A stretch of 64,000 bases of DNA from Rufibacter latericius (GTDB lineage: Bacteria > Bacteroidota > Bacteroidia > Cytophagales > Hymenobacteraceae): assembly GCF_003721515.1 (NCBI RefSeq), contig NZ_RJJD01000015.1, positions 348,258 through 412,257 of the forward strand, in the 5' to 3' direction. Shown piece by piece: positions 1 through 64,000 of the stretch. Position 1 is the first letter of the stretch; every line of letters starts with the position of its first letter. Made by a program: the position numbers and the translations under genes. The notes under the pieces are model-generated. The model was not told the origin of the DNA, ran no database searches, and saw nothing but the letters and a program-made list of their open reading frames with translations.

Positions 1-21
1 TGAGTCTTGAGTTCTGAGTTA
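1..21. repeat. ACTCAGA tract, reverse orientation
   Basis: The bases read as the reverse complement of AACTCAGAACTCAAGACTC, a short-unit tract also found at 110-140, 8609-8640, 44464-44482 and 56503-56534. It lies beside a copy of the dispersed palindrome (44-72). Confidence 0.7.
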
Positions 22-43
22 GGTAGAAACCAGTTGATTTAAG

Positions 44-72
44 CAGGTTTTAGAGGAAACAGGGCAAAAACG
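44..72. repeat. dispersed palindrome, degenerate copy
   Basis: Contains GGTTTTAGAGGAAACAGGGC followed by AAAAAC, resembling the T-rich/A-rich halves of the element found throughout the window. It is flanked on both sides by ACTCAGA tracts. Confidence 0.5.
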
Positions 73-109
73 CCAAGACACACAAGGGTAAGTCAATTTA
101 GGAAAAATG

Positions 110-140
110 ACTCAGGACTCAAGACTCAGAACTCAGGACT
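110..140. repeat. ACTCAGA tract
   Basis: Three successive variants of a unit of about ten bases (ACTCAGGACTCAAGACTCAG, then AACTCAGGACT). It lies just past the stop codon of the EamA gene. Confidence 0.75.
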
Positions 141-150
141 ATCATCAGGA

Positions 151-1017
151 CTATTTCAGCAGAATGATCATCACCGATCCGGCCACCATGATGATGGCGC
201 CGAAGGTTTTCTTGAGGATGTTGGTTTCCTGGAAGAACCGGTAACCCAGGCCAATGCTCACCAGCGTGGAAAGCTGGAACAGAGAAAGCGCATAGCCTAC
301 CGGCATTTGCTCAAAGGCGTAGTTGGTGGTCAGTTGCATCAGCCCGATGCAGAAAACCAGCAGGGCGTACCGCTTCAGTTTGCCCGCTACCCACTCCTGC
401 TTCCATTGCTGCCGATGCGCCGCTGCCCAGAACGTCACGATGCCAGAGAACAGCGCGCCAAACCAGCACCAGCTGATAAAGGAAACCGTGGGCGAGGAGT
501 ACAGAATGGTTTTCTTGATGAACACGGCTTCTATGGCCGCAAAGACCATGGCCCACAACCTGAACTGGATACTGGGTTGCTTCAGAAGTTTCCAGGAGAA
601 TTTTTCATCGGTGGTATCCAGCACAAAATAGCTTCCACCAATGATGAGCATGATTCCCAACGCGCCCCAGATATTCGGGAACTCGCCCAGTAGCACCATG
701 GCCGCCAGCAACCCCACCACCGATTTGTACGCGTTCACCGGCCCCAGCACCGACAGGTCTCCCGTTTGCAAGGCCCGCACCAGAAAACCGTTCCCCAACG
801 CCCCAAACAAGCCCACTAAAAGCGAGTAGCCCCAAAACCCCAGCGGCAGTGCAAGCCAATCTGTATCAAGGGCTGGGAAAACGCAAAGCACGCTCAGCAG
901 GAAATAGGTATTGAAGTTTACCAGCAACGGCAGGCTACCCATAGCAGTAAGCTGCTTCTGGAAAACATTGGCCAACGGGTTGGAAAGGATGCGGAGGAAA
1001 ACAGCAAGAAAAATCAA
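151..1017 (-). CDS. EamA/DMT family transporter
   Basis: A very hydrophobic protein of 288 residues with about ten membrane segments, the size and layout of drug/metabolite transporters made of two EamA repeats. The N-terminal half has the Gly/Asn-rich turn (YSLLVGLFGALGNGFLVRA) and the S-V-L-G-P-V-N-A-Y-K stretch near residues 85-100 typical of the fold. Such proteins export or import small metabolites across the inner membrane; the substrate cannot be told from sequence. The start is a TTG at 1017 because no nearby ATG exists. It seems monocistronic, with repeats on its downstream side. Confidence 0.8.
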   Translation of the reverse strand: MIFLAVFLRILSNPLANVFQKQLTAMGSLPLLVNFNTYFLLSVLCVFPALDTDWLALPLGFWGYSLLVGLFGALGNGFLVRALQTGDLSVLGPVNAYKSVVGLLAAMVLLGEFPNIWGALGIMLIIGGSYFVLDTTDEKFSWKLLKQPSIQFRLWAMVFAAIEAVFIKKTILYSSPTVSFISWCWFGALFSGIVTFWAAAHRQQWKQEWVAGKLKRYALLVFCIGLMQLTTNYAFEQMPVGYALSLFQLSTLVSIGLGYRFFQETNILKKTFGAIIMVAGSVMIILLK

Positions 1018-1192
1018 AGCAGCAGAAAAAGGAAAAACGCCTGTTGGTTTCGAGGCAAATTAGAAAGAATGGGCTTAAAACGCAGGAGCTTCCCTAAAAC
1101 AAACTCGGAAAGGCTACCCTCTACAACCAATTACTTTCTCCCTTTATACGAGCAGATTCCTTCTGCCATCACCTCTTTCTGTTTTCCGCTTC

Positions 1193-1218
1193 TTTTCCTG
1201 AAAACAACCTCTAAACAG
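1193..1218. repeat. dispersed palindrome, partial copy
   Basis: TTTTCCTGAAAACAACCTCT followed by AAACAG carries the core and right half of the recurrent palindrome. It lies just past the 3' end of the small membrane protein gene. Confidence 0.6.
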
Positions 1219-1552
1219 ACTTTTCCCACAGCTGCCGCACCAAGTATCCAGACAAAGCGCTTAGTCCACCCACTACCCCGCCAATGAGCACGGTCACTAT
1301 CAGGAGAATCCAGGGTGAATTCACGGTGAGCATGGTGGCCACTCGCCCGCTGAGAACGCCATCGGTGACCACGTGCCAGAACAGCGCCGCACCCAGCCAT
1401 GTCAACCCGATAGCCAGGAAACCCGACAGAAACGCCTGCCCGCCGTAGCGCGCCTTCCAGAACGCCAACCCGAAACAAACCAGGGCCAGAGTCCACCACG
1501 GCAGAAAGAACTGAACCAATAACCCGAGGAGAAGAATCAGAATGAAGAGCAT
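1211..1552 (-). CDS. small hydrophobic membrane protein
   Basis: A 113-residue protein with about four predicted membrane helices (residues 2-20, 35-60, 75-95) and few charges until the last residues (RQLWEKSV). I do not recognise the family. Its ATG lies one base after the stop codon of the penicillin acylase gene on the same strand, so the two are almost certainly co-transcribed and translationally coupled. It may act with, or help membrane placement of, the acylase, but this is only an inference from position. Confidence 0.75.
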   Translation of the reverse strand: MLFILILLLGLLVQFFLPWWTLALVCFGLAFWKARYGGQAFLSGFLAIGLTWLGAALFWHVVTDGVLSGRVATMLTVNSPWILLIVTVLIGGVVGGLSALSGYLVRQLWEKSV

Positions 1553-1553
1553 G

Positions 1554-3962
1554 TCAGTTTTTCTTTAAAGTCCAGTGAACGGAAGTAGCTGCCGGCTGAT
1601 CATTGGCCGACCGCAGGAATAGTAACCGGTGCAGTTTCCCGTTTTGCCAGTCGTTTAACAAATTGTCGTAGAAACGGCTGGCCGGATTTCCACTTTGCCC
1701 GCCGGGATACACGCCCCAGGCCTGCACCTGAGGCCCTAACTGCACCACCATGCGCCATGACGGTCCGTGGCTACCGTTGAGGGCATTGATGGAGTTGGCG
1801 CTTCCGCCTGCGAATAACTGGTGCCCGAAGCCCGGTAACTGCGCCAAATGCCGGATGTGCGAATCTCTGGCGTTTCCCCACTGCCATTGCGAACCGCCCA
1901 CGCCCAAACTGTCGGTTACCTTTTTGAAAGAGGCGTTGACCAGATCGGCCAGGGTTTCTTTCTGAGGGGTAGTCACGTCATCGTACCATCGGCTTCTAGG
2001 CACTTGCTGGATCATCTGCACCAAACGGTCGCGGGCGGGAGCCTTGAATTCGGCCGGCGGGAAGTCATCGGACCAGATAGCGCGGGCAAGGGTTTGCCAC
2101 CATTCCTCGAAAAGCGAAGGGGCCAGCTTATCGGGCTCAAAGCGGTAGTCCCAGGCAGCCAAGGTCTGGAAAACCTTCTTCTGGGTACCCGAAAGGGAAT
2201 CCTGGTTGATCAGCCGGAGCATGGTGGGCAGCACGTTCTGGGGCACAAAACTGTAGGTATCGGTTTGGAGCAGCCTGAAACTGTCTGGCGCGGCCTGGGT
2301 CATGGAAGCTAGGCGCTGGTTGATGCGGGCTCCTCGCTCATATCCGGCAAAGTTAGAACCCAGGTAATACGGGTAATCTTTGGGGCTCACCGGCGTCTGG
2401 TTAGCAGAGCTCACAAACCCACGGTTGGGATTGAGCACCTGCGGCACCTGGTCCATGGGTATCCAGCCCTGCCAGTCATGTGCGGGGTTGGAACCATCCA
2501 GCAGGAACTTGCCTTGCCCTTGCCACTTCAAGGGGTACAATCCGTTGGAGACCACCCCAATGTTCTGGGTGTCGGCGTACAGGAAGTTGAAGGCCGGGGC
2601 GGCCCAGGTGGTGAGCGCCTGCCTGAACTCAGGAAAAGTTTTGGCCCGATTGATCAGGATAAGGGTTTTCAGCTCATTCTGGGTGTCATGTGCCGTCCAG
2701 CGGAGTGCGTGCCCCACGGGGGTGTTGCCACTTCTGAAGGCCTTTTCATTGGGCAGGTAGGCCACCGGCCCGTGGTGCGTGTACAGCACGGTATCTAAGA
2801 TGGTCTGCCCACCTTTGATGTGGATTTCCTCTACCACACGGCGCACCGGTTTCCATTGGTTATCATGCCAATACTGTTGCCGTTTCCCGTCCTTGAATTT
2901 GATCTCGAACCAGTCCAGCACATCGGCTCCCACGTTCGTAATGCCCCAGGAAATCTGCTCATTAAACCCGATGCCCACGCCCGGTGCCCCCGGAATCACC
3001 ACTCCGTAGGTATTGATACCCGGCGCATGCAACTGCACGGCGTGCCAGATAGAAGGCAATGTCAGGTTCAGGTGCGGGTCTGAGGCCAGCAATGGATAAC
3101 CACTGGCTGTGCGGGCACCCGCCACCGCCCAGTTGTTGCTGCCCAGGTTCTCGGGTTTTTGGCGCTCCAGCGTATGAAAAGCAACCTTGGGCATGAACTC
3201 GGTGGGTGCAGGCGGAATGGGAAGTGGTTTAAACCTCTGCCGGGTGCCCACCGGCACAATGGGCTCCTCATGGAAAGGATAATCGGGGAACAGGTCTTGT
3301 ATGATGTCTGAGCCGTATTTGCGCAGGTTGTTTGTCATGCGCAGATCATCTGAGAAGCCGGTCATGTCATAGGCCAGCATCTTCAAAAGCAACGCAATCT
3401 TCAATGGAGCCCATTCCTCGGGGGCATAGTGCAGGAGCTTGTACTCAAACGGATACTCATGCGGCGCCAGTTGCCCGATATAGGCATTCACCCCGGCACA
3501 ATAGGCTTCTATCACTGCCCGACTCTGCGGGTCTGCCATCATCCGCGCCAAAGATTTCCTTGCCGAGGTCATCATGCCCATCCGGCGCTGGTAACGGTCC
3601 ATCTCAAGGGTTCGGTCGCCAATGATCTCAGACAACCGGCCGGCCGCCGCGTGCGTCATAAACTCCATCTGCCACAGCCGGTCTTTGGCCGTGAGATAGC
3701 CCTGGGCGTAGTACAGGTCATGGTCGTTCTGCGCGAAAATGTGCGGTATCCGCAGAGAATCGAACCTGATCTGCACCGGGGCTTTCAATCCGTCCAGCGT
3801 CAGTTCCTCAGAGGCGAAATCGTCATCAGAACCGCTGCGCCAGAAGCCTTCATAGGGGCTCAGAAACGGCCCCAGCGCCGGAACCACGCCATAGGTACGG
3901 TTTAAGCCATAGATGACTAAAACGGTTAATAAAACGGCAAGAATGGCTTTTATCCATTTCAT
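1554..3962 (-). CDS. penicillin acylase family Ntn-hydrolase
   Basis: An 802-residue protein with an N-terminal membrane/signal segment (residues 4-20) and the penicillin amidase fold: an alpha-chain region to about 270, then the maturation point LGSNNWAVAG with the likely nucleophile Ser275 after Gly274. The beta chain shows the family blocks SGYPLLASDPHL and GAPGVGIGFNEQISWG. The family is made as an inactive precursor, exported, and self-cleaved before Ser to give a two-chain amidase of N-acyl substrates such as acyl-homoserine lactones or beta-lactam side chains. Here the true substrate is unknown. It heads a two-gene unit with the small membrane protein. Confidence 0.9.
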   Translation of the reverse strand: MKWIKAILAVLLTVLVIYGLNRTYGVVPALGPFLSPYEGFWRSGSDDDFASEELTLDGLKAPVQIRFDSLRIPHIFAQNDHDLYYAQGYLTAKDRLWQMEFMTHAAAGRLSEIIGDRTLEMDRYQRRMGMMTSARKSLARMMADPQSRAVIEAYCAGVNAYIGQLAPHEYPFEYKLLHYAPEEWAPLKIALLLKMLAYDMTGFSDDLRMTNNLRKYGSDIIQDLFPDYPFHEEPIVPVGTRQRFKPLPIPPAPTEFMPKVAFHTLERQKPENLGSNNWAVAGARTASGYPLLASDPHLNLTLPSIWHAVQLHAPGINTYGVVIPGAPGVGIGFNEQISWGITNVGADVLDWFEIKFKDGKRQQYWHDNQWKPVRRVVEEIHIKGGQTILDTVLYTHHGPVAYLPNEKAFRSGNTPVGHALRWTAHDTQNELKTLILINRAKTFPEFRQALTTWAAPAFNFLYADTQNIGVVSNGLYPLKWQGQGKFLLDGSNPAHDWQGWIPMDQVPQVLNPNRGFVSSANQTPVSPKDYPYYLGSNFAGYERGARINQRLASMTQAAPDSFRLLQTDTYSFVPQNVLPTMLRLINQDSLSGTQKKVFQTLAAWDYRFEPDKLAPSLFEEWWQTLARAIWSDDFPPAEFKAPARDRLVQMIQQVPRSRWYDDVTTPQKETLADLVNASFKKVTDSLGVGGSQWQWGNARDSHIRHLAQLPGFGHQLFAGGSANSINALNGSHGPSWRMVVQLGPQVQAWGVYPGGQSGNPASRFYDNLLNDWQNGKLHRLLFLRSANDQPAATSVHWTLKKN

Positions 3963-4042
3963 AGTGGCAGACGGCAGCGGTGGATTCTGCCGGTAAGATA
4001 GGTTCTTCTCAAGGCAATGGCAAGCCGAGAAGGGTCATTCTA

Positions 4043-4076
4043 TTTTAAGGCTGTTTTCTGGAAAAGAGGGTCAAAA
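4043..4076. repeat. dispersed palindrome
   Basis: Both halves are visible: TTTTAAGGCTGTTTTCTGG followed by AAAAGAGGGTCAAAA. Placed upstream of the penicillin acylase start. Confidence 0.65.
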
Positions 4077-4102
4077 TGGAATGATTAGAGCCTTGTTGGG
4101 CC

Positions 4103-4284
4103 AATCCCTGGTGGTTGCCCTTTCCAGTAACCACGCTGAAAACGGCTTCGTCATCCCCACTTCCTTCAAAGGGGTGCAATCAGGTATTGTAATGCATCAA
4201 GAAGCCTACTGCCGTCTGCCGTTGTTGGTGTTATCACCAACAACCTGTATTGCGGGGCAAACGCAACGGCAACCACCAGGGATT
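4103..4284. repeat. inverted-repeat module with hairpin
   Basis: AATCCCTGGTGGTTGCC (4103-4119) is repeated perfectly inverted at 4268-4284. Inside lies GTTGTTGGTG-TTAT-CACCAACAAC (4221-4244). A related hairpin with one mismatch occurs at 26023-26046, so this is a second dispersed family. Confidence 0.7.
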
Positions 4285-4317
4285 GCCCCTACCAGTATGC
4301 ATTACACCAATAAGCAC

Positions 4318-4345
4318 AAAAAAGCCGGAGTTTTCCCCGGCCTTC
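4318..4345 (-). terminator. probable terminator of the Spy-like gene
   Basis: On the minus strand an AAGGCCGG/CCGGCTTT stem of about eight pairs (one G-U) is followed by a run of T. It lies 24 bases past the stop codon. Confidence 0.55.
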
Positions 4346-4368
4346 GTGCTTTCAAAAAATGAAATTTA

Positions 4369-4806
4369 CTAAATGTCTCCTGGGCTTTTGACGCGGCGCG
4401 GACCACCTTGGCCACCACCGCCACCTTGGCCTCTTTCCAGCTGCTCAGCTACTATCTTGGCAAATTTCTCCTGCTGTGCCGGGGTTAGAAGCGCATTGAT
4501 TTCTAAAGCACGCTTTTGGGCTTCGGCTTGCATGGCGGCACGGTCTGGACGACCACCGGCGGCCCGCATTTTCTCCATGTCCTGCGCAGATTGTAAAACG
4601 ATGGCTTTGATTTTGATGCTCTGCTCAGGCGTGAGCTCCAGTTGCTTCTCGTAGCGCTGCAGTTGCATCATGGCTCGCTCCTCTGGCGAAAGCCGGGCGC
4701 GTCCGTGGCCTTGGGCACCTTGGGTTTGCTGGGCGAAGGCTGAAGTGCCTGCCAACAGGGCTACAAACAGGAAAGCTAGTTTAATTAATTTTTGCAGGGT
4801 TTTCAT
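4369..4806 (-). CDS. Spy/LTXXQ-like periplasmic protein
   Basis: A 145-residue secreted protein: signal peptide of about 25 residues ending SAFAQ, then a helical body with two copies of the Spy-type motif (LTPEQ at 58-62 and LTPAQ at 107-111), and a Gly-rich tail (residues 126-137). The mature region is rich in Gln, Glu, Lys, Arg and Met, as in the CpxP/Spy group of periplasmic chaperones and metal-stress proteins. The fit is by motif and layout, not full similarity. It is divergent from the M16 pair, with a dispersed palindrome between. Confidence 0.7.
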   Translation of the reverse strand: MKTLQKLIKLAFLFVALLAGTSAFAQQTQGAQGHGRARLSPEERAMMQLQRYEKQLELTPEQSIKIKAIVLQSAQDMEKMRAAGGRPDRAAMQAEAQKRALEINALLTPAQQEKFAKIVAEQLERGQGGGGGQGGPRRVKSPGDI

Positions 4807-4938
4807 ACTATGGATTTGCTTTATTTGGTTTACAGATTAGAGTAGATATTACGCTGTTGGTTTAATCATACCTAAAAAAGACAAACTATCTGGTAGGCAA
4901 TCAGGCATATGGAACAGTTTGTAAAAAAATTGCCTTAA

Positions 4939-4974
4939 TTTTAAGGACGTTTTCCGGAAACTAAGCCAAAAACG
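4939..4974. repeat. dispersed palindrome
   Basis: TTTTAAGGACGTTTTCCGG followed by AAACTAAGCCAAAAACG. It sits in the divergent region between the Spy-like gene and the M16 operon, so it is not a terminator of either. Confidence 0.65.
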
Positions 4975-5020
4975 CGCCAAACTAACCGAACGACCCTTTT
5001 TTCTTTTTAACGCTTTTTGA

Positions 5021-6346
5021 ATGAAACGTAAACTTTTGAGTATCCTGTTGCTGGGTGCCAGCCTGATGGCGAGCGCACAAAGCAACAAAATTCAGTTCAC
5101 GGAGTACGACCTGCCAAATGGTCTGCACGTGATCCTGCACCAGGACAAAACCACGCCTACTGTGGCCGTGACCATGATGTACCACGTGGGTTCCAAGAAC
5201 GAGAACGCCGACCGTACGGGTTTCGCGCATTTCTTTGAACATTTAATGTTTGAAGGCTCAGAGAACGTAGAGCGCGGCAAGTACATCAACATGATCCAGA
5301 GCGCGGGTGGGGCCGTGAACGCCAACACCTCCTTTGACCGCACGTACTACTACCAGATTCTTCCTTCAAATCAACTGGCCTTGGGCCTCTGGATGGAAGC
5401 CGACCGCCTGCGGGCCGCCAAGATCGATCAACAGGGCATTGAGACGCAGCGCCAGGTAGTAAAAGAAGAAAAAAAGCAGCGGATTGACAACCAGCCATAT
5501 GGCTCCCTGCTGGAAAACACCTTCGCCACGGCGTACTCGGTGCATCCGTACCGTTGGGTTCCTATTGGGTCTGCGCAGTACATAGACCGGGCTTCTATGC
5601 GGGAGTTCCAGCAGTTCTACAAGACCTTCTACGTGCCCAATAACGCCACATTGACCATTGCCGGTGACCTGAACATAGACCAGACCAAACAGTGGGTGGA
5701 GCAGTATTTCGGCAGCATTCCGAAGGGAACGGGCACTATTCCGCGTCCTACGGTGGTGGAGCCCCCGCAGGTAGAAGAAGGCCGCAAAGTAGTGTTTGAC
5801 AACATCCAGTTGCCGGCAGTAGTACAAGCCTACCACATTCCGGCCCAGGGATCAGAGGATTCTTATGCCATCAACATGCTTACCACCTTGCTTTCTGGGG
5901 GCCCGAGTTCTCGCCTGAACAAAGCCTTGGTAGACAAGCAACAGAAAGCAGTGACGGTGGCTTCTATTCCGTTGTCCATGGAAGACCCGGGGCTGTTCAT
6001 CAACCTGGGCATCGCGAACCAGGGGGTAGATGTCCATGACCTGGAGCGTGCCATGGATGCCGAGATTGAGCGCGTGAAAAACGAGGCCATCTCTGACCAG
6101 GAATTCCAGAAACTGCGCAACCAGATGGAGACCGACTACATCAACGGCATTTCCACGCTGGAAGGACGTACCGAGAAACTGGCTTCTTACCACGCGCTGT
6201 ACGGCAACACCAACCTCATCAACACGGAACTGGACAAGATTCTGGCCGTGACCAAAGATGACCTCACACGGGTAGCCAAGAAATACTTCACCAAAGAGAA
6301 CCGCGCCGTGCTGCACTACCTGCCTAAGGCATCGCAAGCCAGATAA
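5021..6346 (+). CDS. M16 zinc metallopeptidase, catalytic subunit
   Basis: A 441-residue protein with a signal peptide (about residues 1-20, ending SAQ), so probably periplasmic. It carries the inverted zinc motif HFFEH (His70, Glu73, His74), which defines active M16 peptidases, and the downstream glutamate-rich helix (VVKEEKKQRID). The C-terminal half is the second M16 lobe (LLSGGPSSRLNKALVDKQ). M16 enzymes form a clamshell that degrades peptides inside a chamber. The next gene is a longer M16 protein lacking the zinc motif, so the two probably form a heterodimer, as in other bacterial M16 pairs. Confidence 0.93.
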   Translation: MKRKLLSILLLGASLMASAQSNKIQFTEYDLPNGLHVILHQDKTTPTVAVTMMYHVGSKNENADRTGFAHFFEHLMFEGSENVERGKYINMIQSAGGAVNANTSFDRTYYYQILPSNQLALGLWMEADRLRAAKIDQQGIETQRQVVKEEKKQRIDNQPYGSLLENTFATAYSVHPYRWVPIGSAQYIDRASMREFQQFYKTFYVPNNATLTIAGDLNIDQTKQWVEQYFGSIPKGTGTIPRPTVVEPPQVEEGRKVVFDNIQLPAVVQAYHIPAQGSEDSYAINMLTTLLSGGPSSRLNKALVDKQQKAVTVASIPLSMEDPGLFINLGIANQGVDVHDLERAMDAEIERVKNEAISDQEFQKLRNQMETDYINGISTLEGRTEKLASYHALYGNTNLINTELDKILAVTKDDLTRVAKKYFTKENRAVLHYLPKASQAR

Positions 6347-6379
6347 GCGTTGGGTCTTTCTTCTTATTCAAGCATTTCC

Positions 6380-8452
6380 ATGAAAAAATATATCTCCATT
6401 TTCTTTTTGGCGCTGGCGGTCTCTTTTGGCAGCACAGCCCAAACCACCAAGCAAACGCCACCACCTGCGGGTCCGGCCCCTACCATTGAGTTAGGTAAAT
6501 ACGAGTTCTTCACGCTGTCCAACGGTCTGAAAGTGTACGTGGTGGAAAACCACAACCTGCCCACCGTAGCCATGAGTTTGGTGCTGGACCGCGCCCCGTT
6601 GCTGGAAGGCGAAAAAGCCGGTTTAACCGGAGCCGCCGGTTACCTTATGCGCACCGGTACCACCACCCGTACCAAAGACCAGCTAGACGAGCAGATTGAC
6701 TTCATAGGCGCCTCTCTGAACACCTCCTCCACCGGATTCTCGGCCTCTGGCCTGAAGAAACATTTTCCCAAACTGCTGGAACTGACTGCCGATATAGCCT
6801 TGCGCCCGCAGTTCAGACAGGAAGAGCTGGACAAGTTCAAAAAGCAGATGGCCTCTAACCTGGCTTCCTCCAAAGACGACCCGGCTACCATTGAGAGCAA
6901 CGTACAGCAGTCACTTCTGTATGGCAAAAACCATCCGTATGGCGAGGTCATCACCGAGAAATCGGTGGAAAATATCTCCCTGGCCGATGTCCAGAACTAT
7001 TACACCACGTACTTCAGACCTAACATCGGGTACCTGGCCATTGTGGGCGACATCACACCCAGTGAGGCCAAAAAACTGGTGAAACAGTACTTCGGGAAAT
7101 GGAAGAAAGCCGATGTAAAACAGAACACTTACCCGGCACCGGCTGCGCTGATGGCAAACCAGGTTGCTATTGTAGACCGTTCCAACTCGGTGCAGTCCAA
7201 CATCTCGGTGACGTACGCGGTTGACCTGAAGCCCGGCAGCCCTGATGCGATTGCGGCCAGCCTCATGAACAACATCCTGGGAGGATCCTTCGCCCGCCTA
7301 GATGCCAACCTGCGCGAGAAACACGCCTACACCTACGGTTCTAATTCTTCTTTATCTTCTGATCGTCTTTCGGGCCGATTCAGCGCCTTCGCCAGCGTGC
7401 GCAACACCGTTACCGACAGCGCTTTCACCCAGATCATGTTTGAGATGGACCGCCTGCGCAAAGAACCTGTGTCTGCCGAGGAGTTGCAGAAAGTAAAGAA
7501 CATGATCATCGGGTCGTTTGCCCGCTCCCTGGAGAATCCGTTGACGGTGGCCATGTTCGCCATCAACACGGCCCGCTACAACCTACCCAAAGACTATTAC
7601 GCCAACTACCTCAGGAACGTAGCCGCCGTTACGCCCGCCGACATTCAGCGTGTGGCCCAGCAGTACCTGCAACCCGAGAAAGCCTACCTGGTAGCCGTTG
7701 GAAACGCCCGCGAGATCGCCGACAAACTGAAGCGCTTCAACGGAAACCAACCCATCGCCTATTACACCGCCTTCGGGGAGAAAACAGATGCACCTTTGAT
7801 GTCCTTGCCATCGGGGGTGAACGTGCAGACCGTTTTGGCAGCCTACATCAACGCCATCGGCGGAAAGGCCAACGTGGAGAAAGTGAAAGACCTCACCATT
7901 CGACGCACCATGAACGTGCCCGGTGCCCAGCTGAACGTATTGTTGCAGCAGAAAGGGGCTGATAAATCTTTGATGGTGGTTAAATACGGCGAGAACGAGA
8001 TCAACCGGGTAGCTATCAACGGCACGAAAGGCGCTATCACTACCCAGGGCCAGGTGAAACAGATGGCTCCGGCCGAGCTTCAGGACCAGAAACTGGACAT
8101 CTGGACGAGCTTCCTGAACTATGACCAACTAGGCATTAAACTCGCCCTGAACCAGATGGAGAAAGTAGAAGGCCGCGAAGCTTACAAACTGGAACTTACC
8201 TTGCCAAGTGGCAAGAAATCGTACCACTACTATGATAAGGAAACCGGCCTGAAAGTACGCGAAGTTGCCACGGAGCAAACCTCCGTGGGCACCGCCAACC
8301 AGACCATCGACCTGAAAGATTACCGCGAGGTGAACGGCATCAAGTTCCCGCATAAGATTGACCTGCACATCGGTAGCCAGGTGATCTCCTCTACCGTGAA
8401 CAGCGTGGAAATCAACAAGAACCTGAAAGACGAGGTTTTCCAGGTGAAATAG
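6380..8452 (+). CDS. M16 non-catalytic partner with C-terminal extension
   Basis: With the ATG at 6380 the protein has 690 residues and a clean signal peptide (MKKYISIFFLALAVSFGSTA); a TTG at 6350 would put ten residues in front of it and is less likely. Residues about 40-460 are an M16 fold, but where active members have HxxEH this protein reads GAAGYLMRTG, so it cannot bind zinc in the usual way. Residues about 470-690 are an extra beta-rich domain (VLAAYINAIGGKANVEKVKD, YHYYDKETGLKVREV) similar in style to lipoprotein-carrier-like folds. It probably pairs with the upstream peptidase; the gap from its stop is 33 bases. Confidence 0.9.
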   Translation: MKKYISIFFLALAVSFGSTAQTTKQTPPPAGPAPTIELGKYEFFTLSNGLKVYVVENHNLPTVAMSLVLDRAPLLEGEKAGLTGAAGYLMRTGTTTRTKDQLDEQIDFIGASLNTSSTGFSASGLKKHFPKLLELTADIALRPQFRQEELDKFKKQMASNLASSKDDPATIESNVQQSLLYGKNHPYGEVITEKSVENISLADVQNYYTTYFRPNIGYLAIVGDITPSEAKKLVKQYFGKWKKADVKQNTYPAPAALMANQVAIVDRSNSVQSNISVTYAVDLKPGSPDAIAASLMNNILGGSFARLDANLREKHAYTYGSNSSLSSDRLSGRFSAFASVRNTVTDSAFTQIMFEMDRLRKEPVSAEELQKVKNMIIGSFARSLENPLTVAMFAINTARYNLPKDYYANYLRNVAAVTPADIQRVAQQYLQPEKAYLVAVGNAREIADKLKRFNGNQPIAYYTAFGEKTDAPLMSLPSGVNVQTVLAAYINAIGGKANVEKVKDLTIRRTMNVPGAQLNVLLQQKGADKSLMVVKYGENEINRVAINGTKGAITTQGQVKQMAPAELQDQKLDIWTSFLNYDQLGIKLALNQMEKVEGREAYKLELTLPSGKKSYHYYDKETGLKVREVATEQTSVGTANQTIDLKDYREVNGIKFPHKIDLHIGSQVISSTVNSVEINKNLKDEVFQVK

Positions 8453-8469
8453 GTTTATCCTCCTCATGC

Positions 8470-8527
8470 ATCGGCCCCGCTTTGTGGCTCTTTTATAGGA
8501 AAGGGCCACAAAGCGGGGCCGATCTTT
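8470..8527 (+). terminator. strong terminator of the M16 operon
   Basis: A 19-bp perfect stem (8470-8488 with 8505-8523) with a 16-base loop, followed by CTTTTAT, starting 17 bases past the stop. Confidence 0.9.
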
Positions 8528-8560
8528 TATAGGCTTTTGTTGACCGGAAGAATGCTGATG

Positions 8561-8599
8561 CTTTTAGCCTTGTTTCCTGAAAACGCACCTGAAACACAG
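8561..8599. repeat. dispersed palindrome
   Basis: CTTTTAGCCTTGTTTCCTG followed by AAAACGCACCTGAAACACAG. It is directly followed by an ACTCAGA tract, the same arrangement as at 56460-56534. Confidence 0.65.
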
Positions 8600-8608
8600 T
8601 TTTCCCCA

Positions 8609-8640
8609 ACTCAGAACTCTGGACTCAAGACTCAGAACTC
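8609..8640. repeat. ACTCAGA tract
   Basis: Units ACTCAGAACTCTGGACTCA and AGACTCAGAACTC in tandem, ending four bases before the DUF58 stop codon. Confidence 0.75.
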
Positions 8641-8644
8641 CTTT

Positions 8645-9529
8645 TTACTGCCTTGCCCGGCTCATCAGAAAGGCGCGTAACGCTTTGTCTAAAGGTTCAT
8701 GCAGGTGGAATCGCTCGTAATGGATTTGTTTCTTGCGGGTATCGGTTTCCAGGGTGCGGAGCCATTCCTGCAACTGGGCCAGGTACTCGGCGCGTTGGGC
8801 TTCGGAACTGACTTGCAGGGTTTGGCCTGTCTCCAGATCCTGGAAGGAAACCTGCCCCTGATAGGTGAATTCGAGTTCGTTTTTGCCCATGAGGTGGAAG
8901 AGAAGGGTGTCTTTCTCCCGGGCTCCTATCTTGCGCAAAGCCTCCGTGATTTCGGAAGTCTGTTCATACATATCGGTGACCAGCACGGTGATCTCTTTTT
9001 GGCGCTTTTTGGCGAAAACGGGCGCTAAACGATCAGGCTCAGGAAAAGGGCCGTTTGCCTTCATCTGCTCCAGTTGGTAAAAGAACCGCTGTAGGTGTTG
9101 GTTTGATTGCTGCGGGGCCAGTTGCACCAATTGGTTTTCCTGCAGGATAAATAATCCCACGGCATCGCCTTGCTGCGTGGCCAGATACGCCAGCGCCGCT
9201 ACCAGATATCGGGCATAATCCAGCTTCGTTAAATCGCCGTCCTGATGGGCCATGGAGCCGCTGGCATCTACCACAAACCTTACCGCCACGCTGCTGTCTA
9301 CCTCTGACTCCCGGATGTAGTACCGGTCTGAGCGCGCGAACATCTTCCAATCCAACTGCCGAAGATCATCGCCGGGCTGGTAGCTCCTGTACTGCGCAAA
9401 CTCAATCCCCGCCCCCCTCCTGACGCTCTGGTTCTGCCCCAACAGAAAGCCATCCACCACCGCCTTCGCAATTAGGCGCAGGTCTTTGATGGCAGCAAAC
9501 GTTTGGGGGTTGAGGAGGCGGTGGGGCAT
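8645..9529 (-). CDS. DUF58 domain protein with vWA fold
   Basis: A 294-residue cytoplasmic protein. It has the DUF58 signature YRSYQPGDDLRQLDWKMFAR (residues 48-66), then a von Willebrand A core whose metal-binding motif DASGS is intact at 88-92. DUF58 proteins are encoded with MoxR ATPases, which are thought to act as chaperones that mature or insert metal into partner proteins. The MoxR gene lies upstream on the same strand, 159 bases away, the gap being filled by an 88-bp repeat. That spacing is unusually loose for this gene pair. Confidence 0.9.
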   Translation of the reverse strand: MPHRLLNPQTFAAIKDLRLIAKAVVDGFLLGQNQSVRRGAGIEFAQYRSYQPGDDLRQLDWKMFARSDRYYIRESEVDSSVAVRFVVDASGSMAHQDGDLTKLDYARYLVAALAYLATQQGDAVGLFILQENQLVQLAPQQSNQHLQRFFYQLEQMKANGPFPEPDRLAPVFAKKRQKEITVLVTDMYEQTSEITEALRKIGAREKDTLLFHLMGKNELEFTYQGQVSFQDLETGQTLQVSSEAQRAEYLAQLQEWLRTLETDTRKKQIHYERFHLHEPLDKALRAFLMSRARQ

Positions 9530-9570
9530 AATTTATTTTAGTTGTCAGACAGGCAGTACAAACTCTTTTT

Positions 9571-9658
9571 TGTCATCTTGGAAAGATCTTGTGGGTGAAC
9601 TAGAGAGGCTTTTACTTATGCTATTACAGTTTGCTCACAAGTTCCTTTCAGGATGACA
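9571..9658. repeat. 88-bp MITE-like element, copy 1
   Basis: Begins TGTCATCTTGGAAAGATCTT and ends CTTTCAGGATGACA, forming imperfect inverted ends. Interior GTGAACTAGAGAGGCTTT matches GCGAACTAGAAAAGCT in the copy at 58897. Other copies are at 11608-11697 and 58897-58985. Confidence 0.85.
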
Positions 9659-9688
9659 GATTAAAGGATGGATCACCTATAGTTTCAG

Positions 9689-10684
9689 CTATTTCAGAAT
9701 CCCTTGTGGCAACTCCACCCCTTTCAACAGTTCCTCCACCACTTTATCGGTGGTAATGTTGTCGGCTTCGGCGGTAAAGTTCACCAGTACGCGGTGCCGA
9801 AGCACGGGATAGGCCATGGTCTGCAAATCTGGCATGGTGACGGCAAAACGGCCTTGAAGCAGGGCGCGGGCTTTGGCGGTGAGGATTAGGGCTTGTCCCG
9901 CGCGCGGACCTGCTCCCCAGCGCACGAATTCCTGCACGAAGGCTACCGGGCTGTCTTCTGGGCGGGTGGCGCGCACCAACCGGGCTACATAGGCTATCAA
10001 GTCATCTGAAATGGAGACTTCGCGCACCAAGCTCTGCAAGGTCAGGATTTCCTCACCGGATAAAATAGGCTGTACCTTCTCCCGCTGTCTTCCGGTAGTA
10101 TTTTTCAGCACCGAGATTTCCTCCAGTTCCGTAGGGTACTTGATCTTGATGTAAAGCAGGAAGCGGTCTAGTTGGGCCTCAGGTAGTGGATAGGTGCCGC
10201 TTTGTTCAATAGGGTTCTGGGTAGCGAGCAAAAAGAAGGGACGCGGCAGCGGGTACGTCTTGCCTGCGTAGGTTACCTCAAATTCCTGCATGGCTTCCAG
10301 CAGGGCCGCCTGGGTTTTAGGAGGCGTCCGGTTGATTTCGTCCGCCAGGACGATGCTCGCGAAAATGGGGCCTTCATTGAACTGGAAGAAGCGCTTGCCG
10401 GTAGTGTGGTCTTCCTCCAGAACCTCGGTGCCCAGGATATCAGTGGGCATTAAGTCTGGCGTGAATTGGATGCGGCGGAAGGGCAAATCCACGGCACTGG
10501 CCAAGGTGCGCACCAACAGCGTTTTGGCCAAGCCCGGCACGCCTTCCAGCAGCCCGTGGCCACCAGCAAGCAGCGTGATCAGTACCTCGTCCAGTACTTC
10601 CTGCTGACCTACAATGATTTTATGGATTTCCTGCCGGAGCACCGGCAGTTTGCTTAACAGTTGGGTTACTTCTTGTGGCGTCAC
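9689..10684 (-). CDS. MoxR family AAA+ ATPase
   Basis: 331 residues with a Walker A GVPGLAKT (48-55), Walker B with DEIN (115-118), sensor 1 region ATQNPIEQ and the C-terminal AAA lid (PDLQTMAYPVLRHRVLVNF). MoxR ATPases use ATP to remodel partner proteins, typically vWA-domain proteins coded beside them. Here the DUF58 gene follows on the same strand and a DUF4159 gene precedes it. This is the normal composition of the locus, though the genes are spread by repeats. Confidence 0.95.
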   Translation of the reverse strand: MTPQEVTQLLSKLPVLRQEIHKIIVGQQEVLDEVLITLLAGGHGLLEGVPGLAKTLLVRTLASAVDLPFRRIQFTPDLMPTDILGTEVLEEDHTTGKRFFQFNEGPIFASIVLADEINRTPPKTQAALLEAMQEFEVTYAGKTYPLPRPFFLLATQNPIEQSGTYPLPEAQLDRFLLYIKIKYPTELEEISVLKNTTGRQREKVQPILSGEEILTLQSLVREVSISDDLIAYVARLVRATRPEDSPVAFVQEFVRWGAGPRAGQALILTAKARALLQGRFAVTMPDLQTMAYPVLRHRVLVNFTAEADNITTDKVVEELLKGVELPQGILK

Positions 10685-10761
10685 GTGGGGCAGAAACTAA
10701 ACGGTACTACTTGGACTAGTAAGTAAGCGATTGTTCTTGAATTTGCCTTTTCGATTCTGAT

Positions 10762-10788
10762 TTGTTTTCAGGAAAACAGGGCAAAAAC
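10762..10788. repeat. dispersed palindrome core
   Basis: TTGTTTTCAGGAAAACAGGG followed by CAAAAAC. It lies in the gap between the MoxR and DUF4159 genes. Confidence 0.65.
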
Positions 10789-10805
10789 ACTTTTCATTAT
10801 TCTTG

Positions 10806-10900
10806 CGCTGCCGCGAGCCTCGGGCTCGTGTCCGCACGCAGTTCAATGCAATGGTCTTATCAGCAATGCGAAAGCACGAGCCGGAGGCTCACGCCAGCGG
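10806..10900. repeat. REP-like inverted repeat
   Basis: GCGAGCCTCGGGCTCGTG (10813-10830) is matched in inverted form by CACGAGCCGGAGGCTCACGC (10875-10894). Each arm is itself a GAGCC/GGCTC palindrome, as in REP elements. Only one copy is seen here. Confidence 0.65.
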
Positions 10901-10920
10901 AGCTAGTTGTCCGTTTTCAC

Positions 10921-10950
10921 TTCGTTTACAAGAAAACAGGCTGGAAACGG
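10921..10950. repeat. dispersed palindrome
   Basis: TTCGTTTACAAGAAAACAGG followed by CTGGAAACGG, nine bases before the stop codon of the DUF4159 gene. Confidence 0.5.
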
Positions 10951-10958
10951 AGGCATCT

Positions 10959-11579
10959 TTAACTGGTGAGCGCGTACATCAGGATATTCACCCCGAATTT
11001 AGTGTTGTCCTCGGCTAGCCAGCGCTTGTTTCTAAAGTCATAGTCCCACTCGCAGCCGTAGTCTTTGTTGCTGTAGAGCACAGCAATGCGTCCATTCACT
11101 TCGTAGGCTTTGAGGTAATCATGCACCAGGTCATCGCCCCAGCCGTTGAGTTCAAACGACGTGGTAGGCGGACCTTCCTCGAACTTGAAAAAAGATCGGT
11201 ACAACGGATGCGTATTAGGAAGCTTCTTCAACGCTCTCGGCCCGAAACAGACGCGCATCTGCTCTTCAAACGAACGGGCAAACAATCCGTCTATGTCATG
11301 GTTGCAATCGTCCACGAACACGAAGCCGCCGTTTTGCACGTACTTTACGAAATTGGCTTTCTCCTTGGCGTTGAACTGCACCAGTTTGTGGCCGCTCATA
11401 TAACAAAAAGGATAACGGAACAGCTCGGCACTTTCCAGCGGAATCACTTTCTCCTGCTCCACAATAGGCACAGTCGTGTACTCCACCAGCGAGTGCAGCA
11501 GGTTAGAGGGCATGCGCTGATCGGTGTCCCAGTTGCCGGATCGGTATTGCAGGCGTACGAAGGTGAAGGGAGTAGGCAT
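10959..11579 (-). CDS. DUF4159 domain protein
   Basis: A 206-residue protein with the DUF4159 pattern: N-terminal FVRLQYRSGNWDTD, central YPFCYMSGHKLVQF and GGFVFVDDCNHD, a glutamine-amidotransferase-like (flavodoxin-type) alpha/beta core. DUF4159 genes are found with MoxR and DUF58 genes in many bacteria; the molecular role is unknown. It is the first gene in the minus-strand series DUF4159-MoxR-DUF58, with 274 bases of repeats before MoxR. Confidence 0.85.
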   Translation of the reverse strand: MPTPFTFVRLQYRSGNWDTDQRMPSNLLHSLVEYTTVPIVEQEKVIPLESAELFRYPFCYMSGHKLVQFNAKEKANFVKYVQNGGFVFVDDCNHDIDGLFARSFEEQMRVCFGPRALKKLPNTHPLYRSFFKFEEGPPTTSFELNGWGDDLVHDYLKAYEVNGRIAVLYSNKDYGCEWDYDFRNKRWLAEDNTKFGVNILMYALTS

Positions 11580-11607
11580 TATGGCGAAGTTCCTACATAT
11601 ATTTAAT

Positions 11608-11697
11608 TGTCATCCTGAAAGGATCTTATGGACAAGCTGTAATGACGTTTGCTTAAGCGGATTTCTAGTTCGCTTACAAGGTCCTTTCAGAATGACA
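11608..11697. repeat. 90-bp MITE-like element, copy 2
   Basis: Begins TGTCATCCTGAAAGGATCTT and ends GGTCCTTTCAGAATGACA. The interior is inverted relative to the other copies (CTAGTTCGCTTACAAG near 11665). It lies just upstream of the DUF4159 start. Confidence 0.85.
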
Positions 11698-11756
11698 AAT
11701 AGGAAGTTAATCACAAAAGGGAAGGGAATATAATTCGCCTACCCAGTTTTTGACCT

Positions 11757-11781
11757 TATTTTCAGAAAACAGCCCGAAAAC
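11757..11781. repeat. dispersed palindrome core
   Basis: TTATTTTCAGAAAACAGCCC followed by GAAAAC, next to the TldE terminator. Confidence 0.65.
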
Positions 11782-11783
11782 AA

Positions 11784-11812
11784 AAAATCCCCTCTCTATG
11801 AGGAGAGGGGTT
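11784..11812 (-). terminator. terminator of the tldE-like gene
   Basis: On the minus strand CCCCTCTC pairs with GAGAGGGG over a six-base loop and is followed by ATTTTTTG. It starts 14 bases past the stop. Confidence 0.75.
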
Positions 11813-11823
11813 AAAGTTCAAAC

Positions 11824-13140
11824 TTACACCGCGTCAGACAAGCTGGTGAAGGTGAAGTCTCTGATTTTCATAGGGGGTACCAGGTTGCCGCCGATGCGCT
11901 GCGGTTTGCCCAAGGCCTCCAGATTGTTGAGCATGATAACTGGGCTCTCGTTGAATCGGAAGTTCTTCACCGGGTGCTTGATCTTGCCGTTCTCAATGTA
12001 GAAAGTTCCGTCGCGGGTAAGGCCCGTGTAGAGCAGGGTTTGTGGGTCAACGGCCCGGATGTACCAGAGACGCGTTACCAAGATACCTTTCTGGGTGCCT
12101 TTGATGAGGTCTTCCAGGCTCTGGTTACCGCCGGCCATGATGAAGCCGCCTGGGGCAGGCAATCCTTTCACGCCTTTTTTCTCGGCCCAAAAGCGAGAGT
12201 AGGTCAGGTTTTTCACCACGCCTTTGTCAATCCAGGTCACTTTCTCCTGCGGACGACCATCGCCGGCCCAGGTGGAAGTAGGAATCTCGGGGTTGGTGGG
12301 GTCTGAGGTGATGGTCACGCGCTCGTCAAACATCTTCTCGCCCAGTTTGGTCTTGCCACCCGGTTTGCTCAGGAAAGAGCGGCCTTCCTCGGCGTTACGC
12401 GCGTCAATGCTGCGGAACATATTTTCCAGCAAATCAACGGCAGCGGTAGGCTCCAGAATCACGGTGTACTTGCCGGGCTCCACGGCTTTGGCGTTCATAG
12501 AACCCAGGGCTTTCTGCGCAGCGATCTCTGAGGCAGCCCCCGTATCTAATTTAGAAACATCGCTCACATCGCGGGTTACATAGCCGGAGCCGGTGCCGTC
12601 GGCGGTTCGCATGGTCACCGAGAAATCCACGTCTGAGCTTTGATTGTAGGCGAATAGGCCTTTGGAGTTCATCTTGGCGCTGAATCCGCTGCGGTCTTCC
12701 CAGAAACCCGCAGCCGTCAGTTTCTTGCTGTCGGCGAGCTGCATGCTTTTAGCGGCGGCGCTGGCGCGATACTCTGGGTCAATGTCATGGGTGGTCTTGA
12801 ACCAGGCATTGCTGGGCAAGTACGTTTGAGGGCCGAGCATGGGCACGTATTCCGGACTTTCCGGAGCAATGCGAGCCACCTCTTCGGCGCGGCGCACTAC
12901 TTTTTCCAGCGAGGCATCATCAAACTCATTGATGGTGGCCACGCCGGACCGCTTTCCGAAACGGGCTTCCACCGCCAGAGACATGTTTTCTTCCTCGCCG
13001 CTGGTAGACACCGTGCTGCGGGCGTAGCGGATGTTGCCGCCTTTATAACCGCTGAGGTTTACCTCACACTCATCGGCTTTGGAATAGCTCAGGGCCTTTT
13101 TCAGGAGCGCCTGCGCTTGATCTTTATTTAATATTGCCAT
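11824..13140 (-). CDS. TldE/PmbA family protein
   Basis: 438 residues of the modulator-of-gyrase (TldE/PmbA) family: N-terminal domain ECEVNLSGYKGGNIRYARS, then the C-terminal barrel with STWAGDGRPQEKVTW. It lacks the HExxxH zinc motif, as expected for the non-catalytic half of the TldD/TldE heterodimer, which trims unstructured peptides such as modified-peptide leaders. The protein starts MAILNKDQAQ and shows no signal peptide, unlike its TldD partner. It is the second gene of the pair, 76 bases after tldD. Confidence 0.92.
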   Translation of the reverse strand: MAILNKDQAQALLKKALSYSKADECEVNLSGYKGGNIRYARSTVSTSGEEENMSLAVEARFGKRSGVATINEFDDASLEKVVRRAEEVARIAPESPEYVPMLGPQTYLPSNAWFKTTHDIDPEYRASAAAKSMQLADSKKLTAAGFWEDRSGFSAKMNSKGLFAYNQSSDVDFSVTMRTADGTGSGYVTRDVSDVSKLDTGAASEIAAQKALGSMNAKAVEPGKYTVILEPTAAVDLLENMFRSIDARNAEEGRSFLSKPGGKTKLGEKMFDERVTITSDPTNPEIPTSTWAGDGRPQEKVTWIDKGVVKNLTYSRFWAEKKGVKGLPAPGGFIMAGGNQSLEDLIKGTQKGILVTRLWYIRAVDPQTLLYTGLTRDGTFYIENGKIKHPVKNFRFNESPVIMLNNLEALGKPQRIGGNLVPPMKIRDFTFTSLSDAV

Positions 13141-13216
13141 TGTATGGTATCACGTATCAGGTAGCAAGACACACAACTGTTTTAAGTCGATCCTATCTCG
13201 CCAGCTTCATTTCTAA

Positions 13217-14860
13217 TTAAATCTTACGACCAGTATTTATCACGTTTACTCCGTTGAACCGAGTGTGCGATGAGCCGTGGGAAACGGCGCTTACCTGGCT
13301 GGGTTGGCCTTTTCCGTCGAAGAAAGAGCCGAACATGCGGTAATCGCTCTCGTCGCAGACGGCGGCGCAGGAGTTCCAGAATTCCTGGGTGTTGCTTTGG
13401 TAGGCCACATCTTCCAGCATGCCTACTATTTTGCCGCCTTTGATCTCGTAGAACAGCTGTCCGCCGAACTGGAAGTTGTAGCGCTGCTGGTCAATGGAGT
13501 AGGAACCCCGGCCTGCGATGTAGATACCACGGTCTATGCCCTTGATCATCTCATCTACGCTCAATTTCTGCTTACCCGGTGCCAGGGACACGTTAGGCAT
13601 ACGCTGGAACTGCACGGAACTCCAGTTATCGGCGTATGAACAGCCGTGCGATTCTTTTTCGCCGATGATGTGCGCCTGGTCGCGGGTGGCTTGGTAATTC
13701 ACCAGTGTGCCGTCCTTAATCAAATCCCAGCGTTTGGTCTTTACGCCTTCATCGTCGTAGCCCACAGCTCCCAGAGAACCTTCCTGCACCTTATCGGCGA
13801 AGATGTTCACTAGTTTGCTGCCGTACGGGAAGTTTTTGGTTTTCCACTTTTCCAGCGTAGCGAAAGAGGTACCGGCGTAATTGGCTTCGTAACCCAGTAC
13901 GCGGTCCAGTTCCAGCGGGTGACCCACACTTTCGTGGATAGTTAAGCCGAGGTGATTAGGGTCCAGCACCAGGTCGTATTTGCCAGCCATCACCGATTTG
14001 GCGGTAAGTTTCTCGCGGGCCTGTTTGGCGGCTAAGCCAGCATCGGCGACAATGTCATAGTATTTGTCATAGCCAATTAGGCCGGTGCCCTCGGGGCCTT
14101 TCATGGTAGGCGCTTTCACGGTAAGGTACTCAAAGCCCATGCCCATGGGGGCGCTCAAAGCATCGCGGGTTTTGAATTTGCCGGAGGCTTTATCTACCGC
14201 AGTCACGGTAAAGTTAGGCCAAATGCGGTGGATGTCCTGGTCAATGTAAGAGCCGTCGGTAGAGGCGAAGTATTTCTGCTCGTTTATCTGAAACAAGGCC
14301 GAATTCACGAAGTTGGCGCCGCCAGCCAGCGCGGCGGCGTTGGCAGCCAGCAGCAGATCGGCTTTCTCAGAAACCGGAACGGCGAAGGCGTTCTGGTTTA
14401 TGGGCGTTTTCCAGGAAACCTCGCCATACCCTTTCTGCGGGGCTAAAACCACAGGTTCTTTCTGCAGTTTGGAGTTGGCCTTGGCAATGGCTACGGCTTG
14501 CTCGGCGGCTTTGGCAATGCCTTTGTCGCTCACGTCTGAGGTGGCCGCGAAGCCCCAGGTGCCGTTGGCAATCACGCGTACGCCCACGCCATACGACTCG
14601 GTGGTGCTGATGCCCTGCACTTGCTTTTCACGGGTGAACATGTTCTGGGCCAGGTAACGCCCAATGCGTACATCGGTGTAGGTGGCGCCTTTGCTTTTGG
14701 CGGCGTTGAGCGCCACATCGGCGAGGCGCTTTTTCAGGGCCACGTCTACGGTTTCCAGCGCGCGGGCGGGGTCAATCTCATGACCGAACGTAGGAATGCC
14801 GGAAAGCATCAGCCCTCCAACGCCCATGGCGGTCAGTCCAATAAAATCACGTCTTTTCAA
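13217..14860 (-). CDS. tldD: TldD metalloprotease with Tat-like leader
   Basis: TldD family protein with the zinc motif IHESVGHPLE (HExxxH). A TTG start at 14860 gives 547 residues beginning (M)KRRDFIGLTAMGVGGLM, a twin-arginine signal-like leader; an in-frame ATG at 14950 would give 577 residues, but that ATG lies within a copy of the dispersed palindrome, so the TTG is preferred. TldD normally forms a cytoplasmic heterodimer with TldE, cleaving peptides in a central cavity. The leader raises the possibility of export or membrane tethering. tldE follows 76 bases downstream. Confidence 0.9.
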   Translation of the reverse strand: MKRRDFIGLTAMGVGGLMLSGIPTFGHEIDPARALETVDVALKKRLADVALNAAKSKGATYTDVRIGRYLAQNMFTREKQVQGISTTESYGVGVRVIANGTWGFAATSDVSDKGIAKAAEQAVAIAKANSKLQKEPVVLAPQKGYGEVSWKTPINQNAFAVPVSEKADLLLAANAAALAGGANFVNSALFQINEQKYFASTDGSYIDQDIHRIWPNFTVTAVDKASGKFKTRDALSAPMGMGFEYLTVKAPTMKGPEGTGLIGYDKYYDIVADAGLAAKQAREKLTAKSVMAGKYDLVLDPNHLGLTIHESVGHPLELDRVLGYEANYAGTSFATLEKWKTKNFPYGSKLVNIFADKVQEGSLGAVGYDDEGVKTKRWDLIKDGTLVNYQATRDQAHIIGEKESHGCSYADNWSSVQFQRMPNVSLAPGKQKLSVDEMIKGIDRGIYIAGRGSYSIDQQRYNFQFGGQLFYEIKGGKIVGMLEDVAYQSNTQEFWNSCAAVCDESDYRMFGSFFDGKGQPSQVSAVSHGSSHTRFNGVNVINTGRKI

Positions 14861-14947
14861 GGTTTGTTTTGTTAGGTAAGCGAGAGTTTCAGAAGCAAGC
14901 CAGTTTGCCTCCCTTAAGTTTACCGGTTGTTCAGGAGGAAAACAAGC

Positions 14948-14975
14948 CATTTTCCTAAAAACAGCCTCAAAACAG
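14948..14975. repeat. dispersed palindrome
   Basis: CCATTTTCCTAAAAACAGCC followed by TCAAAACAG. It spans the spurious upstream ATG of tldD. Confidence 0.65.
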
Positions 14976-15096
14976 ATTTGGGCCTCCTATGTAAGAAGAC
15001 CGATAAGGAGCTGTTGCCATCAATGTCCAGGGTATTCAGCCTGCTTTTCAGATGAAATGTTTCAGGCAGAAATAACGATGCACATAGGTAAAAAGG

Positions 15097-15128
15097 AAAG
15101 CCCCGGCAGATGGTTCTGCCGGGGCTTT
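15097..15128 (-). terminator. terminator of the head-GIN gene
   Basis: A 14-bp perfect stem (AAAGCCCCGGCAGA at 15097-15110 with 15115-15128) and a four-base loop, with A/T runs on both sides. Confidence 0.85.
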
Positions 15129-15148
15129 TATCCTGTCAAAAAAAGAGA

Positions 15149-15856
15149 CTAGATAGGCCTTACTTTGCCCATGCCGCTATGGTTGATTTTAGGCGAACCT
15201 TTGTAGTCTACGCTCACAATGCCGGCGGCCTCTACGTTCAGTTCTTTGGACACGTTTACCTCGGCGTGGCTGGCCCCGGCGGCGTCAATGGTCAGGTAAT
15301 CGGTTTTCAGGTTCAGGGCTTTGAGGTTAGAGGCACCGGCCAGATCCAGTTGAACGGTTTCGGCGCGACCGCTAAGGGATACCTTGGTGCCTCCGGCCAT
15401 ATCGGCGTCCAGTTTCTTCACCTGTAAAGCCATTTCCACGTTGATGCCTCCCGCAAAGTCCAGCTTCAGGGTAGAGCCGTTGATGGTATTGGTGGTGGTA
15501 AGTTTTATGCCTCCGGCCAGTTCCAAAGCTTCCAGGTCACGCACGGTTACGTAGGCTTTCAGGCGTTTGGCGTTCCGGATGGTGTTGTCTTTTGTTTTGA
15601 TGGTGAGCATGCCGTTTTCCACAGTTGACTCAATGAAGGGCAGGATGTTTTCCTCGGCCTCCAGTTTCAGGCTTGGGGTGGCTCCTTGGGTGAGGACTAC
15701 CTCAAACCCGCCGCTCACCCGCAGGGCCTTGAAAGAACTTACCTGGCGGGTTTCGGTTTTGTATTTTCCGTTTCCTTCTACAGATTGGGCTTGCGCCTGC
15801 GCTACGAAACCTATTAGGGCGAGGAGCAACAAAAGAGAATAGAATGTCTTTTTCAT
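15149..15856 (-). CDS. head-GIN domain (DUF2807) exported protein
   Basis: 235 residues: signal peptide of about 24 residues (ending AQAQAQ), then the DUF2807 adhesin fold with its repeating beta turns (FKALRVSGGFEVVLTQG, LEALELAGGIKL, LDLAGASNLKAL, TIDAAGASHAEV). The family forms a right-handed beta solenoid and is abundant in Bacteroidota envelopes; its ligand is not known. It has its own terminator and no obvious operon partner. Confidence 0.9.
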   Translation of the reverse strand: MKKTFYSLLLLLALIGFVAQAQAQSVEGNGKYKTETRQVSSFKALRVSGGFEVVLTQGATPSLKLEAEENILPFIESTVENGMLTIKTKDNTIRNAKRLKAYVTVRDLEALELAGGIKLTTTNTINGSTLKLDFAGGINVEMALQVKKLDADMAGGTKVSLSGRAETVQLDLAGASNLKALNLKTDYLTIDAAGASHAEVNVSKELNVEAAGIVSVDYKGSPKINHSGMGKVRPI

Positions 15857-15945
15857 GGGTTTAGAAGAGATAGAATGCGTTGGTGTTTCTTTTATAGATG
15901 CAAAAATCCTCCAAGGGTTGCTCGTCCCCTGGCCCAGAAGAGAAA

Positions 15946-16983
15946 TTAAATCGCCAGACTCACCACCATGCCCAGCAGCAGCGTCGTTACGCCGGCAATG
16001 AGGTAAAAGAACAGCAGCGTGGCCATGTTGAAGAACGTACGCAGGTACCCGCGTTTGAAAACCCGCCGCAGCCCGAAGAAAAGGTACAGGAAGCCCAGCA
16101 AATTCGCCCAGCCAAACAGGTCAATGGAGGTAAACAGGTACAAAGAGAGCATGTACAGAATGTACAGCACAAAGTAGAAGCAATGCAGGTGGATGCTGAA
16201 GATAAGGTGCTCCATGTAAAAGCGCCGCGCCCGGAAAAAGACCAACTTGAGCAGCAGCGCGAAGACCGGCATAAGCACAAACATCATCAACGAGATGTAT
16301 TTAAGCCCTTTCGCAATGAGTTCGTTTTTTGAGAGGCGCTGGAATTCGGCGGTTTTTTGCAAGAGTCCGCGCGTAAACCAATTGTGGCTTTTGACATTGA
16401 ATGTGTTAAGGGCAGAATCTAACTGAGCGGTGGAGGCATGCGCCGGAATGCTGTCCAGCGTGGAGAAATTATATTGTTCGGCCGGCGTATCTGCCACCAG
16501 AAGGCTGTCCATGTTAAGGTTTTTCTCCTCTAACCTTTCCCTGATAATGTTCCGGATGGAGTCAGGGGCTTGGGGCGCGGCCTTGGTGATGAGGCTGTTT
16601 ACCTGAAGCGGAGCTTTTCTTAATTGGCTTCCCAAGCTTCGTTCTCCGCCTTCAACATGGCCCACGCGCAGGGAGAGCAGGAAAAAGAAGACAAAACTGA
16701 TGAACACGTACAACCTGATAGGCGGCACATATCCCATGCGGCGTCCTCGGTGGAACTCGTTGGTGAGTTTGCCGGGCGCAAAAAGCAGGTATTTGAGCGT
16801 AACCCAGAACTTGCTGTCATAGTGGATAGTGCCTTCCAGCAGCTCCAGCGCCACATGCTGGAAAGGAACGTTCAGGTCATGGTTCTCCTGCCCGCATTTA
16901 GGGCAGAAATTGTCTGGCTGCTCTTTGGTAAAGGCATACTCACAATTGGTACAGACCGGATATTTGCGCAAGTGCTTTGCCAT
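15946..16983 (-). CDS. DUF3667 zinc-ribbon membrane protein
   Basis: From the ATG at 16983 the protein has 345 residues. The N-terminus is a zinc ribbon with Cys11, Cys14, Cys27 and Cys30 (VCTNCEYAF and FCPKCGQ), followed by the conserved THYDSKFW-like block (IHYDSKFWVTL) and the GRRMGYVPPIRLYVFISFVFFF segment typical of DUF3667, then four or five membrane helices. The role of this Bacteroidota family is unknown. A longer frame opens at 17052, but the family start matches MAKHLRKYPVC. Confidence 0.88.
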   Translation of the reverse strand: MAKHLRKYPVCTNCEYAFTKEQPDNFCPKCGQENHDLNVPFQHVALELLEGTIHYDSKFWVTLKYLLFAPGKLTNEFHRGRRMGYVPPIRLYVFISFVFFFLLSLRVGHVEGGERSLGSQLRKAPLQVNSLITKAAPQAPDSIRNIIRERLEEKNLNMDSLLVADTPAEQYNFSTLDSIPAHASTAQLDSALNTFNVKSHNWFTRGLLQKTAEFQRLSKNELIAKGLKYISLMMFVLMPVFALLLKLVFFRARRFYMEHLIFSIHLHCFYFVLYILYMLSLYLFTSIDLFGWANLLGFLYLFFGLRRVFKRGYLRTFFNMATLLFFYLIAGVTTLLLGMVVSLAI

Positions 16984-17140
16984 ACAGCGTCTTCTCTTCT
17001 TCCTATATATATCAGAAGCAATATACTGCAAACTGTGGCAAGTGGCAAACAAATGGAAAAGCTTGCCCTGAATTGAAAACCGCTACACTTGTTTACCAAC
17101 GGGCTGTGGGAAACCTAAAGAAGCCAGGAAACAGACTAGT

Positions 17141-17176
17141 CGTTTAGGACCTTTTTTCTGGAAACAGCTCTTAAAC
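17141..17176. repeat. dispersed palindrome
   Basis: CGTTTAGGACCTTTTTTCTG followed by GAAACAGCTCTTAAAC, with both outer and inner halves recognisable. Confidence 0.65.
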
Positions 17177-17199
17177 CGGTTGACCAGGTTTTCCTCCCT

Positions 17200-17718
17200 T
17201 TAGGTACGCTTTACCCCATCGGCTCCAAACGCTACCGCGCCTTCCTTTTGGGTGTTGCTGAAAAGCCGCCAGAAATAACCAGAGGTCTCCAAAACACCTT
17301 GGCTGGGCTGAATGCGCAGCACCCGATCGCCCTCCAGGGAAATGGTTAGTTCCCCCTCCGGTGAAGCGGTTACCTGCCACACCCGAAGCTTGTCTTTCTG
17401 TCCCCGCACCAGTTCCTGCAGTTTTCGGTCTCTGAGGTTGCTGCCGGGCACCTGCGGGTCAAAGGCGGGGTCTGCCAGCGTCTGGGTATCGCGCGGGATC
17501 TCTACCTCCTCGAACCGGATGGCCACGGTGCCCGCTTCTTCCAGTTGCCAGTGACAGGCTACCTCCAGGGTCCAGGCGCCTACGTCCAGAATAAGGCCGC
17601 TCGCGTTGGTGACGTGCGCTTTCCCGAAGTGGAAGAATTGCACATGGCCCAGCCGGGTGGTTTTGGTTAAAGGCAGCCCCAGTACGTGCTGCAGTTCAGG
17701 GAAGAGGTTCTCACTCAT
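17200..17718 (-). CDS. uncharacterised protein
   Basis: About 172 residues from the ATG at 17718 (a TTG at 17733 is possible). It has no signal peptide or membrane segment. Visible features are a beta-rich N-terminal half (LGHVQFFHFGKAHVTNASG, LDVGAWTLEVACHWQLEE) and a charged middle (NLRDRKLQELVRGQKDK). I do not recognise a family. A TACCTTCG promoter-like box lies 22 bases upstream of the ATG, supporting an independent gene. Confidence 0.7.
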   Translation of the reverse strand: MSENLFPELQHVLGLPLTKTTRLGHVQFFHFGKAHVTNASGLILDVGAWTLEVACHWQLEEAGTVAIRFEEVEIPRDTQTLADPAFDPQVPGSNLRDRKLQELVRGQKDKLRVWQVTASPEGELTISLEGDRVLRIQPSQGVLETSGYFWRLFSNTQKEGAVAFGADGVKRT

Positions 17719-17740
17719 TTTCTCGCGTCTCAATTCCCCA

Positions 17741-17748
17741 CGAAGGTA
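17741..17748 (-). promoter_or_regulatory. candidate -7 box (TACCTTCG)
   Basis: Close to the Bacteroidota TAnnTTTG element and 22 bases before the preferred ATG of the gene at 17200-17718. Confidence 0.45.
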
Positions 17749-17774
17749 CGGATTTAGCGGTTTCGGCAGGTTAT

Positions 17775-17814
17775 CTGTTTCAAGGCCAAATTCCGGAAAT
17801 CGGGTTAAAAACAG
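17775..17814. repeat. dispersed palindrome
   Basis: CTGTTTCAAGGCCAAATTCC followed by GGAAATCGGGTTAAAAACAG, outer arms CTGTTT/AAACAG. It lies in the divergent gap between the gene at 17200 and the STM3941-like gene. Confidence 0.65.
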
Positions 17815-17918
17815 ATTGCTCCCTTTAGCTTTATTGCCGGATGTTCATTAATATAGTAAACCGCATATTTTTATATCTTCCGGCATCATCCCAGACTCCA
17901 TCAAACGACATCACTAAA

Positions 17919-18476
17919 ATGGATAGAATAGAGATTCCACTGAGCAGAAGCAAGATCTTCCTGGTAGTGGCAGGAGCTGTAGTCTTTGTGTTGCTGGGGA
18001 TACTCTTCGCCCTAAGACCAGACACCTTTGTTTCGCCTATATTGAGAAGCCCCCAAGTAGTGCGAATGGTAGGAATTGCCACCATTTTGTTTTTCGGAGT
18101 GGTAGGGGTATATGGCTTCAGGAAACTGTTTGACAAAAAGATTGGGCTTATAGTGGATGAAACTGGCATCACGGACCATACCAATGCGTCAAGCGCGGGC
18201 CTCATTGAATGGGCCGATATCACCGAGATAGCATCAGAGCAGGTGATGTCCACCAGGTTCCTGCTCCTTTACACCACAAACCCTGATAAGTATTTAAACC
18301 GGGTAACCGGCTTTAAGCGCAAACTCATGCAGGGGAACATGAAAATGTACGGTACTCCCTTGTCTATCACGTCCAATACCGTGAGTTATGATTTCAATGA
18401 GTTGGAAAGGCTGCTGAAAGGCAGATGGATAGAGCATCAGGAAACTTTGGCGAACGGCTCCCCTATGGGCTTATGA
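17919..18476 (+). CDS. STM3941-like membrane protein
   Basis: 185 residues from the ATG at 17919 (MDRIEIPLSRSK). Two membrane helices (about 12-34 and 50-70) are followed by a soluble PH-like beta domain (GLIVDETGITDHTNASSAGLIEWADITEI), the layout of the STM3941 family. Function unknown. A longer frame opens at 17841 but the extra residues do not match the family. No partner gene is seen. Confidence 0.8.
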   Translation: MDRIEIPLSRSKIFLVVAGAVVFVLLGILFALRPDTFVSPILRSPQVVRMVGIATILFFGVVGVYGFRKLFDKKIGLIVDETGITDHTNASSAGLIEWADITEIASEQVMSTRFLLLYTTNPDKYLNRVTGFKRKLMQGNMKMYGTPLSITSNTVSYDFNELERLLKGRWIEHQETLANGSPMGL

Positions 18477-18576
18477 GAAAATCCGTTGCTGTTGCTGCCG
18501 CAAAGATTGGTTATTAAAACAAGAAACCTCACGCTACACTTTAAAACCTATTTAAAGAGCTATTCAATAAAACCGC

Positions 18577-19170
18577 ATGAAAATCAACCCACTTCTTCTG
18601 TTTGCCCCGGTTATCCTGTTTAGTTGCCAGTCACCCGCTTCCCAAGAGAATTTATCTTCGGCCACGGCAGAAACATCGGCTAGCCCTGCCCCACAAAACC
18701 CGGTCCCCAGAGAGAACAGTGAATATTTAGACTGGCACACCCTCAGGATCAATGGCAAATATCCTCTTGTCACCAAGGTGAAAGACATGGAAGGGCTGTT
18801 AGGGAAGCCAGACAGTGTGGTGAAAGTTGATTTCGAGGAAGGATGCCCAGGTAGTTTCAGGAATGAGAACTCCAAGGTGGCGCATTACGGCGGGGTTAGT
18901 TTTGAACAGTTTGGAGACTCTCTGAAGTTTTTGGGCGTTGACTTCAGCAATGAGAAAAGAGTCTTCTTGCAGAGCGGAAACCTGCGAATTGACCATACCA
19001 CCTCGCCCGCAGTGCTGAAAAAGCACTTTCCAAACGCCATGAAAAACTTTGCCAAGGATAGCACAGAAGCTGTAGCCATTCCGCCCGCCAAAGAACCGGT
19101 AGATGGGCATTGGCTACTTCAATTTGAGAAAGGAAAATTGAAGTTCATAGATGACTGGTTTCCTTGCTAA
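18577..19170 (+). CDS. uncharacterised lipoprotein
   Basis: 197 residues with a lipobox LFSC (Cys17) after a short hydrophobic leader, so a probable lipid-anchored envelope protein. Downstream is a Ser/Ala/Pro-rich linker (residues 20-45), then a globular domain with LVTKVKDMEGLLGKPDSVVK that resembles small beta-lactamase-inhibitor-like or SmpA-type folds only in outline. I cannot name the family. It lies 100 bases after the preceding gene and is separated from map by a degenerate palindrome. Confidence 0.75.
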   Translation: MKINPLLLFAPVILFSCQSPASQENLSSATAETSASPAPQNPVPRENSEYLDWHTLRINGKYPLVTKVKDMEGLLGKPDSVVKVDFEEGCPGSFRNENSKVAHYGGVSFEQFGDSLKFLGVDFSNEKRVFLQSGNLRIDHTTSPAVLKKHFPNAMKNFAKDSTEAVAIPPAKEPVDGHWLLQFEKGKLKFIDDWFPC

Positions 19171-19177
19171 GGAGTCT

Positions 19178-19204
19178 CTGTTTTGCCGAAACACCCGTAA
19201 AAAA
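19178..19204. repeat. dispersed palindrome, degenerate copy
   Basis: CTGTTTTGCCGAAACACCCG followed by TAAAAAA, 58 bases before map. Confidence 0.45.
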
Positions 19205-19261
19205 GTTATCTTTAAGGAAAGTAAGACGCGGCTGGTACGCTTCCACTAAATCAACAAACCA

Positions 19262-20026
19262 ATGTCAATATCAACAGAAGCAGAGCTCTTGGGCATGAAA
19301 AAAGCAAGTGAGGCCGTTGCCTTGACGCTTAAGGAAATGCGGGACCATGCCCGGCCAGGCATGTCTACCAAGGAGTTGGATACCTTCGGGGCGGAAGTCC
19401 TGAAAGCGTTTGGTGCAAAATCAGCCCCCAAGCTGACCTACGGGTTTCCGGGCTGGACCTGTATCAGCCTCAACCATGAGGTAGCCCACGGTATTCCCAG
19501 CAAAGAGAAGATCCTGAAGGAAGGCGACTTGGTGAACATTGACGTGTCTGCGGAGTTGGAAGGCTTTTGGGCCGATAACGGAGGCTCCTTTGTACTAGGC
19601 GAAGACCTCCACCAGCACCAACAACTGGTAGATGCCTCCAAAAGGATTCTGGAGAAAGCCATCGGCCAGATCAAGGGAGGAATTAAGATCGCGGAGATAG
19701 GTCGGCTCATTGAAACCGAATCAAAGAAAGCCGGCTACAAGGTGATCAAGAACCTCACGGGCCACGGCATCGGGAGAAAGCTCCACGAAGAGCCCAGCGA
19801 GATTGCCAACTACCATAATCCGTATAATCATACCCGGTTCAAGAAAGACTCGGTGGTGGCCATTGAAACCTTTATCTCCACCAGCTCCACCATCGCCAAC
19901 ACCCTGAAAGACGGCTGGACGCTGGTGGGGAACAAAGGCGGATTTGTTGCCCAACACGAACACACCATTGTGGTGACCGATGCGCAGCCTTTGATCCTGA
20001 CAGAAATGAACGGCATCTGGAACTGA
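19262..20026 (+). CDS. map: type I methionine aminopeptidase
   Basis: 254 residues with all the metal-ligand blocks of the pita-bread fold: NHEVAHG (substrate His), VNIDVS and WADNGGSF (Asp ligands), TGHGIG (His ligand), AIETF and QHEHTIVV (Glu ligands). It removes the initiator methionine from nascent proteins. It stands alone rather than in the ribosomal-protein operon, so it is likely a second, accessory copy, though this cannot be proved from the window. Confidence 0.93.
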   Translation: MSISTEAELLGMKKASEAVALTLKEMRDHARPGMSTKELDTFGAEVLKAFGAKSAPKLTYGFPGWTCISLNHEVAHGIPSKEKILKEGDLVNIDVSAELEGFWADNGGSFVLGEDLHQHQQLVDASKRILEKAIGQIKGGIKIAEIGRLIETESKKAGYKVIKNLTGHGIGRKLHEEPSEIANYHNPYNHTRFKKDSVVAIETFISTSSTIANTLKDGWTLVGNKGGFVAQHEHTIVVTDAQPLILTEMNGIWN

Positions 20027-20039
20027 GCGGAACGCAGGC

Positions 20040-20083
20040 TTCTGTTTTAGATGCCCTTTTCCCAAAAGGCCTCTAAAACAGAA
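20040..20083. repeat. dispersed palindrome, near-perfect copy
   Basis: TTCTGTTTTAG (20040-20050) pairs with CTAAAACAGAA (20073-20083), and CTTTT-CCC-AAAAG lies in the centre. It is 14 bases after the map stop and 40 before the next start. Confidence 0.8.
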
Positions 20084-20123
20084 ACTTGCACCTTGAAGAT
20101 AGTTTACTTTTATGTGATCAGGC

Positions 20124-20579
20124 ATGAACCCAAAAGTAGAAATCAGGGAATATGTTCCGGAGGATAAACCGGCGATTGTTGAGCTGCTGAAACTGAATAC
20201 GCCCGCGTACTTCGCTCCCGAAGAAGAACCAGACCTGATCCACTACCTGGATCATGAGATAGAGCAGTATTTCGTAGTCTTAGACGAGCAACGCCTGGTA
20301 GGCTGCGGAGGAGTTAACTTCTCAGAAGACCTCACTACCGGAAAAATCAGCTGGGACATTTTGCACCCTCAGTACCAAGGCAAAGGATTGGGAAGCCTGC
20401 TTCTGAACTACCGAATCAAAAAACTGCAGGAGTTACCGCACATTCAAACCATCTCGGTGAGGACTTCTCAATTGGTCTACAGGTTTTACGAGAAACAAGG
20501 TTTCCAACTACAGGAGGTGGTAAAAGACTACTGGGCCCCAGGTTTTGACATGTACCGCATGGAGTATGTTCAGCCCTGA
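20124..20579 (+). CDS. GNAT family N-acetyltransferase
   Basis: 151 residues with the GNAT core: N-terminal strand VEIREYVPEDKPAIVELL, acetyl-CoA binding loop QYQGKGLGSLLL (R/Q-x-x-G-x-G pattern), and the C-terminal VYRFYEKQGFQLQEV motif. It would transfer an acetyl group to an amine on a small molecule or protein; the target is unknown. The following methyltransferase starts 46 bases on. Confidence 0.88.
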   Translation: MNPKVEIREYVPEDKPAIVELLKLNTPAYFAPEEEPDLIHYLDHEIEQYFVVLDEQRLVGCGGVNFSEDLTTGKISWDILHPQYQGKGLGSLLLNYRIKKLQELPHIQTISVRTSQLVYRFYEKQGFQLQEVVKDYWAPGFDMYRMEYVQP

Positions 20580-20599
20580 TGCCTACTGTGTTTCCACTA

Positions 20600-20626
20600 C
20601 GATTCTCCCAAAAAGCCCCTAAAACA
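20600..20626. repeat. dispersed palindrome, right half
   Basis: CGATTCTCCCAAAAAGCCCC followed by TAAAACA. It runs directly into the ATG of the methyltransferase gene, so it forms that gene's leader. Confidence 0.5.
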
Positions 20627-21261
20627 TGGACAGGCACGCCTCCACCATTCAGACCTGGGACCAGCTGGCGGCGGCGTACCAAGAAAAGTTCATGGACCTG
20701 GACCTGTACAATGACACCTATGACCGGTTCTGCGACCTGATTCCCACCCTCAACGCCTCCATCTTAGAGATTGCCTGCGGCCCTGGAAACATCACCCGGT
20801 ATCTTCTGTCTAAACGGCCCGACTTTCGCCTGGAAGCCACCGACCTTGCCCCCAGGATGCTGCAACTGGCGAAAGAGAACAACCCCACGGCTACGTTCCG
20901 CCTTCTTGACGCCCGAGACCTGCACACCCTCACCCAAACCTACGACGGCATCATGTGCGGTTTCTGCCTGCCTTATCTATCCAGAAAAGACTGCGCGAAA
21001 CTGATCAAAGACGCTTCCCCGCTGCTGACTACCGACGGAACCCTGTACCTGAGCACCATAGAAGGCGATTACCAGAACTCGGGCTATGAAACCAGCAGCG
21101 ATGGCCAGCACAGGATGTACGTGTATTACCATTCGGCCCAGGACTTACAAAGCAGCCTGGAGGAAAACGGGTTTGCCGTGGTGGAACTAGTCCGCAAATC
21201 CTACACCAGTGCTGCCGGTGCTTCGTCTACGCACCTGGTGTTCATCGCAAAGAAAAAATAA
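20626..21261 (+). CDS. class I SAM-dependent methyltransferase
   Basis: 211 residues. Motif I (ILEIACGPGNITRYL, residues 46-60) binds the methionine part of SAM, the acidic end of strand 2 is ATDLAP, and motif II/III are DGIMCGFCLPYL and DGTLYLSTIEG. The Rossmann-like fold is complete; the substrate is not evident. It may be co-transcribed with the acetyltransferase before it. Confidence 0.88.
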   Translation: MDRHASTIQTWDQLAAAYQEKFMDLDLYNDTYDRFCDLIPTLNASILEIACGPGNITRYLLSKRPDFRLEATDLAPRMLQLAKENNPTATFRLLDARDLHTLTQTYDGIMCGFCLPYLSRKDCAKLIKDASPLLTTDGTLYLSTIEGDYQNSGYETSSDGQHRMYVYYHSAQDLQSSLEENGFAVVELVRKSYTSAAGASSTHLVFIAKKK

Positions 21262-21380
21262 AGCCTTCCTGCCGGGTTTGGTAAAAGGATGAAACAAGCC
21301 ATGTGTTCAAGGCATGGCGTAGGCGGTTCCTGCAGAACACTTCTGCTTTCCTGAAAACACACAGAAATCCCCTTCCTAAC

Positions 21381-21419
21381 GTTTTGGCTGTCTTTTAAGG
21401 AAAACGGCCCAGAAACAGG
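21381..21419. repeat. dispersed palindrome
   Basis: GTTTTGGCTGTCTTTTAAGG followed by AAAACGGCCCAGAAACAG, in the convergent gap before the M56 gene. Confidence 0.65.
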
Positions 21420-21462
21420 TAAGAAGGGGATATTTGCTTTTTATCTTGAGACCAGGAAAACG

Positions 21463-23535
21463 CTACTTGGTCTTTTCGCTGCTCTTGTTAGACTGAATCC
21501 TGAAGTTGGCGCCTTCTTTCTTCAGCATCAAGTCCACGTCTTCCCCGGTGGTAGACTGAATGATCTTCTTATATTTCTCAAACAAGGCATCGGACTGTTT
21601 CTTGTCATCAATGTACAGACCGGTTTTATCTAACCGGAAGTCATAGTCAGCTTCGGCAGATTTGATCAGGCCATCAGACACCAGCGCCGCCTTGAGCTCC
21701 TTCATCATGGCCTCATGTTTTTTCATACGCTCCTCGTGATCTTTCATACGCACGGCGTGTTCGGCCATTCGTTTTTCATGATCCTTCATCCGTACGGAAT
21801 GCTCGGCCAGGCGACGGTTCTGGTCTTCTAAGCGGCGGTTGTGCTCGGTCATACGGCCCTCCTGGTCGGCTTGCCGGCGGGCTACATACTCCGCTTCTCT
21901 CTCGCCATATTCTTCCATCCTTGCCTCAAATTCCTTCATGCGGGCATCATACTCCTTCAGCGACTGCTTGTAACGTTTGTTGCCTTCCTTATCATTTGAG
22001 AGCGGTGCCACGGGAGCCACTGGAGGAACAGGAGCCACCGGCGCTACGCCATCTCGCCTGAATCCCCGCGGGGTGCGGGGCATAGGAGGCATGGGGGCTC
22101 TGGGCGCTAATCGGTGAGCTCGTTCTTCATCAATTCTGTCAAGGGACACTTCTACCTGGGCCATGGCGCTTTCTACCTCGTCATCGTCCCGGATGGTTTT
22201 GCCCTTTTTGGCGGCTGCCAGTTGCTGGTCTATGCGGGACTGGTATTTCCCGAGCTCGCTTTTGGGTATGCGCCGCCCGTTTACGTACACCTCCACCACC
22301 TTGCCTTTCTTGTTTTTCACAATGATCAGGTCATCATCCAGTTGCTGTAGCACCAGGTCTTCGTCCGGGTTTTCAGAGGCTTGCTTGGGTACCGCCGCAA
22401 TGATGGTAGACTTGGAAAGCACTGGTTTTTCGGCTTGCTTTTCAGGCTCCGCCGATGGAGCGGGCACCGTGTAATTGGCCCAGGCACTGGCCGAGAAAAC
22501 CATGACTCCGGCAATAACGGCACAGCAGGCCAGGAACCCTTCTGAGAAAGAAGGCCGCAGGTTGGATTTCTGCACCAATCGGGTGATACGGCCCAGCAAA
22601 GAACGCCGACGGCCCGAGAAAGCCACCGCCAAGCGGGGAGAGGTTACGTTCGTTTTCATAAGGATTTCTTCCAGGTTAGTTAAGGCGTAAGCGTAGGTAA
22701 GCGAATCGCCGCAGAGGGCCAGGGCCAGGTCATCGCAGGCGTGCTCACGTTCGGTGCGGGCGCAGTCTGAGATCCACCACACCGCAGGATGAAAGAAAAA
22801 GAGGGTTTCTACCATGCTCTGCAACAGATTCAGGAGGTAATCGCGCCGGTGGATGTGGGCCAGTTCATGGGCCAAGATGGCTTCTACCTGCGCAGTGGAT
22901 AAGCCAGAGAACGCGCCCAGCGGCAACAAAATCAAAGGCTTGAAATGCCCGATGACCATGGGCATCTGCACCAAAGCCGACTCGGCTACGCGCACCCACC
23001 GGTGTATGCCTAGCTTCTGAGACAGTTCCAGGGTTTTCTGTTGCCATACCTGCGTGACCGCCTGGGTACGGTAAGACCGAAGCCGTTGCACATACACCCA
23101 TCCGCCCAGTACCCGCAAACCCATCAGCAGCATGCCCATGAGCCAGAGCATGACCACTGCCGGTAAGTGTTCGTTGAAATATCCCTGCCCCTGCGCAAGG
23201 GCGTTCTCCCAGAAAGAAGGACCCGTAATATGTGCTTCTGTAATCGAGGAAGTGAACCCTGCCGGATCAACCGCCAGCGCTGTATTTTCCAGGGAAACCG
23301 TATCTGGGGAATAGAGGTTGTAGAAGGTAACCCCTGAAACCAGCAGCAGCGCTATAAGCGCCCCCCAGGCAACCCAGTACCGGGTAGCGGCGGAGTGCCG
23401 GTGCATCAACCTGAGTAAGATGCCCACCAAAAGGGCCATCAAAGCTCCTTGCCAGAGAGAGTGCAGGAGCGTGTACCCCAAGGCGTGCGTAACGGCCTGC
23501 GGGATTACGTCATTAATCAGCGTTTGAGGAGTCAT
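21463..23535 (-). CDS. BlaR1-like M56 metallopeptidase with His-heptad coiled coil
   Basis: 690 residues. Membrane helices near 24-44, 53-72, 125-146 and 334-353; zinc motif HELAH (His223, Glu224, His227) in the cytoplasmic loop, with downstream EREHACDD. Residues 391-425 form a small domain, 481-512 a Pro/Ala/Val-rich linker, and 520-615 a charged coiled coil in which His recurs every seven residues (565, then 579, 586, 593, 600, 607). There is no penicillin-binding domain, so this is not a beta-lactam receptor of the classical type. M56 proteases cleave BlaI-type repressors after a signal; the blaI-like gene lies directly upstream and overlaps it by 23 bases. Confidence 0.9.
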   Translation of the reverse strand: MTPQTLINDVIPQAVTHALGYTLLHSLWQGALMALLVGILLRLMHRHSAATRYWVAWGALIALLLVSGVTFYNLYSPDTVSLENTALAVDPAGFTSSITEAHITGPSFWENALAQGQGYFNEHLPAVVMLWLMGMLLMGLRVLGGWVYVQRLRSYRTQAVTQVWQQKTLELSQKLGIHRWVRVAESALVQMPMVIGHFKPLILLPLGAFSGLSTAQVEAILAHELAHIHRRDYLLNLLQSMVETLFFFHPAVWWISDCARTEREHACDDLALALCGDSLTYAYALTNLEEILMKTNVTSPRLAVAFSGRRRSLLGRITRLVQKSNLRPSFSEGFLACCAVIAGVMVFSASAWANYTVPAPSAEPEKQAEKPVLSKSTIIAAVPKQASENPDEDLVLQQLDDDLIIVKNKKGKVVEVYVNGRRIPKSELGKYQSRIDQQLAAAKKGKTIRDDDEVESAMAQVEVSLDRIDEERAHRLAPRAPMPPMPRTPRGFRRDGVAPVAPVPPVAPVAPLSNDKEGNKRYKQSLKEYDARMKEFEARMEEYGEREAEYVARRQADQEGRMTEHNRRLEDQNRRLAEHSVRMKDHEKRMAEHAVRMKDHEERMKKHEAMMKELKAALVSDGLIKSAEADYDFRLDKTGLYIDDKKQSDALFEKYKKIIQSTTGEDVDLMLKKEGANFRIQSNKSSEKTK
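21724..21807 (-). repeat. tandem 42-bp coding repeat (two heptads)
   Basis: The codons for AEHSVRMKDHEKRM (residues 577-590) are repeated as AEHAVRMKDHEERM (591-604), twelve of fourteen residues identical. This is the core of the His-heptad coiled coil. Confidence 0.85.
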
Positions 23536-23911
23536 CTTCCAGTTTTTTCAAAAGGTGGCGGATTTGGTTTAATTCATCTGGGGTGGTGCGATGGTTGCCC
23601 AAAGCCTGCATGACCAGTTTCATGGCCGAGCCCCGGAACGTGGTGTCCAGGAAGCGGCCAAGCAGGTGTTGCTGGGTTTCTTCTTCGGTGACGGCGGCCT
23701 GGTACACGTGCGAGCGGCTTTCCTCATCACGGGACACCAGGTTCTTCTCGTGCATGATCTGCAGCAGTTTGAGGGTGGTGGTATAGCCGGTTTCCTTGGC
23801 TTTGTTTTGTTCCTCGTTCACAAACCGGACGGTGCTGGGCCCGTGCTGCCACAGGATCTGCAGAATCTCCAGTTCGGTTTCGGTGGGTTTTATCGGGGCG
23901 GTATTCTCCAT
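23513..23911 (-). CDS. BlaI/MecI/CopY family repressor
   Basis: 132 residues with the winged-helix DNA-binding domain at 10-70 (TELEILQILWQHGPSTV, TGYTTTLKLLQIMHEKNLV) and a short helical dimerisation tail. Such repressors bind dyads as dimers and are inactivated by proteolysis through a partner M56 protease, here the overlapping next gene. Three dyads of the form TACGA-N6-TCGTA lie just upstream (23934-24004), which suggests autorepression of this pair. Confidence 0.93.
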   Translation of the reverse strand: MENTAPIKPTETELEILQILWQHGPSTVRFVNEEQNKAKETGYTTTLKLLQIMHEKNLVSRDEESRSHVYQAAVTEEETQQHLLGRFLDTTFRGSAMKLVMQALGNHRTTPDELNQIRHLLKKLEDDSSNAD

Positions 23912-23933
23912 AAGATTTTGATCAGATCGGCTC

Positions 23934-23949
23934 TACGATTTGTTTCGTA
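23934..23949. promoter_or_regulatory. BlaI-type operator dyad 1
   Basis: TACGA-TTTGTT-TCGTA, extended by one further pair (C/G) on each side. It lies 23 bases before the blaI-like start, downstream of the candidate -7 box. Confidence 0.75.
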
Positions 23950-23951
23950 GA

Positions 23952-23959
23952 CAAGTATA
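23952..23959 (-). promoter_or_regulatory. candidate -7 box (TATACTTG) of the blaI-like gene
   Basis: One mismatch from TAnnTTTG, located between operator dyads 1 and 2 so that a bound repressor would block RNA polymerase. Confidence 0.5.
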
Positions 23960-23973
23960 CGAACCTTTTCGTA
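23958..23973. promoter_or_regulatory. BlaI-type operator dyad 2
   Basis: TACGA-ACCTTT-TCGTA, same half-sites and same six-base spacer as dyad 1. Centre 24 bases from dyad 1. Confidence 0.75.
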
Positions 23974-23988
23974 AAAAGAAAATAGAAT

Positions 23989-24004
23989 CACGAAATTTTT
24001 CGTA
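23989..24004. promoter_or_regulatory. BlaI-type operator dyad 3
   Basis: CACGA-AATTTT-TCGTA, one mismatch from the other two. Centre 31 bases from dyad 2, 188 bases before the divergent gene at 24193. Confidence 0.65.
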
Positions 24005-24192
24005 GAAGGAGTTAAAAAAATATCCTTTACTTAGAAAGGACCTGGTTTACAGGCGAATGGCTGCAAAGGAGACGAATGAATCTACTTGCAACACCTGCCT
24101 GGTAAAAGAAAACCCGCCTAAAGGCCGTTCTGCTGGAGAGTGTTCGCTGACTTTTGGGCAGCTGTTTGGTTTTCTCTTCCGTACTTTACCGC

Positions 24193-24732
24193 ATGAAAAA
24201 AGTAATTCTGCTGGGGCTCTGCCTGATTTTCCTGAGCTGTTTCCCTGCCCTGGCCCAACGTTACAAAACCGCCGCCGGCCTAAGAATTGGCAGCGATGAG
24301 TTCGGGTTAACCGTTCAGCAAAAGATTCTGGAAAAAACCACCCTGGAAGGACTTCTCACCGCTTCTCCCCGAGAGATCACGGCCACCATTCTGGCCGAGC
24401 AGCACTTTCCGGTGCTGGGGCAGCGCTTCAACTATTACATGGGCGGTGGCGTGCACGGCGGAAGGCTCAAAGACTACGGGGCCATTTACGGGGTAGATGC
24501 CATTGTGGGCCTGGAGTACAAAGTAAACGGCCTTCCGTTCCTGCTGTCCGCCGATCTAAAACCGGCCATTCACCTGCGGCACGAGGAATGGTTTAACTTT
24601 GGGGGCGCTTTCTCCATCAGGTACGTCCTGATCAAGGAAAAACCACCCACCCCGGGGCAAATCATCAAGGGGATTTTCAGCCCTTCAGACAAGAAGAAGA
24701 AAAAGAAGAAAGAATCTTCTTCCTGGTTTTAG
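24193..24732 (+). CDS. exported beta-barrel-like protein
   Basis: 179 residues from the ATG at 24193 (MKKVILLGLCLIFLSC), which gives a clean signal peptide ending PALAQ. The body has alternating strands (LRIGSDEFGLTVQQKIL, YYMGGGVHGGRL, VDAIVGLEYKVNGLPFLLSADLKP) like small outer-membrane barrels. The C-terminus is a basic tail (KKKKKKKESSS-W-F). No family name can be given. It is divergent from the blaI pair and could share its regulation. Confidence 0.75.
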   Translation: MKKVILLGLCLIFLSCFPALAQRYKTAAGLRIGSDEFGLTVQQKILEKTTLEGLLTASPREITATILAEQHFPVLGQRFNYYMGGGVHGGRLKDYGAIYGVDAIVGLEYKVNGLPFLLSADLKPAIHLRHEEWFNFGGAFSIRYVLIKEKPPTPGQIIKGIFSPSDKKKKKKKESSSWF

Positions 24733-24747
24733 GCCGATAGACAATCT

Positions 24748-24789
24748 GCTGTTTTTAGCCTACAATTGGAAAAACAGGCCTAAAGCAGC
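24748..24789. repeat. dispersed palindrome
   Basis: Arms GCTGTTTTTAGCC and GGCCTAAAGCAGC surround a TTGGAAAAACA core, 15 bases past the stop codon. Confidence 0.65.
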
Positions 24790-24808
24790 TTTGCTAGAGC
24801 AGGTTCTC

Positions 24809-25021
24809 TTAAGCCCCGAAGGTTACTTTGCCAGAGGGGCAATAAGCCACGGTGGAGGCATCTACCGGAGTGCTGGCATCGGCCGCGGTTGGGCCTGGCA
24901 TCGGTTTACCGGCTTGGTTGATGTAAATCACTTCCTGTTTGTAGTTAAGGCCGCTCAACGCGTCTTGCAAGGCCAAACCAGAACCGATACACATGGCGAA
25001 TAATAAGATAATGAGTTTCAT
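24809..25021 (-). CDS. small secreted protein
   Basis: A 70-residue frame with an N-terminal hydrophobic leader (MKLIILLFAMCIGSGLA) and a mature part of about 53 residues (GLNYKQEVIYINQAGKPMPG, CPSGKVTFGA) with one Cys. No family is recognised. The signal peptide and lack of a competing frame favour a real gene. No ribosome-binding-site evidence is decisive. Confidence 0.55.
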   Translation of the reverse strand: MKLIILLFAMCIGSGLALQDALSGLNYKQEVIYINQAGKPMPGPTAADASTPVDASTVAYCPSGKVTFGA

Positions 25022-25547
25022 GACTTTAGTTTTTTAAGGTTATTAGATAGACAATCATTTTTGGTGGGAGTTGCTTCCCGTGCGAAGCTGGAACCGGTGT
25101 CTCTTCTTTTCTGTCGTTCTTCCTGTTCCCTTACAACTTAAAGATGCATTTGCTGCGTCTTTGGTTGTCCGCTCTGATTACTTTCTTTTCCAAAGCCATG
25201 CCAAGTTGCAATTGTAGTGATTATCAATGCTTTACATAAAATTCACGTTCTCCTCACTGTCCACCCGCGAACTATTTATGTCCAGAAATGAACAGTCTTT
25301 CTTCGGTTGTAAAAGGGACGTTGGCCAACCTGGGGAATCAGGTTCTTCTTCTTTTGAGTAGGGATTGTCTTAGCTTCTGATTGGGCCCTATCAACTAGCT
25401 GCTTTTAAGAGGAAAGTTTGTGTTTGCATAAGCCCTCATGGAAATACGTAGTCTTCATTTAGCACCTCATCTCCGCACCATACCTACTTTCCCGTACCTT
25501 ACCGAGCCGGACAGACATCGGTCTTCCGCTTCTTACGTACTGTTCCT
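25022..25547. other. gene-free region without recognised elements
   Basis: 526 bases between the small secreted protein gene and arfB. I see no open frame of note, no dispersed palindrome and no clear hairpin. It presumably carries the two divergent promoters; GTACCTTACCG at 25493-25503 may be part of the arfB promoter. Confidence 0.5.
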
Positions 25548-25952
25548 ATGCTTCCGGATTTAACCTCAGAACTCACGTTTCAGACCTCGCGCAGCAGTGG
25601 CCCCGGCGGGCAGAACGTCAACAAAGTAGCCAGCAGAGTAGAAGTGTGGTTTTCCATTGAGAACTCCGCTTTGCTCACGCAGGAACAGAAAGACTTATTG
25701 CTGGAGAAACTTGCCCCTCGCCTGAACAAAGAAGGATTTCTGCACCTGGCCAGCCAAGAAGACCGTAGCCAACTGGCCAACAAAGAACTGGTGGTGCAGA
25801 AATTGTACGAGGTGCTGGAACAAGCCTTGCACCGCCCCAAACCCCGCAAGAAGACCCGTCCCTCCAAAGCGGCAGTTCAAAAACGTTTGTTGTCCAAACA
25901 AAAGCAAGGGCAGAAGAAGGCGAATCGTCGGTTTGGAGGGGCAGCGGAGTGA
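25548..25952 (+). CDS. arfB: ArfB peptidyl-tRNA hydrolase (ribosome rescue)
   Basis: 134 residues. The RF-1-like domain carries the catalytic loop SSGPGGQNVNKVASRVEV with GGQ at residues 20-22, and the basic C-terminal tail (KPRKKTRPSKAAVQKRLLSK) that enters the empty mRNA channel. ArfB hydrolyses peptidyl-tRNA on ribosomes stalled without a stop codon. It stands alone here. Confidence 0.95.
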   Translation: MLPDLTSELTFQTSRSSGPGGQNVNKVASRVEVWFSIENSALLTQEQKDLLLEKLAPRLNKEGFLHLASQEDRSQLANKELVVQKLYEVLEQALHRPKPRKKTRPSKAAVQKRLLSKQKQGQKKANRRFGGAAE

Positions 25953-25954
25953 TT

Positions 25955-25991
25955 TGTTTTAGGGAGTTCTTTTTAAAAAACAGTGGTAAAA
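25955..25991. repeat. dispersed palindrome
   Basis: GTTTTAGGGAGTTCTTTTT followed by AAAAAACAGTGGTAAAA, just past the arfB stop. Confidence 0.6.
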
Positions 25992-26022
25992 TGGCTGAGG
26001 GCTTCAATAGGTTTTTCCCGCC

Positions 26023-26046
26023 GTTCTTGGTGTTCTCACCAACAAC
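26023..26046. repeat. hairpin related to that at 4221-4244
   Basis: GTTCTTGGTG-TTCT-CACCAACAAC, one mismatch in the stem, with flanking CCG and ATTGCC shared with the 4.2-kb copy. Confidence 0.7.
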
Positions 26047-26135
26047 CGTGATTGCCTTCTTTTCGGCTTGTAGCTTCCTAAATGCATGTCCCCCTTTGAA
26101 GGGGGTAGGGGGATGATTCATGTCCCGGAAACCAT

Positions 26136-26201
26136 GGTTCAAGTTTTCAACTTGAACCTACCATGAACTGAAGTTTGCAACTTCAGTGAGGCGACAGCCT
26201 C
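26136..26201. repeat. three tandem REP-like hairpins
   Basis: GGTTCAAGTT-TTC-AACTTGAACC (26136-26158), ACTGAAGTT-TGC-AACTTCAGT (26167-26187) and GAGGC-GACA-GCCTC (26188-26201). The first two share the AAGTTT-CAACTT core. Confidence 0.8.
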
Positions 26202-26282
26202 AAAATCACTTTATAGGGCTTTACCTTTCATTGCCTACCTACCAAGCTTCATAGTTGCAGTCGCGCTCTGCCCGCGTTTGTC

Positions 26283-26500
26283 ACTTTTCTCCTTGATGAG
26301 AAAAGTAACCAAAAGAATCAAGAAGAAAAGAAACTCGCTGAAGCTCAGACAGTCTTTTCTTCATAAATGGTACCACCACGCTGCCGTCCTCTGTTTCATA
26401 GCTCACTTGAGCCACTGCCACTTGAACTATTCTTGCGTGTCTCAGGCCGTGCCTCGGCCTCTTGGTAGGCCTTCGTTCCGACCTGACGCAGGTTTAGTGG
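26283..26500 (-). repeat. 218-bp dispersed repeat, copy 1
   Basis: Reverse complement of the repeat at 44141-44357. A 57-base block (26306-26362) differs at one position from 44278-44334. One end is an 8-bp hairpin (26283-26306, loop CCTTGATG as read on the plus strand), the other ACCTG-ACG-CAGGT (26481-26493). A two-base indel relative to copy 2 breaks any shared frame, so it is not coding. Confidence 0.85.
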
Positions 26501-26585
26501 TTCTTAGAGAGGAGTTGCAATGCCTTTATTCGCTGCGCGGAGATGAATCCCCTTTCAGATGGTTGAACAGGTGCTTAAATCCGTC

Positions 26586-27392
26586 TTAGAAACTAAGCTG
26601 GATGCCGTTGGTGAGGCTGTAGAGGTAATTGGGGATGGGGACGATGGGGCGGTTCTCGTAAGTGTGGGAGAAGTTGGTGGTCAGCTGGAAACGGTTGTTG
26701 ATTTTCATGACAATGGACACGTCTCCGCTGAAACGGTGCCGGGCCATACCGGCGGGTCGGTCGTAGCCCACTTGGTAGTAGTGGATGGTACTCAGCTCCA
26801 GAAAGGGATTCAAGGGCAACCGGATGCTGGCGTAGTTAGATAGCTTGGGTATGTACTTGTTGATATAGCGTTCTTCCTCCAGATTATGCCAGCGCTCGTA
26901 CTCATACATGACGCCGGTGCCAAGGTTAAACCGGATGTTTTCCTTCTGCACTACCGCGAACCGAATGCCCGCCCCGGCCAGGGTTCTTAGTTCCAGACCG
27001 CGGTTGTAGTCATACTGAGCCTGCGCCCAGGTTTCATAAGACAAACGGTCTTTCCGGTTGAAGTTCACGCGTCCATGCACGTAGCCGGTTTCTACCTGGG
27101 TTTCGCCTTTCAGACGCACATAGTTATAGGACGCCAGCACCAGGTAAGTATTGCGTTCAGATACGTACCCGATGTTGCCGTTTCCGGTCAATCCCAGGAA
27201 ATGGTCAGTGGCGCCTTCTTTGCCAACGGCTCGGTTGAACAAATTCAGGTTTACGCCCAACTTACCGGTAAAGTAATTAGAGGAGTCTTTTTCTACCCGG
27301 GCTTTCTCTACGTTCAGGATCTGGGCCTGGGCATTGAACCCAATTAAGAATATAACAATGCAAAGGGAAGAAAAGCGGAAAAAAGAAAACAT
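26586..27392 (-). CDS. DUF481 outer-membrane beta-barrel protein
   Basis: 268 residues from the ATG at 27392 (TTG at 27398 is possible), with a signal peptide ending GFNAQAQ. The rest alternates amphipathic strands (GNIGYVSERNTYLVLASYNYVRLKG, RFSGDVSIVMKINNRFQLTTNFS) and ends in Phe (LTNGIQLSF), as expected of a barrel inserted by BamA. The DUF481 family is usual in Gram-negative envelopes; the function is unknown. It is followed by the large repeat cluster. Confidence 0.82.
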   Translation of the reverse strand: MFSFFRFSSLCIVIFLIGFNAQAQILNVEKARVEKDSSNYFTGKLGVNLNLFNRAVGKEGATDHFLGLTGNGNIGYVSERNTYLVLASYNYVRLKGETQVETGYVHGRVNFNRKDRLSYETWAQAQYDYNRGLELRTLAGAGIRFAVVQKENIRFNLGTGVMYEYERWHNLEEERYINKYIPKLSNYASIRLPLNPFLELSTIHYYQVGYDRPAGMARHRFSGDVSIVMKINNRFQLTTNFSHTYENRPIVPIPNYLYSLTNGIQLSF

Positions 27393-27538
27393 AGGCAATC
27401 TATGACACGGCCGGCAAAGGCACTTTGTCCTTTCAAAGTAAAAAGAAGCATGGGAAAACCCGAGGGCGAAGGGCCAACGTTTTTTATCAGTCCCTTACCC
27501 GAAGTTATAGGTTTTTAGGGGGAAGCTCCAACGTTTTT

Positions 27539-27564
27539 CTGTTTTAGTGCCTTTTTCACCAAAA
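27539..27564. repeat. dispersed palindrome, left half
   Basis: CTGTTTTAGTGCCTTTTTCA followed by CCAAAA. Confidence 0.5.
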
Positions 27565-27670
27565 TGGACGGTATTCAACCTCCTATTATCATAGGTTTTC
27601 CATTCTGCCAACGGGCATACAAGGGCGTCTATTGCTTTCACCTAAAAACAGAGAACTCGCGTTTGAAGAC

Positions 27671-27697
27671 CATTTTCTTAAAACCTGCCCCAAAACA
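27671..27697. repeat. dispersed palindrome, right half
   Basis: CATTTTCTTAAAACCTGCCC followed by CAAAACA, 38 bases past the stop of the MBL-rhodanese gene. Confidence 0.5.
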
Positions 27698-27734
27698 CGT
27701 CTTACAGACAAGCAATCACAGGCAAGCTTCTGCT

Positions 27735-29078
27735 TTATTCTTCTTCGGTGAAGTCTTTGATAGATTCGCCTAAGTCATAGATGGGAACATCTTCCACAAC
27801 CTGGGCGATGATGCTGGCCGCGAGGGCAGACCGGTAGCCGCTGGCGCAGTGAACCACAATGGGCTTGTCAGCGGGGATTTCGTCCAGCCGCTCGCGTAGG
27901 TCAGGTAAAGGAATTTGCAGGGCACTGGGGAAGATTGGTTTTTCCTGGGTTTCGCTCTGGTTCCGGACATCCACGATAGTGTAGGCACCTGGGTTAGCCT
28001 TAAAGGCGGCTAAGTCTAGCTGTGGGGTTTGCTGGGTTCCGATGGGGGCAACGGGCAACGCTCCCTCTATCAACGATTCGTAGCCGATGCTGGCGGCACG
28101 GCCAATGAGCTCGCGCAGTTTCTCCTCGTCTTCCCCAATCAGGTAGAACCTCTCGTCTGGGTTTATCACCGATCCCAGCCACGTCTCAAATTTGGGTCCG
28201 TCCTGCAGGTTGATAGCGTAAGGCACATGCCCCTGCTTGAATTGGGTTTGCGGGCGGGTGTCAACAATCAGGCAGCCCTGGTCCAGTTTATGGGTAGGTT
28301 CCAGGATGGGCACCTGTTTCACCGAGGTCAGAAACTTGGGAGCTCCTTTCAGATTCAGGTGCACATCGTATCCGAAGTACCTCGGGATGAACGGCTGGTC
28401 AGTGGTGATGTACGCCACAAACTCGTCTTCGGTCATTGGCTGGAGAGCGGGGTTCGTGCGTTTTTCCTCGCCAATGGTGCTGGACTTGGCATCGCTCAGG
28501 GACTTGCCGCAGAGACTTCCGGCGCCGTGGGCCGGGTACACCAGCACATGAACAGGGAGTTGCATCAATTTCTCGCGGGTGGAGCGGTATAGTTGGCGGG
28601 CCAGTTCCTCGCGGGCGGCGGTTTCGTTTCCGACGTTCTCACGCAGGTCTGGCCGCCCCACGTCTCCGATGAAGAGGGTGTCGCCGGTAAAGACGGCGTG
28701 GTCTTTGCCGTTCTCGTCTAACAGCAGAACCGAGATACTGTCTGGGGAGTGGCCTGGGGTGTTAAGGGCCTTCAGAGTTACGTTGCCTACTCTCAGGTCT
28801 TGCCCTTCGTCAAAAGTATGATGCGGGTATTTTGCCTTGGCGTATTTACTTGTGTAGACATGGGCCTGGCGGGTATCAGATAGTTCCAGGTGGCTACTTA
28901 CAAAATCGGCGTGGGGGTGAGTTTCAATGATGGCCTTGATTTTGGCATCATGGATCATGGCGTACTCTTCGTAAGGCCGGGGATCGCGTGCCGGGTCAAT
29001 CACCGCAATCTCAAAATCATCCATCACGATGTATGAGAAATGGGCGAGGCCTTTGTCTTCAAATTGCTCTATCTTCAT
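27735..29078 (-). CDS. MBL-fold hydrolase with two rhodanese domains
   Basis: 447 residues. The N-terminal metallo-beta-lactamase domain has THPHADFVSSHLEL (His54, His56, Asp58, His63) and later PAHGAGSLCG and TGDTLFIGDVGRPDL, matching bacterial persulfide dioxygenase-like proteins. Two rhodanese domains follow: the first (about 265-340) lacks the catalytic Cys, and the second has an intact loop VVHCASGYRS (about 415). The protein probably handles sulfane sulfur, oxidising persulfides and moving sulfur between the domains. No sulfur-pathway neighbours are seen. Confidence 0.9.
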   Translation of the reverse strand: MKIEQFEDKGLAHFSYIVMDDFEIAVIDPARDPRPYEEYAMIHDAKIKAIIETHPHADFVSSHLELSDTRQAHVYTSKYAKAKYPHHTFDEGQDLRVGNVTLKALNTPGHSPDSISVLLLDENGKDHAVFTGDTLFIGDVGRPDLRENVGNETAAREELARQLYRSTREKLMQLPVHVLVYPAHGAGSLCGKSLSDAKSSTIGEEKRTNPALQPMTEDEFVAYITTDQPFIPRYFGYDVHLNLKGAPKFLTSVKQVPILEPTHKLDQGCLIVDTRPQTQFKQGHVPYAINLQDGPKFETWLGSVINPDERFYLIGEDEEKLRELIGRAASIGYESLIEGALPVAPIGTQQTPQLDLAAFKANPGAYTIVDVRNQSETQEKPIFPSALQIPLPDLRERLDEIPADKPIVVHCASGYRSALAASIIAQVVEDVPIYDLGESIKDFTEEE

Positions 29079-29121
29079 ATCCCTAGCAGGTACGTATGCG
29101 GGGGCTACATCGTTGGAAGCC

Positions 29122-29147
29122 GATTTTCTGAAAACAACCCTAAAACC
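29122..29147. repeat. dispersed palindrome, core and right half
   Basis: GATTTTCTGAAAACAACCCT followed by AAAAC, in the divergent gap before the cyanophycinase-like gene. Confidence 0.6.
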
Positions 29148-29284
29148 GCCGCCAGATTAATCCAATTTGGCAGATACGCTTGATTCCTTTCCATTTCTGC
29201 GTTATTTTGACATCCTTGTGCAGGGCTATCCGTTGATTATTCTACTGGTTTTGCCCAGTTCTCTAACTTTTCATACTCCAACTT

Positions 29285-30112
29285 ATGCAGATACCCAAAG
29301 GAACCCTGATAGCCCTAGGCGGCGGCGATGACGATGGCCTGATCAGCCTGGTTCGTTCTGAGCTTTGCAGCATTGACTCGCACATTGAGGTGATCACCAC
29401 GGCCACCCTGGAGCCTATGGAGTCTGGCCAGGCCTACAAAGAGGCGTTTGAAGAACTGGGCTGCAGCAGCGTTAAGTTCATGCACATAGACGAAGACAAC
29501 GAAGCAGACAAGCCGGAGTATCTTTCGCGCATCGGCAGGGCCGAAGTCATCTTTTTTACCGGCGGAAATCAGTTGCGGCTGAAAGAATTTCTGGCCGGCA
29601 CGCAACTGCACCAGCTTATGCAGCGCCGCTACAAGGAAGAGGAAATCACCATTGCGGGTACCAGTGCCGGGGCGGCCGCCATGTCTGACCGAATGATCTA
29701 CGAAGGCTACGGCTACCACTCGCTGCAGAAAGGCGAGGTAAAAACCACCACCGGTTTGTCATTCATCCAGAACGTTTTCATTGACACCCACTTCACCGAA
29801 CGAGGCCGTTTTGGGCGTCTGGCGCATGCCGTCACCAAACGACCCGAGTTTGTTGGCGTTGGCCTGGGCGAGGAAACCGGCATCATCATCAGGGGCGGGA
29901 ACCACATTGAAGTGTTCGGGGCCGGGGTAGTCACCATCATGGACGGCTCCCATGTGCGCTACTCTAACCTGGAGGAGGTGGACGAAGGAGACCCTATTGC
30001 CATTGAGAACCTCACCATGCACCTGTTGGTGGAAGGCCATGAGTACTGCCTCACTGACCGCTACTTCCGGAAGCTTTCGCAGCAAAAACGCAAAACCTCC
30101 AGCAAAACATAG
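29285..30112 (+). CDS. cyanophycinase-like S51 serine peptidase
   Basis: 275 residues of the S51 fold: GTLIALGGGDDDG at the N-terminus, FFTGGNQLRL near 91-99, and the nucleophile elbow AGTSAGAAAMS with Ser127. Cyanophycinases cut the multi-L-arginyl-poly-L-aspartate backbone to beta-Asp-Arg dipeptides. No cyanophycin synthetase or isoaspartyl dipeptidase is in the window, so the true substrate may be another beta-aspartyl or isoaspartyl peptide. It ends at a strong bidirectional terminator. Confidence 0.9.
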   Translation: MQIPKGTLIALGGGDDDGLISLVRSELCSIDSHIEVITTATLEPMESGQAYKEAFEELGCSSVKFMHIDEDNEADKPEYLSRIGRAEVIFFTGGNQLRLKEFLAGTQLHQLMQRRYKEEEITIAGTSAGAAAMSDRMIYEGYGYHSLQKGEVKTTTGLSFIQNVFIDTHFTERGRFGRLAHAVTKRPEFVGVGLGEETGIIIRGGNHIEVFGAGVVTIMDGSHVRYSNLEEVDEGDPIAIENLTMHLLVEGHEYCLTDRYFRKLSQQKRKTSSKT

Positions 30113-30136
30113 GAGCTGCTGGGAGGCTATAACCAA

Positions 30137-30182
30137 AACCAAAGAGCCCGGAACCTGTGCAGAGGTTCCGGGCTCTTTGGTT
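30137..30182. terminator. bidirectional terminator
   Basis: A 20-bp perfect stem (30137-30156 with 30163-30182) with a six-base loop, between the convergent cyanophycinase-like and T9SS genes. Confidence 0.9.
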
Positions 30183-30196
30183 GAGAGCTGGGCTTC

Positions 30197-31387
30197 TTAG
30201 TTCTTCACTACCCGGCGGGAGATCTCCTTGTTGTTGTCGGTTTTGATGTGCAGGATATACATGCCCCTGGAAAGATGCTCTGTAGGAATCACGTGCGCGC
30301 CGCTGGTCAAAGACCGCTGCGGAATAGCGGCCCCATACACTTTCTTGCCTTGCAGGTTAAACAGTTCTACCTGCGCATCTTTAAACTCTACGCTGTTCAG
30401 GGCCACTTTCAGGTTATTGGTGGTAGGGTTAGGGAATACCGCCAGAGAAGATTCAGGCAGCTGCTCAGCAGACCCAGTGATCACAAAAGTCTGGAAGTCG
30501 CTCATTACTTCTCTGATGGCATTTTCCAGCTCTTCGTCCTCGGTCTCCCTGATTTTGATGATCCGCTCAGTCAAGACATTGCTGCTGTTGTAGGTGAGCA
30601 CGTACTGAGATTCGGTTTCAAAGGCCCAGGCATTGTTCTCCCACTCCTGGGTCAAAAGGCCCGTCAGGTTCATCTTGTCATCATAGGTGATGATTTCCCG
30701 CTCTCTGTTCACCCAGGTTGTCCCAGAAGCGTCTTCGGTGGTAAGGGTTAGGGTACGAGTGGTAGAATTATAGGAGCTGTTGTTTCTTTCACTGTTAGTC
30801 CAGGTATTGGTGGCGGCATCGTAGGTTTGGGTTTCGTACATGATGTACCCGGCAGGGTTGGTTGCCTCTGAGGTCCACATGAAGTTGGTGTCCCGCTCAT
30901 CGTCTTTCCAGGTATTGGTGGTTGCATCCCACTCCTGGTACACAATGGTAGTGGGCCTGGTTTCATTTCCGGTATAGGTATAAATGTATTTATCTGAGTT
31001 GACGAGCGGGGTTGTGCTGGTGCTGCTCTGCATGGTAATGGTAGACTGGCGCCCTTGGGCATCATACGTGTAGGTAGACTTGGAATCGGTTTTCCAAGTG
31101 CTGGTGAGCATGTCCCAGCTTTGGTTTTCGCTCTCCTTCAGGATGAAGTTCTCATAGGTGTTCAAGGCCCGAGACATGTTAATCGCGTCGGTGGCTTGTA
31201 TGCTCTCCGTTTCCTGGCCTCGGGTGTTGTAGGTGTTGGTGTACGTAAACGCCGCTACCCAAGCCGGCGGCGATGCTTCTCCATCCCAGTAGTAAACCTG
31301 GGTTTTGCGGGGCAAGGTGAGGGTGGTTTGTGCAAAAGCACTTGCGCAAAGGGCGCATAGCAACACTATAAGGTAAAGAGTTTTCAT
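30197..31387 (-). CDS. T9SS cargo protein with YD-like repeats (paralog 1)
   Basis: 396 residues: signal peptide ending ASAFAQ, a beta-rich body with repeating YTYDAQGRQSTIT-like and QEWDATTNTWKDDER-like units of about 30-40 residues, and a type A sorting domain (SLAVFPNPTTNNLKVALNS to SRRVVKN). The C-terminal domain directs export through the type IX system and covalent or LPS anchoring at the surface. It is about half like the next gene in layout, and the two are probably tandem duplicates. The body function is unknown. Confidence 0.85.
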   Translation of the reverse strand: MKTLYLIVLLCALCASAFAQTTLTLPRKTQVYYWDGEASPPAWVAAFTYTNTYNTRGQETESIQATDAINMSRALNTYENFILKESENQSWDMLTSTWKTDSKSTYTYDAQGRQSTITMQSSTSTTPLVNSDKYIYTYTGNETRPTTIVYQEWDATTNTWKDDERDTNFMWTSEATNPAGYIMYETQTYDAATNTWTNSERNNSSYNSTTRTLTLTTEDASGTTWVNREREIITYDDKMNLTGLLTQEWENNAWAFETESQYVLTYNSSNVLTERIIKIRETEDEELENAIREVMSDFQTFVITGSAEQLPESSLAVFPNPTTNNLKVALNSVEFKDAQVELFNLQGKKVYGAAIPQRSLTSGAHVIPTEHLSRGMYILHIKTDNNKEISRRVVKN

Positions 31388-31766
31388 GGGGCTTTTGGTT
31401 TAGTTATTTCACAATGAATAAGGTACAACCCGGGTTTGATGCCTCTGACCTGCTACTGGTTCTTTCCCTTAAGCCTGCTTTCCTTGCCCTTCTTCCCCCT
31501 GCTTTTGCAAAGACCCTATCGGTCAAACTGTTATGATTTGACAACCCTTTTCCGCTTTACCCCTATGGCCTGAAAACTTTTTTTACATTCCTTGGCTAAC
31601 GGCATCGGCAGAACCCTTCTTTGCTGGTTCCTTTCATGGCTTCGTTTGTTTAGGTTCCTCCCATAGAAAAGCGTCCTGATTCGGGGCCGTTTTCTTAAAA
31701 ACGGCCCCGAATCAGGACGCTTGGTACTACTGCCTGGATAATTTCCCCTTCTAAGATTCAGTTACT
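31388..31766. other. spacer between the T9SS paralogs
   Basis: 379 bases: a pyrimidine-rich stretch (about 31440-31510), then the strong hairpin at 31669-31722. It presumably holds the promoter of the downstream paralog. Confidence 0.6.
31669..31722 (-). terminator. perfect hairpin built on the dispersed-palindrome core
   Basis: Arms of 25 bases (31669-31693 and 31698-31722) pair without mismatch around a CTTA loop. The innermost part GGCCGTTTTC/TAAAAACGGCC is the core of the dispersed palindrome; the outer arms are unique. It follows the stop codon of the upstream T9SS gene. Confidence 0.85.
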
Positions 31767-32957
31767 TTAGTTCTTAACCACCCTGCGGGAAATCTCTTTG
31801 TGGTTGTCTGTGATGATGCGCAGGATATACATGCCTGCACTCAGATGGTGTAAGGGAATCATCTGTTTTCCACTATTGATGGAGGCTGAAGTGGTGGTGG
31901 CATCATACACTTTCCTCCCTTGCAGGTCCAGGACCAGCACTTGGGCTTTCTGAAAGCCAGCATCTGTTAACGTGATCTTCAGGTCCCCTGAGGTGGGATT
32001 TGGAAAGATTGACAGCGAAGACTCCGGCAGTTGCTCCGCGGCTCCAGTGACACTAAACGTCTGAAAGTCTGAGTACACCTCCTTGTAAGCGTTCTCCAGT
32101 TCTCCGCTATTGGTTCTTCTTACTGTGGTGGTTTTCTCCGTTAGGGCATATTCAGCATTGAACGTGAGGGCATACTGCATCTCTACCCTGAATTCCCAAA
32201 CATTGCTAACCCATTCCCGAGCCTGCATCCGGATGGGGTTCATTTGAGCATCAAATATGGTAAGGGTCCGGGAACTAGGCACCCAACTATCGCCAGACGG
32301 CAGCTCAATGGTAGAGAATAATGTTTTGGTGGCGGGGTCATAGGAGTTGCTGTGTTTTTCTTTATTTCCCCAGCCATAATCCCAAGGTCCGGGTGCTGTT
32401 TGAATTTCATAGCTGAGCAACTTGAAGGGATTGTTTTGATCTGTAGACCAGACCAGATTGATGTCTCTTTCCACATCCAGCCAGTTCTTGGTATATTCAT
32501 CCCACTCCTGCCGAAGAACCATATAGGGGTTTAGGTCATTTTCGCTATGCTGATAACTAGTCCTGGAGGTATTAACAAAAGAGGAGCGGTCAGGGCCCTT
32601 TCCCTGTTGAGTTATGCTGGTCAGCCTTCCCTGCGCATCATACGCATACGTAGACTTGGAGCCATCCTCCCAGCCGCCAGAACCAGGGAATTGCTCCAAC
32701 GTTTCCAATAACCCAAAATCACCATAGGTGTGGAGAGTCTTGTGTAATTTTAAATCACCTTGAAAAAGTACGCGTTCGGTTTCCTGCCCGCGCGCGTTGT
32801 ACACATGAGAATAACTAAAAGTTTGTATCCAATAGCCTGTTTGTGGGCTTCCATGCCATTCGTAGTAATCTGTCCAGCGAGGTAGCGTGAGGTTCGTTTG
32901 CGCCCATGAACTGAAGGAGAGGGCGCATGAAATTAGGAAAAGGTAAAGAGTTCGCAT
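31767..32957 (-). CDS. T9SS cargo protein with YD-like repeats (paralog 2)
   Basis: 396 residues from the ATG at 32957 (MRTLYLFLISCALSFSSWAQ signal peptide). The body shares motifs with paralog 1: YNARGQETE, KSTYAYDAQGRLTSIT, and VTGAAEQLPESSLSIFPNPT before the sorting domain ending EISRRVVKN. The repeats resemble the YD class seen in RHS proteins but without the toxin or shell parts. It is first in the minus-strand order, upstream of paralog 1, with a terminator between, so each is transcribed on its own. Confidence 0.85.
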   Translation of the reverse strand: MRTLYLFLISCALSFSSWAQTNLTLPRWTDYYEWHGSPQTGYWIQTFSYSHVYNARGQETERVLFQGDLKLHKTLHTYGDFGLLETLEQFPGSGGWEDGSKSTYAYDAQGRLTSITQQGKGPDRSSFVNTSRTSYQHSENDLNPYMVLRQEWDEYTKNWLDVERDINLVWSTDQNNPFKLLSYEIQTAPGPWDYGWGNKEKHSNSYDPATKTLFSTIELPSGDSWVPSSRTLTIFDAQMNPIRMQAREWVSNVWEFRVEMQYALTFNAEYALTEKTTTVRRTNSGELENAYKEVYSDFQTFSVTGAAEQLPESSLSIFPNPTSGDLKITLTDAGFQKAQVLVLDLQGRKVYDATTTSASINSGKQMIPLHHLSAGMYILRIITDNHKEISRRVVKN

Positions 32958-33168
32958 GGCAAGCAAGATTTACTTACACCAAGAATCACAGAGTGCCGGG
33001 GAGGCACCACACGTCTAGCTCCCAAAGGCAACTCTTGCCTACTCAGCCTTTCTGAAAAATCACCTTTGCCGATTCTGCCTTGAACATACTTAAGTTACAA
33101 AAAGCGCTTGGCTATTCATATCGTTCCTTGCATCTAATATCATGACACTTAAAAATCTACCTAAACAA

Positions 33169-33220
33169 AAAGGCACGCTTTGCGGGTGTTTTCCGGAAAA
33201 CAGCCGCAAAGCGTGCCTTT
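33169..33220 (-). terminator. terminator with dispersed-palindrome core
   Basis: Arms of 17 bases (33169-33185 and 33204-33220) pair perfectly and enclose GTGTTTTCCGGAAAACAG (33186-33203), itself the core of the dispersed palindrome. It follows the flavoprotein gene. Confidence 0.85.
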
Positions 33221-33239
33221 GGCACCTACAGGCCTGATG

Positions 33240-34133
33240 CTACAGCCTAAACTCTTTCTGCAATTCCATATTGATGGCTACGGCGGCCTTGGTGCCTTCT
33301 GCGGCGGCCACAATCACGAGTTGCATGTCACGGGCGGCGTCACCGGCTACGTAGAGGCCCGGAACGTTGGTTTGCTGGTGCTTGTAGGTTCTTACCACCC
33401 CTTTGCTGGTGAAATCGCACTGTAATTGGCGGGCAAGGTCTGAGTGCTGGTCTGAGCCCGTGGCGAAAAACATGGCTTCGCGGTTTTCAACCTGTCCGTT
33501 CTTGAGCACGATGCGTTGCAGGTGTCCGTCTTCGCCTTCTAAACGCTCAATAGCGGCTGTGTTGATCTGCACTTTGTTTCGGGCCAGGAGTTCGCGGTCC
33601 TCACGGGTGAGGCGGCTGGTTCCGTCGGTGAACAGCATCACGTCACTGCTCCATGTTTTCAGCGACAGCGAGAGGCCAATGGCATCGCGGTTTTTGCCGT
33701 AGGCGGCCAGCGGCTTGTTCTTGGATTCATACCCGTCACAGTAAGGACAGTGGTGGATGCTGGAGCCGTAGAAGGGCTCGGCACCGGGTATTTTTGGCCA
33801 TCTGTCGCACAGGCCCGTAGCCAACAGCATCTTTCTGGAAAGATACACCTGGTTGTCCTCGTCCTCCACTTTAAACAATTCTCCCTCCTTAGTGACGCGC
33901 ACCACACGTTTCTGCTTTAAGTCTACCTCATACTTGGCCAGGTCTTCGCGGCCCAGGCGCAGGAACTCGGCCGGAGGGGTTCCGTCGCGGGAAATGAAAC
34001 CGTTCATGGCATGGGAATAGGAGTTCCGGTACACCCCGGAATCAAACAGCGCCACCTTGCGCATGCATCGGCCTAGTAACATGGCGGCACTCAGGCCGGC
34101 CGGACCGCCGCCCACAATCAATACATCATACAT
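33240..34133 (-). CDS. TrxR-like FAD/NAD(P) oxidoreductase
   Basis: 297 residues from the ATG at 34133. FAD-binding motif VGGGPAGLSAAMLLG (7-21), a redox pair HHCPYCDGYE (Cys129 and Cys132), an ATGLCDRWP block, and the C-terminal FAD motif GLYVAGDAARDMQLV. This matches the thioredoxin-reductase superfamily of smaller, often ferredoxin- or thioredoxin-independent members. Its electron acceptor is unknown, and no thioredoxin gene is adjacent. Confidence 0.9.
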   Translation of the reverse strand: MYDVLIVGGGPAGLSAAMLLGRCMRKVALFDSGVYRNSYSHAMNGFISRDGTPPAEFLRLGREDLAKYEVDLKQKRVVRVTKEGELFKVEDEDNQVYLSRKMLLATGLCDRWPKIPGAEPFYGSSIHHCPYCDGYESKNKPLAAYGKNRDAIGLSLSLKTWSSDVMLFTDGTSRLTREDRELLARNKVQINTAAIERLEGEDGHLQRIVLKNGQVENREAMFFATGSDQHSDLARQLQCDFTSKGVVRTYKHQQTNVPGLYVAGDAARDMQLVIVAAAEGTKAAVAINMELQKEFRL

Positions 34134-34142
34134 ACTTCTCAA

Positions 34143-34549
34143 TCGCTTAACCAGTCATGGCTAAACGCATCTGGTAAAAAAGAGATGACTTCTATGTGAT
34201 TTTTTTCTCGGGCACCTAGACCTGCCGCCTCCTCTTTGCGGGTAAGAAAGGATTCATCTCAGGAAGAAAGCGGCAGGATACATATAACACTATTTTTTAC
34301 TTGAACTGAATTTCGGGCAGAAGGCTCCTCAGAGTGCCTCCGTGTCACCTTTGTGGCTCCTAACCAATGCGTTAGCCCGCGTAAGTACGATTGGACTATT
34401 CAGTATAAGGCGTAAGCACCAGAATAAAATAAATAATTATAAAAAATAGGGCGATATGCATAACACTATCTGAATATCTGTCCAATTTTTCTATATTTGG
34501 TTAACAAATCTGTAATATTCCAAAACACTTATATTTAACTAGCAAACGC
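34143..34549. other. promoter region of the OmpP1 gene
   Basis: 407 bases. Complementary arms CCTGCCGC (34221-34228) and GCGGCAGG (34270-34277) enclose 41 bases; no dispersed palindrome is present. The last 100 bases are AT-rich and include the box at 34492. Confidence 0.55.
34492..34499 (+). promoter_or_regulatory. candidate -7 box (TATATTTG)
   Basis: An exact TAnnTTTG match 50 bases before the OmpP1 start codon, in an AT-rich stretch. Confidence 0.55.
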
Positions 34550-35791
34550 ATGAAAAGTAAATTTTTAGCCTTATTGGGCAGTGCTGTGCTCTCGGCGGGC
34601 GTCGCCAACGCAGGGGGGTTCCAGGCCAACCTCCAGGGGCAAAAGCAGATTGGCATGGGGCACGTGGGTACAGGTCTGGCGTTAGACCAGAGTAGTATTT
34701 TCTTTAACCCCGGTGCCCTGGCCCATTTACGCCAGAACGGTATTCAACTGGGGGTAAGTGCGTTAAATGCGAAAATTGCTTACCGCGAGCTCTCCCCTGG
34801 CTTTGCAGAGTCTACTACAGATAATCCCATCAGCACCCCGTTCCAGGTGTATGCGTCCTTCGGGAAAGAAGAAAGCCCGCTTCGTTTCGGGATCGGGGTC
34901 TACACGCCCTATGGTTCTTCTGTGAACTGGGGAAATACATGGCAGGGCCGCTTCGGCCTGAATGAACTGACCTTGCAGGCTATTTTCATCCAACCCACCG
35001 TTAGCTATCGCGTTTCAGACAAATTGGGCTTTGGGGCCGGTTTCGTTTATGCGACCGGAAGCGTGAACCTACAGAGAAGCATTCCGTTGCAGGATGCCGC
35101 CTACAACGAGGGCCGGGTAGAACTGGACGGAGGCGCCAGCGGCATTGGTTACAACCTGGGCGTTTACTTCCAACCTACTGAAAAGCTGTCTCTGGGTCTT
35201 ACCTATCGGTCTAAGGTAGAAATGGAAGTGAAAGAAGGCGATGTGACCTTTGCGCTTCCTTCTTCACCGGTTATTGCAAGCCAGTTTCAGGCCACGCAGT
35301 TTGACGCCAAGCTTCCGATGCCCGCCAACATTACAATGGGTATTGGCTTCAAGCCAACCGAGGCGCTTACCCTAGCGGTAGATGTGCAGCACGTGCAATG
35401 GAGCGCTTACAAATCCCTGCGTTTCGACTACAATGCCGGCATCAGGGGCGAAACCTTCTCTGAAAGCCCGCGCAACTACGATGATGCGTTCATTTACCGC
35501 ATTGGTGCCCAATACAAACTTTCCGAGATCCTTACCATTCGGGCGGGCGGTTATTATGACAACTCTCCGGTACAGGAAGGGTACCTTACCCCAGAAACCC
35601 CAGACGCAGACTCCAGAGGAGTATCTGGCGGCTTAACCCTGGCCCTCAGCGACAAAATTGACTTGGATGCCTCCTTCCTGTACATCAACAAGAAAGAGCG
35701 CACCGATGACGCCAGCAAATCTGGCGGGGTAGCCGGCACGTTCAAATCAGTGGCTTACATCCCTGGCGTAGGCATTAATTACAAGTTTTAA
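34550..35791 (+). CDS. OmpP1/FadL family outer-membrane transporter
   Basis: 413 residues: signal peptide ending GVANA, then the FadL signature with the NPG-type turn FFNPGALAHL (about 48-57) and a long barrel ending IPGVGINYKF with C-terminal Phe. FadL-type channels move hydrophobic molecules through a lateral gate in the outer membrane. It is followed 12 bases later by an SGNH lipoprotein gene, a pairing that suggests lipid or ester uptake coupled to hydrolysis. Confidence 0.92.
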   Translation: MKSKFLALLGSAVLSAGVANAGGFQANLQGQKQIGMGHVGTGLALDQSSIFFNPGALAHLRQNGIQLGVSALNAKIAYRELSPGFAESTTDNPISTPFQVYASFGKEESPLRFGIGVYTPYGSSVNWGNTWQGRFGLNELTLQAIFIQPTVSYRVSDKLGFGAGFVYATGSVNLQRSIPLQDAAYNEGRVELDGGASGIGYNLGVYFQPTEKLSLGLTYRSKVEMEVKEGDVTFALPSSPVIASQFQATQFDAKLPMPANITMGIGFKPTEALTLAVDVQHVQWSAYKSLRFDYNAGIRGETFSESPRNYDDAFIYRIGAQYKLSEILTIRAGGYYDNSPVQEGYLTPETPDADSRGVSGGLTLALSDKIDLDASFLYINKKERTDDASKSGGVAGTFKSVAYIPGVGINYKF

Positions 35792-35803
35792 TTTTAAGGC
35801 AAC

Positions 35804-37255
35804 ATGAAGAACATTTTCAATAAATGGGGGGCTGCAGCCCTTCTTTCCAGCGCTTTCCTTTTCACCGGTTGCGATCCTGAGTTTGAGGATGACGTTACCA
35901 TTAGCAAAGGCTCCCTGGATCTGACCAAATACGTAGCCGTAGGAAACTCGCTCACCGCAGGGTACCAGGACAACGGACTCTACCTGGAAGGGCAGGTATT
36001 CTCTTACCCTAACATCCTGGCCAACCAGTTCAGCTATGCAGGGGGCGGGGATTTCGTGCAACCTCTGTTCACTTCTGCGCAAGCAAACGGCTCTGGTTAC
36101 CTTCGATTAAGTGGGTTCACGGCCACAGGTTCTCCTATTCTGGTTCCTGTGACTCAAGGCCTTGCTGTAAGAGGTATGGGGGCTGATGGCAAAACAGCCC
36201 TTTTGACCAGATACACCGAACTGGATAAAATTCAAAATTTTGGGGTCCCTGGAATAAAGTTAGCAGACATCAAAACTCCGGGTTACGGCTTGAACAACCC
36301 AATTGGGTTCAACCCTTACTTTGAGCGTATTCTGCCAGAAAATTCTCCTACCACGTATTTGCAGCGGGTAAGCGGAAACCAGCATACGTTCTTTAGTGCA
36401 TGGTTAGGCAACAATGACGTGTTAGGTTACGCTACTGCCGGTGGCTTTGCCGGAACCATTACCCCGGTTGCTACCTTTACCACATATTACACAGAGTTGA
36501 TCACGGCCATGACCGCGAACGGTGCCAAAGGAATTGTCGCTACTATTCCAGATGTGCGTTCAGTGCCGTTCTTCACTACTGTTGGCCCAACCGCAAAGCC
36601 ATTGTTGGCCTCTGCGGTGGCAGCCGCAAACGCAGCGGGGTTGCCTATTACCGGCGTAACAGCCCTTACCAAAAATACGGCTACCCGTATCAACATCACC
36701 CCAGCATCTATCAAAGACGCGTCCGGCGGAACTATTCTGCTTACTCTAACTTCCAGCGCTTACCTTCCTCTGGTTGGGCAGCCTACCGGCAGATACTGGC
36801 GTGAACTGGCGGTTTCTCAGAACCCCATTAACCCAACGGCTCAATTGCAGGGTTACCTGGCCGCGTTCCAGATTGACACCACCAAGGCCTTCGGTCTAGA
36901 CCCAAGAAACCCAGTGCCAAGCGCTTTTGTGCTGGATGAAGAAGAGCAAAACGAAATTAACACCGCTACTACTGCTTATAACTCTGCGATCATTGCCCAA
37001 GCGAATGCCAAAGGCTTGGCAATATTTGATGCGTATGCATTCTTTAATTCTATCCAGAATGGCTTTATGCTGAATGGTGTGGGTTATTCTCCTGCCTTTA
37101 TTACTGGGAACCTGTTCTCACTAGACGGGGTGCACCCAACGCAGCGTGGCTATGCCATCATTGCCAATAGAATGATAGAAGCCATCAATTCAAAATATGG
37201 CGCTACTATCCCAACCATTGACGTAACCCAGTTTAGAGCAGTGCTATTCCCTTAA
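35804..37255 (+). CDS. SGNH/GDSL-type lipoprotein hydrolase
   Basis: 483 residues. Lipobox FTGC (Cys23) is followed by acidic DPEFEDD, fitting the Bacteroidota surface-lipoprotein export signal. Catalytic blocks: GNSLTAG with Ser49 (block I), GNNDVLGYA (block III) and DGVHPTQRGYA with Asp and His (block V). It is probably a surface-exposed esterase or lipase making substrates for the OmpP1 channel coded directly before it. Confidence 0.9.
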   Translation: MKNIFNKWGAAALLSSAFLFTGCDPEFEDDVTISKGSLDLTKYVAVGNSLTAGYQDNGLYLEGQVFSYPNILANQFSYAGGGDFVQPLFTSAQANGSGYLRLSGFTATGSPILVPVTQGLAVRGMGADGKTALLTRYTELDKIQNFGVPGIKLADIKTPGYGLNNPIGFNPYFERILPENSPTTYLQRVSGNQHTFFSAWLGNNDVLGYATAGGFAGTITPVATFTTYYTELITAMTANGAKGIVATIPDVRSVPFFTTVGPTAKPLLASAVAAANAAGLPITGVTALTKNTATRINITPASIKDASGGTILLTLTSSAYLPLVGQPTGRYWRELAVSQNPINPTAQLQGYLAAFQIDTTKAFGLDPRNPVPSAFVLDEEEQNEINTATTAYNSAIIAQANAKGLAIFDAYAFFNSIQNGFMLNGVGYSPAFITGNLFSLDGVHPTQRGYAIIANRMIEAINSKYGATIPTIDVTQFRAVLFP

Positions 37256-37283
37256 CAGGAGATAGTTGCCCTCAAACCAAGCA

Positions 37284-37314
37284 AGAAAGACCAGCCTTAC
37301 AAGCTGGTCTTTCT
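37284..37314 (+). terminator. terminator of the OmpP1-SGNH operon
   Basis: A 12-bp perfect stem (AGAAAGACCAGC with its complement) and a seven-base loop, 28 bases past the stop. Confidence 0.75.
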
Positions 37315-37414
37315 CGTTACCAGCTAATTGGGCGGCATACTAGCGCCAAGAAATGGGCGTTTTCATGACCATAACAGAATACAATCGTATACAAGCTAGC
37401 TAAAAACAAAACCT

Positions 37415-37879
37415 ATGAAAAACTACCCCTTACTTCTTCTCTTATTTTGCAGTACCCTTTTCTTCAGTGCCTGCAGCAGCGATGATGATGGTACACCATC
37501 TCAAGATGAGATGCTGCAGAACAAACGCTGGCAAATAACTGCTCTGGATGCCAGCACCCCGATTGGGAACCTTGACCTATATGAAGACTTTGAAGACTGC
37601 CAGAAAGACAATTTTGTGGAATTCAAGGCGAACGGCGTACTGGTGGTAGATGAAGGAGCCACTAAGTGTGATTCTTCAAATCCGCAGCAAACTCCGGGCA
37701 CCTGGTCTCTGAACGGAAACGTGCTTACCATCAGCGGCATTGGCGATGCATTCGGGTTGCCGGACGATGACCTGGAAATTACGGTAACCTCCTTAACCAA
37801 TTCCCGCCTGGACGGAGAGTTCACTGAGTCTGTCAGCGGTTTCTCCATTGATGGCACCGTTACCCTGGAGACTATGTAA
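37415..37879 (+). CDS. lipocalin-like acidic lipoprotein 1
   Basis: 154 residues with lipobox FSAC (Cys20) and the acidic surface signal SSDDDG. The mature part (KRWQITALDASTPIG, TPGTWSLNGNVLTISG) follows the lipocalin-like pattern of small Bacteroidota lipoproteins: a short beta barrel with WxL and GxW-type turns. Function unknown. Two further lipoproteins of the same size follow, with a larger gap between. Confidence 0.8.
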   Translation: MKNYPLLLLLFCSTLFFSACSSDDDGTPSQDEMLQNKRWQITALDASTPIGNLDLYEDFEDCQKDNFVEFKANGVLVVDEGATKCDSSNPQQTPGTWSLNGNVLTISGIGDAFGLPDDDLEITVTSLTNSRLDGEFTESVSGFSIDGTVTLETM

Positions 37880-38522
37880 AACCTTCTTAGTTCCAGAGAT
37901 CTCTTATCTGGCTTCGGGCGGGTTGCATAAATGCCCAGTTCACGGGCCCCGATCAGGATCATTCATTTTGGGTGCTACTTTGAAAAAAAGAGCCCTAAAA
38001 CAGACGTAAGAGCATAAGCGCTCGCATCTGTTTTAGGGCTCTTTTCGTGTAAAGAGGCTCGAAGCCCACTTCGCCCCTTTCCCTTCCGCACCAATGCTTC
38101 CTTTCCTGTTTAATTTTCTCCTTTTAAGCCTTCTGTAGCTTTCAAAGTCACCCGCTCCTCTAATTACTTACTTCACAATCAATTATCTCTGGCAATTTTC
38201 TGCCTCCAAAAATCTCCTCTTCTCACCCAAACCTTCTTAATCCCTAAAAAATAGCACCCCAATTCAGCCTTCGGTTTGCCGCTTTCACTCGCAGTAAATA
38301 CGGTTTCAGCCAGTTCGTGCTCATTCCTCATTTTTCATGGTAGGGGTAATCTGAGTCAAGCCCATCTATACATTTACAAACGCAGATTATACTTCACACA
38401 CCAAATAGAACAAACCCTACAGGATGTTCCTCTAACGTGAAGAAGCATAACACTGCCGCTGTAAACCCTTGAAAACCAATTACAACCTTTAACACTTTTG
38501 TTTCACTTAATTAACCCCTATC
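37880..38522. other. spacer with terminator and pyrimidine-rich tract
   Basis: 643 bases: a 19-bp terminator (37986-38045) built on the dispersed palindrome, then about 200 bases (38070-38280) strongly rich in C and T on the plus strand, then a promoter region for the next lipoprotein. Confidence 0.65.
37986..38045 (+). terminator. terminator built on the dispersed palindrome
   Basis: AAAAGAGCCCTAAAACAGA (37986-38004) pairs with 38027-38045. The CCCTAAAACAG/CTGTTTTAGGG part is the outer half of the dispersed palindrome. Confidence 0.8.
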
Positions 38523-38993
38523 ATGTTTAACAAATCTTATCTCCTGACCATCTTAGCAGCTTTCACTTTCGTGTTCTCTTCTTGCGACAAAGACAAAGAC
38601 AAAGAAGAAAATGATCCGAAACCAAATGTGGAAGCCCAGTTAGCTAAAGAGGAATGGAAAGTTACCAGCCATATAGTAGAGGCTGCCGGCCAAGAAGACT
38701 ATGATGTCATGGAAGAAGATTACGGCGGAGACATCTTCGTCCAATTCGATGGCGAAGGAGAATACTCAATGTCTACTGAACGCAACGGCGATTCTGAGTT
38801 TGACGGTGCATACGATGTAGACAACAATAACATCACTTGGGATTTCCCGCTTTCTTTAATGGCGCAGTTGTCACAAGAAGAGGAAGCTTCTTACTCCATT
38901 GATCAGCTTACCGGGAGCACCCTTAAAATCACCAGCACAAAAACCTTCCAAGGGGTGAAAGTAACCGAGAAAATCACCTTCTCCGCTCAATAA
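38523..38993 (+). CDS. acidic lipoprotein 2 (tandem paralog)
   Basis: 156 residues, lipobox FSSC (Cys21) followed by DKDKDKEEN, a strongly acidic surface-export signal. The mature protein (EAQLAKEEWKVTSHIVEAAGQ, DGEGEYSMSTERNGDSEFDGAYDVDNNNITW) is rich in Asp and Glu. It is the same length as the next gene, and both share PxxEAQLxxxxW and a C-terminal TEKITF/EETITF strand, so they look like tandem duplicates. Function unknown. Confidence 0.8.
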   Translation: MFNKSYLLTILAAFTFVFSSCDKDKDKEENDPKPNVEAQLAKEEWKVTSHIVEAAGQEDYDVMEEDYGGDIFVQFDGEGEYSMSTERNGDSEFDGAYDVDNNNITWDFPLSLMAQLSQEEEASYSIDQLTGSTLKITSTKTFQGVKVTEKITFSAQ

Positions 38994-39002
38994 GTTTTTC
39001 AT

Positions 39003-39034
39003 CATCACCGGGTAGCTCATCCTACCCGGTGATG
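39003..39034 (+). terminator. hairpin after lipoprotein 2
   Basis: CATCACCGGGTAG pairs with CTACCCGGTGATG (13 bp). No T run follows, so termination is uncertain. Confidence 0.5.
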
Positions 39035-39093
39035 ACTAAAATATTAAGTACTTCATTCTGTCTTTCAATCATTTTTCCCTTGTTATCCTTATC

Positions 39094-39564
39094 ATGAAAA
39101 ACACATCTTACCTCCTGACCATTTTAACCGCTTTCACGTTAGTGTTTACTTCCTGCAGCAAAGACGATGACAAAGATGAACCAAAGCCATCCATTGAGGC
39201 GCAACTATCCCAAAAAACCTGGGAACTTGATGAGCACGAAGTTCAGTTCGATGGACAATCCCCACAGGACGTTATGGATATCGTTCACGAACAAGCTGGC
39301 ACAGATGACATCGCCTTTAAGTTGGATGGAAAAGGAGAATTTGCCCTGATTCTGGATGGTGATGAAGAGGAAAACGGCGAATACGAAATAGACGGTGATA
39401 AGATCATCTGGAATTACCCTCTCACCTATACCTGGGCTGAATCAGACGATGACATTCACGACTACGAATTTGAACTCAACGGCAACACCTTGACACTTAC
39501 GTCTAAGAGTACAAATTTGGACGGCAACGAATTTGAGGAAACTATCACGTTCAAAGTACGGTGA
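39094..39564 (+). CDS. acidic lipoprotein 3 (tandem paralog)
   Basis: 156 residues, lipobox FTSC (Cys21) followed by SKDDDKDEPKP. The body begins SIEAQLSQKTWELDEHEVQF and ends DGNEFEETITFKVR, matching lipoprotein 2 in layout. With many Asp and Glu residues it could bind cations, but no clear motif is visible. It ends at a bidirectional terminator shared with polA. Confidence 0.8.
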   Translation: MKNTSYLLTILTAFTLVFTSCSKDDDKDEPKPSIEAQLSQKTWELDEHEVQFDGQSPQDVMDIVHEQAGTDDIAFKLDGKGEFALILDGDEEENGEYEIDGDKIIWNYPLTYTWAESDDDIHDYEFELNGNTLTLTSKSTNLDGNEFEETITFKVR

Positions 39565-39579
39565 TACAAGTCTTTGTTA

Positions 39580-39619
39580 AAAACAGAAAAGGGAGCCCGT
39601 AAGCTCCCTTTTCTGTTTT
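39580..39619. terminator. bidirectional terminator
   Basis: AAAACAGAAAAGGGAGC (39580-39596) pairs with 39603-39619, a 17-bp stem between the convergent lipoprotein 3 and polA genes. Confidence 0.85.
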
Positions 39620-39630
39620 AGGTATATCCG

Positions 39631-39664
39631 TTTTTGGCCTGTTTAAGGCAAAACACCCTCAAAA
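39631..39664. repeat. dispersed palindrome
   Basis: TTTTTGGCCTGTTTAAGGCA followed by AAACACCCTCAAAA, just past the polA stop. Confidence 0.6.
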
Positions 39665-39667
39665 TGC

Positions 39668-42538
39668 TTAGTGTGCCTGCAGCCAGTTTTCGCCGGTGCC
39701 CAAGCCAACTTCCATGGGTACGCTCAGCGGGAAGGCGTTTTTCATGAGTTCCTCAATCTTAGGCTGCACCACCGAGAGTTCTTCTTGCAGCACATCAAAC
39801 ACCAATTCGTCGTGTACCTGCAGAATCATGCGGCTGGCCAGTTTCTCGTCCCGCAGCCACTGGTCAATGTTGATCATGGCAATCTTGATGATGTCGGCGG
39901 CGGTACCCTGAATTGGCGCGTTGATGGCGTTCCGCTCGGCGTAGCCGCGTATGTTCTGGTTACGTGAGTTAATGTCTCTGAGGTAGCGTCGGCGACCCAG
40001 CAAAGTTTCCACAAATTCCTGGTCGCGGGCCTGGTTGATGGCGCTGTCCATGTACTCTTTCACTGCCGGGAACTCCTGGAAATACGCCTCGATGATTTCG
40101 GCGGCCTCTCTGCGCGGGATAGCCAAACGCTCCGCTAATCCGAAGGCTGAGATACCGTAGATGATCCCGAAGTTGATGGTCTTGGCCTTGCGGCGCATGT
40201 CTGAGTCTACCTGGTCTACGGGCACATGGAACACTTTGGCGGCGGTTGACGCGTGAATATCCAACCCCTTCTGGAAAGCCTCTTTCATGGTGGCATCGTT
40301 GCTGAAGTGCGCCATGATCCTGAGTTCAATCTGCGAATAATCCGCGGAAAGCAGCACGTGGTTCTCGTCCCTCGGCACAAACGCCTTGCGTATCTCGCGG
40401 CCCTTCTCCGTCCTGATAGGAATGTTCTGCAGGTTCGGGTTCGTGGAGCTCAACCGGCCGGTAGCGGCCACGGCCTGGTTGTAGGACGTGTGCAGGCGGT
40501 TATCCTCGTTGCAAATCAATTGCGGCAGCGCGTCTACGTACGTGCTTTTCAATTTGGTCAACTGACGATGGTCCAGGATCAACTGCACAATCTCGTGCTC
40601 AAAGGCCAGCTTGGAAAGAATCTCTTCGCCAGTGGCGTATTGACCCGTTTTGGTTTTCTTGATCTTGTTTCCGCCTAATCCCATGCGGTCAAACAACACC
40701 TCGCCCAACTGCTTCGGTGAGCCTATGTTGAATTCCATGCCAGCCAGGTTGAAGATCTTTTGCTCAATTTCCTGGATATCAGTCTGGAGCACAATGGAGG
40801 ACTCGGCCAGCGCCTCAGCGTCAATGCTCACCCCTTCGCGCTCCATGTGGCCCAGCACGCGCAGCAGCGGGTTCTCCACATCGTTGAACAGGCGTTTCAG
40901 GCCTTGTTTCTCTAAAAGAGGATCAAAATAGTTCTTGAGTTGGAGCGTGATATCGGCGTCCTCGCAGGCGTATTCGTAGATCTGGAGCGCCGGCAATTTG
41001 TCCATAGTGAGCTGGTTCTTGCCTTTGCCCAGCAGCGTTTCTATGGCGATGGGCGTGTAGTGCAGGTAGGTTTCGGCGAGCAAATCCATGTTGTGGCGCA
41101 TGTCCGGCTCCAGGAGGTAGTGGGCCAGCATGGTGTCGTAAAGCGGTCCCTGCACGTCAATGCCGTAGCGTTGCAGCACCACCAGGTCGTACTTGATGTT
41201 CTGGCCGATCTTGGTGATGGCGGGGCTTTCCAGTACTTCCTTGAACTCCTGCACGATCTCACGGGCGGCATCCTCATCCTTGGGCGGAACGGGAATGTAG
41301 TAGGCCTCGCCGGGCATGTAGCAGAACGAGATACCCACCAAACGCGCGGTGATCGCGTCAATGCTGGTAGTCTCGGTGTCAAAGGAAACTTCCTTTTGAA
41401 GCTTCAGATATTTCAGCAATTGCTGCCGCTGCTCGGGGGTGGTGAGCAAATGGTATTCGTGCAGTGTGGTATCTATGGTTTTCCGGGTGCGCGGCGCGTA
41501 CTCTTCACCGGGAGCAGTAGTTTCTGCGCCCTCTTCTGTAGCCATCGTTTCACCTGCGGGCATCTCAAACAGAGACGTCTGCCCCATCGGCTTGTCTGAT
41601 TTGAAGCCTTTACCCACGGTGGGTTTGTTGCTCACGGGCTTGGGAACAGCCGGAGAAGCAGTGCCCAGCACCCGCGTAGCCAGTTGCCGGAACTCCAACT
41701 CGTCAAACAGCGCGGCCAGTTTGTCCATGTCCGGACCATCGTAGCGCAGGCCTTCCTCATCGAAGTCGATGGGCACGTCAAGGTGAATGGTGGCGAGTTC
41801 TTTGGACATGAGACCCTGCTCCGCAAAGTTCACCACGTTCTCTTTCTGCTTGCCTTTGAGCTCGTGCGCGTTGGCGATCAGGTTCTCCACAGAGCCAAAG
41901 CGCTGAATCAGCGTTTTAGCGGTCTTTTCACCGATTCCGGGTATTCCCGGGATGTTGTCCACGGCATCACCCTGCAGACCTAAGATGTCAATCACCTGCT
42001 TTACGTCGCTGATTTCCCAGCGCTCCAGCACTTTGGGTTTGTCAATCACCTCAATGGCGTTGCCCAGAAAGGCCGGTTTGTAGACAAACACGTGGTCGGT
42101 GACCAACTGGTAGTAATCCTTATCGGGCGTCATCATGAAGACATCGTACCCGGCCTTCTCGGCTTTGCAGGAAAGCGTGCCTATGATATCATCGGCCTCA
42201 AAACCGTCCAGCATCATACCCGGTATCCCGAACGCCTCCACAATCTTCTTCACGTACGGAATGGCAATGGAGATGTCCTCGGGCATGGCCTGTCGGTTGG
42301 CCTTGTATTCCACAAAGGAATCATGGCGGAATGTCTTGGAGGGCGCGTCATAGCAGACCCCTATGTGGGTGGGTTTCTCGCGGTTAAGCAGGTCTACCAG
42401 GGTGTTCGTGAAGCCCAGCGCGGCCCCGGTATTCATGCCTTTGGAGTTGATTCTGGGGTTCTTGCTGAAGGCAAAGTGGGCGCGGTAAATGAGCGCCATG
42501 GCGTCTAGCAGAAACAGGCGTTTGTCTGGTGTACTCAT
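39668..42538 (-). CDS. polA: DNA polymerase I
   Basis: 956 residues with all three activities. The 5'-3' exonuclease occupies about 1-290; a Pro/Glu-rich linker about 292-350; the 3'-5' exonuclease has intact FDTETT (Asp387, Glu389), QNIKYD (Asp451) and YACED (Tyr523, Asp527), so proofreading is expected. The polymerase has motif A SADYSQIELR (Asp733), motif B RRKAKTINFGIIYG and motif C QVHDELVF (Asp910, Glu911). It repairs DNA and removes RNA primers. A TACCTTCG box sits only six bases before the ATG, suggesting a very short leader. Confidence 0.97.
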   Translation of the reverse strand: MSTPDKRLFLLDAMALIYRAHFAFSKNPRINSKGMNTGAALGFTNTLVDLLNREKPTHIGVCYDAPSKTFRHDSFVEYKANRQAMPEDISIAIPYVKKIVEAFGIPGMMLDGFEADDIIGTLSCKAEKAGYDVFMMTPDKDYYQLVTDHVFVYKPAFLGNAIEVIDKPKVLERWEISDVKQVIDILGLQGDAVDNIPGIPGIGEKTAKTLIQRFGSVENLIANAHELKGKQKENVVNFAEQGLMSKELATIHLDVPIDFDEEGLRYDGPDMDKLAALFDELEFRQLATRVLGTASPAVPKPVSNKPTVGKGFKSDKPMGQTSLFEMPAGETMATEEGAETTAPGEEYAPRTRKTIDTTLHEYHLLTTPEQRQQLLKYLKLQKEVSFDTETTSIDAITARLVGISFCYMPGEAYYIPVPPKDEDAAREIVQEFKEVLESPAITKIGQNIKYDLVVLQRYGIDVQGPLYDTMLAHYLLEPDMRHNMDLLAETYLHYTPIAIETLLGKGKNQLTMDKLPALQIYEYACEDADITLQLKNYFDPLLEKQGLKRLFNDVENPLLRVLGHMEREGVSIDAEALAESSIVLQTDIQEIEQKIFNLAGMEFNIGSPKQLGEVLFDRMGLGGNKIKKTKTGQYATGEEILSKLAFEHEIVQLILDHRQLTKLKSTYVDALPQLICNEDNRLHTSYNQAVAATGRLSSTNPNLQNIPIRTEKGREIRKAFVPRDENHVLLSADYSQIELRIMAHFSNDATMKEAFQKGLDIHASTAAKVFHVPVDQVDSDMRRKAKTINFGIIYGISAFGLAERLAIPRREAAEIIEAYFQEFPAVKEYMDSAINQARDQEFVETLLGRRRYLRDINSRNQNIRGYAERNAINAPIQGTAADIIKIAMINIDQWLRDEKLASRMILQVHDELVFDVLQEELSVVQPKIEELMKNAFPLSVPMEVGLGTGENWLQAH

Positions 42539-42544
42539 AGGAAA

Positions 42545-42552
42545 CGAAGGTA
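42545..42552 (-). promoter_or_regulatory. candidate -7 box of polA (TACCTTCG)
   Basis: On the minus strand it ends six bases before the polA ATG, so transcripts would be leaderless or nearly so. Confidence 0.5.
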
Positions 42553-42621
42553 CGGGCTAAGCCGCGGCTATGCAATGGTGTCTTTTATATAACTGCCGCG
42601 GCCGAAGAAAGTTTGGGGTGG

Positions 42622-42659
42622 CTGTTTAAGGGTTGTTTTGACGAAAAGAAGAGCGAAAC
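42622..42659. repeat. dispersed palindrome
   Basis: CTGTTTAAGGGTTGTTTTG followed by ACGAAAAGAAGAGCGAAAC. Confidence 0.55.
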
Positions 42660-42845
42660 GGAAGTGACGACTACTTGTATTCAGTGGAATGACTACACTG
42701 CGCAAATAGATGGTAAAAGAAAGGCAAGGATAGCCTTCAGGAGAGATGTTGCCTTAGCTTCGAATCACTATGGTGCTTTCCACGGCATCCAGGACAATGC
42801 GGGGAACGGGAATACGAGAATTTCAGCCGGAGCAAGAATCTTTAG

Positions 42846-42872
42846 AACTAACCGATTTATTAGTTAGTTTTG
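42846..42872 (+). promoter_or_regulatory. dyad and -7 box before the aldolase gene
   Basis: AACTAAC (42846-42852) is repeated inverted as GTTAGTT (42863-42869) ten bases on, and the second arm overlaps TAGTTTTG (42865-42872), a TAnnTTTG match 25 bases before the ATG. It could be an operator over the promoter. Confidence 0.5.
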
Positions 42873-42897
42873 CTAGTAGACCAAACCTAGCTAATCC

Positions 42898-43968
42898 ATG
42901 CCTAAATTTAGATCTGGGGTTCTGTACGGAGACGAAGTGCAGGACTTATTCAAGTACGCTAACGACAATAACTTTGCCCTGCCTGCAGTAAACGTCATCG
43001 GTACCAATTCCATTAACGCGGTGCTGGAAACTGCCAAGGCGGTAAATTCCCCTGTAATCATTCAGTTTTCCCAAGGCGGCGCGCAGTTCTATGCGGGCAA
43101 AAGCCTGAACAACGACGGTCAGAAAGCCGCTATTGCCGGCGCTATCTCTGGTGCGCACCACGTTCACCAATTAGCCGAAGCCTACGGCGTTACCGTTGTT
43201 CTCCACACAGACCACGCCGCTAAAAAACTGTTGCCTTGGATTGACGGTCTTCTGGATGCTGGTGAGAAATTCTACGCTCAGCACGGCAAGCCTTTGTTCA
43301 GTTCCCACATGCTGGACCTTTCTGAGGAGCCGATTGAAGAGAACATTGAGATCTCTGCCAAATACCTGGAGCGCATGGCCAAAATGGGCATGACCATTGA
43401 AATTGAACTAGGCGTGACCGGTGGCGAGGAAGACGGCGTTGACAACTCAGACATTGACAGCACCCACTTATACACCCAGCCAGAACACGTAGCGTATGCT
43501 TACGAAGAGCTTGGCAAAATCAGCCCTCGCTTTACCGTAGCAGCGGCTTTCGGGAACGTGCACGGCGTGTACAAACCTGGTAACGTAGAACTTCGCCCTG
43601 AAATCCTGAAAAACTCCCAAGACTATATCCAGGAGAAATTCGGAACGCAGGCAAACCCGGTAAACTTTGTATTCCACGGTGGTTCCGGTTCTGAGAAAGA
43701 GAAAATCACCGAGGCCATTGAATACGGTGCCATCAAAATGAACATTGACACTGACATGCAGTGGGCATTCTGGGATGGTATCAAGAACTACTACGAAGGC
43801 AAAAGAGACTATCTGCAAGGACAAATCGGGAATCCAACCGGCGAGGACAGCCCTAACAAAAAGTACTACGATCCCCGCGTATGGTTACGCGCTGGCGAAG
43901 AGACCTTTGTTACTCGTCTGAAAGAAGCTTTCAAAGACCTGAACTGCATGAACCGCAATGCGGAATAA
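42898..43968 (+). CDS. fbaA: class II fructose-bisphosphate aldolase
   Basis: 356 residues of the class IIA type. Visible blocks: LHTDHAAKK (catalytic Asp and zinc His), MTIEIELGVTGGEEDGVDN, FGNVHGVYKPG (zinc His), FHGGSGS (phosphate binding) and KMNIDTDMQWAF. It splits fructose 1,6-bisphosphate into the two triose phosphates in glycolysis, and runs in reverse in gluconeogenesis. It is a single-gene unit with its own promoter and terminator. Confidence 0.96.
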   Translation: MPKFRSGVLYGDEVQDLFKYANDNNFALPAVNVIGTNSINAVLETAKAVNSPVIIQFSQGGAQFYAGKSLNNDGQKAAIAGAISGAHHVHQLAEAYGVTVVLHTDHAAKKLLPWIDGLLDAGEKFYAQHGKPLFSSHMLDLSEEPIEENIEISAKYLERMAKMGMTIEIELGVTGGEEDGVDNSDIDSTHLYTQPEHVAYAYEELGKISPRFTVAAAFGNVHGVYKPGNVELRPEILKNSQDYIQEKFGTQANPVNFVFHGGSGSEKEKITEAIEYGAIKMNIDTDMQWAFWDGIKNYYEGKRDYLQGQIGNPTGEDSPNKKYYDPRVWLRAGEETFVTRLKEAFKDLNCMNRNAE

Positions 43969-44005
43969 TGTGCTAATTTTCTAATGTGCTGATTTCGCAC
44001 TGAAT

Positions 44006-44047
44006 AAAACAAGAAAGCCGATCCTATAGGATCGGCTTTCTTGTTTT
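44006..44047 (+). terminator. terminator of fbaA
   Basis: A 19-bp perfect stem (44006-44024 with 44029-44047), TATA loop, ending in TTTT. Confidence 0.9.
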
Positions 44048-44140
44048 AGGTAAACTCAAATAGAAACCCGCTCCCCAAAGGAAAGCTTCCCTGAGTCCAG
44101 TAATGAAGAACAAAAGCAGTGAAACGGTTCAAATATGAAA

Positions 44141-44357
44141 ACACTTCACCTGCGACAGGTCGGGACGAAGGCTTACCATGAGGCCGAGGCGCCCTGCGGC
44201 ACGCAAGAACGATACAAGTGGGAGTGGCCTATTTGGGCGATGAAACAGAGGGCAGAAGCGAGGTGGTACTTACTTGTGAAGAAAAGACTGTCTGAGCGTC
44301 AGCGAGTTTCTTTTCTTCTTGATTCTTTTGGTTAGGTTGAGCATCAAGGATCAACCT
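44141..44357 (+). repeat. 218-bp dispersed repeat, copy 2
   Basis: Homologous to 26283-26500 in inverted orientation. Begins near ACCTG-CGA-CAGGT (44148-44160) and ends in the hairpin AGGTTGA...TCAACCT (44334-44357, shared loop CATCAAGG). The stem sequence differs from copy 1 by compensatory pairs. Confidence 0.85.
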
Positions 44358-44426
44358 GACCAAACAGTGAAATACACCCAAGTGTAAAAAGCATTCCACC
44401 ACCACTAACCTCTTCTAAAAACAGCA

Positions 44427-44450
44427 AGGGCACCCACAAGAGGTGCCCCT
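44427..44450 (-). terminator. hairpin after rpiB
   Basis: GGGCACC (44428-44434) pairs with GGTGCCC (44442-44448). On the minus strand a GTTTTT run follows a few bases later. Confidence 0.5.
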
Positions 44451-44463
44451 ACAATATTTATCC

Positions 44464-44482
44464 AACTCAGGACTCTAGACTC
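44464..44482. repeat. ACTCAGA tract
   Basis: AACTCAGGACTCTAGACTC, six bases before the rpiB stop codon, the same placement as the copy at 8609-8640 before a stop. Confidence 0.65.
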
Positions 44483-44488
44483 GCGCTG

Positions 44489-44920
44489 TCAGGCGCAGGC
44501 AATCTTATCAACCCTGGTCTGGTGACGGCCTCCTTCAAACGGAGTAGTTAGAAAAGCTTCTACCATCTCGCGGGCCACTTCTTCGCTCACAAATCTGGCA
44601 GGCACACATAGTACGTTGGCGTTGTTGTGCGAACGGGCAAGTTCAGCTAGTTCTCTTTGCCAGCACAGTGCGGCTCTGATACCTGCGTGCTTGTTCGCAG
44701 TAATGGCCACTCCGTTGCCGCTGCCGCAGAGCAAGATGCCCAGTTCATATTCTTTGTTCTCTACCGCCGAGGAAAGCGGATGCACGTAATCGGGGTAATC
44801 TACGGACGCCTCTGAGAACGGACCGAAGTCCTTTACCTCGTGGCCCAGTTCCTCTAGTTGTTGTTTGACCAAGCCTTTGTATTGGTATCCGGCATGGTCG
44901 CCACCTAGTGCTATTTTCAT
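44489..44920 (-). CDS. rpiB: ribose 5-phosphate isomerase B
   Basis: 143 residues. GGDHAGYQYK (Asp8 and His9 region), DYPDYVHPL and the catalytic GILLCGSGNG with Cys65, plus GGRHQTRV at the C-terminus, identify the RpiB/LacAB family. It interconverts ribose 5-phosphate and ribulose 5-phosphate in the pentose phosphate pathway. It is the last gene of a minus-strand operon glyA-tatC-rpiB, ten bases after tatC. Confidence 0.96.
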   Translation of the reverse strand: MKIALGGDHAGYQYKGLVKQQLEELGHEVKDFGPFSEASVDYPDYVHPLSSAVENKEYELGILLCGSGNGVAITANKHAGIRAALCWQRELAELARSHNNANVLCVPARFVSEEVAREMVEAFLTTPFEGGRHQTRVDKIACA

Positions 44921-44930
44921 CTCAGGAAAT

Positions 44931-45785
44931 TTAAGAAGTAGCTTGTTCGTTTAATTTAGCCAAATCGCGCCGACGTACCCACCAGGAGATATTGATACTC
45001 ACTTCGTAGAGCAACAGCAACGGAACGCCCATTAAGGTCATACTCAGAACATCTGGCGGAGACAGAATCGCTGCCACAAAGGCAATCACCACAATGGCAT
45101 GCTTGCGGTAGATGCGCATCAACTCCGGCGACACAATACCCGCCCGTGACAGGAAGTACACAATCATCGGTAACTCAAACATAATCCCACAGGACAACAC
45201 CAGAGTCACCAGCGTGGAAATGTAAGATGACAAGTCGAACTCGTTGGCGATACTAGGGTCTACCTGGTAAGAAGCCAAAAAGTTGATGGAGAGCGGCGAA
45301 ACAATAAAATACCCGAACAACGAGCCCAGCATAAACAGGAACGACACAAAGAATACCGCCCCACGCGAGTTTTCCCGTTCATTGGGGTACAGACCCGGTT
45401 TGATAAAGCTCCAAATTTCCCAGAACAGGTACGGGAAGCCCAGCAACAAACCTATCACAAACGAGCTGGTCAGGTGCATGGTGAACTGCGAGGAAAGCTC
45501 GCGGCTCTGCAGCGTAAAATCCAGCTTATTGATGCAAAGGCCCGGTGAGTTGATGGCTGCTCCTATCTCGCAAAGCGTTCTGTAAGTAAAGAAATCGGTG
45601 CGGGAAGGCCCCAGGATGATGTCATGGAAGACAATCTCCTTGTTGGCCATGGCAACAATGGTGAACACCACCACCGCCGCCGCCGAACGGATCAAGTGCC
45701 ACCTGAGAATTTCCAGGTGGTCCAAAAAGGTCATCTCATGCTCTTCTCCGCCGTGCGCTGCCACCTCTCCGGAACGTTGTGCCAT
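44931..45785 (-). CDS. tatC: Sec-independent translocase TatC
   Basis: 284 residues with the N-terminal block EMTFLDHLEILRWHLIRS and six membrane helices, FFVSFLFMLGSLFGYF in the middle and the late VIAFVAAILSPPDVLSMTLMGVP. TatC is the signal-recognition core of the twin-arginine pathway, which exports folded proteins. It lies 15 bases after glyA; no tatA gene is in the window. A Tat-like leader occurs on the TldD protein at 13217-14860. Confidence 0.95.
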   Translation of the reverse strand: MAQRSGEVAAHGGEEHEMTFLDHLEILRWHLIRSAAAVVVFTIVAMANKEIVFHDIILGPSRTDFFTYRTLCEIGAAINSPGLCINKLDFTLQSRELSSQFTMHLTSSFVIGLLLGFPYLFWEIWSFIKPGLYPNERENSRGAVFFVSFLFMLGSLFGYFIVSPLSINFLASYQVDPSIANEFDLSSYISTLVTLVLSCGIMFELPMIVYFLSRAGIVSPELMRIYRKHAIVVIAFVAAILSPPDVLSMTLMGVPLLLLYEVSINISWWVRRRDLAKLNEQATS

Positions 45786-45800
45786 GTACTTTAGTAGTGC

Positions 45801-47075
45801 TTAGTAATTGAACAACGGGAATTGTTGCATCCAATTGTTGATTTCTTTTCTGGTGTCAGAAAGGATGGTTTCATTGTCATGGTTCATGAGCACGCGGTCA
45901 ATGTAGCCCACAATGCGATCCATGTCCTGCTCCTTCAGACCACGGGTAGTTACGGCAGCCGAGCCGATTCGGATTCCGGAGGTCACAAAAGGTGACTTGT
46001 CATCGAACGGCACCATGTTTTTGTTGATGGTGATGTCTGCCTTGATCAGGGTGTTTTCGGCCAGTTTTCCGGTAAGGTCCTTTGAACGGAGGTCAATCAG
46101 CATCAGGTGGTTGTCGGTACCTGAGGAAATGATTTTATAGCCGCGGTCTACAAACGACTTGGCCAGCACCTGCGCGTTTCTTTGTACCTGTAGGGTGTAT
46201 TCTTTGTAAGAAGGGGAAAGTGCCTCGTGGAATGCCACTGCTTTGGCCGCGATTACGTGCTCCAACGGTCCGCCCTGCGTACCGGGGAAAACGCCGCTGT
46301 CCAGCAAAGAAGACATCATGCGCAACTCGCCTTTCGGGGTTTTCAGTCCAAAGGGGTTTTCGAAGTCTTTCCGCATCATGATCATCCCTCCGCGAGGCCC
46401 ACGCAAGGTCTTGTGGGTAGTGGTGGTCACAATGTGGCAGTGCTCAAACGGATCGTTCAGCAAACCGGTGGCGATGAGACCGGCCGGATGCGAAATATCG
46501 GCCAAAACCAGGGCTCCTACTGCATCGGCGGCTTCGCGTAAGGCTTTGTAGTTCCAGTCACGTGAATAGGCCGAGGCTCCGCAGATAATCAGTTTCGGTT
46601 TCTCACGCTCAGCTACTTCACGTACTTTCGTCCAGTCAATCTCGCCGGTTTCGGGCTCCACGCCATAAAACGAGGGTTGGTACAGTTTCCCTGAGAAGTT
46701 CACCAAGGACCCGTGGGTCAGGTGCCCGCCGTGTGACAAATCGAAGCCCAGGATCTTATCGCCGGGGTTCAGCACCGCCAGCATCACGGCCGCATTGGCC
46801 TGCGCGCCGGAGTGTGGCTGCACGTTCACCCACTCCGCCCCGAATAGCTGCTTGGCGCGGTCAATGGCCAATTGCTCAGATTGGTCCACAATCTCGCAGC
46901 CACCGTAGTAGCGCTTGGCTGGTAGACCCTCGGCGTATTTATTGGTGAGCACACTGCCCATGGCTTCCATTACCTGGTCTGAAACGAAGTTCTCAGAGGC
47001 GATGAGTTCTAGGCCGTGCAGCTGGCGCTGATGCTCTTTCTGGATAAGATCAAAGATTTGGGAATCGCGTTGCAT
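45801..47075 (-). CDS. glyA: serine hydroxymethyltransferase
   Basis: 424 residues from the ATG at 47075 ([18 protein letters not shown]); a frame opening at 47120 is an overcall because a promoter box lies at 47098-47105. The PLP lysine is Lys222 in [14 protein letters not shown], with LIASENF and [13 protein letters not shown] as further signatures. It converts serine and tetrahydrofolate to glycine and methylene-tetrahydrofolate. It heads the glyA-tatC-rpiB operon. Confidence 0.96.
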
Positions 47076-47097
47076 TGGTGTTCTGTTAGTGGGTGCC

Positions 47098-47123
47098 CAA
47101 AAGTACGGCCATTGCAGCAAATA
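47098..47123 (-). promoter_or_regulatory. promoter of glyA-tatC-rpiB
   Basis: On the minus strand TTGG, then 19 bases, then TACTTTTG (47098-47105), which fits the Bacteroidota -33/-7 arrangement. It lies 22 bases before the ATG at 47075. Confidence 0.6.
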
Positions 47124-47168
47124 ACCAATGGTTTAGGGAATCATGGCGCAGAAGTGGAAGCTACCCAT

Positions 47169-47206
47169 CTGTTTAAGGGCCGTTTTCCGGAAAACAAACA
47201 AAAAAC
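47169..47206. repeat. dispersed palindrome
   Basis: CTGTTTAAGGGCCGTTTTCC followed by GGAAAACAAACAAAAAAC. It is the last copy before the AT-rich block, which has none. Confidence 0.7.
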
Positions 47207-47229
47207 CCTCAGGCAATGCCTGAGGGTTT
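47203..47229 (-). terminator. terminator of the T9SS gene at 47251
   Basis: AAACCCTCAGG (47203-47213) pairs with CCTGAGGGTTT (47219-47229), with T-rich flank on the minus strand. Confidence 0.75.
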
Positions 47230-47250
47230 GGAAAACTGAAATAGAATTCC

Positions 47251-49653
47251 TTATTGTTTGATCAACCGTTGGGAAACTCTCTCTCCGTTCAGCTCGGTCA
47301 CCAGCAGGTAGATACCCGCTTTTACTTTAGACCCCATCACCAATTCTGTGGTAGAAGTGCCTTTGGCAACTTTTACTTTTTTCTCCAAGGCTACATTGCC
47401 TTGCTCGTTCAGGAGCTTAATGTTCAGCTCGCCGGCTTTCTCCGCATTCACGGTCAGTTTCACTTTATCGGTGAACGGGTTTGGTGCCGCTTGTACCGCG
47501 GCAGCGTGCGCCTTGTTGTCTACTTTCAGCGTCTGGCTGTAGGTGATTGTGCCGTCTGCATTGGTGCGCTTAAGGCGGTAGTAATTGGCTGGTACGGGCT
47601 CTGGGTTGAAATCTTCTGCATGATACACCGCCACAGCCGCGTTGCCGCTGTTCTGTCTTGGGGCGTTCTGGATGATAGTTTTGAACTCTTTGCTTTCTGG
47701 GCTGTAAGCTTTCTCCACATCGTAAGACACTGTTGTCTTCCCAAGAGCAGTCCATTTCAGCTTCACAGTTTTTGCGTTCCAATGAGCAGTGAAGTCCATT
47801 TCTTCTACTACGATCTCAGGCTCTGCTTTTACTGGCTGCGAAGCAACAAAATTGATAGCTGATGTGCCGTTATGCAAGTAGAATTCGGTGAAGTCTGTGA
47901 TGCCCGATACTTCTGCGGTGAAGTAATTACCAGCAGTACTAAAAGTGACATTGTTACTAAATGAGGTAGTGCTTCCTTTAGCTAAATTATCAATGTATTC
48001 ACAGTTTTCTGTAATGTCAAGGCTGCTATAAGTAGTAAAGGCTAATTCACCTAATTGAAAAACTGCGCTAGTAGCAGACTTATATGCATCAAACTCATTT
48101 TGTACTCCATAAAGGCGGATGCTGACAGGTTTGTCTCCGCTAGGCTGATTAGTAGCTTTTACTCTCCAGTTTCTAGGCATTAAATTGATGTTGGCTCCCT
48201 CCGTGTTCTTAACTGCCCGGCTGCTATCTGAACTAACTTGAAAGTCTATTGTTACCTCTCCAAGTATATTACCTCCATCTTTTATGGCACCGATTAACTC
48301 ACCATTGTATTTAATTTCCTGCCATTTGTTTGAGCCATCAGAAGTGACTGTTGTACTAGTTGAAGTCGTGTCATAATCAGAACTAGCTTTGGGTGAATAA
48401 ACTGAGGAGCCGCAACTAGTAAAATGCCAGCCAGTAGTGTTGCCAAGCCTTTCACTAGTAATACCCACATAATAGTCCCCGGGCCCTGATGCCTGAATAT
48501 CAGATATGATCAAGTAATCTGTGCACAAGCCATAGGAGGTGAAATCTATGAATGCTGCACTACCAATAGTGGATGATTTAAGAGTCGTTGAAGATTCAGT
48601 GCCAGGTGTAAAGAGGCTTTCAATGGTTTGGGTCTGCCCACTTTCAAGCGTTAATGTATAATCCGTAGCTAAAGGATCATTTGTGCGTAAGGACAAATCT
48701 TTGAATGAGTTACTATTGTTTATGATGGCGTTTGGTCCGTAAAGAGTTACAAATCTATATTCCTTACCCCCACCATTAAACGTATGAGCATCAGAACCAT
48801 TTAAGGTGATGCTTGCTTCTTTTGCCTCTAAGTTCAACGAAGAATCTACATTCCAAGTATTTAAGTTTGAAAACGAAGAAGTGCTTAGCAATAGAGATCT
48901 TGTTTTAGAGCCAATCGAATTAAAAGTAATTGCTGAAATTGATTGATTGTTTGTGACAAGAGTTCCTTCATTAAGATTGATAACTCCATTTGGGCCAGTA
49001 TTAAGTGCTGATTGTAGAAGCCAGCTTCCTGTTCCTTCAAATGTAACTGTAGTATTTAATGGGAAAGATCTGCCTGCCATATTAATAGGTGTATTTTCTA
49101 ATGGGGCCGCAAATTTTATATGAAAACCATTAGTTCCTAATAAAGTCAGATAAGTACTGGCCTGAAAAGAGCCTGAAACGTTAATTAGTTTGCCATTGGC
49201 ATCAAACGAAATCGTGCGTGTAACTTCCCAGGAAATACTGCCAACATTAGCATCTACATCTAGTGTTACCTTTTGCCCTGAGAAGGTAAAGGATTTTGAA
49301 TCAAAGATTACATTATCCGATGAGGTTGGTAAAGAAGTATGTTTCTCCGTTCCTCCACTGGATGTAGCCCAATGACTTAAATCGCTCCAAACTCCAGTTC
49401 CGCGATTGTTTGAACCAAAAGGAACCCAATAAAATGTTTTACCAACCGCTTCTACATCTTCGAGGGGTGTTGAATTTAAAGACTTCCCCAGAGATGACAG
49501 GTTTGATAGTGAAAAAATAGTAGAAGATGTCTTTGCATTTTCTGCTTTCAAAAATAGTGTGGCGCCATAACTATTAGGTGCCAAGCCAATAGCTAAGACC
49601 AAGTAGAGGGTGAAAAATAATATCTCTTTTAGATGAGTAACTGTTTTTTTCAT
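47251..49653 (-). CDS. large T9SS-secreted adhesin-like protein
   Basis: 800 residues: signal peptide (about 1-30), a passenger starting YWVPFGSNNRGTGVWSDLSHWA, typical of Bacteroidota surface adhesins with parallel beta structure, then an Fn3-like stretch (about 650-715) and a type A sorting domain (VQAAPNPFTDKVKLTVNAE to SQRLIKQ). The DNA for about residues 1-570 is about 35% GC in sampled lines while that for the C-terminal part is about 50%, so it looks like a foreign passenger joined to a native sorting domain. Function unknown. Confidence 0.85.
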   Translation of the reverse strand: MKKTVTHLKEILFFTLYLVLAIGLAPNSYGATLFLKAENAKTSSTIFSLSNLSSLGKSLNSTPLEDVEAVGKTFYWVPFGSNNRGTGVWSDLSHWATSSGGTEKHTSLPTSSDNVIFDSKSFTFSGQKVTLDVDANVGSISWEVTRTISFDANGKLINVSGSFQASTYLTLLGTNGFHIKFAAPLENTPINMAGRSFPLNTTVTFEGTGSWLLQSALNTGPNGVINLNEGTLVTNNQSISAITFNSIGSKTRSLLLSTSSFSNLNTWNVDSSLNLEAKEASITLNGSDAHTFNGGGKEYRFVTLYGPNAIINNSNSFKDLSLRTNDPLATDYTLTLESGQTQTIESLFTPGTESSTTLKSSTIGSAAFIDFTSYGLCTDYLIISDIQASGPGDYYVGITSERLGNTTGWHFTSCGSSVYSPKASSDYDTTSTSTTVTSDGSNKWQEIKYNGELIGAIKDGGNILGEVTIDFQVSSDSSRAVKNTEGANINLMPRNWRVKATNQPSGDKPVSIRLYGVQNEFDAYKSATSAVFQLGELAFTTYSSLDITENCEYIDNLAKGSTTSFSNNVTFSTAGNYFTAEVSGITDFTEFYLHNGTSAINFVASQPVKAEPEIVVEEMDFTAHWNAKTVKLKWTALGKTTVSYDVEKAYSPESKEFKTIIQNAPRQNSGNAAVAVYHAEDFNPEPVPANYYRLKRTNADGTITYSQTLKVDNKAHAAAVQAAPNPFTDKVKLTVNAEKAGELNIKLLNEQGNVALEKKVKVAKGTSTTELVMGSKVKAGIYLLVTELNGERVSQRLIKQ

Positions 49654-50179
49654 AAAGCTTAATAAAGGGTTGTTGTATAGAGTAGGATTAAAAGTTCTGT
49701 TTCTCTGTTTTGTAAATAGTTGAATGTGGTGCCTGGTTTTGTAAAGACAGTAGTTGTGCCAAATGTGTTAGCTCGCTTTTAATCTTTTAAAAATTATAAC
49801 ATAGTTGCCATTATATGGCATATGGCTTAAATAAGTGCTCAATATGGTTCTTACTAATGCTAATATATACTATAATAATATATAGCCAATAGATAATAAG
49901 AGATTAAAATGTATGAAGTTGTGAAATATAAGAAAACATTGACTAGTTAAAATATGAACAAGATATATTGGTCTTTCTGCTTTGTAGTTTCAGAAGCTTT
50001 ATGTGCTGTTGAATTATAAAAGGTAGGATCCTTGTAGATGTATATGGGTAAACTTTGACCCTAAGAATATGACACCTTTATTTCAATAGACAATTAAATT
50101 ATAGCTTCATTACTTTTCTTATTAGGCAATAAAAAAGGGGAAGCTTTAGCTCCCCCTTTTTTATTGCCTAATATTTCCT
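49654..50179. other. AT-rich intergenic region
   Basis: 526 bases, very AT-rich (for example ATATACTATAATAATATATA at about 49865). It holds the terminator at 50123-50170 for the upstream gene and no dispersed palindrome. Presumably it contains the promoter of the T9SS gene. Confidence 0.6.
50123..50170 (-). terminator. terminator of the IPT/TIG gene
   Basis: TAGGCAATAAAAAAGGGG (50123-50140) pairs perfectly over 18 bp with 50153-50170, with AAGCT/AGCT inside. It lies at the 3' end of the gene at 50180. Confidence 0.85.
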
Positions 50180-53100
50180 TTATTGTTTTACTACTCTACT
50201 TGTAGTTACACTTCCATTTAATTCTGTTTTGAGAATATAAATGCCAGTGGGTAAAGGAACATTGCTCACTGGAAGTTCAATAACACTTATTCCACTATCA
50301 ACAGCTACTACTTGCTCGTAAGCTTTCTTGCCAGTAACATAGTATAAAGTTATTGTTAAAGAGCCAGCTTGTGAAGCCAAAACCTCAACCTTTACATTAT
50401 CACCTTCTCTAAATGGATTAGGGTATGCTTTTAAGGTATTTGTAGCTTGGTTAATATTTTGTGTTTTTACAGCAATTACTTTGCTGTATTCAAATTTGCC
50501 ATCTAAATCTACTTGTTTTAAGCGGTAGTATATGACAGAGTTTTGAACTGGAGTGCGGTCTATTGTCTCATAAGAGAGCAAAACCTGGCTGTTTGTAGCT
50601 TTGCTTCCTACTTTTTGAACAGTAGTAAATTCTTTTTGCTTAGGGTTGTAAGTTGCCTGAACTTCAAAGTGAGAGTTTTCCTGTTCAGAAGCAGTTTTCC
50701 ACGCTAAGATTACACCATCTGGTGATGATTTCCCGTTAAATTCGATCAACTCTACTGGTAAAGGATTTGTTGGTACAACTAATGTGAAGTTAGTTGTGCC
50801 AGATCCTCCTGTAGTAGTTACAACTAATGGTCCTGTAGTGGCGCCTTCAGGAACGGTAACTTCTAGTGCAGTAGGATTGTCATCATTGAAGGGAGTAGCT
50901 GAGACACCATTAAAAGTAATGCTTTGAATGCCAATCAGGTTATCGCCTGAAATAGTGATCAACTCACCTATTGAGCCGGAGATTGGTTTTAGAGTTGGTG
51001 TTGGTGGAGTTGTTACAACGAAAACAGCTGCTGATGTTGCAGTTCCGCTTGGTGTAGTTAAAGACACCGAACCATCAGTTGCACCTGTAGGTACAAAAAC
51101 TTGCCAACTGTTATCATTTATTTTATAAAACTCTGTTGCCAATGTACTGTTGAATTTAATATTTTGAACATTGATTAAATTCGATCCATTAATAGTCACC
51201 AATTCTCCCACAGGTCCTGAGGTCTTTGAGAGACCAGAAATGCTGGGTGATGGAGGTAGCATGACAAAGTCTTCACTAGTTTCTAGAACGACTACCTTGC
51301 TAACGTTGTCAAAAACTTCTAGGCGGCCAGTAACTGCAGTATTTGGCACTTTTACTTTATAAGTTGTAGTAGTTGAAAAACTACCTGGTACTTTAATTAC
51401 AAGAGGAGCGCTAATTCCTGTAGCAGTTTTAAATCTAATTCTTGTATCTGAGGGGCCATTAGTAACAGTTACAGACACCTCTGTGCCTGTTTTTCCAGAG
51501 GTTGGACCCCAAGACAGTATTCCAACTGTAACCTTAAATGGAGATGTTGCTGTTGTGCCATTGGATGAGGTTACTTTTAAGGTTACGTCTCCTGTTGGTA
51601 CACCCTCAGGCACATAAACCTGAAGTCCGTCTTCAGGTGTGTATCCAAATTCGGGCGCATCAACACTATTAAATGAAACACTTGTAACTTCAGCCAGATT
51701 TGTTCCAAGGATTGTCACTAGGGTGCCTACAGGACCAAAGGAGGGGGATAGTGAAGTAATTGTTGGAGAAGGTACTAATACTGTAAACGGAGTTTCCGCA
51801 GCTCCTCCTTTTGTGGTAACTACTATCTTGCCATTTCCACTTGATGCCCCATTTGGTACTTGGGTATTAATTTGTTTATCGGTACCTGAAATTATAGTTG
51901 CTGCCTGCCCATTTACAGTGACACTCACCAAATTATCTAAATACTGCCCGGTTATAGTTATTGAAGAACCTACCAAGGCTGAAGATGGAGTGACAGATTG
52001 TATAGTAGGTTTAAGAATAAATGTGAAATCGTTAGCACTTAATACGGTGGATGCAGGGTTCTTAACTGTTATTTTTCCAGTTTTAGCACCACTTGGCACC
52101 TGAATCTTAATTAAGTTGTCGCTTACAATGTTCAAGCCTACTCCTTGTACGCCTTCGTGAAATAATACTTGTGATGTGTTAATTAAATTAGAACCAAATA
52201 TTTCAACGGTAGTTCCTTCTCCACCTGAAGAAGGGCTAAACGAGTTGATGACAGGGGAAAGAAAGATACCTGTTCCTGAAAGGTTTATTGTATAGTTAGT
52301 TTCGTCTGCATCATTTGTTGTAAAACTGATTGATGCTGTTTTTGGTCCTGTACTTGAAGGTTTAAATGCCATCTTCAATGTAGTCTCCTCACCAGGTAGC
52401 AAACTTGATTTGCTTGGAAGTTCTACTATTTTGAATTGACCTAGAGGATCATTAAGCGCTAAGTTCCCAATAACTAAATCAGAAAATCCTAAGTTTTTAA
52501 TTTTAAATACTTCAGATAAGCTTTCTGTCTTTGTATTTTGTCCTGGGAATGTAAATGTTGAGTTGTTGCTAACATTAGTACCCCCATTTGTAACATCAAT
52601 TTCTGGGGTAGTGCCTCTTTTAGTTATCGAGATTTGATCTATAAGCACACCGGACTCAGAACTAGGGTCAATTGAAGCCATGCGAAACCTTACACCTTTG
52701 GAATCTTTGCTGGGTGTCAATGTTTGGAAATAAGAAGCATCAAGATCATCGGTGAAAGCAATGCTTTTTGCCTCCCATAGAAGGCTATAAGTGCCTTCCT
52801 TTGTTAGTTCTTCAACCACAAAGCTCCCTGTGAACTGGCCTCCAAAGGTGTTGTAGAGGAAGGTTAATTTTTCTGGGGAGTCAGAATAATTAATTTGAAT
52901 AAAGGATCCTTCTGTTTCAAATAGAGCAACATCAGTGGTTTCAATATTATTTTGGTCTGTATTATCTCCGCTTGTTAAGTTATAACCAGGATCTGCAGCC
53001 AACCCTGTCTGAGACCATCCAGTCTTATTTAAGGTGTTCCAAGGTCCATTGTGATTAGTTGGCAAAGTTGTCACTGTTCCAACCTGTGCCTGGGCCTCCA

Positions 53101-53200
53101 GCATAGGCATTAATCCCAACAGAATCAAGACTAAAAATAGCCAGACCCTGCTTGCATTGTTTTCCCCGGAAGCACTTCTTCTGAGTAAATTTTTCTCCAT
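50180..53200 (-). CDS. T9SS-secreted IPT/TIG repeat protein
   Basis: 1006 residues: N-terminal extension with a membrane/signal segment (about 18-39), a jelly-roll-like region (about 50-195), a choice-of-anchor D domain (about 198-312), six IPT/TIG immunoglobulin-like repeats (about 316-835, each starting like PTIxSxSPSxGPVGTxVTI), an Fn3-like segment (LPVELIEFNGKSSPDGVILAWKT) and a type A sorting domain ending TSRVVKQ. It is a surface-exposed filament or adhesin. The whole gene is AT-rich, unlike its neighbours outside the block. Confidence 0.88.
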   Translation of the reverse strand: MEKNLLRRSASGENNASRVWLFLVLILLGLMPMLEAQAQVGTVTTLPTNHNGPWNTLNKTGWSQTGLAADPGYNLTSGDNTDQNNIETTDVALFETEGSFIQINYSDSPEKLTFLYNTFGGQFTGSFVVEELTKEGTYSLLWEAKSIAFTDDLDASYFQTLTPSKDSKGVRFRMASIDPSSESGVLIDQISITKRGTTPEIDVTNGGTNVSNNSTFTFPGQNTKTESLSEVFKIKNLGFSDLVIGNLALNDPLGQFKIVELPSKSSLLPGEETTLKMAFKPSSTGPKTASISFTTNDADETNYTINLSGTGIFLSPVINSFSPSSGGEGTTVEIFGSNLINTSQVLFHEGVQGVGLNIVSDNLIKIQVPSGAKTGKITVKNPASTVLSANDFTFILKPTIQSVTPSSALVGSSITITGQYLDNLVSVTVNGQAATIISGTDKQINTQVPNGASSGNGKIVVTTKGGAAETPFTVLVPSPTITSLSPSFGPVGTLVTILGTNLAEVTSVSFNSVDAPEFGYTPEDGLQVYVPEGVPTGDVTLKVTSSNGTTATSPFKVTVGILSWGPTSGKTGTEVSVTVTNGPSDTRIRFKTATGISAPLVIKVPGSFSTTTTYKVKVPNTAVTGRLEVFDNVSKVVVLETSEDFVMLPPSPSISGLSKTSGPVGELVTINGSNLINVQNIKFNSTLATEFYKINDNSWQVFVPTGATDGSVSLTTPSGTATSAAVFVVTTPPTPTLKPISGSIGELITISGDNLIGIQSITFNGVSATPFNDDNPTALEVTVPEGATTGPLVVTTTGGSGTTNFTLVVPTNPLPVELIEFNGKSSPDGVILAWKTASEQENSHFEVQATYNPKQKEFTTVQKVGSKATNSQVLLSYETIDRTPVQNSVIYYRLKQVDLDGKFEYSKVIAVKTQNINQATNTLKAYPNPFREGDNVKVEVLASQAGSLTITLYYVTGKKAYEQVVAVDSGISVIELPVSNVPLPTGIYILKTELNGSVTTSRVVKQ

Positions 53201-53600
53201 AAACGCTACTTTGAAATTGATAAACCTTTTTTATTTAAACCTAGATGCTCGTTCCATGAAATCCTGCCACACAGTGGCCATTCTTTTAAAGATTATTCAA
53301 ATATTTCTACTTGATAACCCTTCGAATATTAAGAATAGCTTATATTACAAGGCGTCAACTACGGGTAAAATTACTAGAATGTTTAAGATTGTCTAAACAT
53401 TTTCTATAATTTTTTAGACATGGAATTCTAAGCAATTACTGTAAATTGATAAAAGAGAATTCATGAAAGTGCGTTTCTAAGCCAAAACAAGGGATTTTAC
53501 CTATACAGACCTTAAATCATCCTAGACTTAAATTATATTGAATATAACTATAACAAGTAAATATTATTTAACTAAAATATAGTGTTTGAAATATTATAAT
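53201..53600. other. AT-rich intergenic region
   Basis: 400 bases, AT-rich, containing many A/T runs and no dispersed palindrome or credible frame. It carries the promoter of the IPT/TIG gene. Confidence 0.55.
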
Positions 53601-54296
53601 TCACTTCACCTTTATAGCATATGGCTGATCTTGATTCTCTAAGAAGAATAATGCTACTTTATCTAAATCAAAGGCGCAGAGGCTTCCAAATTGGGCATTC
53701 AAGTAGTAAACACAACCTGCATCTAAGTTGATAGAAGGCCTTTTTCTGCTTATGCTGTTTTCAATGGTAGCTTTGGGAACCGGCAAATGGCCGTGCAGTA
53801 ATCTATGCTTGCCTAATTTGGCAAGGGAAGGTTGCATGTGCTTGGTGTTGAGCAGGAGATGGTTGTTGGTAAGGAGTGGATTGGAGAGGGTGAAGTCTAA
53901 GCCGGCATGTACTAGTAAATAATCATCCAGCATAATTAAAAGGGGAAGGGCTCTGATAAAGGCGATATATTGGGAGGGAATGTCTTTGAAGGAAGTTACG
54001 CCAAAATTGGCAAGGGTTTTCTGCTTGTCTTCTTCTAGGAGCCAGACGGTGTGCTCTCCTTTGTCAATGGCATCCAGCAGCAATTGGTCATGATTTCCCC
54101 GAAGGCAGGTAAGCTGGAAGCCTTGCCTTTGCAGAGAGAAGATATAGTCCAGGACTCCTTTGCTATCCGGACCTTTGTTGATGTAGTCGCCTAGCAGATA
54201 CAGGTGATCGTGTGGTTTTAACTGAATGACTTCTTCCACCATTTTCCGGAAGGTGAGCAGACAACCATGAATATCTGAGATCGCGTATCGGGCCAT
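53601..54296 (-). CDS. calcineurin-like metallophosphoesterase
   Basis: 231 residues of the PPP-type phosphatase fold: SDIHGC (Asp8, His10), GDYINKGPDSKG (Asp37), RGNHDQLL (Asn68, His69) and later LLVHAGLDF and LLHGHLP. The usual GDxVDRG motif has Asn and Lys in place of Asp and Arg. It probably dephosphorylates proteins or a small molecule such as a dinucleoside polyphosphate. Its 3' half shares the AT richness of the block, the 5' half does not. Confidence 0.88.
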   Translation of the reverse strand: MARYAISDIHGCLLTFRKMVEEVIQLKPHDHLYLLGDYINKGPDSKGVLDYIFSLQRQGFQLTCLRGNHDQLLLDAIDKGEHTVWLLEEDKQKTLANFGVTSFKDIPSQYIAFIRALPLLIMLDDYLLVHAGLDFTLSNPLLTNNHLLLNTKHMQPSLAKLGKHRLLHGHLPVPKATIENSISRKRPSINLDAGCVYYLNAQFGSLCAFDLDKVALFFLENQDQPYAIKVK

Positions 54297-54402
54297 AAAA
54301 GGTAGGAGTTGGAATTAGAGCCTCTTCTCTATAGACCAACAGACCAACTCAAATTGAACTATAAAGAAGCTTGTTTGATAAACGAATTCTGAAAGCTCGG
54401 TT

Positions 54403-54440
54403 CTGTTTTAGAGACGTTTTTAGAAAACGAAGGCCAAAAG
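54403..54440. repeat. dispersed palindrome
   Basis: CTGTTTTAGAGACGTTTTT followed by AGAAAACGAAGGCCAAAAG. First copy after the AT-rich block. Confidence 0.65.
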
Positions 54441-54446
54441 GACATA

Positions 54447-54478
54447 AAAAAGCACCTTCCGGAAAGAAGGTGCTTTTT
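54447..54478 (-). terminator. terminator of the SDR/hydrophilin operon
   Basis: AAAAAGCACCTTC (54447-54459) pairs with 54466-54478 over 13 bp, with runs of A and T on either side. Confidence 0.85.
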
Positions 54479-54499
54479 CTCTTCTAATGAAGAACCAAA

Positions 54500-54742
54500 T
54501 CAAGACCCGCCGTAGCTAGGTTTGTTGATGTCTGGCTTATGGAGATTGCGGTTTGGATGGGTGATGGCCTCCGGTGCCGGATCGCCGTTTTCATCCAGGA
54601 ATCTTTCCGCTATTTCTTCGCTGCGATCAATTGCTTCCGGGCCACCAGTAGTTTTCATGCCGGCTTTGCTGATGCCTTCGTCAGTTGGCTGACCTTTCTG
54701 GGATTTAGAATCGTGGCTGGTGTTCTTGCTTTTATAGGGCAT
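54500..54742 (-). CDS. small hydrophilin-like disordered protein
   Basis: 80 residues without Cys, Trp or Val, 10% Gly, many Lys, Asp, Glu, Ser, Asn and Pro, and no signal or membrane segment. Such composition is typical of intrinsically disordered, heat-stable stress proteins. It is the third gene of a minus-strand series with a YdaD-like SDR first and another disordered protein between, gaps 55 and 66 bases, followed by a terminator. The name of the family is unknown to me; the stress role is inferred. Confidence 0.65.
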   Translation of the reverse strand: MPYKSKNTSHDSKSQKGQPTDEGISKAGMKTTGGPEAIDRSEEIAERFLDENGDPAPEAITHPNRNLHKPDINKPSYGGS

Positions 54743-54797
54743 GAGTTCCTCCTTTTTCTATTTAGTTAAACAATCAAAAAAAGCGTTGAAAACGGCA

Positions 54798-55085
54798 TCA
54801 GGTGCCGCGGCCTTCGCCGTCGGTGCGCATGTTGTCTTTGGGCGGCTCGTTGCTGTCGGCCTCTTCGTTCACGCTCACGCCGGTTGGTCCGTCAGAGCTG
54901 TCAGAGCCATAGCCTTCTTTGCCATCGCGGTTACCGAAACCACCACGCTGCGCTTCGTTTTTGGGCGGATCAGCACCTGGTATAATATGCCCCGCCATCA
55001 TGTCTTCCATGTTGGTGGCGGTGTCATCTATCACCCGTATCGGACGGTCGTGTCCGTTGGGGTGGCCGTTATTGTCAGTTGCCAT
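54798..55085 (-). CDS. Gly-rich disordered protein
   Basis: 95 residues with 15 Gly (about 16%), no Leu, Cys or Trp, many Asp, Asn and Glu: a hydrophilin-like composition. It starts MATDNNGHPNGHDRPIRVIDD and contains NMEDMMAGHIIPGADPP. It sits between the SDR gene (66 bases upstream) and the 80-residue disordered gene (55 bases downstream). I infer, but cannot prove, a protective role in drying or osmotic stress. Confidence 0.65.
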   Translation of the reverse strand: MATDNNGHPNGHDRPIRVIDDTATNMEDMMAGHIIPGADPPKNEAQRGGFGNRDGKEGYGSDSSDGPTGVSVNEEADSNEPPKDNMRTDGEGRGT

Positions 55086-55151
55086 AGGCGTATGTTGTTA
55101 GAGGTGATTAGTCTACCTTTTTACTCCTTTCCACGTGGAAAGGTTGGAGCT

Positions 55152-56009
55152 TTAACCACCTATCTGTTCGCCGCCGTTCACGTGAATGGTCTGCCCGGTG
55201 ATGTAGGAACCATCCTCAGAAGCCAGGAAAACATAGGCGGGAGCTACTTCGGAGGGTTGCCCCAAACGGCCCAGAGGCTGATCTTTCCCGAAATCGCCTA
55301 CTTTCTCCAAAGTGGCCGGGATTAGTGGGGTCCAGATGGGGCCGGGTGCCACGGCATTCACCCTGATCCCTTTTTCGGCGAGGTTAGAAGCCAGTGATCG
55401 GGTAAATGAGGTGATGGCGCCTTTGGTAGCGGAGTAATCCATGAGGTGGTCAGATCCGCGGTAAGAAGTAATGGAGGTGGTATTGATGATGGCATCGTCT
55501 TTCTGCAGGTGGTTTAGGGCCGCCTGCGCCACATAGAAATAGGCGAAGATGTTGGTCTTGAAGGTTTTCTCCAGTTGTTCCGGAGTGATCTCGCGCAGGT
55601 CCTCTTTCTCGTGCTGCTCGGCGGCGTTGTTCACCAGGATGTTCAGGCCACCCAGTTCTTTCACCGCCTGCTCCACGCACTGCTTGCAGAACTTCTCGTC
55701 ACGTAAATCGCCGGGGATGAGCACGCACTTCTGCCCTTCGGCCTCCACCATCTTCCGAGTATCCTGCGCATCCTGCTCCTCATCCAGGTACACGATGGCC
55801 ACATCGGCACCCTCGCGGGCGAAATGCACCGCCACGGCCCGCCCGATGCCGCTATCTCCGCCGGTGATCAAGGCCTTTTTGCCTTTCAGTTTGTCACTTC
55901 CCTTATAGTTCTCCCGGATCACAATGGGTTCCTGGATCATTTCATGTTCCAAGCCCGGCTGATGGTCCTGGTGTTGGTCTGGAACTTCCTTCGGATATTC
56001 TGTTGCCAT
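55152..56009 (-). CDS. SDR oxidoreductase, YdaD/YhdF-like
   Basis: 285 residues with the extended N-terminus (about 40 residues) of the general stress SDR subgroup, ending PIVIRENYKGSDKLKGKKA. The Rossmann motif is TGGDSGIG (Gly50-Gly56), NNAA follows, and the catalytic pair is Tyr191-Lys195 in YSATKGA. C-terminal TGQTIHVNGGEQIGG is typical. In bacilli the relatives belong to the general stress regulon. Here it heads the two disordered-protein genes. Confidence 0.9.
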   Translation of the reverse strand: MATEYPKEVPDQHQDHQPGLEHEMIQEPIVIRENYKGSDKLKGKKALITGGDSGIGRAVAVHFAREGADVAIVYLDEEQDAQDTRKMVEAEGQKCVLIPGDLRDEKFCKQCVEQAVKELGGLNILVNNAAEQHEKEDLREITPEQLEKTFKTNIFAYFYVAQAALNHLQKDDAIINTTSITSYRGSDHLMDYSATKGAITSFTRSLASNLAEKGIRVNAVAPGPIWTPLIPATLEKVGDFGKDQPLGRLGQPSEVAPAYVFLASEDGSYITGQTIHVNGGEQIGG

Positions 56010-56102
56010 AATTTGCGTAGATGTTTAAAGTATGGATATCTTCTTCTGAGGCTGCTCTTTAGCATACTGCTTCCTTTTTACTTATCTCAGGGAGAAGAGA
56101 TA

Positions 56103-56139
56103 CGTTTTAGCATCGTTTTACAGAAAACAGAGTAAAAAC
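56103..56139. repeat. dispersed palindrome
   Basis: CGTTTTAGCATCGTTTTACA followed by GAAAACAGAGTAAAAAC, in the divergent gap before the pterin dehydratase gene. Confidence 0.65.
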
Positions 56140-56206
56140 ACGGAGAAGCCGAGAGGCAGGAATATCAGAGCACATAATTCCTTTTCTTACACCAACCGCC
56201 CTAGCT

Positions 56207-56452
56207 ATGTGGACCGAAAAAGACAACCACCTTACCCGAAGCTTCAAGTTCAAGGACTTCAAAGAAGCCTTCGCCTTCATGACCGAGGTAGCCATAGTGG
56301 CCGAGGAAATTGACCATCACCCGTGGTGGAGCAACAGCTACAACAAAGTGGAGATCAGGCTCACCACCCATGACGCCGGCAACACCGTCACCAACCGCGA
56401 CCACGTGCTGGCACAGCGGATCAGCGCCTTGGCAGAGCGGTACGGGGTCTAA
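56207..56452 (+). CDS. 4a-hydroxytetrahydrobiopterin dehydratase
   Basis: 81 residues of the PhhB/PCD family with EIDHHPWWSNSYNKVEIRL and TTHDAGNTVTNRDHVLA, which include the paired His and the TTHD-type metal/substrate residues. It dehydrates carbinolamine formed by aromatic amino acid hydroxylases, or serves in pterin salvage; some relatives also act as transcription cofactors. No hydroxylase is in the window. Confidence 0.93.
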   Translation: MWTEKDNHLTRSFKFKDFKEAFAFMTEVAIVAEEIDHHPWWSNSYNKVEIRLTTHDAGNTVTNRDHVLAQRISALAERYGV

Positions 56453-56459
56453 TTCCTGA

Positions 56460-56493
56460 TTTAAGCCCGTTTTCCTTAAATCAGCTTCAAAAC
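56460..56493. repeat. dispersed palindrome
   Basis: TTTAAGCCCGTTTTCCTTAA followed by ATCAGCTTCAAAAC, directly before an ACTCAGA tract. Confidence 0.6.
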
Positions 56494-56502
56494 AAACCAC
56501 CC

Positions 56503-56534
56503 AACTCAGAACCCAAGACTCAGAACTCAGGACT
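56503..56534. repeat. ACTCAGA tract
   Basis: AACTCAGAACCCAAGACTCA then GAACTCAGGACT, ending 12 bases before the promoter box of rsmI. Confidence 0.75.
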
Positions 56535-56545
56535 GAAATAATCAG

Positions 56546-56553
56546 TATCTTTG
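56546..56553 (+). promoter_or_regulatory. candidate -7 box of rsmI (TATCTTTG)
   Basis: An exact TAnnTTTG match that ends four bases before the ATG, so the transcript would be leaderless. Confidence 0.6.
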
Positions 56554-56557
56554 AGCT

Positions 56558-57247
56558 ATGGCCGAACCCGTAGAAGAGACCAGTCTGTATTTAGTGCCCA
56601 CGCCCATCGGGAACCTGGAGGACATCACCCTTCGGGCGATCCGGATTCTGAAAGAGGTGGACGTGGTGCTCGCCGAGGATACCCGCACCAGCGGCAAATT
56701 GTTGAATCACCTGGGCATTGACAAGCGCATGCACAGCCACCACCTGCACAACGAGCACAAAGCCGTGGCGCACCTGGTGGAACGCCTGAAGAAAGGCGAG
56801 AAGATGGCCATGGTCTCCGATGCCGGCACGCCCGGAATCTCTGACCCTGGTTTTCTGTTGGTAAGAGCCTGCGTGCAGGAAGGCATCAAGATTGAGTGCC
56901 TGCCTGGGCCTACTGCGTTTGTACCCGCCCTGGTGAAATCGGGCTTCAGTACTGATAGGTTTACGTTTGAGGGTTTTTTGCCCATCAAGAAAGGACGGCA
57001 GACGCGCTTGCAGAGTTTGGCCCAGGAAGAACGCACCATGATTTTCTACGAGTCGCCGCACCGGGTTTTGAAGACGCTGGAGCAGTTCAAAGAAGTGTTC
57101 GGGGCGGAACGCATGGTCTCGGTGAGCCGCGAAATAAGTAAAATGTTTGAGGAAACCCTCAACGGCACCTTAGAAGAGATGGTGCAGACGTTTACAACCA
57201 AAGCAATCAAAGGAGAATTTGTCATTGTTGTCCAAGGAAACAAATAA
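56558..57247 (+). CDS. rsmI: 16S rRNA (cytidine1402-2'-O)-methyltransferase
   Basis: 229 residues with the tetrapyrrole-methylase fold: VPTPIGNLEDITLRAIRIL, VLAEDTRTSGKLLNHL, MVSDAGTPGISDPG and the GPTAFVPALVKSGFSTDRF segment. RsmI methylates the 2'-O of C1402 in 16S rRNA, in the decoding centre. Its last 29 bases overlap the start of lnt, and the promoter box is four bases before its ATG. Confidence 0.95.
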   Translation: MAEPVEETSLYLVPTPIGNLEDITLRAIRILKEVDVVLAEDTRTSGKLLNHLGIDKRMHSHHLHNEHKAVAHLVERLKKGEKMAMVSDAGTPGISDPGFLLVRACVQEGIKIECLPGPTAFVPALVKSGFSTDRFTFEGFLPIKKGRQTRLQSLAQEERTMIFYESPHRVLKTLEQFKEVFGAERMVSVSREISKMFEETLNGTLEEMVQTFTTKAIKGEFVIVVQGNK

Positions 57248-58868
57248 TCGATTTTACCTCCCGGTACTGGCGTTTCTGAGCGCCTTTCTGCTGTGGTTGG
57301 GTTGGCCGGTGAAACCACTGGCCTTTGTCTTGTTTATAGGCTGGGTACCGTTTCTGCTGCTGGAAAAGGCTATTTCTGAGAAAACGGCCCCTAAACGCGC
57401 GCGCACGTTCTTCAAGTACGCCTACCTCACGCTGCTGCTCTGGAACATCTTCACCACCTATTGGGTGAGTTACTCAACCCTGGGCGGCGGCATTGCGGCC
57501 GTGGTGTTCAACGCGCTGTTCATGATGATGCCCATGATGGCCTTCTTCTGGACCAAACGCGCGGCCGGCAAGACCATCGGGTACCTGAGTTTGCCGGTGT
57601 ACTGGATCGCGTTTGAGCAGTTTCACCTGAATTGGGACCTGAGCTGGCCATGGCTCACTCTGGGGAACGGCTTTGCTTCGCTGCCCAGTTGGGTGCAGTG
57701 GTATGAATACACCGGTTTCCTGGGCGGATCTGTCTGGGTATGGGCCGTGAACCTGTTGGTGTTTCTCGCGCTGACCTCACCGGAGAAGAAAAAAAGCAAA
57801 TGGCTTGCCCCGGTTCTCACCTTTTCCTTGCCGCTGCTACTCTCCTTCTTTATAGGCAGCCAATATCAGGAGAAAGGAGAGTTGGCCGAGGTGGTGGTAG
57901 TGCAGCCTAATTTCGACCCATATAAAGAGAAATTTGAGGGTGGCGAAGGCTACGTTCCGTTTGAGCAGCAATTCGCTCGAATGCTTGCTTTGTCAGAGCA
58001 GCAGATCACGACCAACACCAAATTCGTGCTCTGGCCCGAGACCTCCATCAGCAACGGCATCAACTGGGAAGAAGGTTTCGAGCGGAGCCCGGTAAGTTAC
58101 GCCCTGCGCGATTTCCTGAACCGCCATCCCGGCGTTGAACTGGTGTCTGGCATTACCTCGGCACGGCTGTACCCAGATTCTACGAAGAGAAGTAGCACGG
58201 CCCGTTATCATGAGCAGATCGGGTATTACGATGTTTACAATGCGGGGCTGCACTTCAAACCCTCGGGGCAGCATGAGTTCTACCACAAGTCCAAGTTGGT
58301 GCCGGGCGTAGAGAAAACCCCTTACCCAGGCGTGTTCAAAGCCTTGAAGATGTTCGCCATTGATTTGGGCGGCATCGCCGGAAACATGGGCACGCAGGAA
58401 ACAAGGGCCATCTTCCAGCACAGCCTAGACCCAAAGTTGGTGGGTGCACCGGTGGTCTGCTATGAATCCATCTACGGCGAGTACGTGAGCGAATACGTGC
58501 GCAACGGTGCCAGTGCCATCTTCATCATCACCAACGATGCCTGGTGGAGCGACTCGCCGGGCTACAAGCAGCATTTAGCGTATGCCTCTCTGCGGGCCAT
58601 TGAAACCAGACGGGCCGTGGCGCGTTCAGCCAATACGGGTATCTCGGGGTTCATCAATCAGAAAGGTGAGCTGTTGCAGAAATCGGGGTGGTGGGTGCCG
58701 GCGGCCCTGCGCGGCCAGATCAGGTTCAACCAGGAGCAGACGTTCTACACCCGCCACGGCGAGTTCATTGGGCACGGGACCCAGTGGCTGGCATTGGCGT
58801 TAGTGGTGTTGGCGATCGTACTGCGGTTTACGCGCCGGGCGGCAAATAGGGAAGTGTCGGTGGTATAA
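57219..58868 (+). CDS. lnt: apolipoprotein N-acyltransferase
   Basis: 549 residues, about eight membrane helices, then the nitrilase-like domain with the catalytic triad Glu274 (WPETSIS), Lys near 357 (YHKSKLVPG) and Cys414 (VVCYESIYG). Lnt adds the third acyl chain to lipoproteins in the inner membrane. The start is TTG at 57219, 57225 or 57228, with no ATG near, and it overlaps the end of rsmI. A palindrome-like sequence lies inside the gene at 57372-57397. Confidence 0.92.
   Translation: MSLLSKETNNRFYLPVLAFLSAFLLWLGWPVKPLAFVLFIGWVPFLLLEKAISEKTAPKRARTFFKYAYLTLLLWNIFTTYWVSYSTLGGGIAAVVFNALFMMMPMMAFFWTKRAAGKTIGYLSLPVYWIAFEQFHLNWDLSWPWLTLGNGFASLPSWVQWYEYTGFLGGSVWVWAVNLLVFLALTSPEKKKSKWLAPVLTFSLPLLLSFFIGSQYQEKGELAEVVVVQPNFDPYKEKFEGGEGYVPFEQQFARMLALSEQQITTNTKFVLWPETSISNGINWEEGFERSPVSYALRDFLNRHPGVELVSGITSARLYPDSTKRSSTARYHEQIGYYDVYNAGLHFKPSGQHEFYHKSKLVPGVEKTPYPGVFKALKMFAIDLGGIAGNMGTQETRAIFQHSLDPKLVGAPVVCYESIYGEYVSEYVRNGASAIFIITNDAWWSDSPGYKQHLAYASLRAIETRRAVARSANTGISGFINQKGELLQKSGWWVPAALRGQIRFNQEQTFYTRHGEFIGHGTQWLALALVVLAIVLRFTRRAANREVSVV
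57372..57397. repeat. dispersed-palindrome-like sequence inside lnt
   Basis: TATTTCTGAGAAAACGGCCC followed by CTAAAC resembles the core and right half of the element, but lies in the coding sequence (residues about 52-60). It may be chance. Confidence 0.3.
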
Positions 58869-58896
58869 GTAGCAGGACAAATCAAAAAATCTATTT

Positions 58897-58985
58897 TGTT
58901 ATCCTGAAAGGATTTTGTGGGCGAACTAGAAAAGCTGGAAATAAACGCCATTACCTTTCGCCACCAAGATTCTTTCAGGATGACA
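58897..58985. repeat. 89-bp MITE-like element, copy 3
   Basis: Begins TGTTATCCTGAAAGGATTTT and ends TTCTTTCAGGATGACA, with interior GCGAACTAGAAAAGCT. Same size and end pairing as the copies at 9571 and 11608. Confidence 0.85.
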
Positions 58986-59031
58986 GAGAGAGAGAAGAAG
59001 TTATAGTTATTTTCAACAGATTGCTTAGTTT

Positions 59032-59071
59032 CTGTTTTCGGGTGCTTTTTCAGAAATCGGCCCTGAAACAC
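59032..59071. repeat. dispersed palindrome
   Basis: CTGTTTTCGGGTGCTTTTT followed by CAGAAATCGGCCCTGAAACAC, 61 bases before the inositol phosphatase start. Confidence 0.65.
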
Positions 59072-59131
59072 CTCCATAAGCTCAATACGTCCTGCTTGCC
59101 TCTGGCAAAGGGACCATATAAATAGAAAAAC

Positions 59132-59932
59132 ATGACAGACATATCCGCACTCCGCGATCAGGTAGTACAGCTCACCAAAGAGGTAGGCAAGTTCATTTTG
59201 CACGAGGCCGCCAACTTCGACATCTCCAACCTGGAGCACAAAGGCCTGAACAACCTGGTCTCCTACGTAGACAAAGAGGCCGAAGAGCGCCTGGTGGCCG
59301 GACTGGAGAAGTTCCTGCCTGAGGCTGGCTTCATCACCGAGGAGGAAACCAAGTCTGAGAAGGGCGAGGAGTTCAACTGGATCATCGATCCGCTGGACGG
59401 CACCACCAACTTCATCCACGGCTTGCCGGTGTACTCGGTGAGCATCGCGCTGATGCAGAAGGACGAGCTGGTCATTGGCGTAGTGTATGACATCACCCGC
59501 GACGAGTGCTATCACGCTGTGAAAGGCGGCGGCGCGTTCTGTAACGATAAGAAGATCTCCGTTTCCGGGGCCCCTACGCTAGGTGATTCTTTGATTGCCA
59601 CCGGTTTCCCATACTACAGCTTCGATCTGATGCAGAAGTACCTGCAGGTGATGGGCTCGTTCATGCAAGGCTGCCACGGTGTGCGCCGATTGGGTTCTGC
59701 TGCCTTGGATCTGGCTTACGTGGCCTGTGGCAAGTTTGAAGGCTATTTTGAATTCAATATCAATTCGTATGATGTAGCGGGAGGCGCTTTGCTGGTGCAG
59801 GAAGCCGGCGGTCAGGTCACCGATTTCAGGGGCGGCAAGAACTACGTCTTCGGGCGCGAGATTTGCGTGAGCAACAACCCGGCGGTGCAGCAGGAGATGC
59901 TCAAACTTATTGAACCGTTCTGGAAAGAGTAG
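59132..59932 (+). CDS. suhB: inositol monophosphatase family protein
   Basis: 266 residues with the lithium-sensitive phosphatase motifs: EEETKSEKGE (metal Glu near 70), IIDPLDGTTNFIHG (residues 84-97), and the late INSYDVAGGALLVQEAGGQVTDF. It hydrolyses inositol phosphates or similar sugar phosphates with Mg ions; bacterial members are often called SuhB. It stands alone between a MITE-like element and a near-perfect palindrome. Confidence 0.93.
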   Translation: MTDISALRDQVVQLTKEVGKFILHEAANFDISNLEHKGLNNLVSYVDKEAEERLVAGLEKFLPEAGFITEEETKSEKGEEFNWIIDPLDGTTNFIHGLPVYSVSIALMQKDELVIGVVYDITRDECYHAVKGGGAFCNDKKISVSGAPTLGDSLIATGFPYYSFDLMQKYLQVMGSFMQGCHGVRRLGSAALDLAYVACGKFEGYFEFNINSYDVAGGALLVQEAGGQVTDFRGGKNYVFGREICVSNNPAVQQEMLKLIEPFWKE

Positions 59933-59940
59933 GGACTGCC

Positions 59941-59980
59941 CTGTTTAGAGGCTGTTTTCTGTTAATCGGCCTCTAAACAG
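59941..59980. repeat. dispersed palindrome, clear copy
   Basis: CTGTTTAGAGGC (59941-59952) is perfectly inverted at 59969-59980, with a TGTTTTC core half between. It starts eight bases past the preceding stop. Confidence 0.8.
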
Positions 59981-60063
59981 CTCGGGCGGTTTCAACAGCG
60001 ATACCGGCAATTTACGTTCGTTCGTTAAACTATTTTTACCTTTGCCGGCGTTACCCACATGTT

Positions 60064-60246
60064 ATGGTACAGGAAATTATTATCGTCTTCATCTTTCTTC
60101 TGGCGGCAGGCTACCTGCTCCGGATGGGCTATAAGAGCTTTTTCTCCAAGGAAGTGGGCTGCGCCAAAGGTTGCGGCGGCGCTTGTTCTACCATTGACCT
60201 GGCCAAAATCCAGCGGGAGATAGAAGCCAAACAAGCTACCAGGTAA
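60064..60246 (+). CDS. FeoB-associated Cys-rich membrane protein
   Basis: 60 residues: one membrane helix (about 4-20) followed by the cysteine cluster VGCAKGCGGACSTID (four Cys if the two ends are counted) and a short basic tail. This is the pattern of small proteins coded beside feoB for ferrous iron uptake. No feo gene is in the window, so it may be a stand-alone copy. Confidence 0.8.
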   Translation: MVQEIIIVFIFLLAAGYLLRMGYKSFFSKEVGCAKGCGGACSTIDLAKIQREIEAKQATR

Positions 60247-60263
60247 ATCAAGCGCATAGGTAG

Positions 60264-60307
60264 AAAAGCAGAAGCCGTCTTCTTCAAGGGAGACGGCTTC
60301 TGCTTTT
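60264..60307 (+). terminator. terminator of the Cys-rich protein gene
   Basis: AAAAGCAGAAGCCGTCT (60264-60280) pairs over 17 bp with 60291-60307 and ends in TTTTT. Confidence 0.9.
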
Positions 60308-60316
60308 TAAAGAGGT

Positions 60317-60355
60317 CTGTTTTCAGGCTGTTCTCTGGAAAACAGCTTGAAAACA
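60317..60355. repeat. dispersed palindrome, clear copy
   Basis: TGTTTTCAGGCTGTT (60318-60332) and AACAGCTTGAAAACA (60341-60355) pair at 14 of 15 positions. Confidence 0.8.
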
Positions 60356-60508
60356 AGCCTATGCTTAGAATCCCTGACAGCCAGGAGAAACTCCACCTGA
60401 AAGCCCGAATATTATTTTATTTGAATATAACCGGCAACCCAGCCGTGTTTTTACGTATAGTCCAAGATACAACAACGCTATTGACAACACCTTAATATAC
60501 CTCTGGCT

Positions 60509-60847
60509 ATGCAAGACAAGGAAGAAGAAAGAAGCTTAATTAACGTAGAAGCTCGCCTTAACAAAGAAGGATACACCCAGGACTTCAGAGTAACCGAAGA
60601 TAACCGGCTCCAGGCGTTGACCGGGGATAAAATCTATGGTCCGGAGGAAGTGAAGATTGTGGATTTTTACCGCTTCGAAGGGGAAACCGATCCAGATGAC
60701 ATGTCTATCCTCTACGCTCTTGAATGCGCTGACGGCACCAAAGGCACCATCTCCAATTCGTACGGACCTTACGCCGACCAAGGCATTGACGACTTTATGA
60801 AACTGGTGGAAGACCGGGGCAAGAACCTAGACAAGAAGCATAAATAA
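60509..60847 (+). CDS. conserved uncharacterised protein
   Basis: 112 residues, soluble and acidic, with a central EVKIVDFYRFEGETDPDDMSILYALECADGTKGTISNSYG block. I recognise the pattern from small Bacteroidota proteins of unknown role. It has no signal peptide or membrane segment. It is convergent with mscS and ends 19 bases before their shared terminator. Confidence 0.75.
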   Translation: MQDKEEERSLINVEARLNKEGYTQDFRVTEDNRLQALTGDKIYGPEEVKIVDFYRFEGETDPDDMSILYALECADGTKGTISNSYGPYADQGIDDFMKLVEDRGKNLDKKHK

Positions 60848-60866
60848 CAGCCTTTACCCTAAAAAG

Positions 60867-60900
60867 AAAAAGCGGCCGAATCACTCTTCGGCCGCTTTTT
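60867..60900. terminator. bidirectional terminator overlapping the end of mscS
   Basis: AAAAAGCGGCCGAA (60867-60880) pairs over 14 bp with 60887-60900. The right arm codes for the last residues of the MscS protein (KAAEE), whose stop codon lies in the loop. Confidence 0.85.
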
Positions 60901-61876
60901 CTTTGTCTTCTCCGTTAGTTCCGTCATGGGGCAGGGCCAACTTTTCTTTTTCCGGTTCCTGATCATCTGTTGACAGGGTAAGTTTGGGAAAAGCTTCTTT
61001 GAGTTCGATGGACAGGTCTTTGCCGCCCTTCACCCCGAAATTGAGGGTTCTGATAGGGAACGGAATCTCTATTTTTTGCTCGTCAAACGCTTTCTTGATC
61101 TTCATGATGGCGTAGCTCTTGGCGTTGACAAAATCGGTTTGGCGCTTGTAGCTGATCCAGTAGCGCACCAGGAAATTGATGCTGCTCTCCCCAAATTCCT
61201 CGTACACCACCTCTACTTCTTTGCCTGAGATCATGTTGGGGATGTCTACCATGGCCCCTTTCACCACCTGCTGCACCCGTTCCAGGTCCTCGGCATACGA
61301 AACCCTTACTTTCAGGTCAATCCGCCGGATTCCGTAATGCGAGAAGTTGGTCAACGCTGATTCAAAGACTTTGCGGTTAGGTACTTTTACCAGCTCGCCG
61401 GTCTGCCTTCTGATGTCCACGGTACGCAGGTTGATGCGCTCAATGGTCCCGAAGTGTTCGTTGGTTTCTATCACATCGCCTACCACAAACGGTTTCCTGA
61501 AGGCAATGATCACCCCCGAGATGAAGTTGGCGGCAATGTCCTGAAAGGCAAAACCCAGTGCTAACCCGATGATACCAGCACCCGCCAACAACGTTGTCAC
61601 CGTCTTGTCCAGCTTCAGGATGCTCAGGGTGAAGAAAATGCCCAAGGTAAGCACGGTCACGTACACGGTGGTACCCACCAGGTTGTTCAAAGCGCTGCTA
61701 TGCGTGAACCTGATGAGCAGTTTGTCTGAGGTACGCCGGAGAATACGGGCGGCCACAAACGTGAGCACCAGCACCAACAAGGCCAGGAACAGGTTGGGCA
61801 GCATGAGCACTATCTGCTTCAGCCAAATCTCAAGCTTACGCCAAAGGAGTTGAAATGCTTCGTTAATTTCGGTCAC
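60881..61876 (-). CDS. mscS: MscS family mechanosensitive channel
   Basis: 331 residues, GTG start at 61876. Three membrane helices (about 20-42, 60-82, 90-110), the third being the Gly/Ala-rich pore helix (TLLAGAGIIGLALGFAFQDIAANFISG), then the cytoplasmic vestibule (VGDVIETNEHFGTIERINLRTVDI). It opens under membrane tension to release osmolytes. A charged C-terminal tail (from about 295) ends inside the terminator hairpin. Confidence 0.93.
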   Translation of the reverse strand: MTEINEAFQLLWRKLEIWLKQIVLMLPNLFLALLVLVLTFVAARILRRTSDKLLIRFTHSSALNNLVGTTVYVTVLTLGIFFTLSILKLDKTVTTLLAGAGIIGLALGFAFQDIAANFISGVIIAFRKPFVVGDVIETNEHFGTIERINLRTVDIRRQTGELVKVPNRKVFESALTNFSHYGIRRIDLKVRVSYAEDLERVQQVVKGAMVDIPNMISGKEVEVVYEEFGESSINFLVRYWISYKRQTDFVNAKSYAIMKIKKAFDEQKIEIPFPIRTLNFGVKGGKDLSIELKEAFPKLTLSTDDQEPEKEKLALPHDGTNGEDKEKAAEE

Positions 61877-61986
61877 AGGAAAGGAAATAAATATACCACT
61901 GAACCCTTGGCTTGCGAAGCCTCAGGCGCTAATTTCCATCATACGCAATCTTAGGCAATCTAGCTACAGAAAGTATGCCAGCCCCA

Positions 61987-63012
61987 TCAACCCCACACCT
62001 TCGTGCCTTCTGAGCAGTTGCGGCACATCTCTATCTGGCTTCGGCCTTGCAGCAAAGAACCCCTGAACTTGCGGTACGCATCGCTTTTCCAAAGCTGTTG
62101 AAAGCTCTGCTGCTGCAGGTCCCCCAACCGGTAATGGGCATCTTTGTCAAAACAGCAGGGCACCACCTTTCCATCCCAGGTGATGACGCAGGAATGCCAC
62201 ATCTTCCAGCAGCCATCAATCAACTTATTCTTTAGCGAGTATGTGCCGTTGGGTTGCGCCTGGTACCTTGAGTAATAGTCAATGGTGGGAATGAGCGGCG
62301 AGCCTTGGGCATAGTCATAGATCTGCGCGGTCTTGAACCAGACATCGTCCACGCCCAATTCTTTGGCCAGTTGCCTGGCCTCGTCTATCTGATGCTCGTT
62401 GGGACGCACCACCAGAAACTGGAAGATAAGGTAAGGTGTCTTGGACTTGAGCTCGCGCTTGTACTTCACCAGCCGTTTGGTACCTTCCAGGACCTTATCT
62501 AGTTTGCCGCCCACGCGGTACTGCTGATATACGTCCTGGGTGGTGCCGTCCAGCGAGATGATCAGTCGGTCAAGGCCAGATTCTACCGTTTTGCGGGCGT
62601 TTTCCTCAGAAAGGTAATGGGCGTTGGTAGAGGTGGCGGTGTAGAGGCCTTTTTTGGAGGCGTATTTGACCAGGTCCAGGAAAGACTTGTGCAGGTACGG
62701 CTCTCCCTGAAAGTAAAAAAGCAGGTACAGCAAACGGCCCTGCAGTTGGTCAATGGTCTGTTTGAAGAGATCGTCTGACAGCATGCCCGTGGGTCGGGTG
62801 AAAGACCGGAGGCCGCTGGGGCACTCGGGGCAGCGCAGGTTGCAGGACGTGGTAGGCTCAAAGGAGATGCTCACGGGACTTCCCCAGTGGCGGGGTTTCT
62901 TGGTGAGCCGGGCTAAGGCGTAGCTGCTCACCACCTGCAGGGCGTTCCAGGCGCGGCGCGGGGTTAGCTTAGACGCTAAGTTTAATCCATCCTGAAAGGT
63001 GCCTCGGGTCAA
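61987..63012 (-). CDS. radical SAM/SPASM domain protein
   Basis: 341 residues, TTG start at 63012 since no ATG lies near. The iron-sulfur motif is SCNLRCPEC (Cys57, Cys61, Cys64), and the C-terminal SPASM region contains KMWHSCVITWDGKVVPCCFDKD and EMCRNCSEG for auxiliary clusters. Such enzymes modify peptides, proteins or small molecules by radical chemistry. No precursor peptide gene is evident nearby, so the substrate is unknown. A hairpin lies between it and the upstream TlpA-like gene. Confidence 0.88.
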   Translation of the reverse strand: MTRGTFQDGLNLASKLTPRRAWNALQVVSSYALARLTKKPRHWGSPVSISFEPTTSCNLRCPECPSGLRSFTRPTGMLSDDLFKQTIDQLQGRLLYLLFYFQGEPYLHKSFLDLVKYASKKGLYTATSTNAHYLSEENARKTVESGLDRLIISLDGTTQDVYQQYRVGGKLDKVLEGTKRLVKYKRELKSKTPYLIFQFLVVRPNEHQIDEARQLAKELGVDDVWFKTAQIYDYAQGSPLIPTIDYYSRYQAQPNGTYSLKNKLIDGCWKMWHSCVITWDGKVVPCCFDKDAHYRLGDLQQQSFQQLWKSDAYRKFRGSLLQGRSQIEMCRNCSEGTKVWG

Positions 63013-63036
63013 GTGCTTTGTATAGTATAAAACAGG

Positions 63037-63062
63037 TGCTATCCTCTGCAGACAGCACCTGT
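63037..63062 (-). terminator. hairpin before the radical SAM gene
   Basis: ACAGGTGCT (near 63032) pairs with AGCACCTGT (63054-63062) around TATCCTCTGCAGACAG. It follows the TlpA-like gene on the minus strand but has no clear T run. Confidence 0.5.
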
Positions 63063-63066
63063 TCGT

Positions 63067-63090
63067 GTTTTAAACCTGTTTAGGCAAAAG
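63067..63090. repeat. dispersed palindrome, degenerate copy
   Basis: GTTTTAAACCTGTTTAGGCA followed by AAAG. It is followed by a TACTTTTG-like box read on the minus strand (63085-63092). Confidence 0.4.
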
Positions 63091-63103
63091 TACGCAAAAA
63101 ACG

Positions 63104-64000
63104 CTACTTGCGGGAGGAGTTCCGGTATTGGTCAATGGCCGTAGCCGTTTCGCGGGCTCCTTCTGCGTGTCCGGGCCTGCGGGCGTTGGTATTGATTAGG
63201 ATACCATCGGGGGAAATCATGAAATACGCCGGAAACGATTTCACGTCATAGTCCTTCAGAATCTTGGCCGACAAGTCTGGTGCGTACAGATGCACGCCGG
63301 GCAGTTTCTTCTGTGCCATGTTCTGTTTCCAGGTATTCAGGTCTTCGCCCACACTTACCTGTAGCAACACAATATTCTTGCTCGCCAACTGCTCAGCGAA
63401 ATACTTATAGGCTTGCTGGTCAACGGTGCAGATTCCGCAGTGTGTGCGCCAAAAACCCAGGTACACGATCTTATTTTTGAAATCGCTCAGAGACACGCTG
63501 TCCCCCTTCGCAGATAATAGGGTAAATGCCGGCGCTTGCGTACCCAATCCCACTCTCCTGAACTGCTTGTACTGCGCATGGACAAACGAGAGGAAGTTGG
63601 CGTCTTTGGCTTCTTTCTGGTAATCGGTGTACATGGCATCGGCGTCGGGCACGTACCCGAACCGGAAAGCCTGCGACAGGATACGAGCCAGCATCATGTC
63701 ACGGGCGGTACCCTGCAGTTCTTTTTTGGCTAAGCCGTACAGCACCGGGTAATAATCACGCTCCAGATTGTTGGGTTGCTGCTGAAGGGCCCTGAACTGG
63801 AAATAGTTGTTCAGGAAATCTAAGTACGCCTGGTTTCTGATGGCCCCGGGAAAGTTGAGGTTCACCTGCTTCAGGAAATCATAGTAGTTCGCCGAAAGCT
63901 GGGGAGGCAAGTCACCCACGCGTTTGCGCACATCTACGTACGTGAGCCGGTCATTGGCATAGCCGAACTCGATCTGAGCCTGTGCATAGGCCTTGAAAGC
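63104..64000 (-). CDS. TlpA-like thioredoxin-fold protein (5' end outside window)
   Basis: The frame stays open to the window edge, so the start lies beyond 64000; the GTG at 63931 is internal. The visible part has an N-terminal helical region (AFKAYAQAQIEF, VNLNFPGAIRN) and a C-terminal thioredoxin fold with APAFTLLSAKGDSVSLSDFKN and the redox pair THCGICTVDQ (Cys-Gly-Ile-Cys). Such Bacteroidota proteins are periplasmic and reduce or shape disulfides. The full domain order cannot be judged. Confidence 0.85.
   Translation of the reverse strand, partial: AFKAYAQAQIEFGYANDRLTYVDVRKRVGDLPPQLSANYYDFLKQVNLNFPGAIRNQAYLDFLNNYFQFRALQQQPNNLERDYYPVLYGLAKKELQGTARDMMLARILSQAFRFGYVPDADAMYTDYQKEAKDANFLSFVHAQYKQFRRVGLGTQAPAFTLLSAKGDSVSLSDFKNKIVYLGFWRTHCGICTVDQQAYKYFAEQLASKNIVLLQVSVGEDLNTWKQNMAQKKLPGVHLYAPDLSAKILKDYDVKSFPAYFMISPDGILINTNARRPGHAEGARETATAIDQYRNSSRK

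What the first reader, a model, noticed from the sequence alone, without database searches (positions are those of the whole stretch)
44..63090. About 32 copies of a ~40-bp imperfect palindrome in the gaps between genes
Seen: variants of TGTTTTAGGGCTGTTTTC, two to four bases, then the reverse complement, occur at nearly every inter-transcript gap (clear copies 20040-20083, 59941-59980, 60317-60355, 24748-24789, 17775-17814, 4043-4076; about 26 weaker ones). The halves drift but pairing is kept. They sit in divergent, convergent and tandem gaps, so they are not simply terminators, and one copy runs into an ATG (20626). The density is about one per 2 kb. Inference: a clade-specific repeat with a role in transcription, mRNA ends or nucleoid binding, or a non-autonomous mobile element. 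I know of no named family matching it.
Basis: partly seen in the sequence, partly recalled or inferred. Interest (0 to 1): 0.82.

Follow-up and report, generated by a model that had tools for sequence, protein, structure and literature searches.

The report
Genus-wide DNA mark at gene boundaries
One bacterial genus (Rufibacter and close kin) carries a 40-base mirror-symmetric DNA word about once every 2,000 bases, mostly just after genes, and some species use clearly different spellings of it, which suggests that an unknown protein reads it; none of the described families tested fits.

Summary
The repeat is real and larger than reported. The genome is Rufibacter-like and holds about one 40-bp dyad per 2 kb (34 in the window at 20 bits or more; about 2,800 extrapolated), with few or no hits in shuffled sequence. 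All 16 genus genomes held carry it; 184 other genomes of the family give 0-16 pattern matches against 0-18 control. It is chiefly a double-stranded DNA motif: four T/A cores at 11-10-11 bp steps, whose TT pairs are 96-99% identical between species. Sites keep their position while other bases drift, and three species have clearly distinct dialects, in place. Sites sit in 114 of 153 convergent gaps and 20-100 bp after stop codons; they are rarer in short tandem gaps. RAYT/REP, intrinsic terminator, PilT-type uptake and extra HU paralogue were tested and not met. Best reading: binding site of an unidentified genus-specific oligomeric protein marking transcription-unit boundaries. The reader protein was not found.

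The parts
34..73 (.). site, called coding/edge
   Evidence: 28.6 bits
1179..1218 (.). site, tandem gap
   Evidence: 39.7 bits
   Evidence: 39.7 bits
4936..4975 (.). site, divergent gap; same position in 5 of 5 other genomes aligned
   Evidence: 31.2 bits
8477..8516. near-perfect copy after a stop codon in a convergent gap; 17-19 of 19 pairs with other bases in 5 of 6 relatives, 15 in the sixth (counted by hand); also a terminator-like hairpin
   Evidence: 29.5 bits
8558..8597 (.). second site of the same convergent gap
   Evidence: 32.4 bits
8993..9032 (.). hit inside predicted coding sequence
   Evidence: 32.1 bits
10751..10790 (.). site, tandem gap, 66 bp upstream of a start codon
   Evidence: 33.3 bits
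10911..10950 (.). site, tandem gap, 8 bp after a stop codon
   Evidence: 34.3 bits
11744..11783 (.). site, tandem gap, 40 bp after a stop codon
   Evidence: 38.8 bits
17140..17178 (.). site, tandem gap; present in 6 of 6 other genomes aligned, 5 of 6 at nearly the same offset
   Evidence: 33.6 bits
17775..17814 (.). site, divergent gap
   Evidence: 33.4 bits
20042..20081 (.). site, tandem gap, 15 bp after a stop codon
   Evidence: 28.0 bits
20588..20627 (.). weak site running into ATG 20626
   Evidence: 20.5 bits
21379..21418 (.). site, convergent gap
   Evidence: 33.8 bits
24749..24788 (.). site, convergent gap
   Evidence: 32.3 bits
25954..25994 (.). weak site, convergent gap
   Evidence: 20.4 bits
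27659..27698 (.). site, tandem gap
   Evidence: 29.9 bits
29110..29148 (.). site, divergent gap
   Evidence: 27.9 bits
31676..31715 (.). near-perfect copy, tandem gap
   Evidence: 36.0 bits; (I2, 25-nt arms)
33175..33214 (.). near-perfect copy, tandem gap
   Evidence: 34.1 bits; (I1)
37963..38003 (.). site, tandem gap; its right half forms an inverted repeat with the left half of the next site
   Evidence: 27.7 bits; (I4)
38028..38067 (.). site, tandem gap
   Evidence: 35.1 bits
39628..39667 (.). site directly after the stop codon of DNA polymerase I; a copy ends at the same place in 6 of the 7 Rufibacter/Sabulibacter loci (the seventh starts too near)
   Evidence: 35.5 bits
40892..40931 (.). 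hit inside the polA coding sequence, probably kept by the protein
   Evidence: 32.0 bits
42622..42661 (.). site, divergent gap between polA and aldolase genes
   Evidence: 33.0 bits
47169..47208 (.). site, tandem gap; present in 9 of 9 other genomes aligned, 8 at nearly the same offset
   Evidence: 37.8 bits
54403..54442 (.). site, tandem gap
   Evidence: 28.4 bits
56102..56141 (.). site, divergent gap
   Evidence: 30.0 bits
56456..56495 (.). site, tandem gap, 3 bp after a predicted stop codon
   Evidence: 37.8 bits
59032..59071 (.). site, tandem gap
   Evidence: 36.3 bits
59941..59980 (.). site, tandem gap, 8 bp after a stop codon
   Evidence: 36.1 bits
60317..60356 (.). site, tandem gap
   Evidence: 39.3 bits
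63065..63104 (.). site, tandem gap
   Evidence: 29.2 bits

Best explanation
The element is a dyad-symmetric double-stranded DNA recognition site, roughly YYGTTTTNRGSCYGTTTTC-NN-GAAAACRGSCYNAAAACRR, 40 bp long: four T/A cores on about one face of the helix. An unidentified sequence-specific protein, confined to Rufibacter and kin and probably a dimer with two DNA contacts per subunit or a tetramer, reads it at about 2,800 places per genome. The sites sit at transcription-unit boundaries, above all 20-100 bp after stop codons. I propose that the bound protein works as a boundary or nucleoid-architecture factor (insulating neighbouring units, limiting read-through or the spread of supercoiling). 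Protein and sites co-evolve, so species come to differ in dialect at positions that stay put. Shown: motif, symmetry, spacing, near-independence of halves, restriction to the genus within what was searched, shared positions, in-place dialects, position bias. Inferred: that a protein reads it, its oligomeric state, and the boundary function.
For: Fixed 40-bp architecture and spacing. Halves behave as independent draws in all five genomes tested once copies with 16 or more pairs are set aside, expected for a symmetric protein site and not for a hairpin; G-U 479 against A-C 463 on the sense strand of tandem gaps, p = 0.63. At 107 position-matched pairs of sites the TT/AA core columns are 96-99% identical (all 12 TTT/AAA columns: mean 0.91), other site columns average 0.55 and flanks 0.40-0.43. 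Sites recur within 10 bp of the same place in 107 of 167 comparisons against 23.8 expected (maximum 38 in 200 random placements); gaps agree on presence or absence in 242 of 274 comparisons. Dialects: sites in held-out loci match their own species' matrix best in 21 of 21 (G048), 18 of 21 (G045) and 17 of 19 (G017) cases, as do sites at shared positions. Found in 16 of 16 genus genomes held (15 of 16 by pattern). Boundary bias: 114 of 153 convergent gaps of 40 bp or more; 19 of 100 tandem against 21 of 34 convergent gaps of 60-100 bp, p = 7e-6; about 6 per kb at 20-80 bp after tandem stop codons, 3.9 at 80-100, about 1 further off.
Against: No reader protein was identified; seven genus genomes show no extra strong DNABII (HU/IHF) gene. 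Information per site (26-47 bits, an overestimate because hits were thresholded) far exceeds the about 11 bits needed, which hints at a drive rather than plain regulatory selection. Sites also occur in 67 of 172 divergent gaps of 40 bp or more, where no 3' end is called. There is an excess of closely similar copies in G048 (683 pairs within 5 mismatches against 113 expected), G045 (308 against 40) and, less, G017 (148 against 79): recent copying or uneven site quality. The G006 dialect is not separable from G000 on held-out loci (6 of 14 own, 8 G000). Core identity at matched sites is partly ascertained, because both sites had to score as hits. The pattern used for other genera misses strong dialects (it nearly missed G048), and only single genomes of g2, g4 and g5 plus Pontibacter and Hymenobacter loci were checked without a model.
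Confidence: 0.6

Rival explanations
1. It works like a DNA uptake sequence: a genome watermark spread in place by biased uptake and recombination (molecular drive), with a receptor as reader and no essential function inside the cell.
For: Abundance, dialects and information far above need resemble neisserial DUS (PMC3630211, passages seen). A segment probably transferred between G048-like and G022-like species carries a site in the G048 dialect (49.9 bits; next best 40.4 among the five matrices; G022's own matrix not built).
Against: PilT family: 0 of 6 genus genomes above the cut-off, one 19.8-bit fragment in G017; but 0 of 31 family genomes pass, so this is not specific, and other uptake genes were not searched. 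No ungapped core of 9-12 bp. Depleted in coding sequence (0.10 per kb against 1.5-4.3). Biased to gene ends rather than to any free intergenic DNA.
Confidence: 0.15
2. A REP/MITE-like non-autonomous mobile repeat, mobilised by RAYT or another transposase; old copies decay.
For: Intergenic, palindromic, high copy; excess of similar copies in G048, G045 and slightly G017; RAYT family PF01797 in 15 of 16 genus genomes.
Against: G017 has no PF01797 match at E 0.001 but 1,104 pattern matches. At 20 RAYT loci in 15 genomes another repeat lies nearer the RAYT frame on 38 of 40 sides (13 of these have no motif copy on that side at all), the motif on 2. No tag tetranucleotide in matrices or flanks. Decay would not spare the TT cores nor keep position while changing dialect.
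Confidence: 0.08
3. RNA-level element: bidirectional terminator or 3' mRNA-stabilising hairpin.
For: Preference for 3' ends; near-perfect copies are commoner in gaps with a 3' end (121 of 429) than in divergent gaps (7 of 76), p = 0.0003; pairing kept with changed bases at 8477-8516; in G045 convergent ends with a site have fewer ordinary terminators (10 of 36) than ends without (13 of 16). Probably true for a minority of copies.
Against: No G-U excess (in copies with 14 or more pairs 149 against 119); halves independent otherwise; a hairpin ending at the first T tract in only 5 of 108 tandem and 9 of 88 convergent orientations; over the five genomes ordinary terminators follow 104 of 230 convergent ends with a site, 40 of 76 without, 65 of 134 in outgroups; present in divergent gaps.
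Confidence: 0.1
4. Passive DNA structure: phased T/A tracts that bend DNA or attract gyrase or HU, without a dedicated reader.
For: Four tracts are nearly in helical phase (coherence 0.83), though 10% of random symmetric placements reach this.
Against: Universal proteins would hardly explain restriction to one genus and species-specific bases between the tracts.
Confidence: 0.07

Closest known systems
Neisserial DNA uptake sequence (DUS) dialects (PMC3630211; passages seen)
   Same: Abundant, dialects within a family, inverted pairs associated with terminators, foreign dialects met in genomes
   Different: Here a degenerate 40-bp dyad rather than a 10-12-mer (length recalled); depleted in coding DNA; no PilT above cut-off
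REP / RAYT palindromes (PMC3733652, PMC12306157; passages seen)
   Same: Short intergenic palindromes in high copy
   Different: No GTAG/CGTC tag, RAYT genes lie beside other repeats, one genome lacks RAYT, halves mostly do not covary
IHF/HU-type nucleoid protein sites (recalled)
   Same: About 36-40 bp with A/T tracts
   Different: No extra strong DNABII gene in seven genus genomes; symmetric site with dialects
Intrinsic bidirectional terminators (recalled)
   Same: Found after stop codons; a minority pairs fully
   Different: Most copies lack pairing constraint and a T-tract hairpin; also in divergent gaps

Membership tests
REP / RAYT system | GTAG or CGTC tag at one end | tested here: not met
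   Matrices and the commonest flank bases show none; tag as defined in PMC3733652
REP / RAYT system | RAYT gene flanked by the repeat | tested here: not met
   20 loci in 15 genomes: another repeat nearer on 38 of 40 sides, motif on 2 (first look)
REP / RAYT system | RAYT present wherever the repeat thrives | tested here: not met
   G017: 0 matches at E 0.001, 1,104 motif matches against 8 control
REP / RAYT system | Arms kept complementary | tested here: not met
   Halves independent outside a near-perfect minority
DNA uptake sequence | Short ungapped strongly conserved core of 9-12 bp | tested here: not met
   Longest runs at 90% or more are 4-6 bp (GTTT to GTTTTT) in the tight dialects
DNA uptake sequence | Genome-wide dialects | tested here: met
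   Three clear dialects in the 240 kb examined per genome; G000 and G006 not separable
DNA uptake sequence | Type IV pilus uptake machinery | tested here: not met
   Only PilT (TIGR01420) searched: 0 of 6 genus genomes above cut-off
DNA uptake sequence | Raises uptake of DNA | not testable with these tools
   needs experiment
Intrinsic terminator | GC hairpin followed by T run, pairing under selection | tested here: not met
   For most copies; met at 8477-8516
HU/IHF (DNABII) site | Genus-specific DNABII reader | tested here: not met
   One strong PF00216 match in each of 7 genus genomes (G017 has a second, 23.3 bits), as in outgroups; specificity of the single HU not tested
Rfam RNA family | Score at gathering threshold | tested here: not met
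   0 matches in the window
MITE | Target-site duplication and transposase with matching ends | not tested
   No strain pairs with empty sites examined
Sequence-specific nucleoid or boundary protein site | Bound protein | not testable with these tools
   No reader identified

The most novel reading that the evidence does not exclude
A genus-specific bacterial boundary system: one dedicated oligomeric DNA-binding protein decorates most transcription-unit ends through about 2,800 sequence-specific 40-bp sites, and its specificity drifts so fast that congeneric species have rewritten the sites in place into distinct dialects.
Probability: 0.35. Interest if true: 0.92.

Novelty: new variant of a known kind. 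Interest (0 to 1): 0.78.

Why it matters
Thousands of sites that hold their place but change spelling between species are a natural experiment in the co-evolution of a protein and its genome-wide targets. If it is a drive, it would be an uptake-type watermark in a phylum where I recall none.

Tried and rejected
RNA hairpin or terminator as the main function: rejected by shuffled-half tests, G-U/A-C counts and terminator scans. RAYT/REP: rejected. Extra HU/IHF gene: none strong in seven genomes; a comparison of HU sequences between dialects failed three times for script reasons and was dropped. PilT-based uptake: not found. Analogous dispersed dyads in outgroup genera: none in the stretches examined. 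First pattern trials had a wrong spacer (first table, second half, printed nothing); corrected. A promoter test of tandem gaps was uninformative (8 of 242 with a site against 8 of 235 without). No covariance model was built, because pairing is not the main constraint.
Full report
What is there. The window lies in a 5.67-Mb genome whose aldolase is 92-95% identical to that of seven Rufibacter and Sabulibacter records. At 20 bits and spacers 1-3 the counts are 228 and 34, extrapolating to about 2,800 per genome. A whole-genome pattern with up to 3 mismatches gives 1,929 matches against 76 for the reversed pattern. A count without any model shows the same grid: GTTT repeats at 11 bp, and GTTT to AAAC at 10, 21 and 32 bp.

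It is not mainly a hairpin. If an RNA or cruciform were selected, the arms would covary. Reassigning right halves among copies gives nearly the observed pairing: G000 11.34 against 10.89, G048 14.43 against 14.22, G045 14.11 against 14.05, G017 14.25 against 14.23, G006 10.91 against 10.06. The excess in G000 and G006 is significant but lies in a tail of near-perfect copies: 18 of 221 in G000 against 1.9 expected, 9 of 78 in G006 against 0.3; copies with 18 or more pairs are also in excess in G048, G045 and G017 (16, 18 and 6 against 9.4, 6.2 and 2.8). Without copies of 16 or more pairs the excess vanishes in all five genomes. On the sense strand of tandem gaps G-U and A-C mispairs are 479 and 463. 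The near-perfect class is commoner where a 3' end exists, 121 of 429 against 7 of 76 in divergent gaps, and one of them, 8477-8516, keeps pairing with changed bases in relatives, so a minority may double as terminators. The 30-copy window alignment shows weak covariation.

Where it sits. In five genomes pooled the site is in 114 of 153 convergent gaps of 40 bp or more, 67 of 172 divergent, 0 of 133 tandem gaps under 40 bp, 7 of 43 of 40-60 bp, 19 of 100 of 60-100 bp, 52 of 112 of 100-150 bp, 105 of 173 of 150-250 bp, 66 of 92 of 250-400 bp and 46 of 82 longer. For gaps of 60-100 bp, convergent (21 of 34) and tandem (19 of 100) differ with p = 7e-6, so space alone does not explain the avoidance of what are probably within-operon gaps. 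In the own genome the density is about 6 per kb at 20-80 bp after tandem stop codons (3.9 at 80-100), 10 per kb at 20-40 bp in convergent gaps, near 1 per kb beyond 200 bp, and zero within 20 bp of start codons. Ordinary terminator hairpins coexist: 104 of 230 convergent ends with a site, 40 of 76 without, 65 of 134 in outgroups; G045 alone differs (10 of 36 with, 13 of 16 without). Tandem gaps of 100 bp or more with a site have a terminator more often (80 of 269 against 35 of 190, p = 0.006), consistent with boundaries, though the site itself may contribute. Gene calls are my own codon-based predictions, so gap types carry some error.

Who has it. Of 80 loci around the aldolase gene, 7 of 7 from Rufibacter and Sabulibacter hold 6-12 copies (61 in all) and 1 of 73 others holds one match. 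Of 200 genomes of the family searched by pattern, 15 of 16 in the genus have 478-2,018 matches against 4-12 control; the sixteenth, G048, has 37 against 9; the other 184 have 0-16 against 0-18 control, with at least one listed match, in G024, that looks by eye like a true copy. G048 is not an exception: its copies use another dialect and are about as dense. The same caveat holds for other genera, whose dialects the pattern could miss; dyad counts without a model find nothing similar in stretches of one genome each of g2, g4 and g5 or in the Pontibacter and Hymenobacter loci.

Dialects in place. Matrices trained on 200 kb each (463 kb for G000) differ: G048 CCGTTTTCGGGCTCATTTC, G045 NCGTTTAGGGGCTSTTTTT, G017 CCGTTTTTGGCCTGTTTTC, while G000 and G006 are looser. 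Sites in held-out loci match their own species best in 21 of 21, 18 of 21 and 17 of 19 cases; G006 only 6 of 14. Yet positions are shared: across 123 orthologous gaps, 107 of 167 site comparisons fall within 10 bp, against 23.8 expected and at most 38 in 200 random placements; presence or absence agrees in 242 of 274 comparisons (comparisons share genomes and are not independent). Of sites at positions shared with G000, 19 of 20 in G045, 5 of 5 in G048, 25 of 25 in G017 and 4 of 5 in G006 fit their own dialect best (some of the sites were in the training sets of G045, G017 and G006). Across 107 matched pairs the TT and AA cores are 96-99% identical, the columns outside the twelve TTT/AAA positions average 0.55, flanks 0.40-0.43. 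In G022 a segment 97-99% identical to G048, where the one other region compared is 72-87%, carries a site that fits the G048 matrix best: a piece probably transferred keeps its donor's spelling.

Mechanism. Near-independence of halves, fixed geometry, conserved cores and co-ordinated dialects point to a trans-acting reader of double-stranded DNA. Each half holds two cores one helical turn apart, so I infer a dimer of two-contact subunits or a tetramer. The bias to transcription-unit ends suggests a boundary or architecture role. The main doubts are the information content, 26-47 bits per site against about 11 needed (overestimates because hits were thresholded), and the excess of similar copies in G048, G045 and slightly G017, which leave room for an uptake-like drive. 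I tested the drive's usual machinery only through PilT, absent above cut-off in 6 of 6 genus genomes but also in the rest of the family. RAYT mobilisation fails: one genome has none, and at 20 RAYT loci another repeat lies nearer on 38 of 40 sides. HU-type proteins show no extra strong gene in seven genus genomes.

Literature. Searches for Rufibacter with palindromes, intergenic repeats or genomes (lists of 8 to 25 papers, three of the four cut short) listed no paper that describes this element; listings and starts of abstracts only were seen. Passages were seen in PMC3733652, PMC12306157 and PMC3630211. IHF/HU footprints, the DUS length and the absence of known uptake sequences in this phylum are recalled, not looked up.

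Noticed in passing
L025 / L289 (G000:C17:379500-382500): The only RAYT-like gene found in the own genome lies among several copies of a different repeat (CAAGTTTGAGCG...CGGTAACTTG).
   Followed up: partly
L287 834-2301 (G022) against L271 (G048): RAYT-bearing segment 97-99% identical between two species whose one other compared region is 72-87% identical, with a site in the G048 dialect: probable lateral transfer.
   Followed up: partly
Hymenobacter loci (L065, L068, L075, L086, L090, L091, L096) and some gaps of the genus: Direct repeats of 7-bp period in intergenic DNA (AGCT at 7, 14, 21; GAGT/ACTC at 7, 14).
   Followed up: no
L006 (G000:C6:20001-40000): Only 2 sites in 20 kb where 6-14 are usual; the stretch also holds 111 N.
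   Followed up: no
G024:C1:218562-218597 (another genus of the family): An isolated pattern match that looks like a true copy of the motif.
   Followed up: no
window 30197-31387 and 31767-32966: Two neighbouring proteins with Por_Secre_tail domains (secretion sorting).
   Followed up: no
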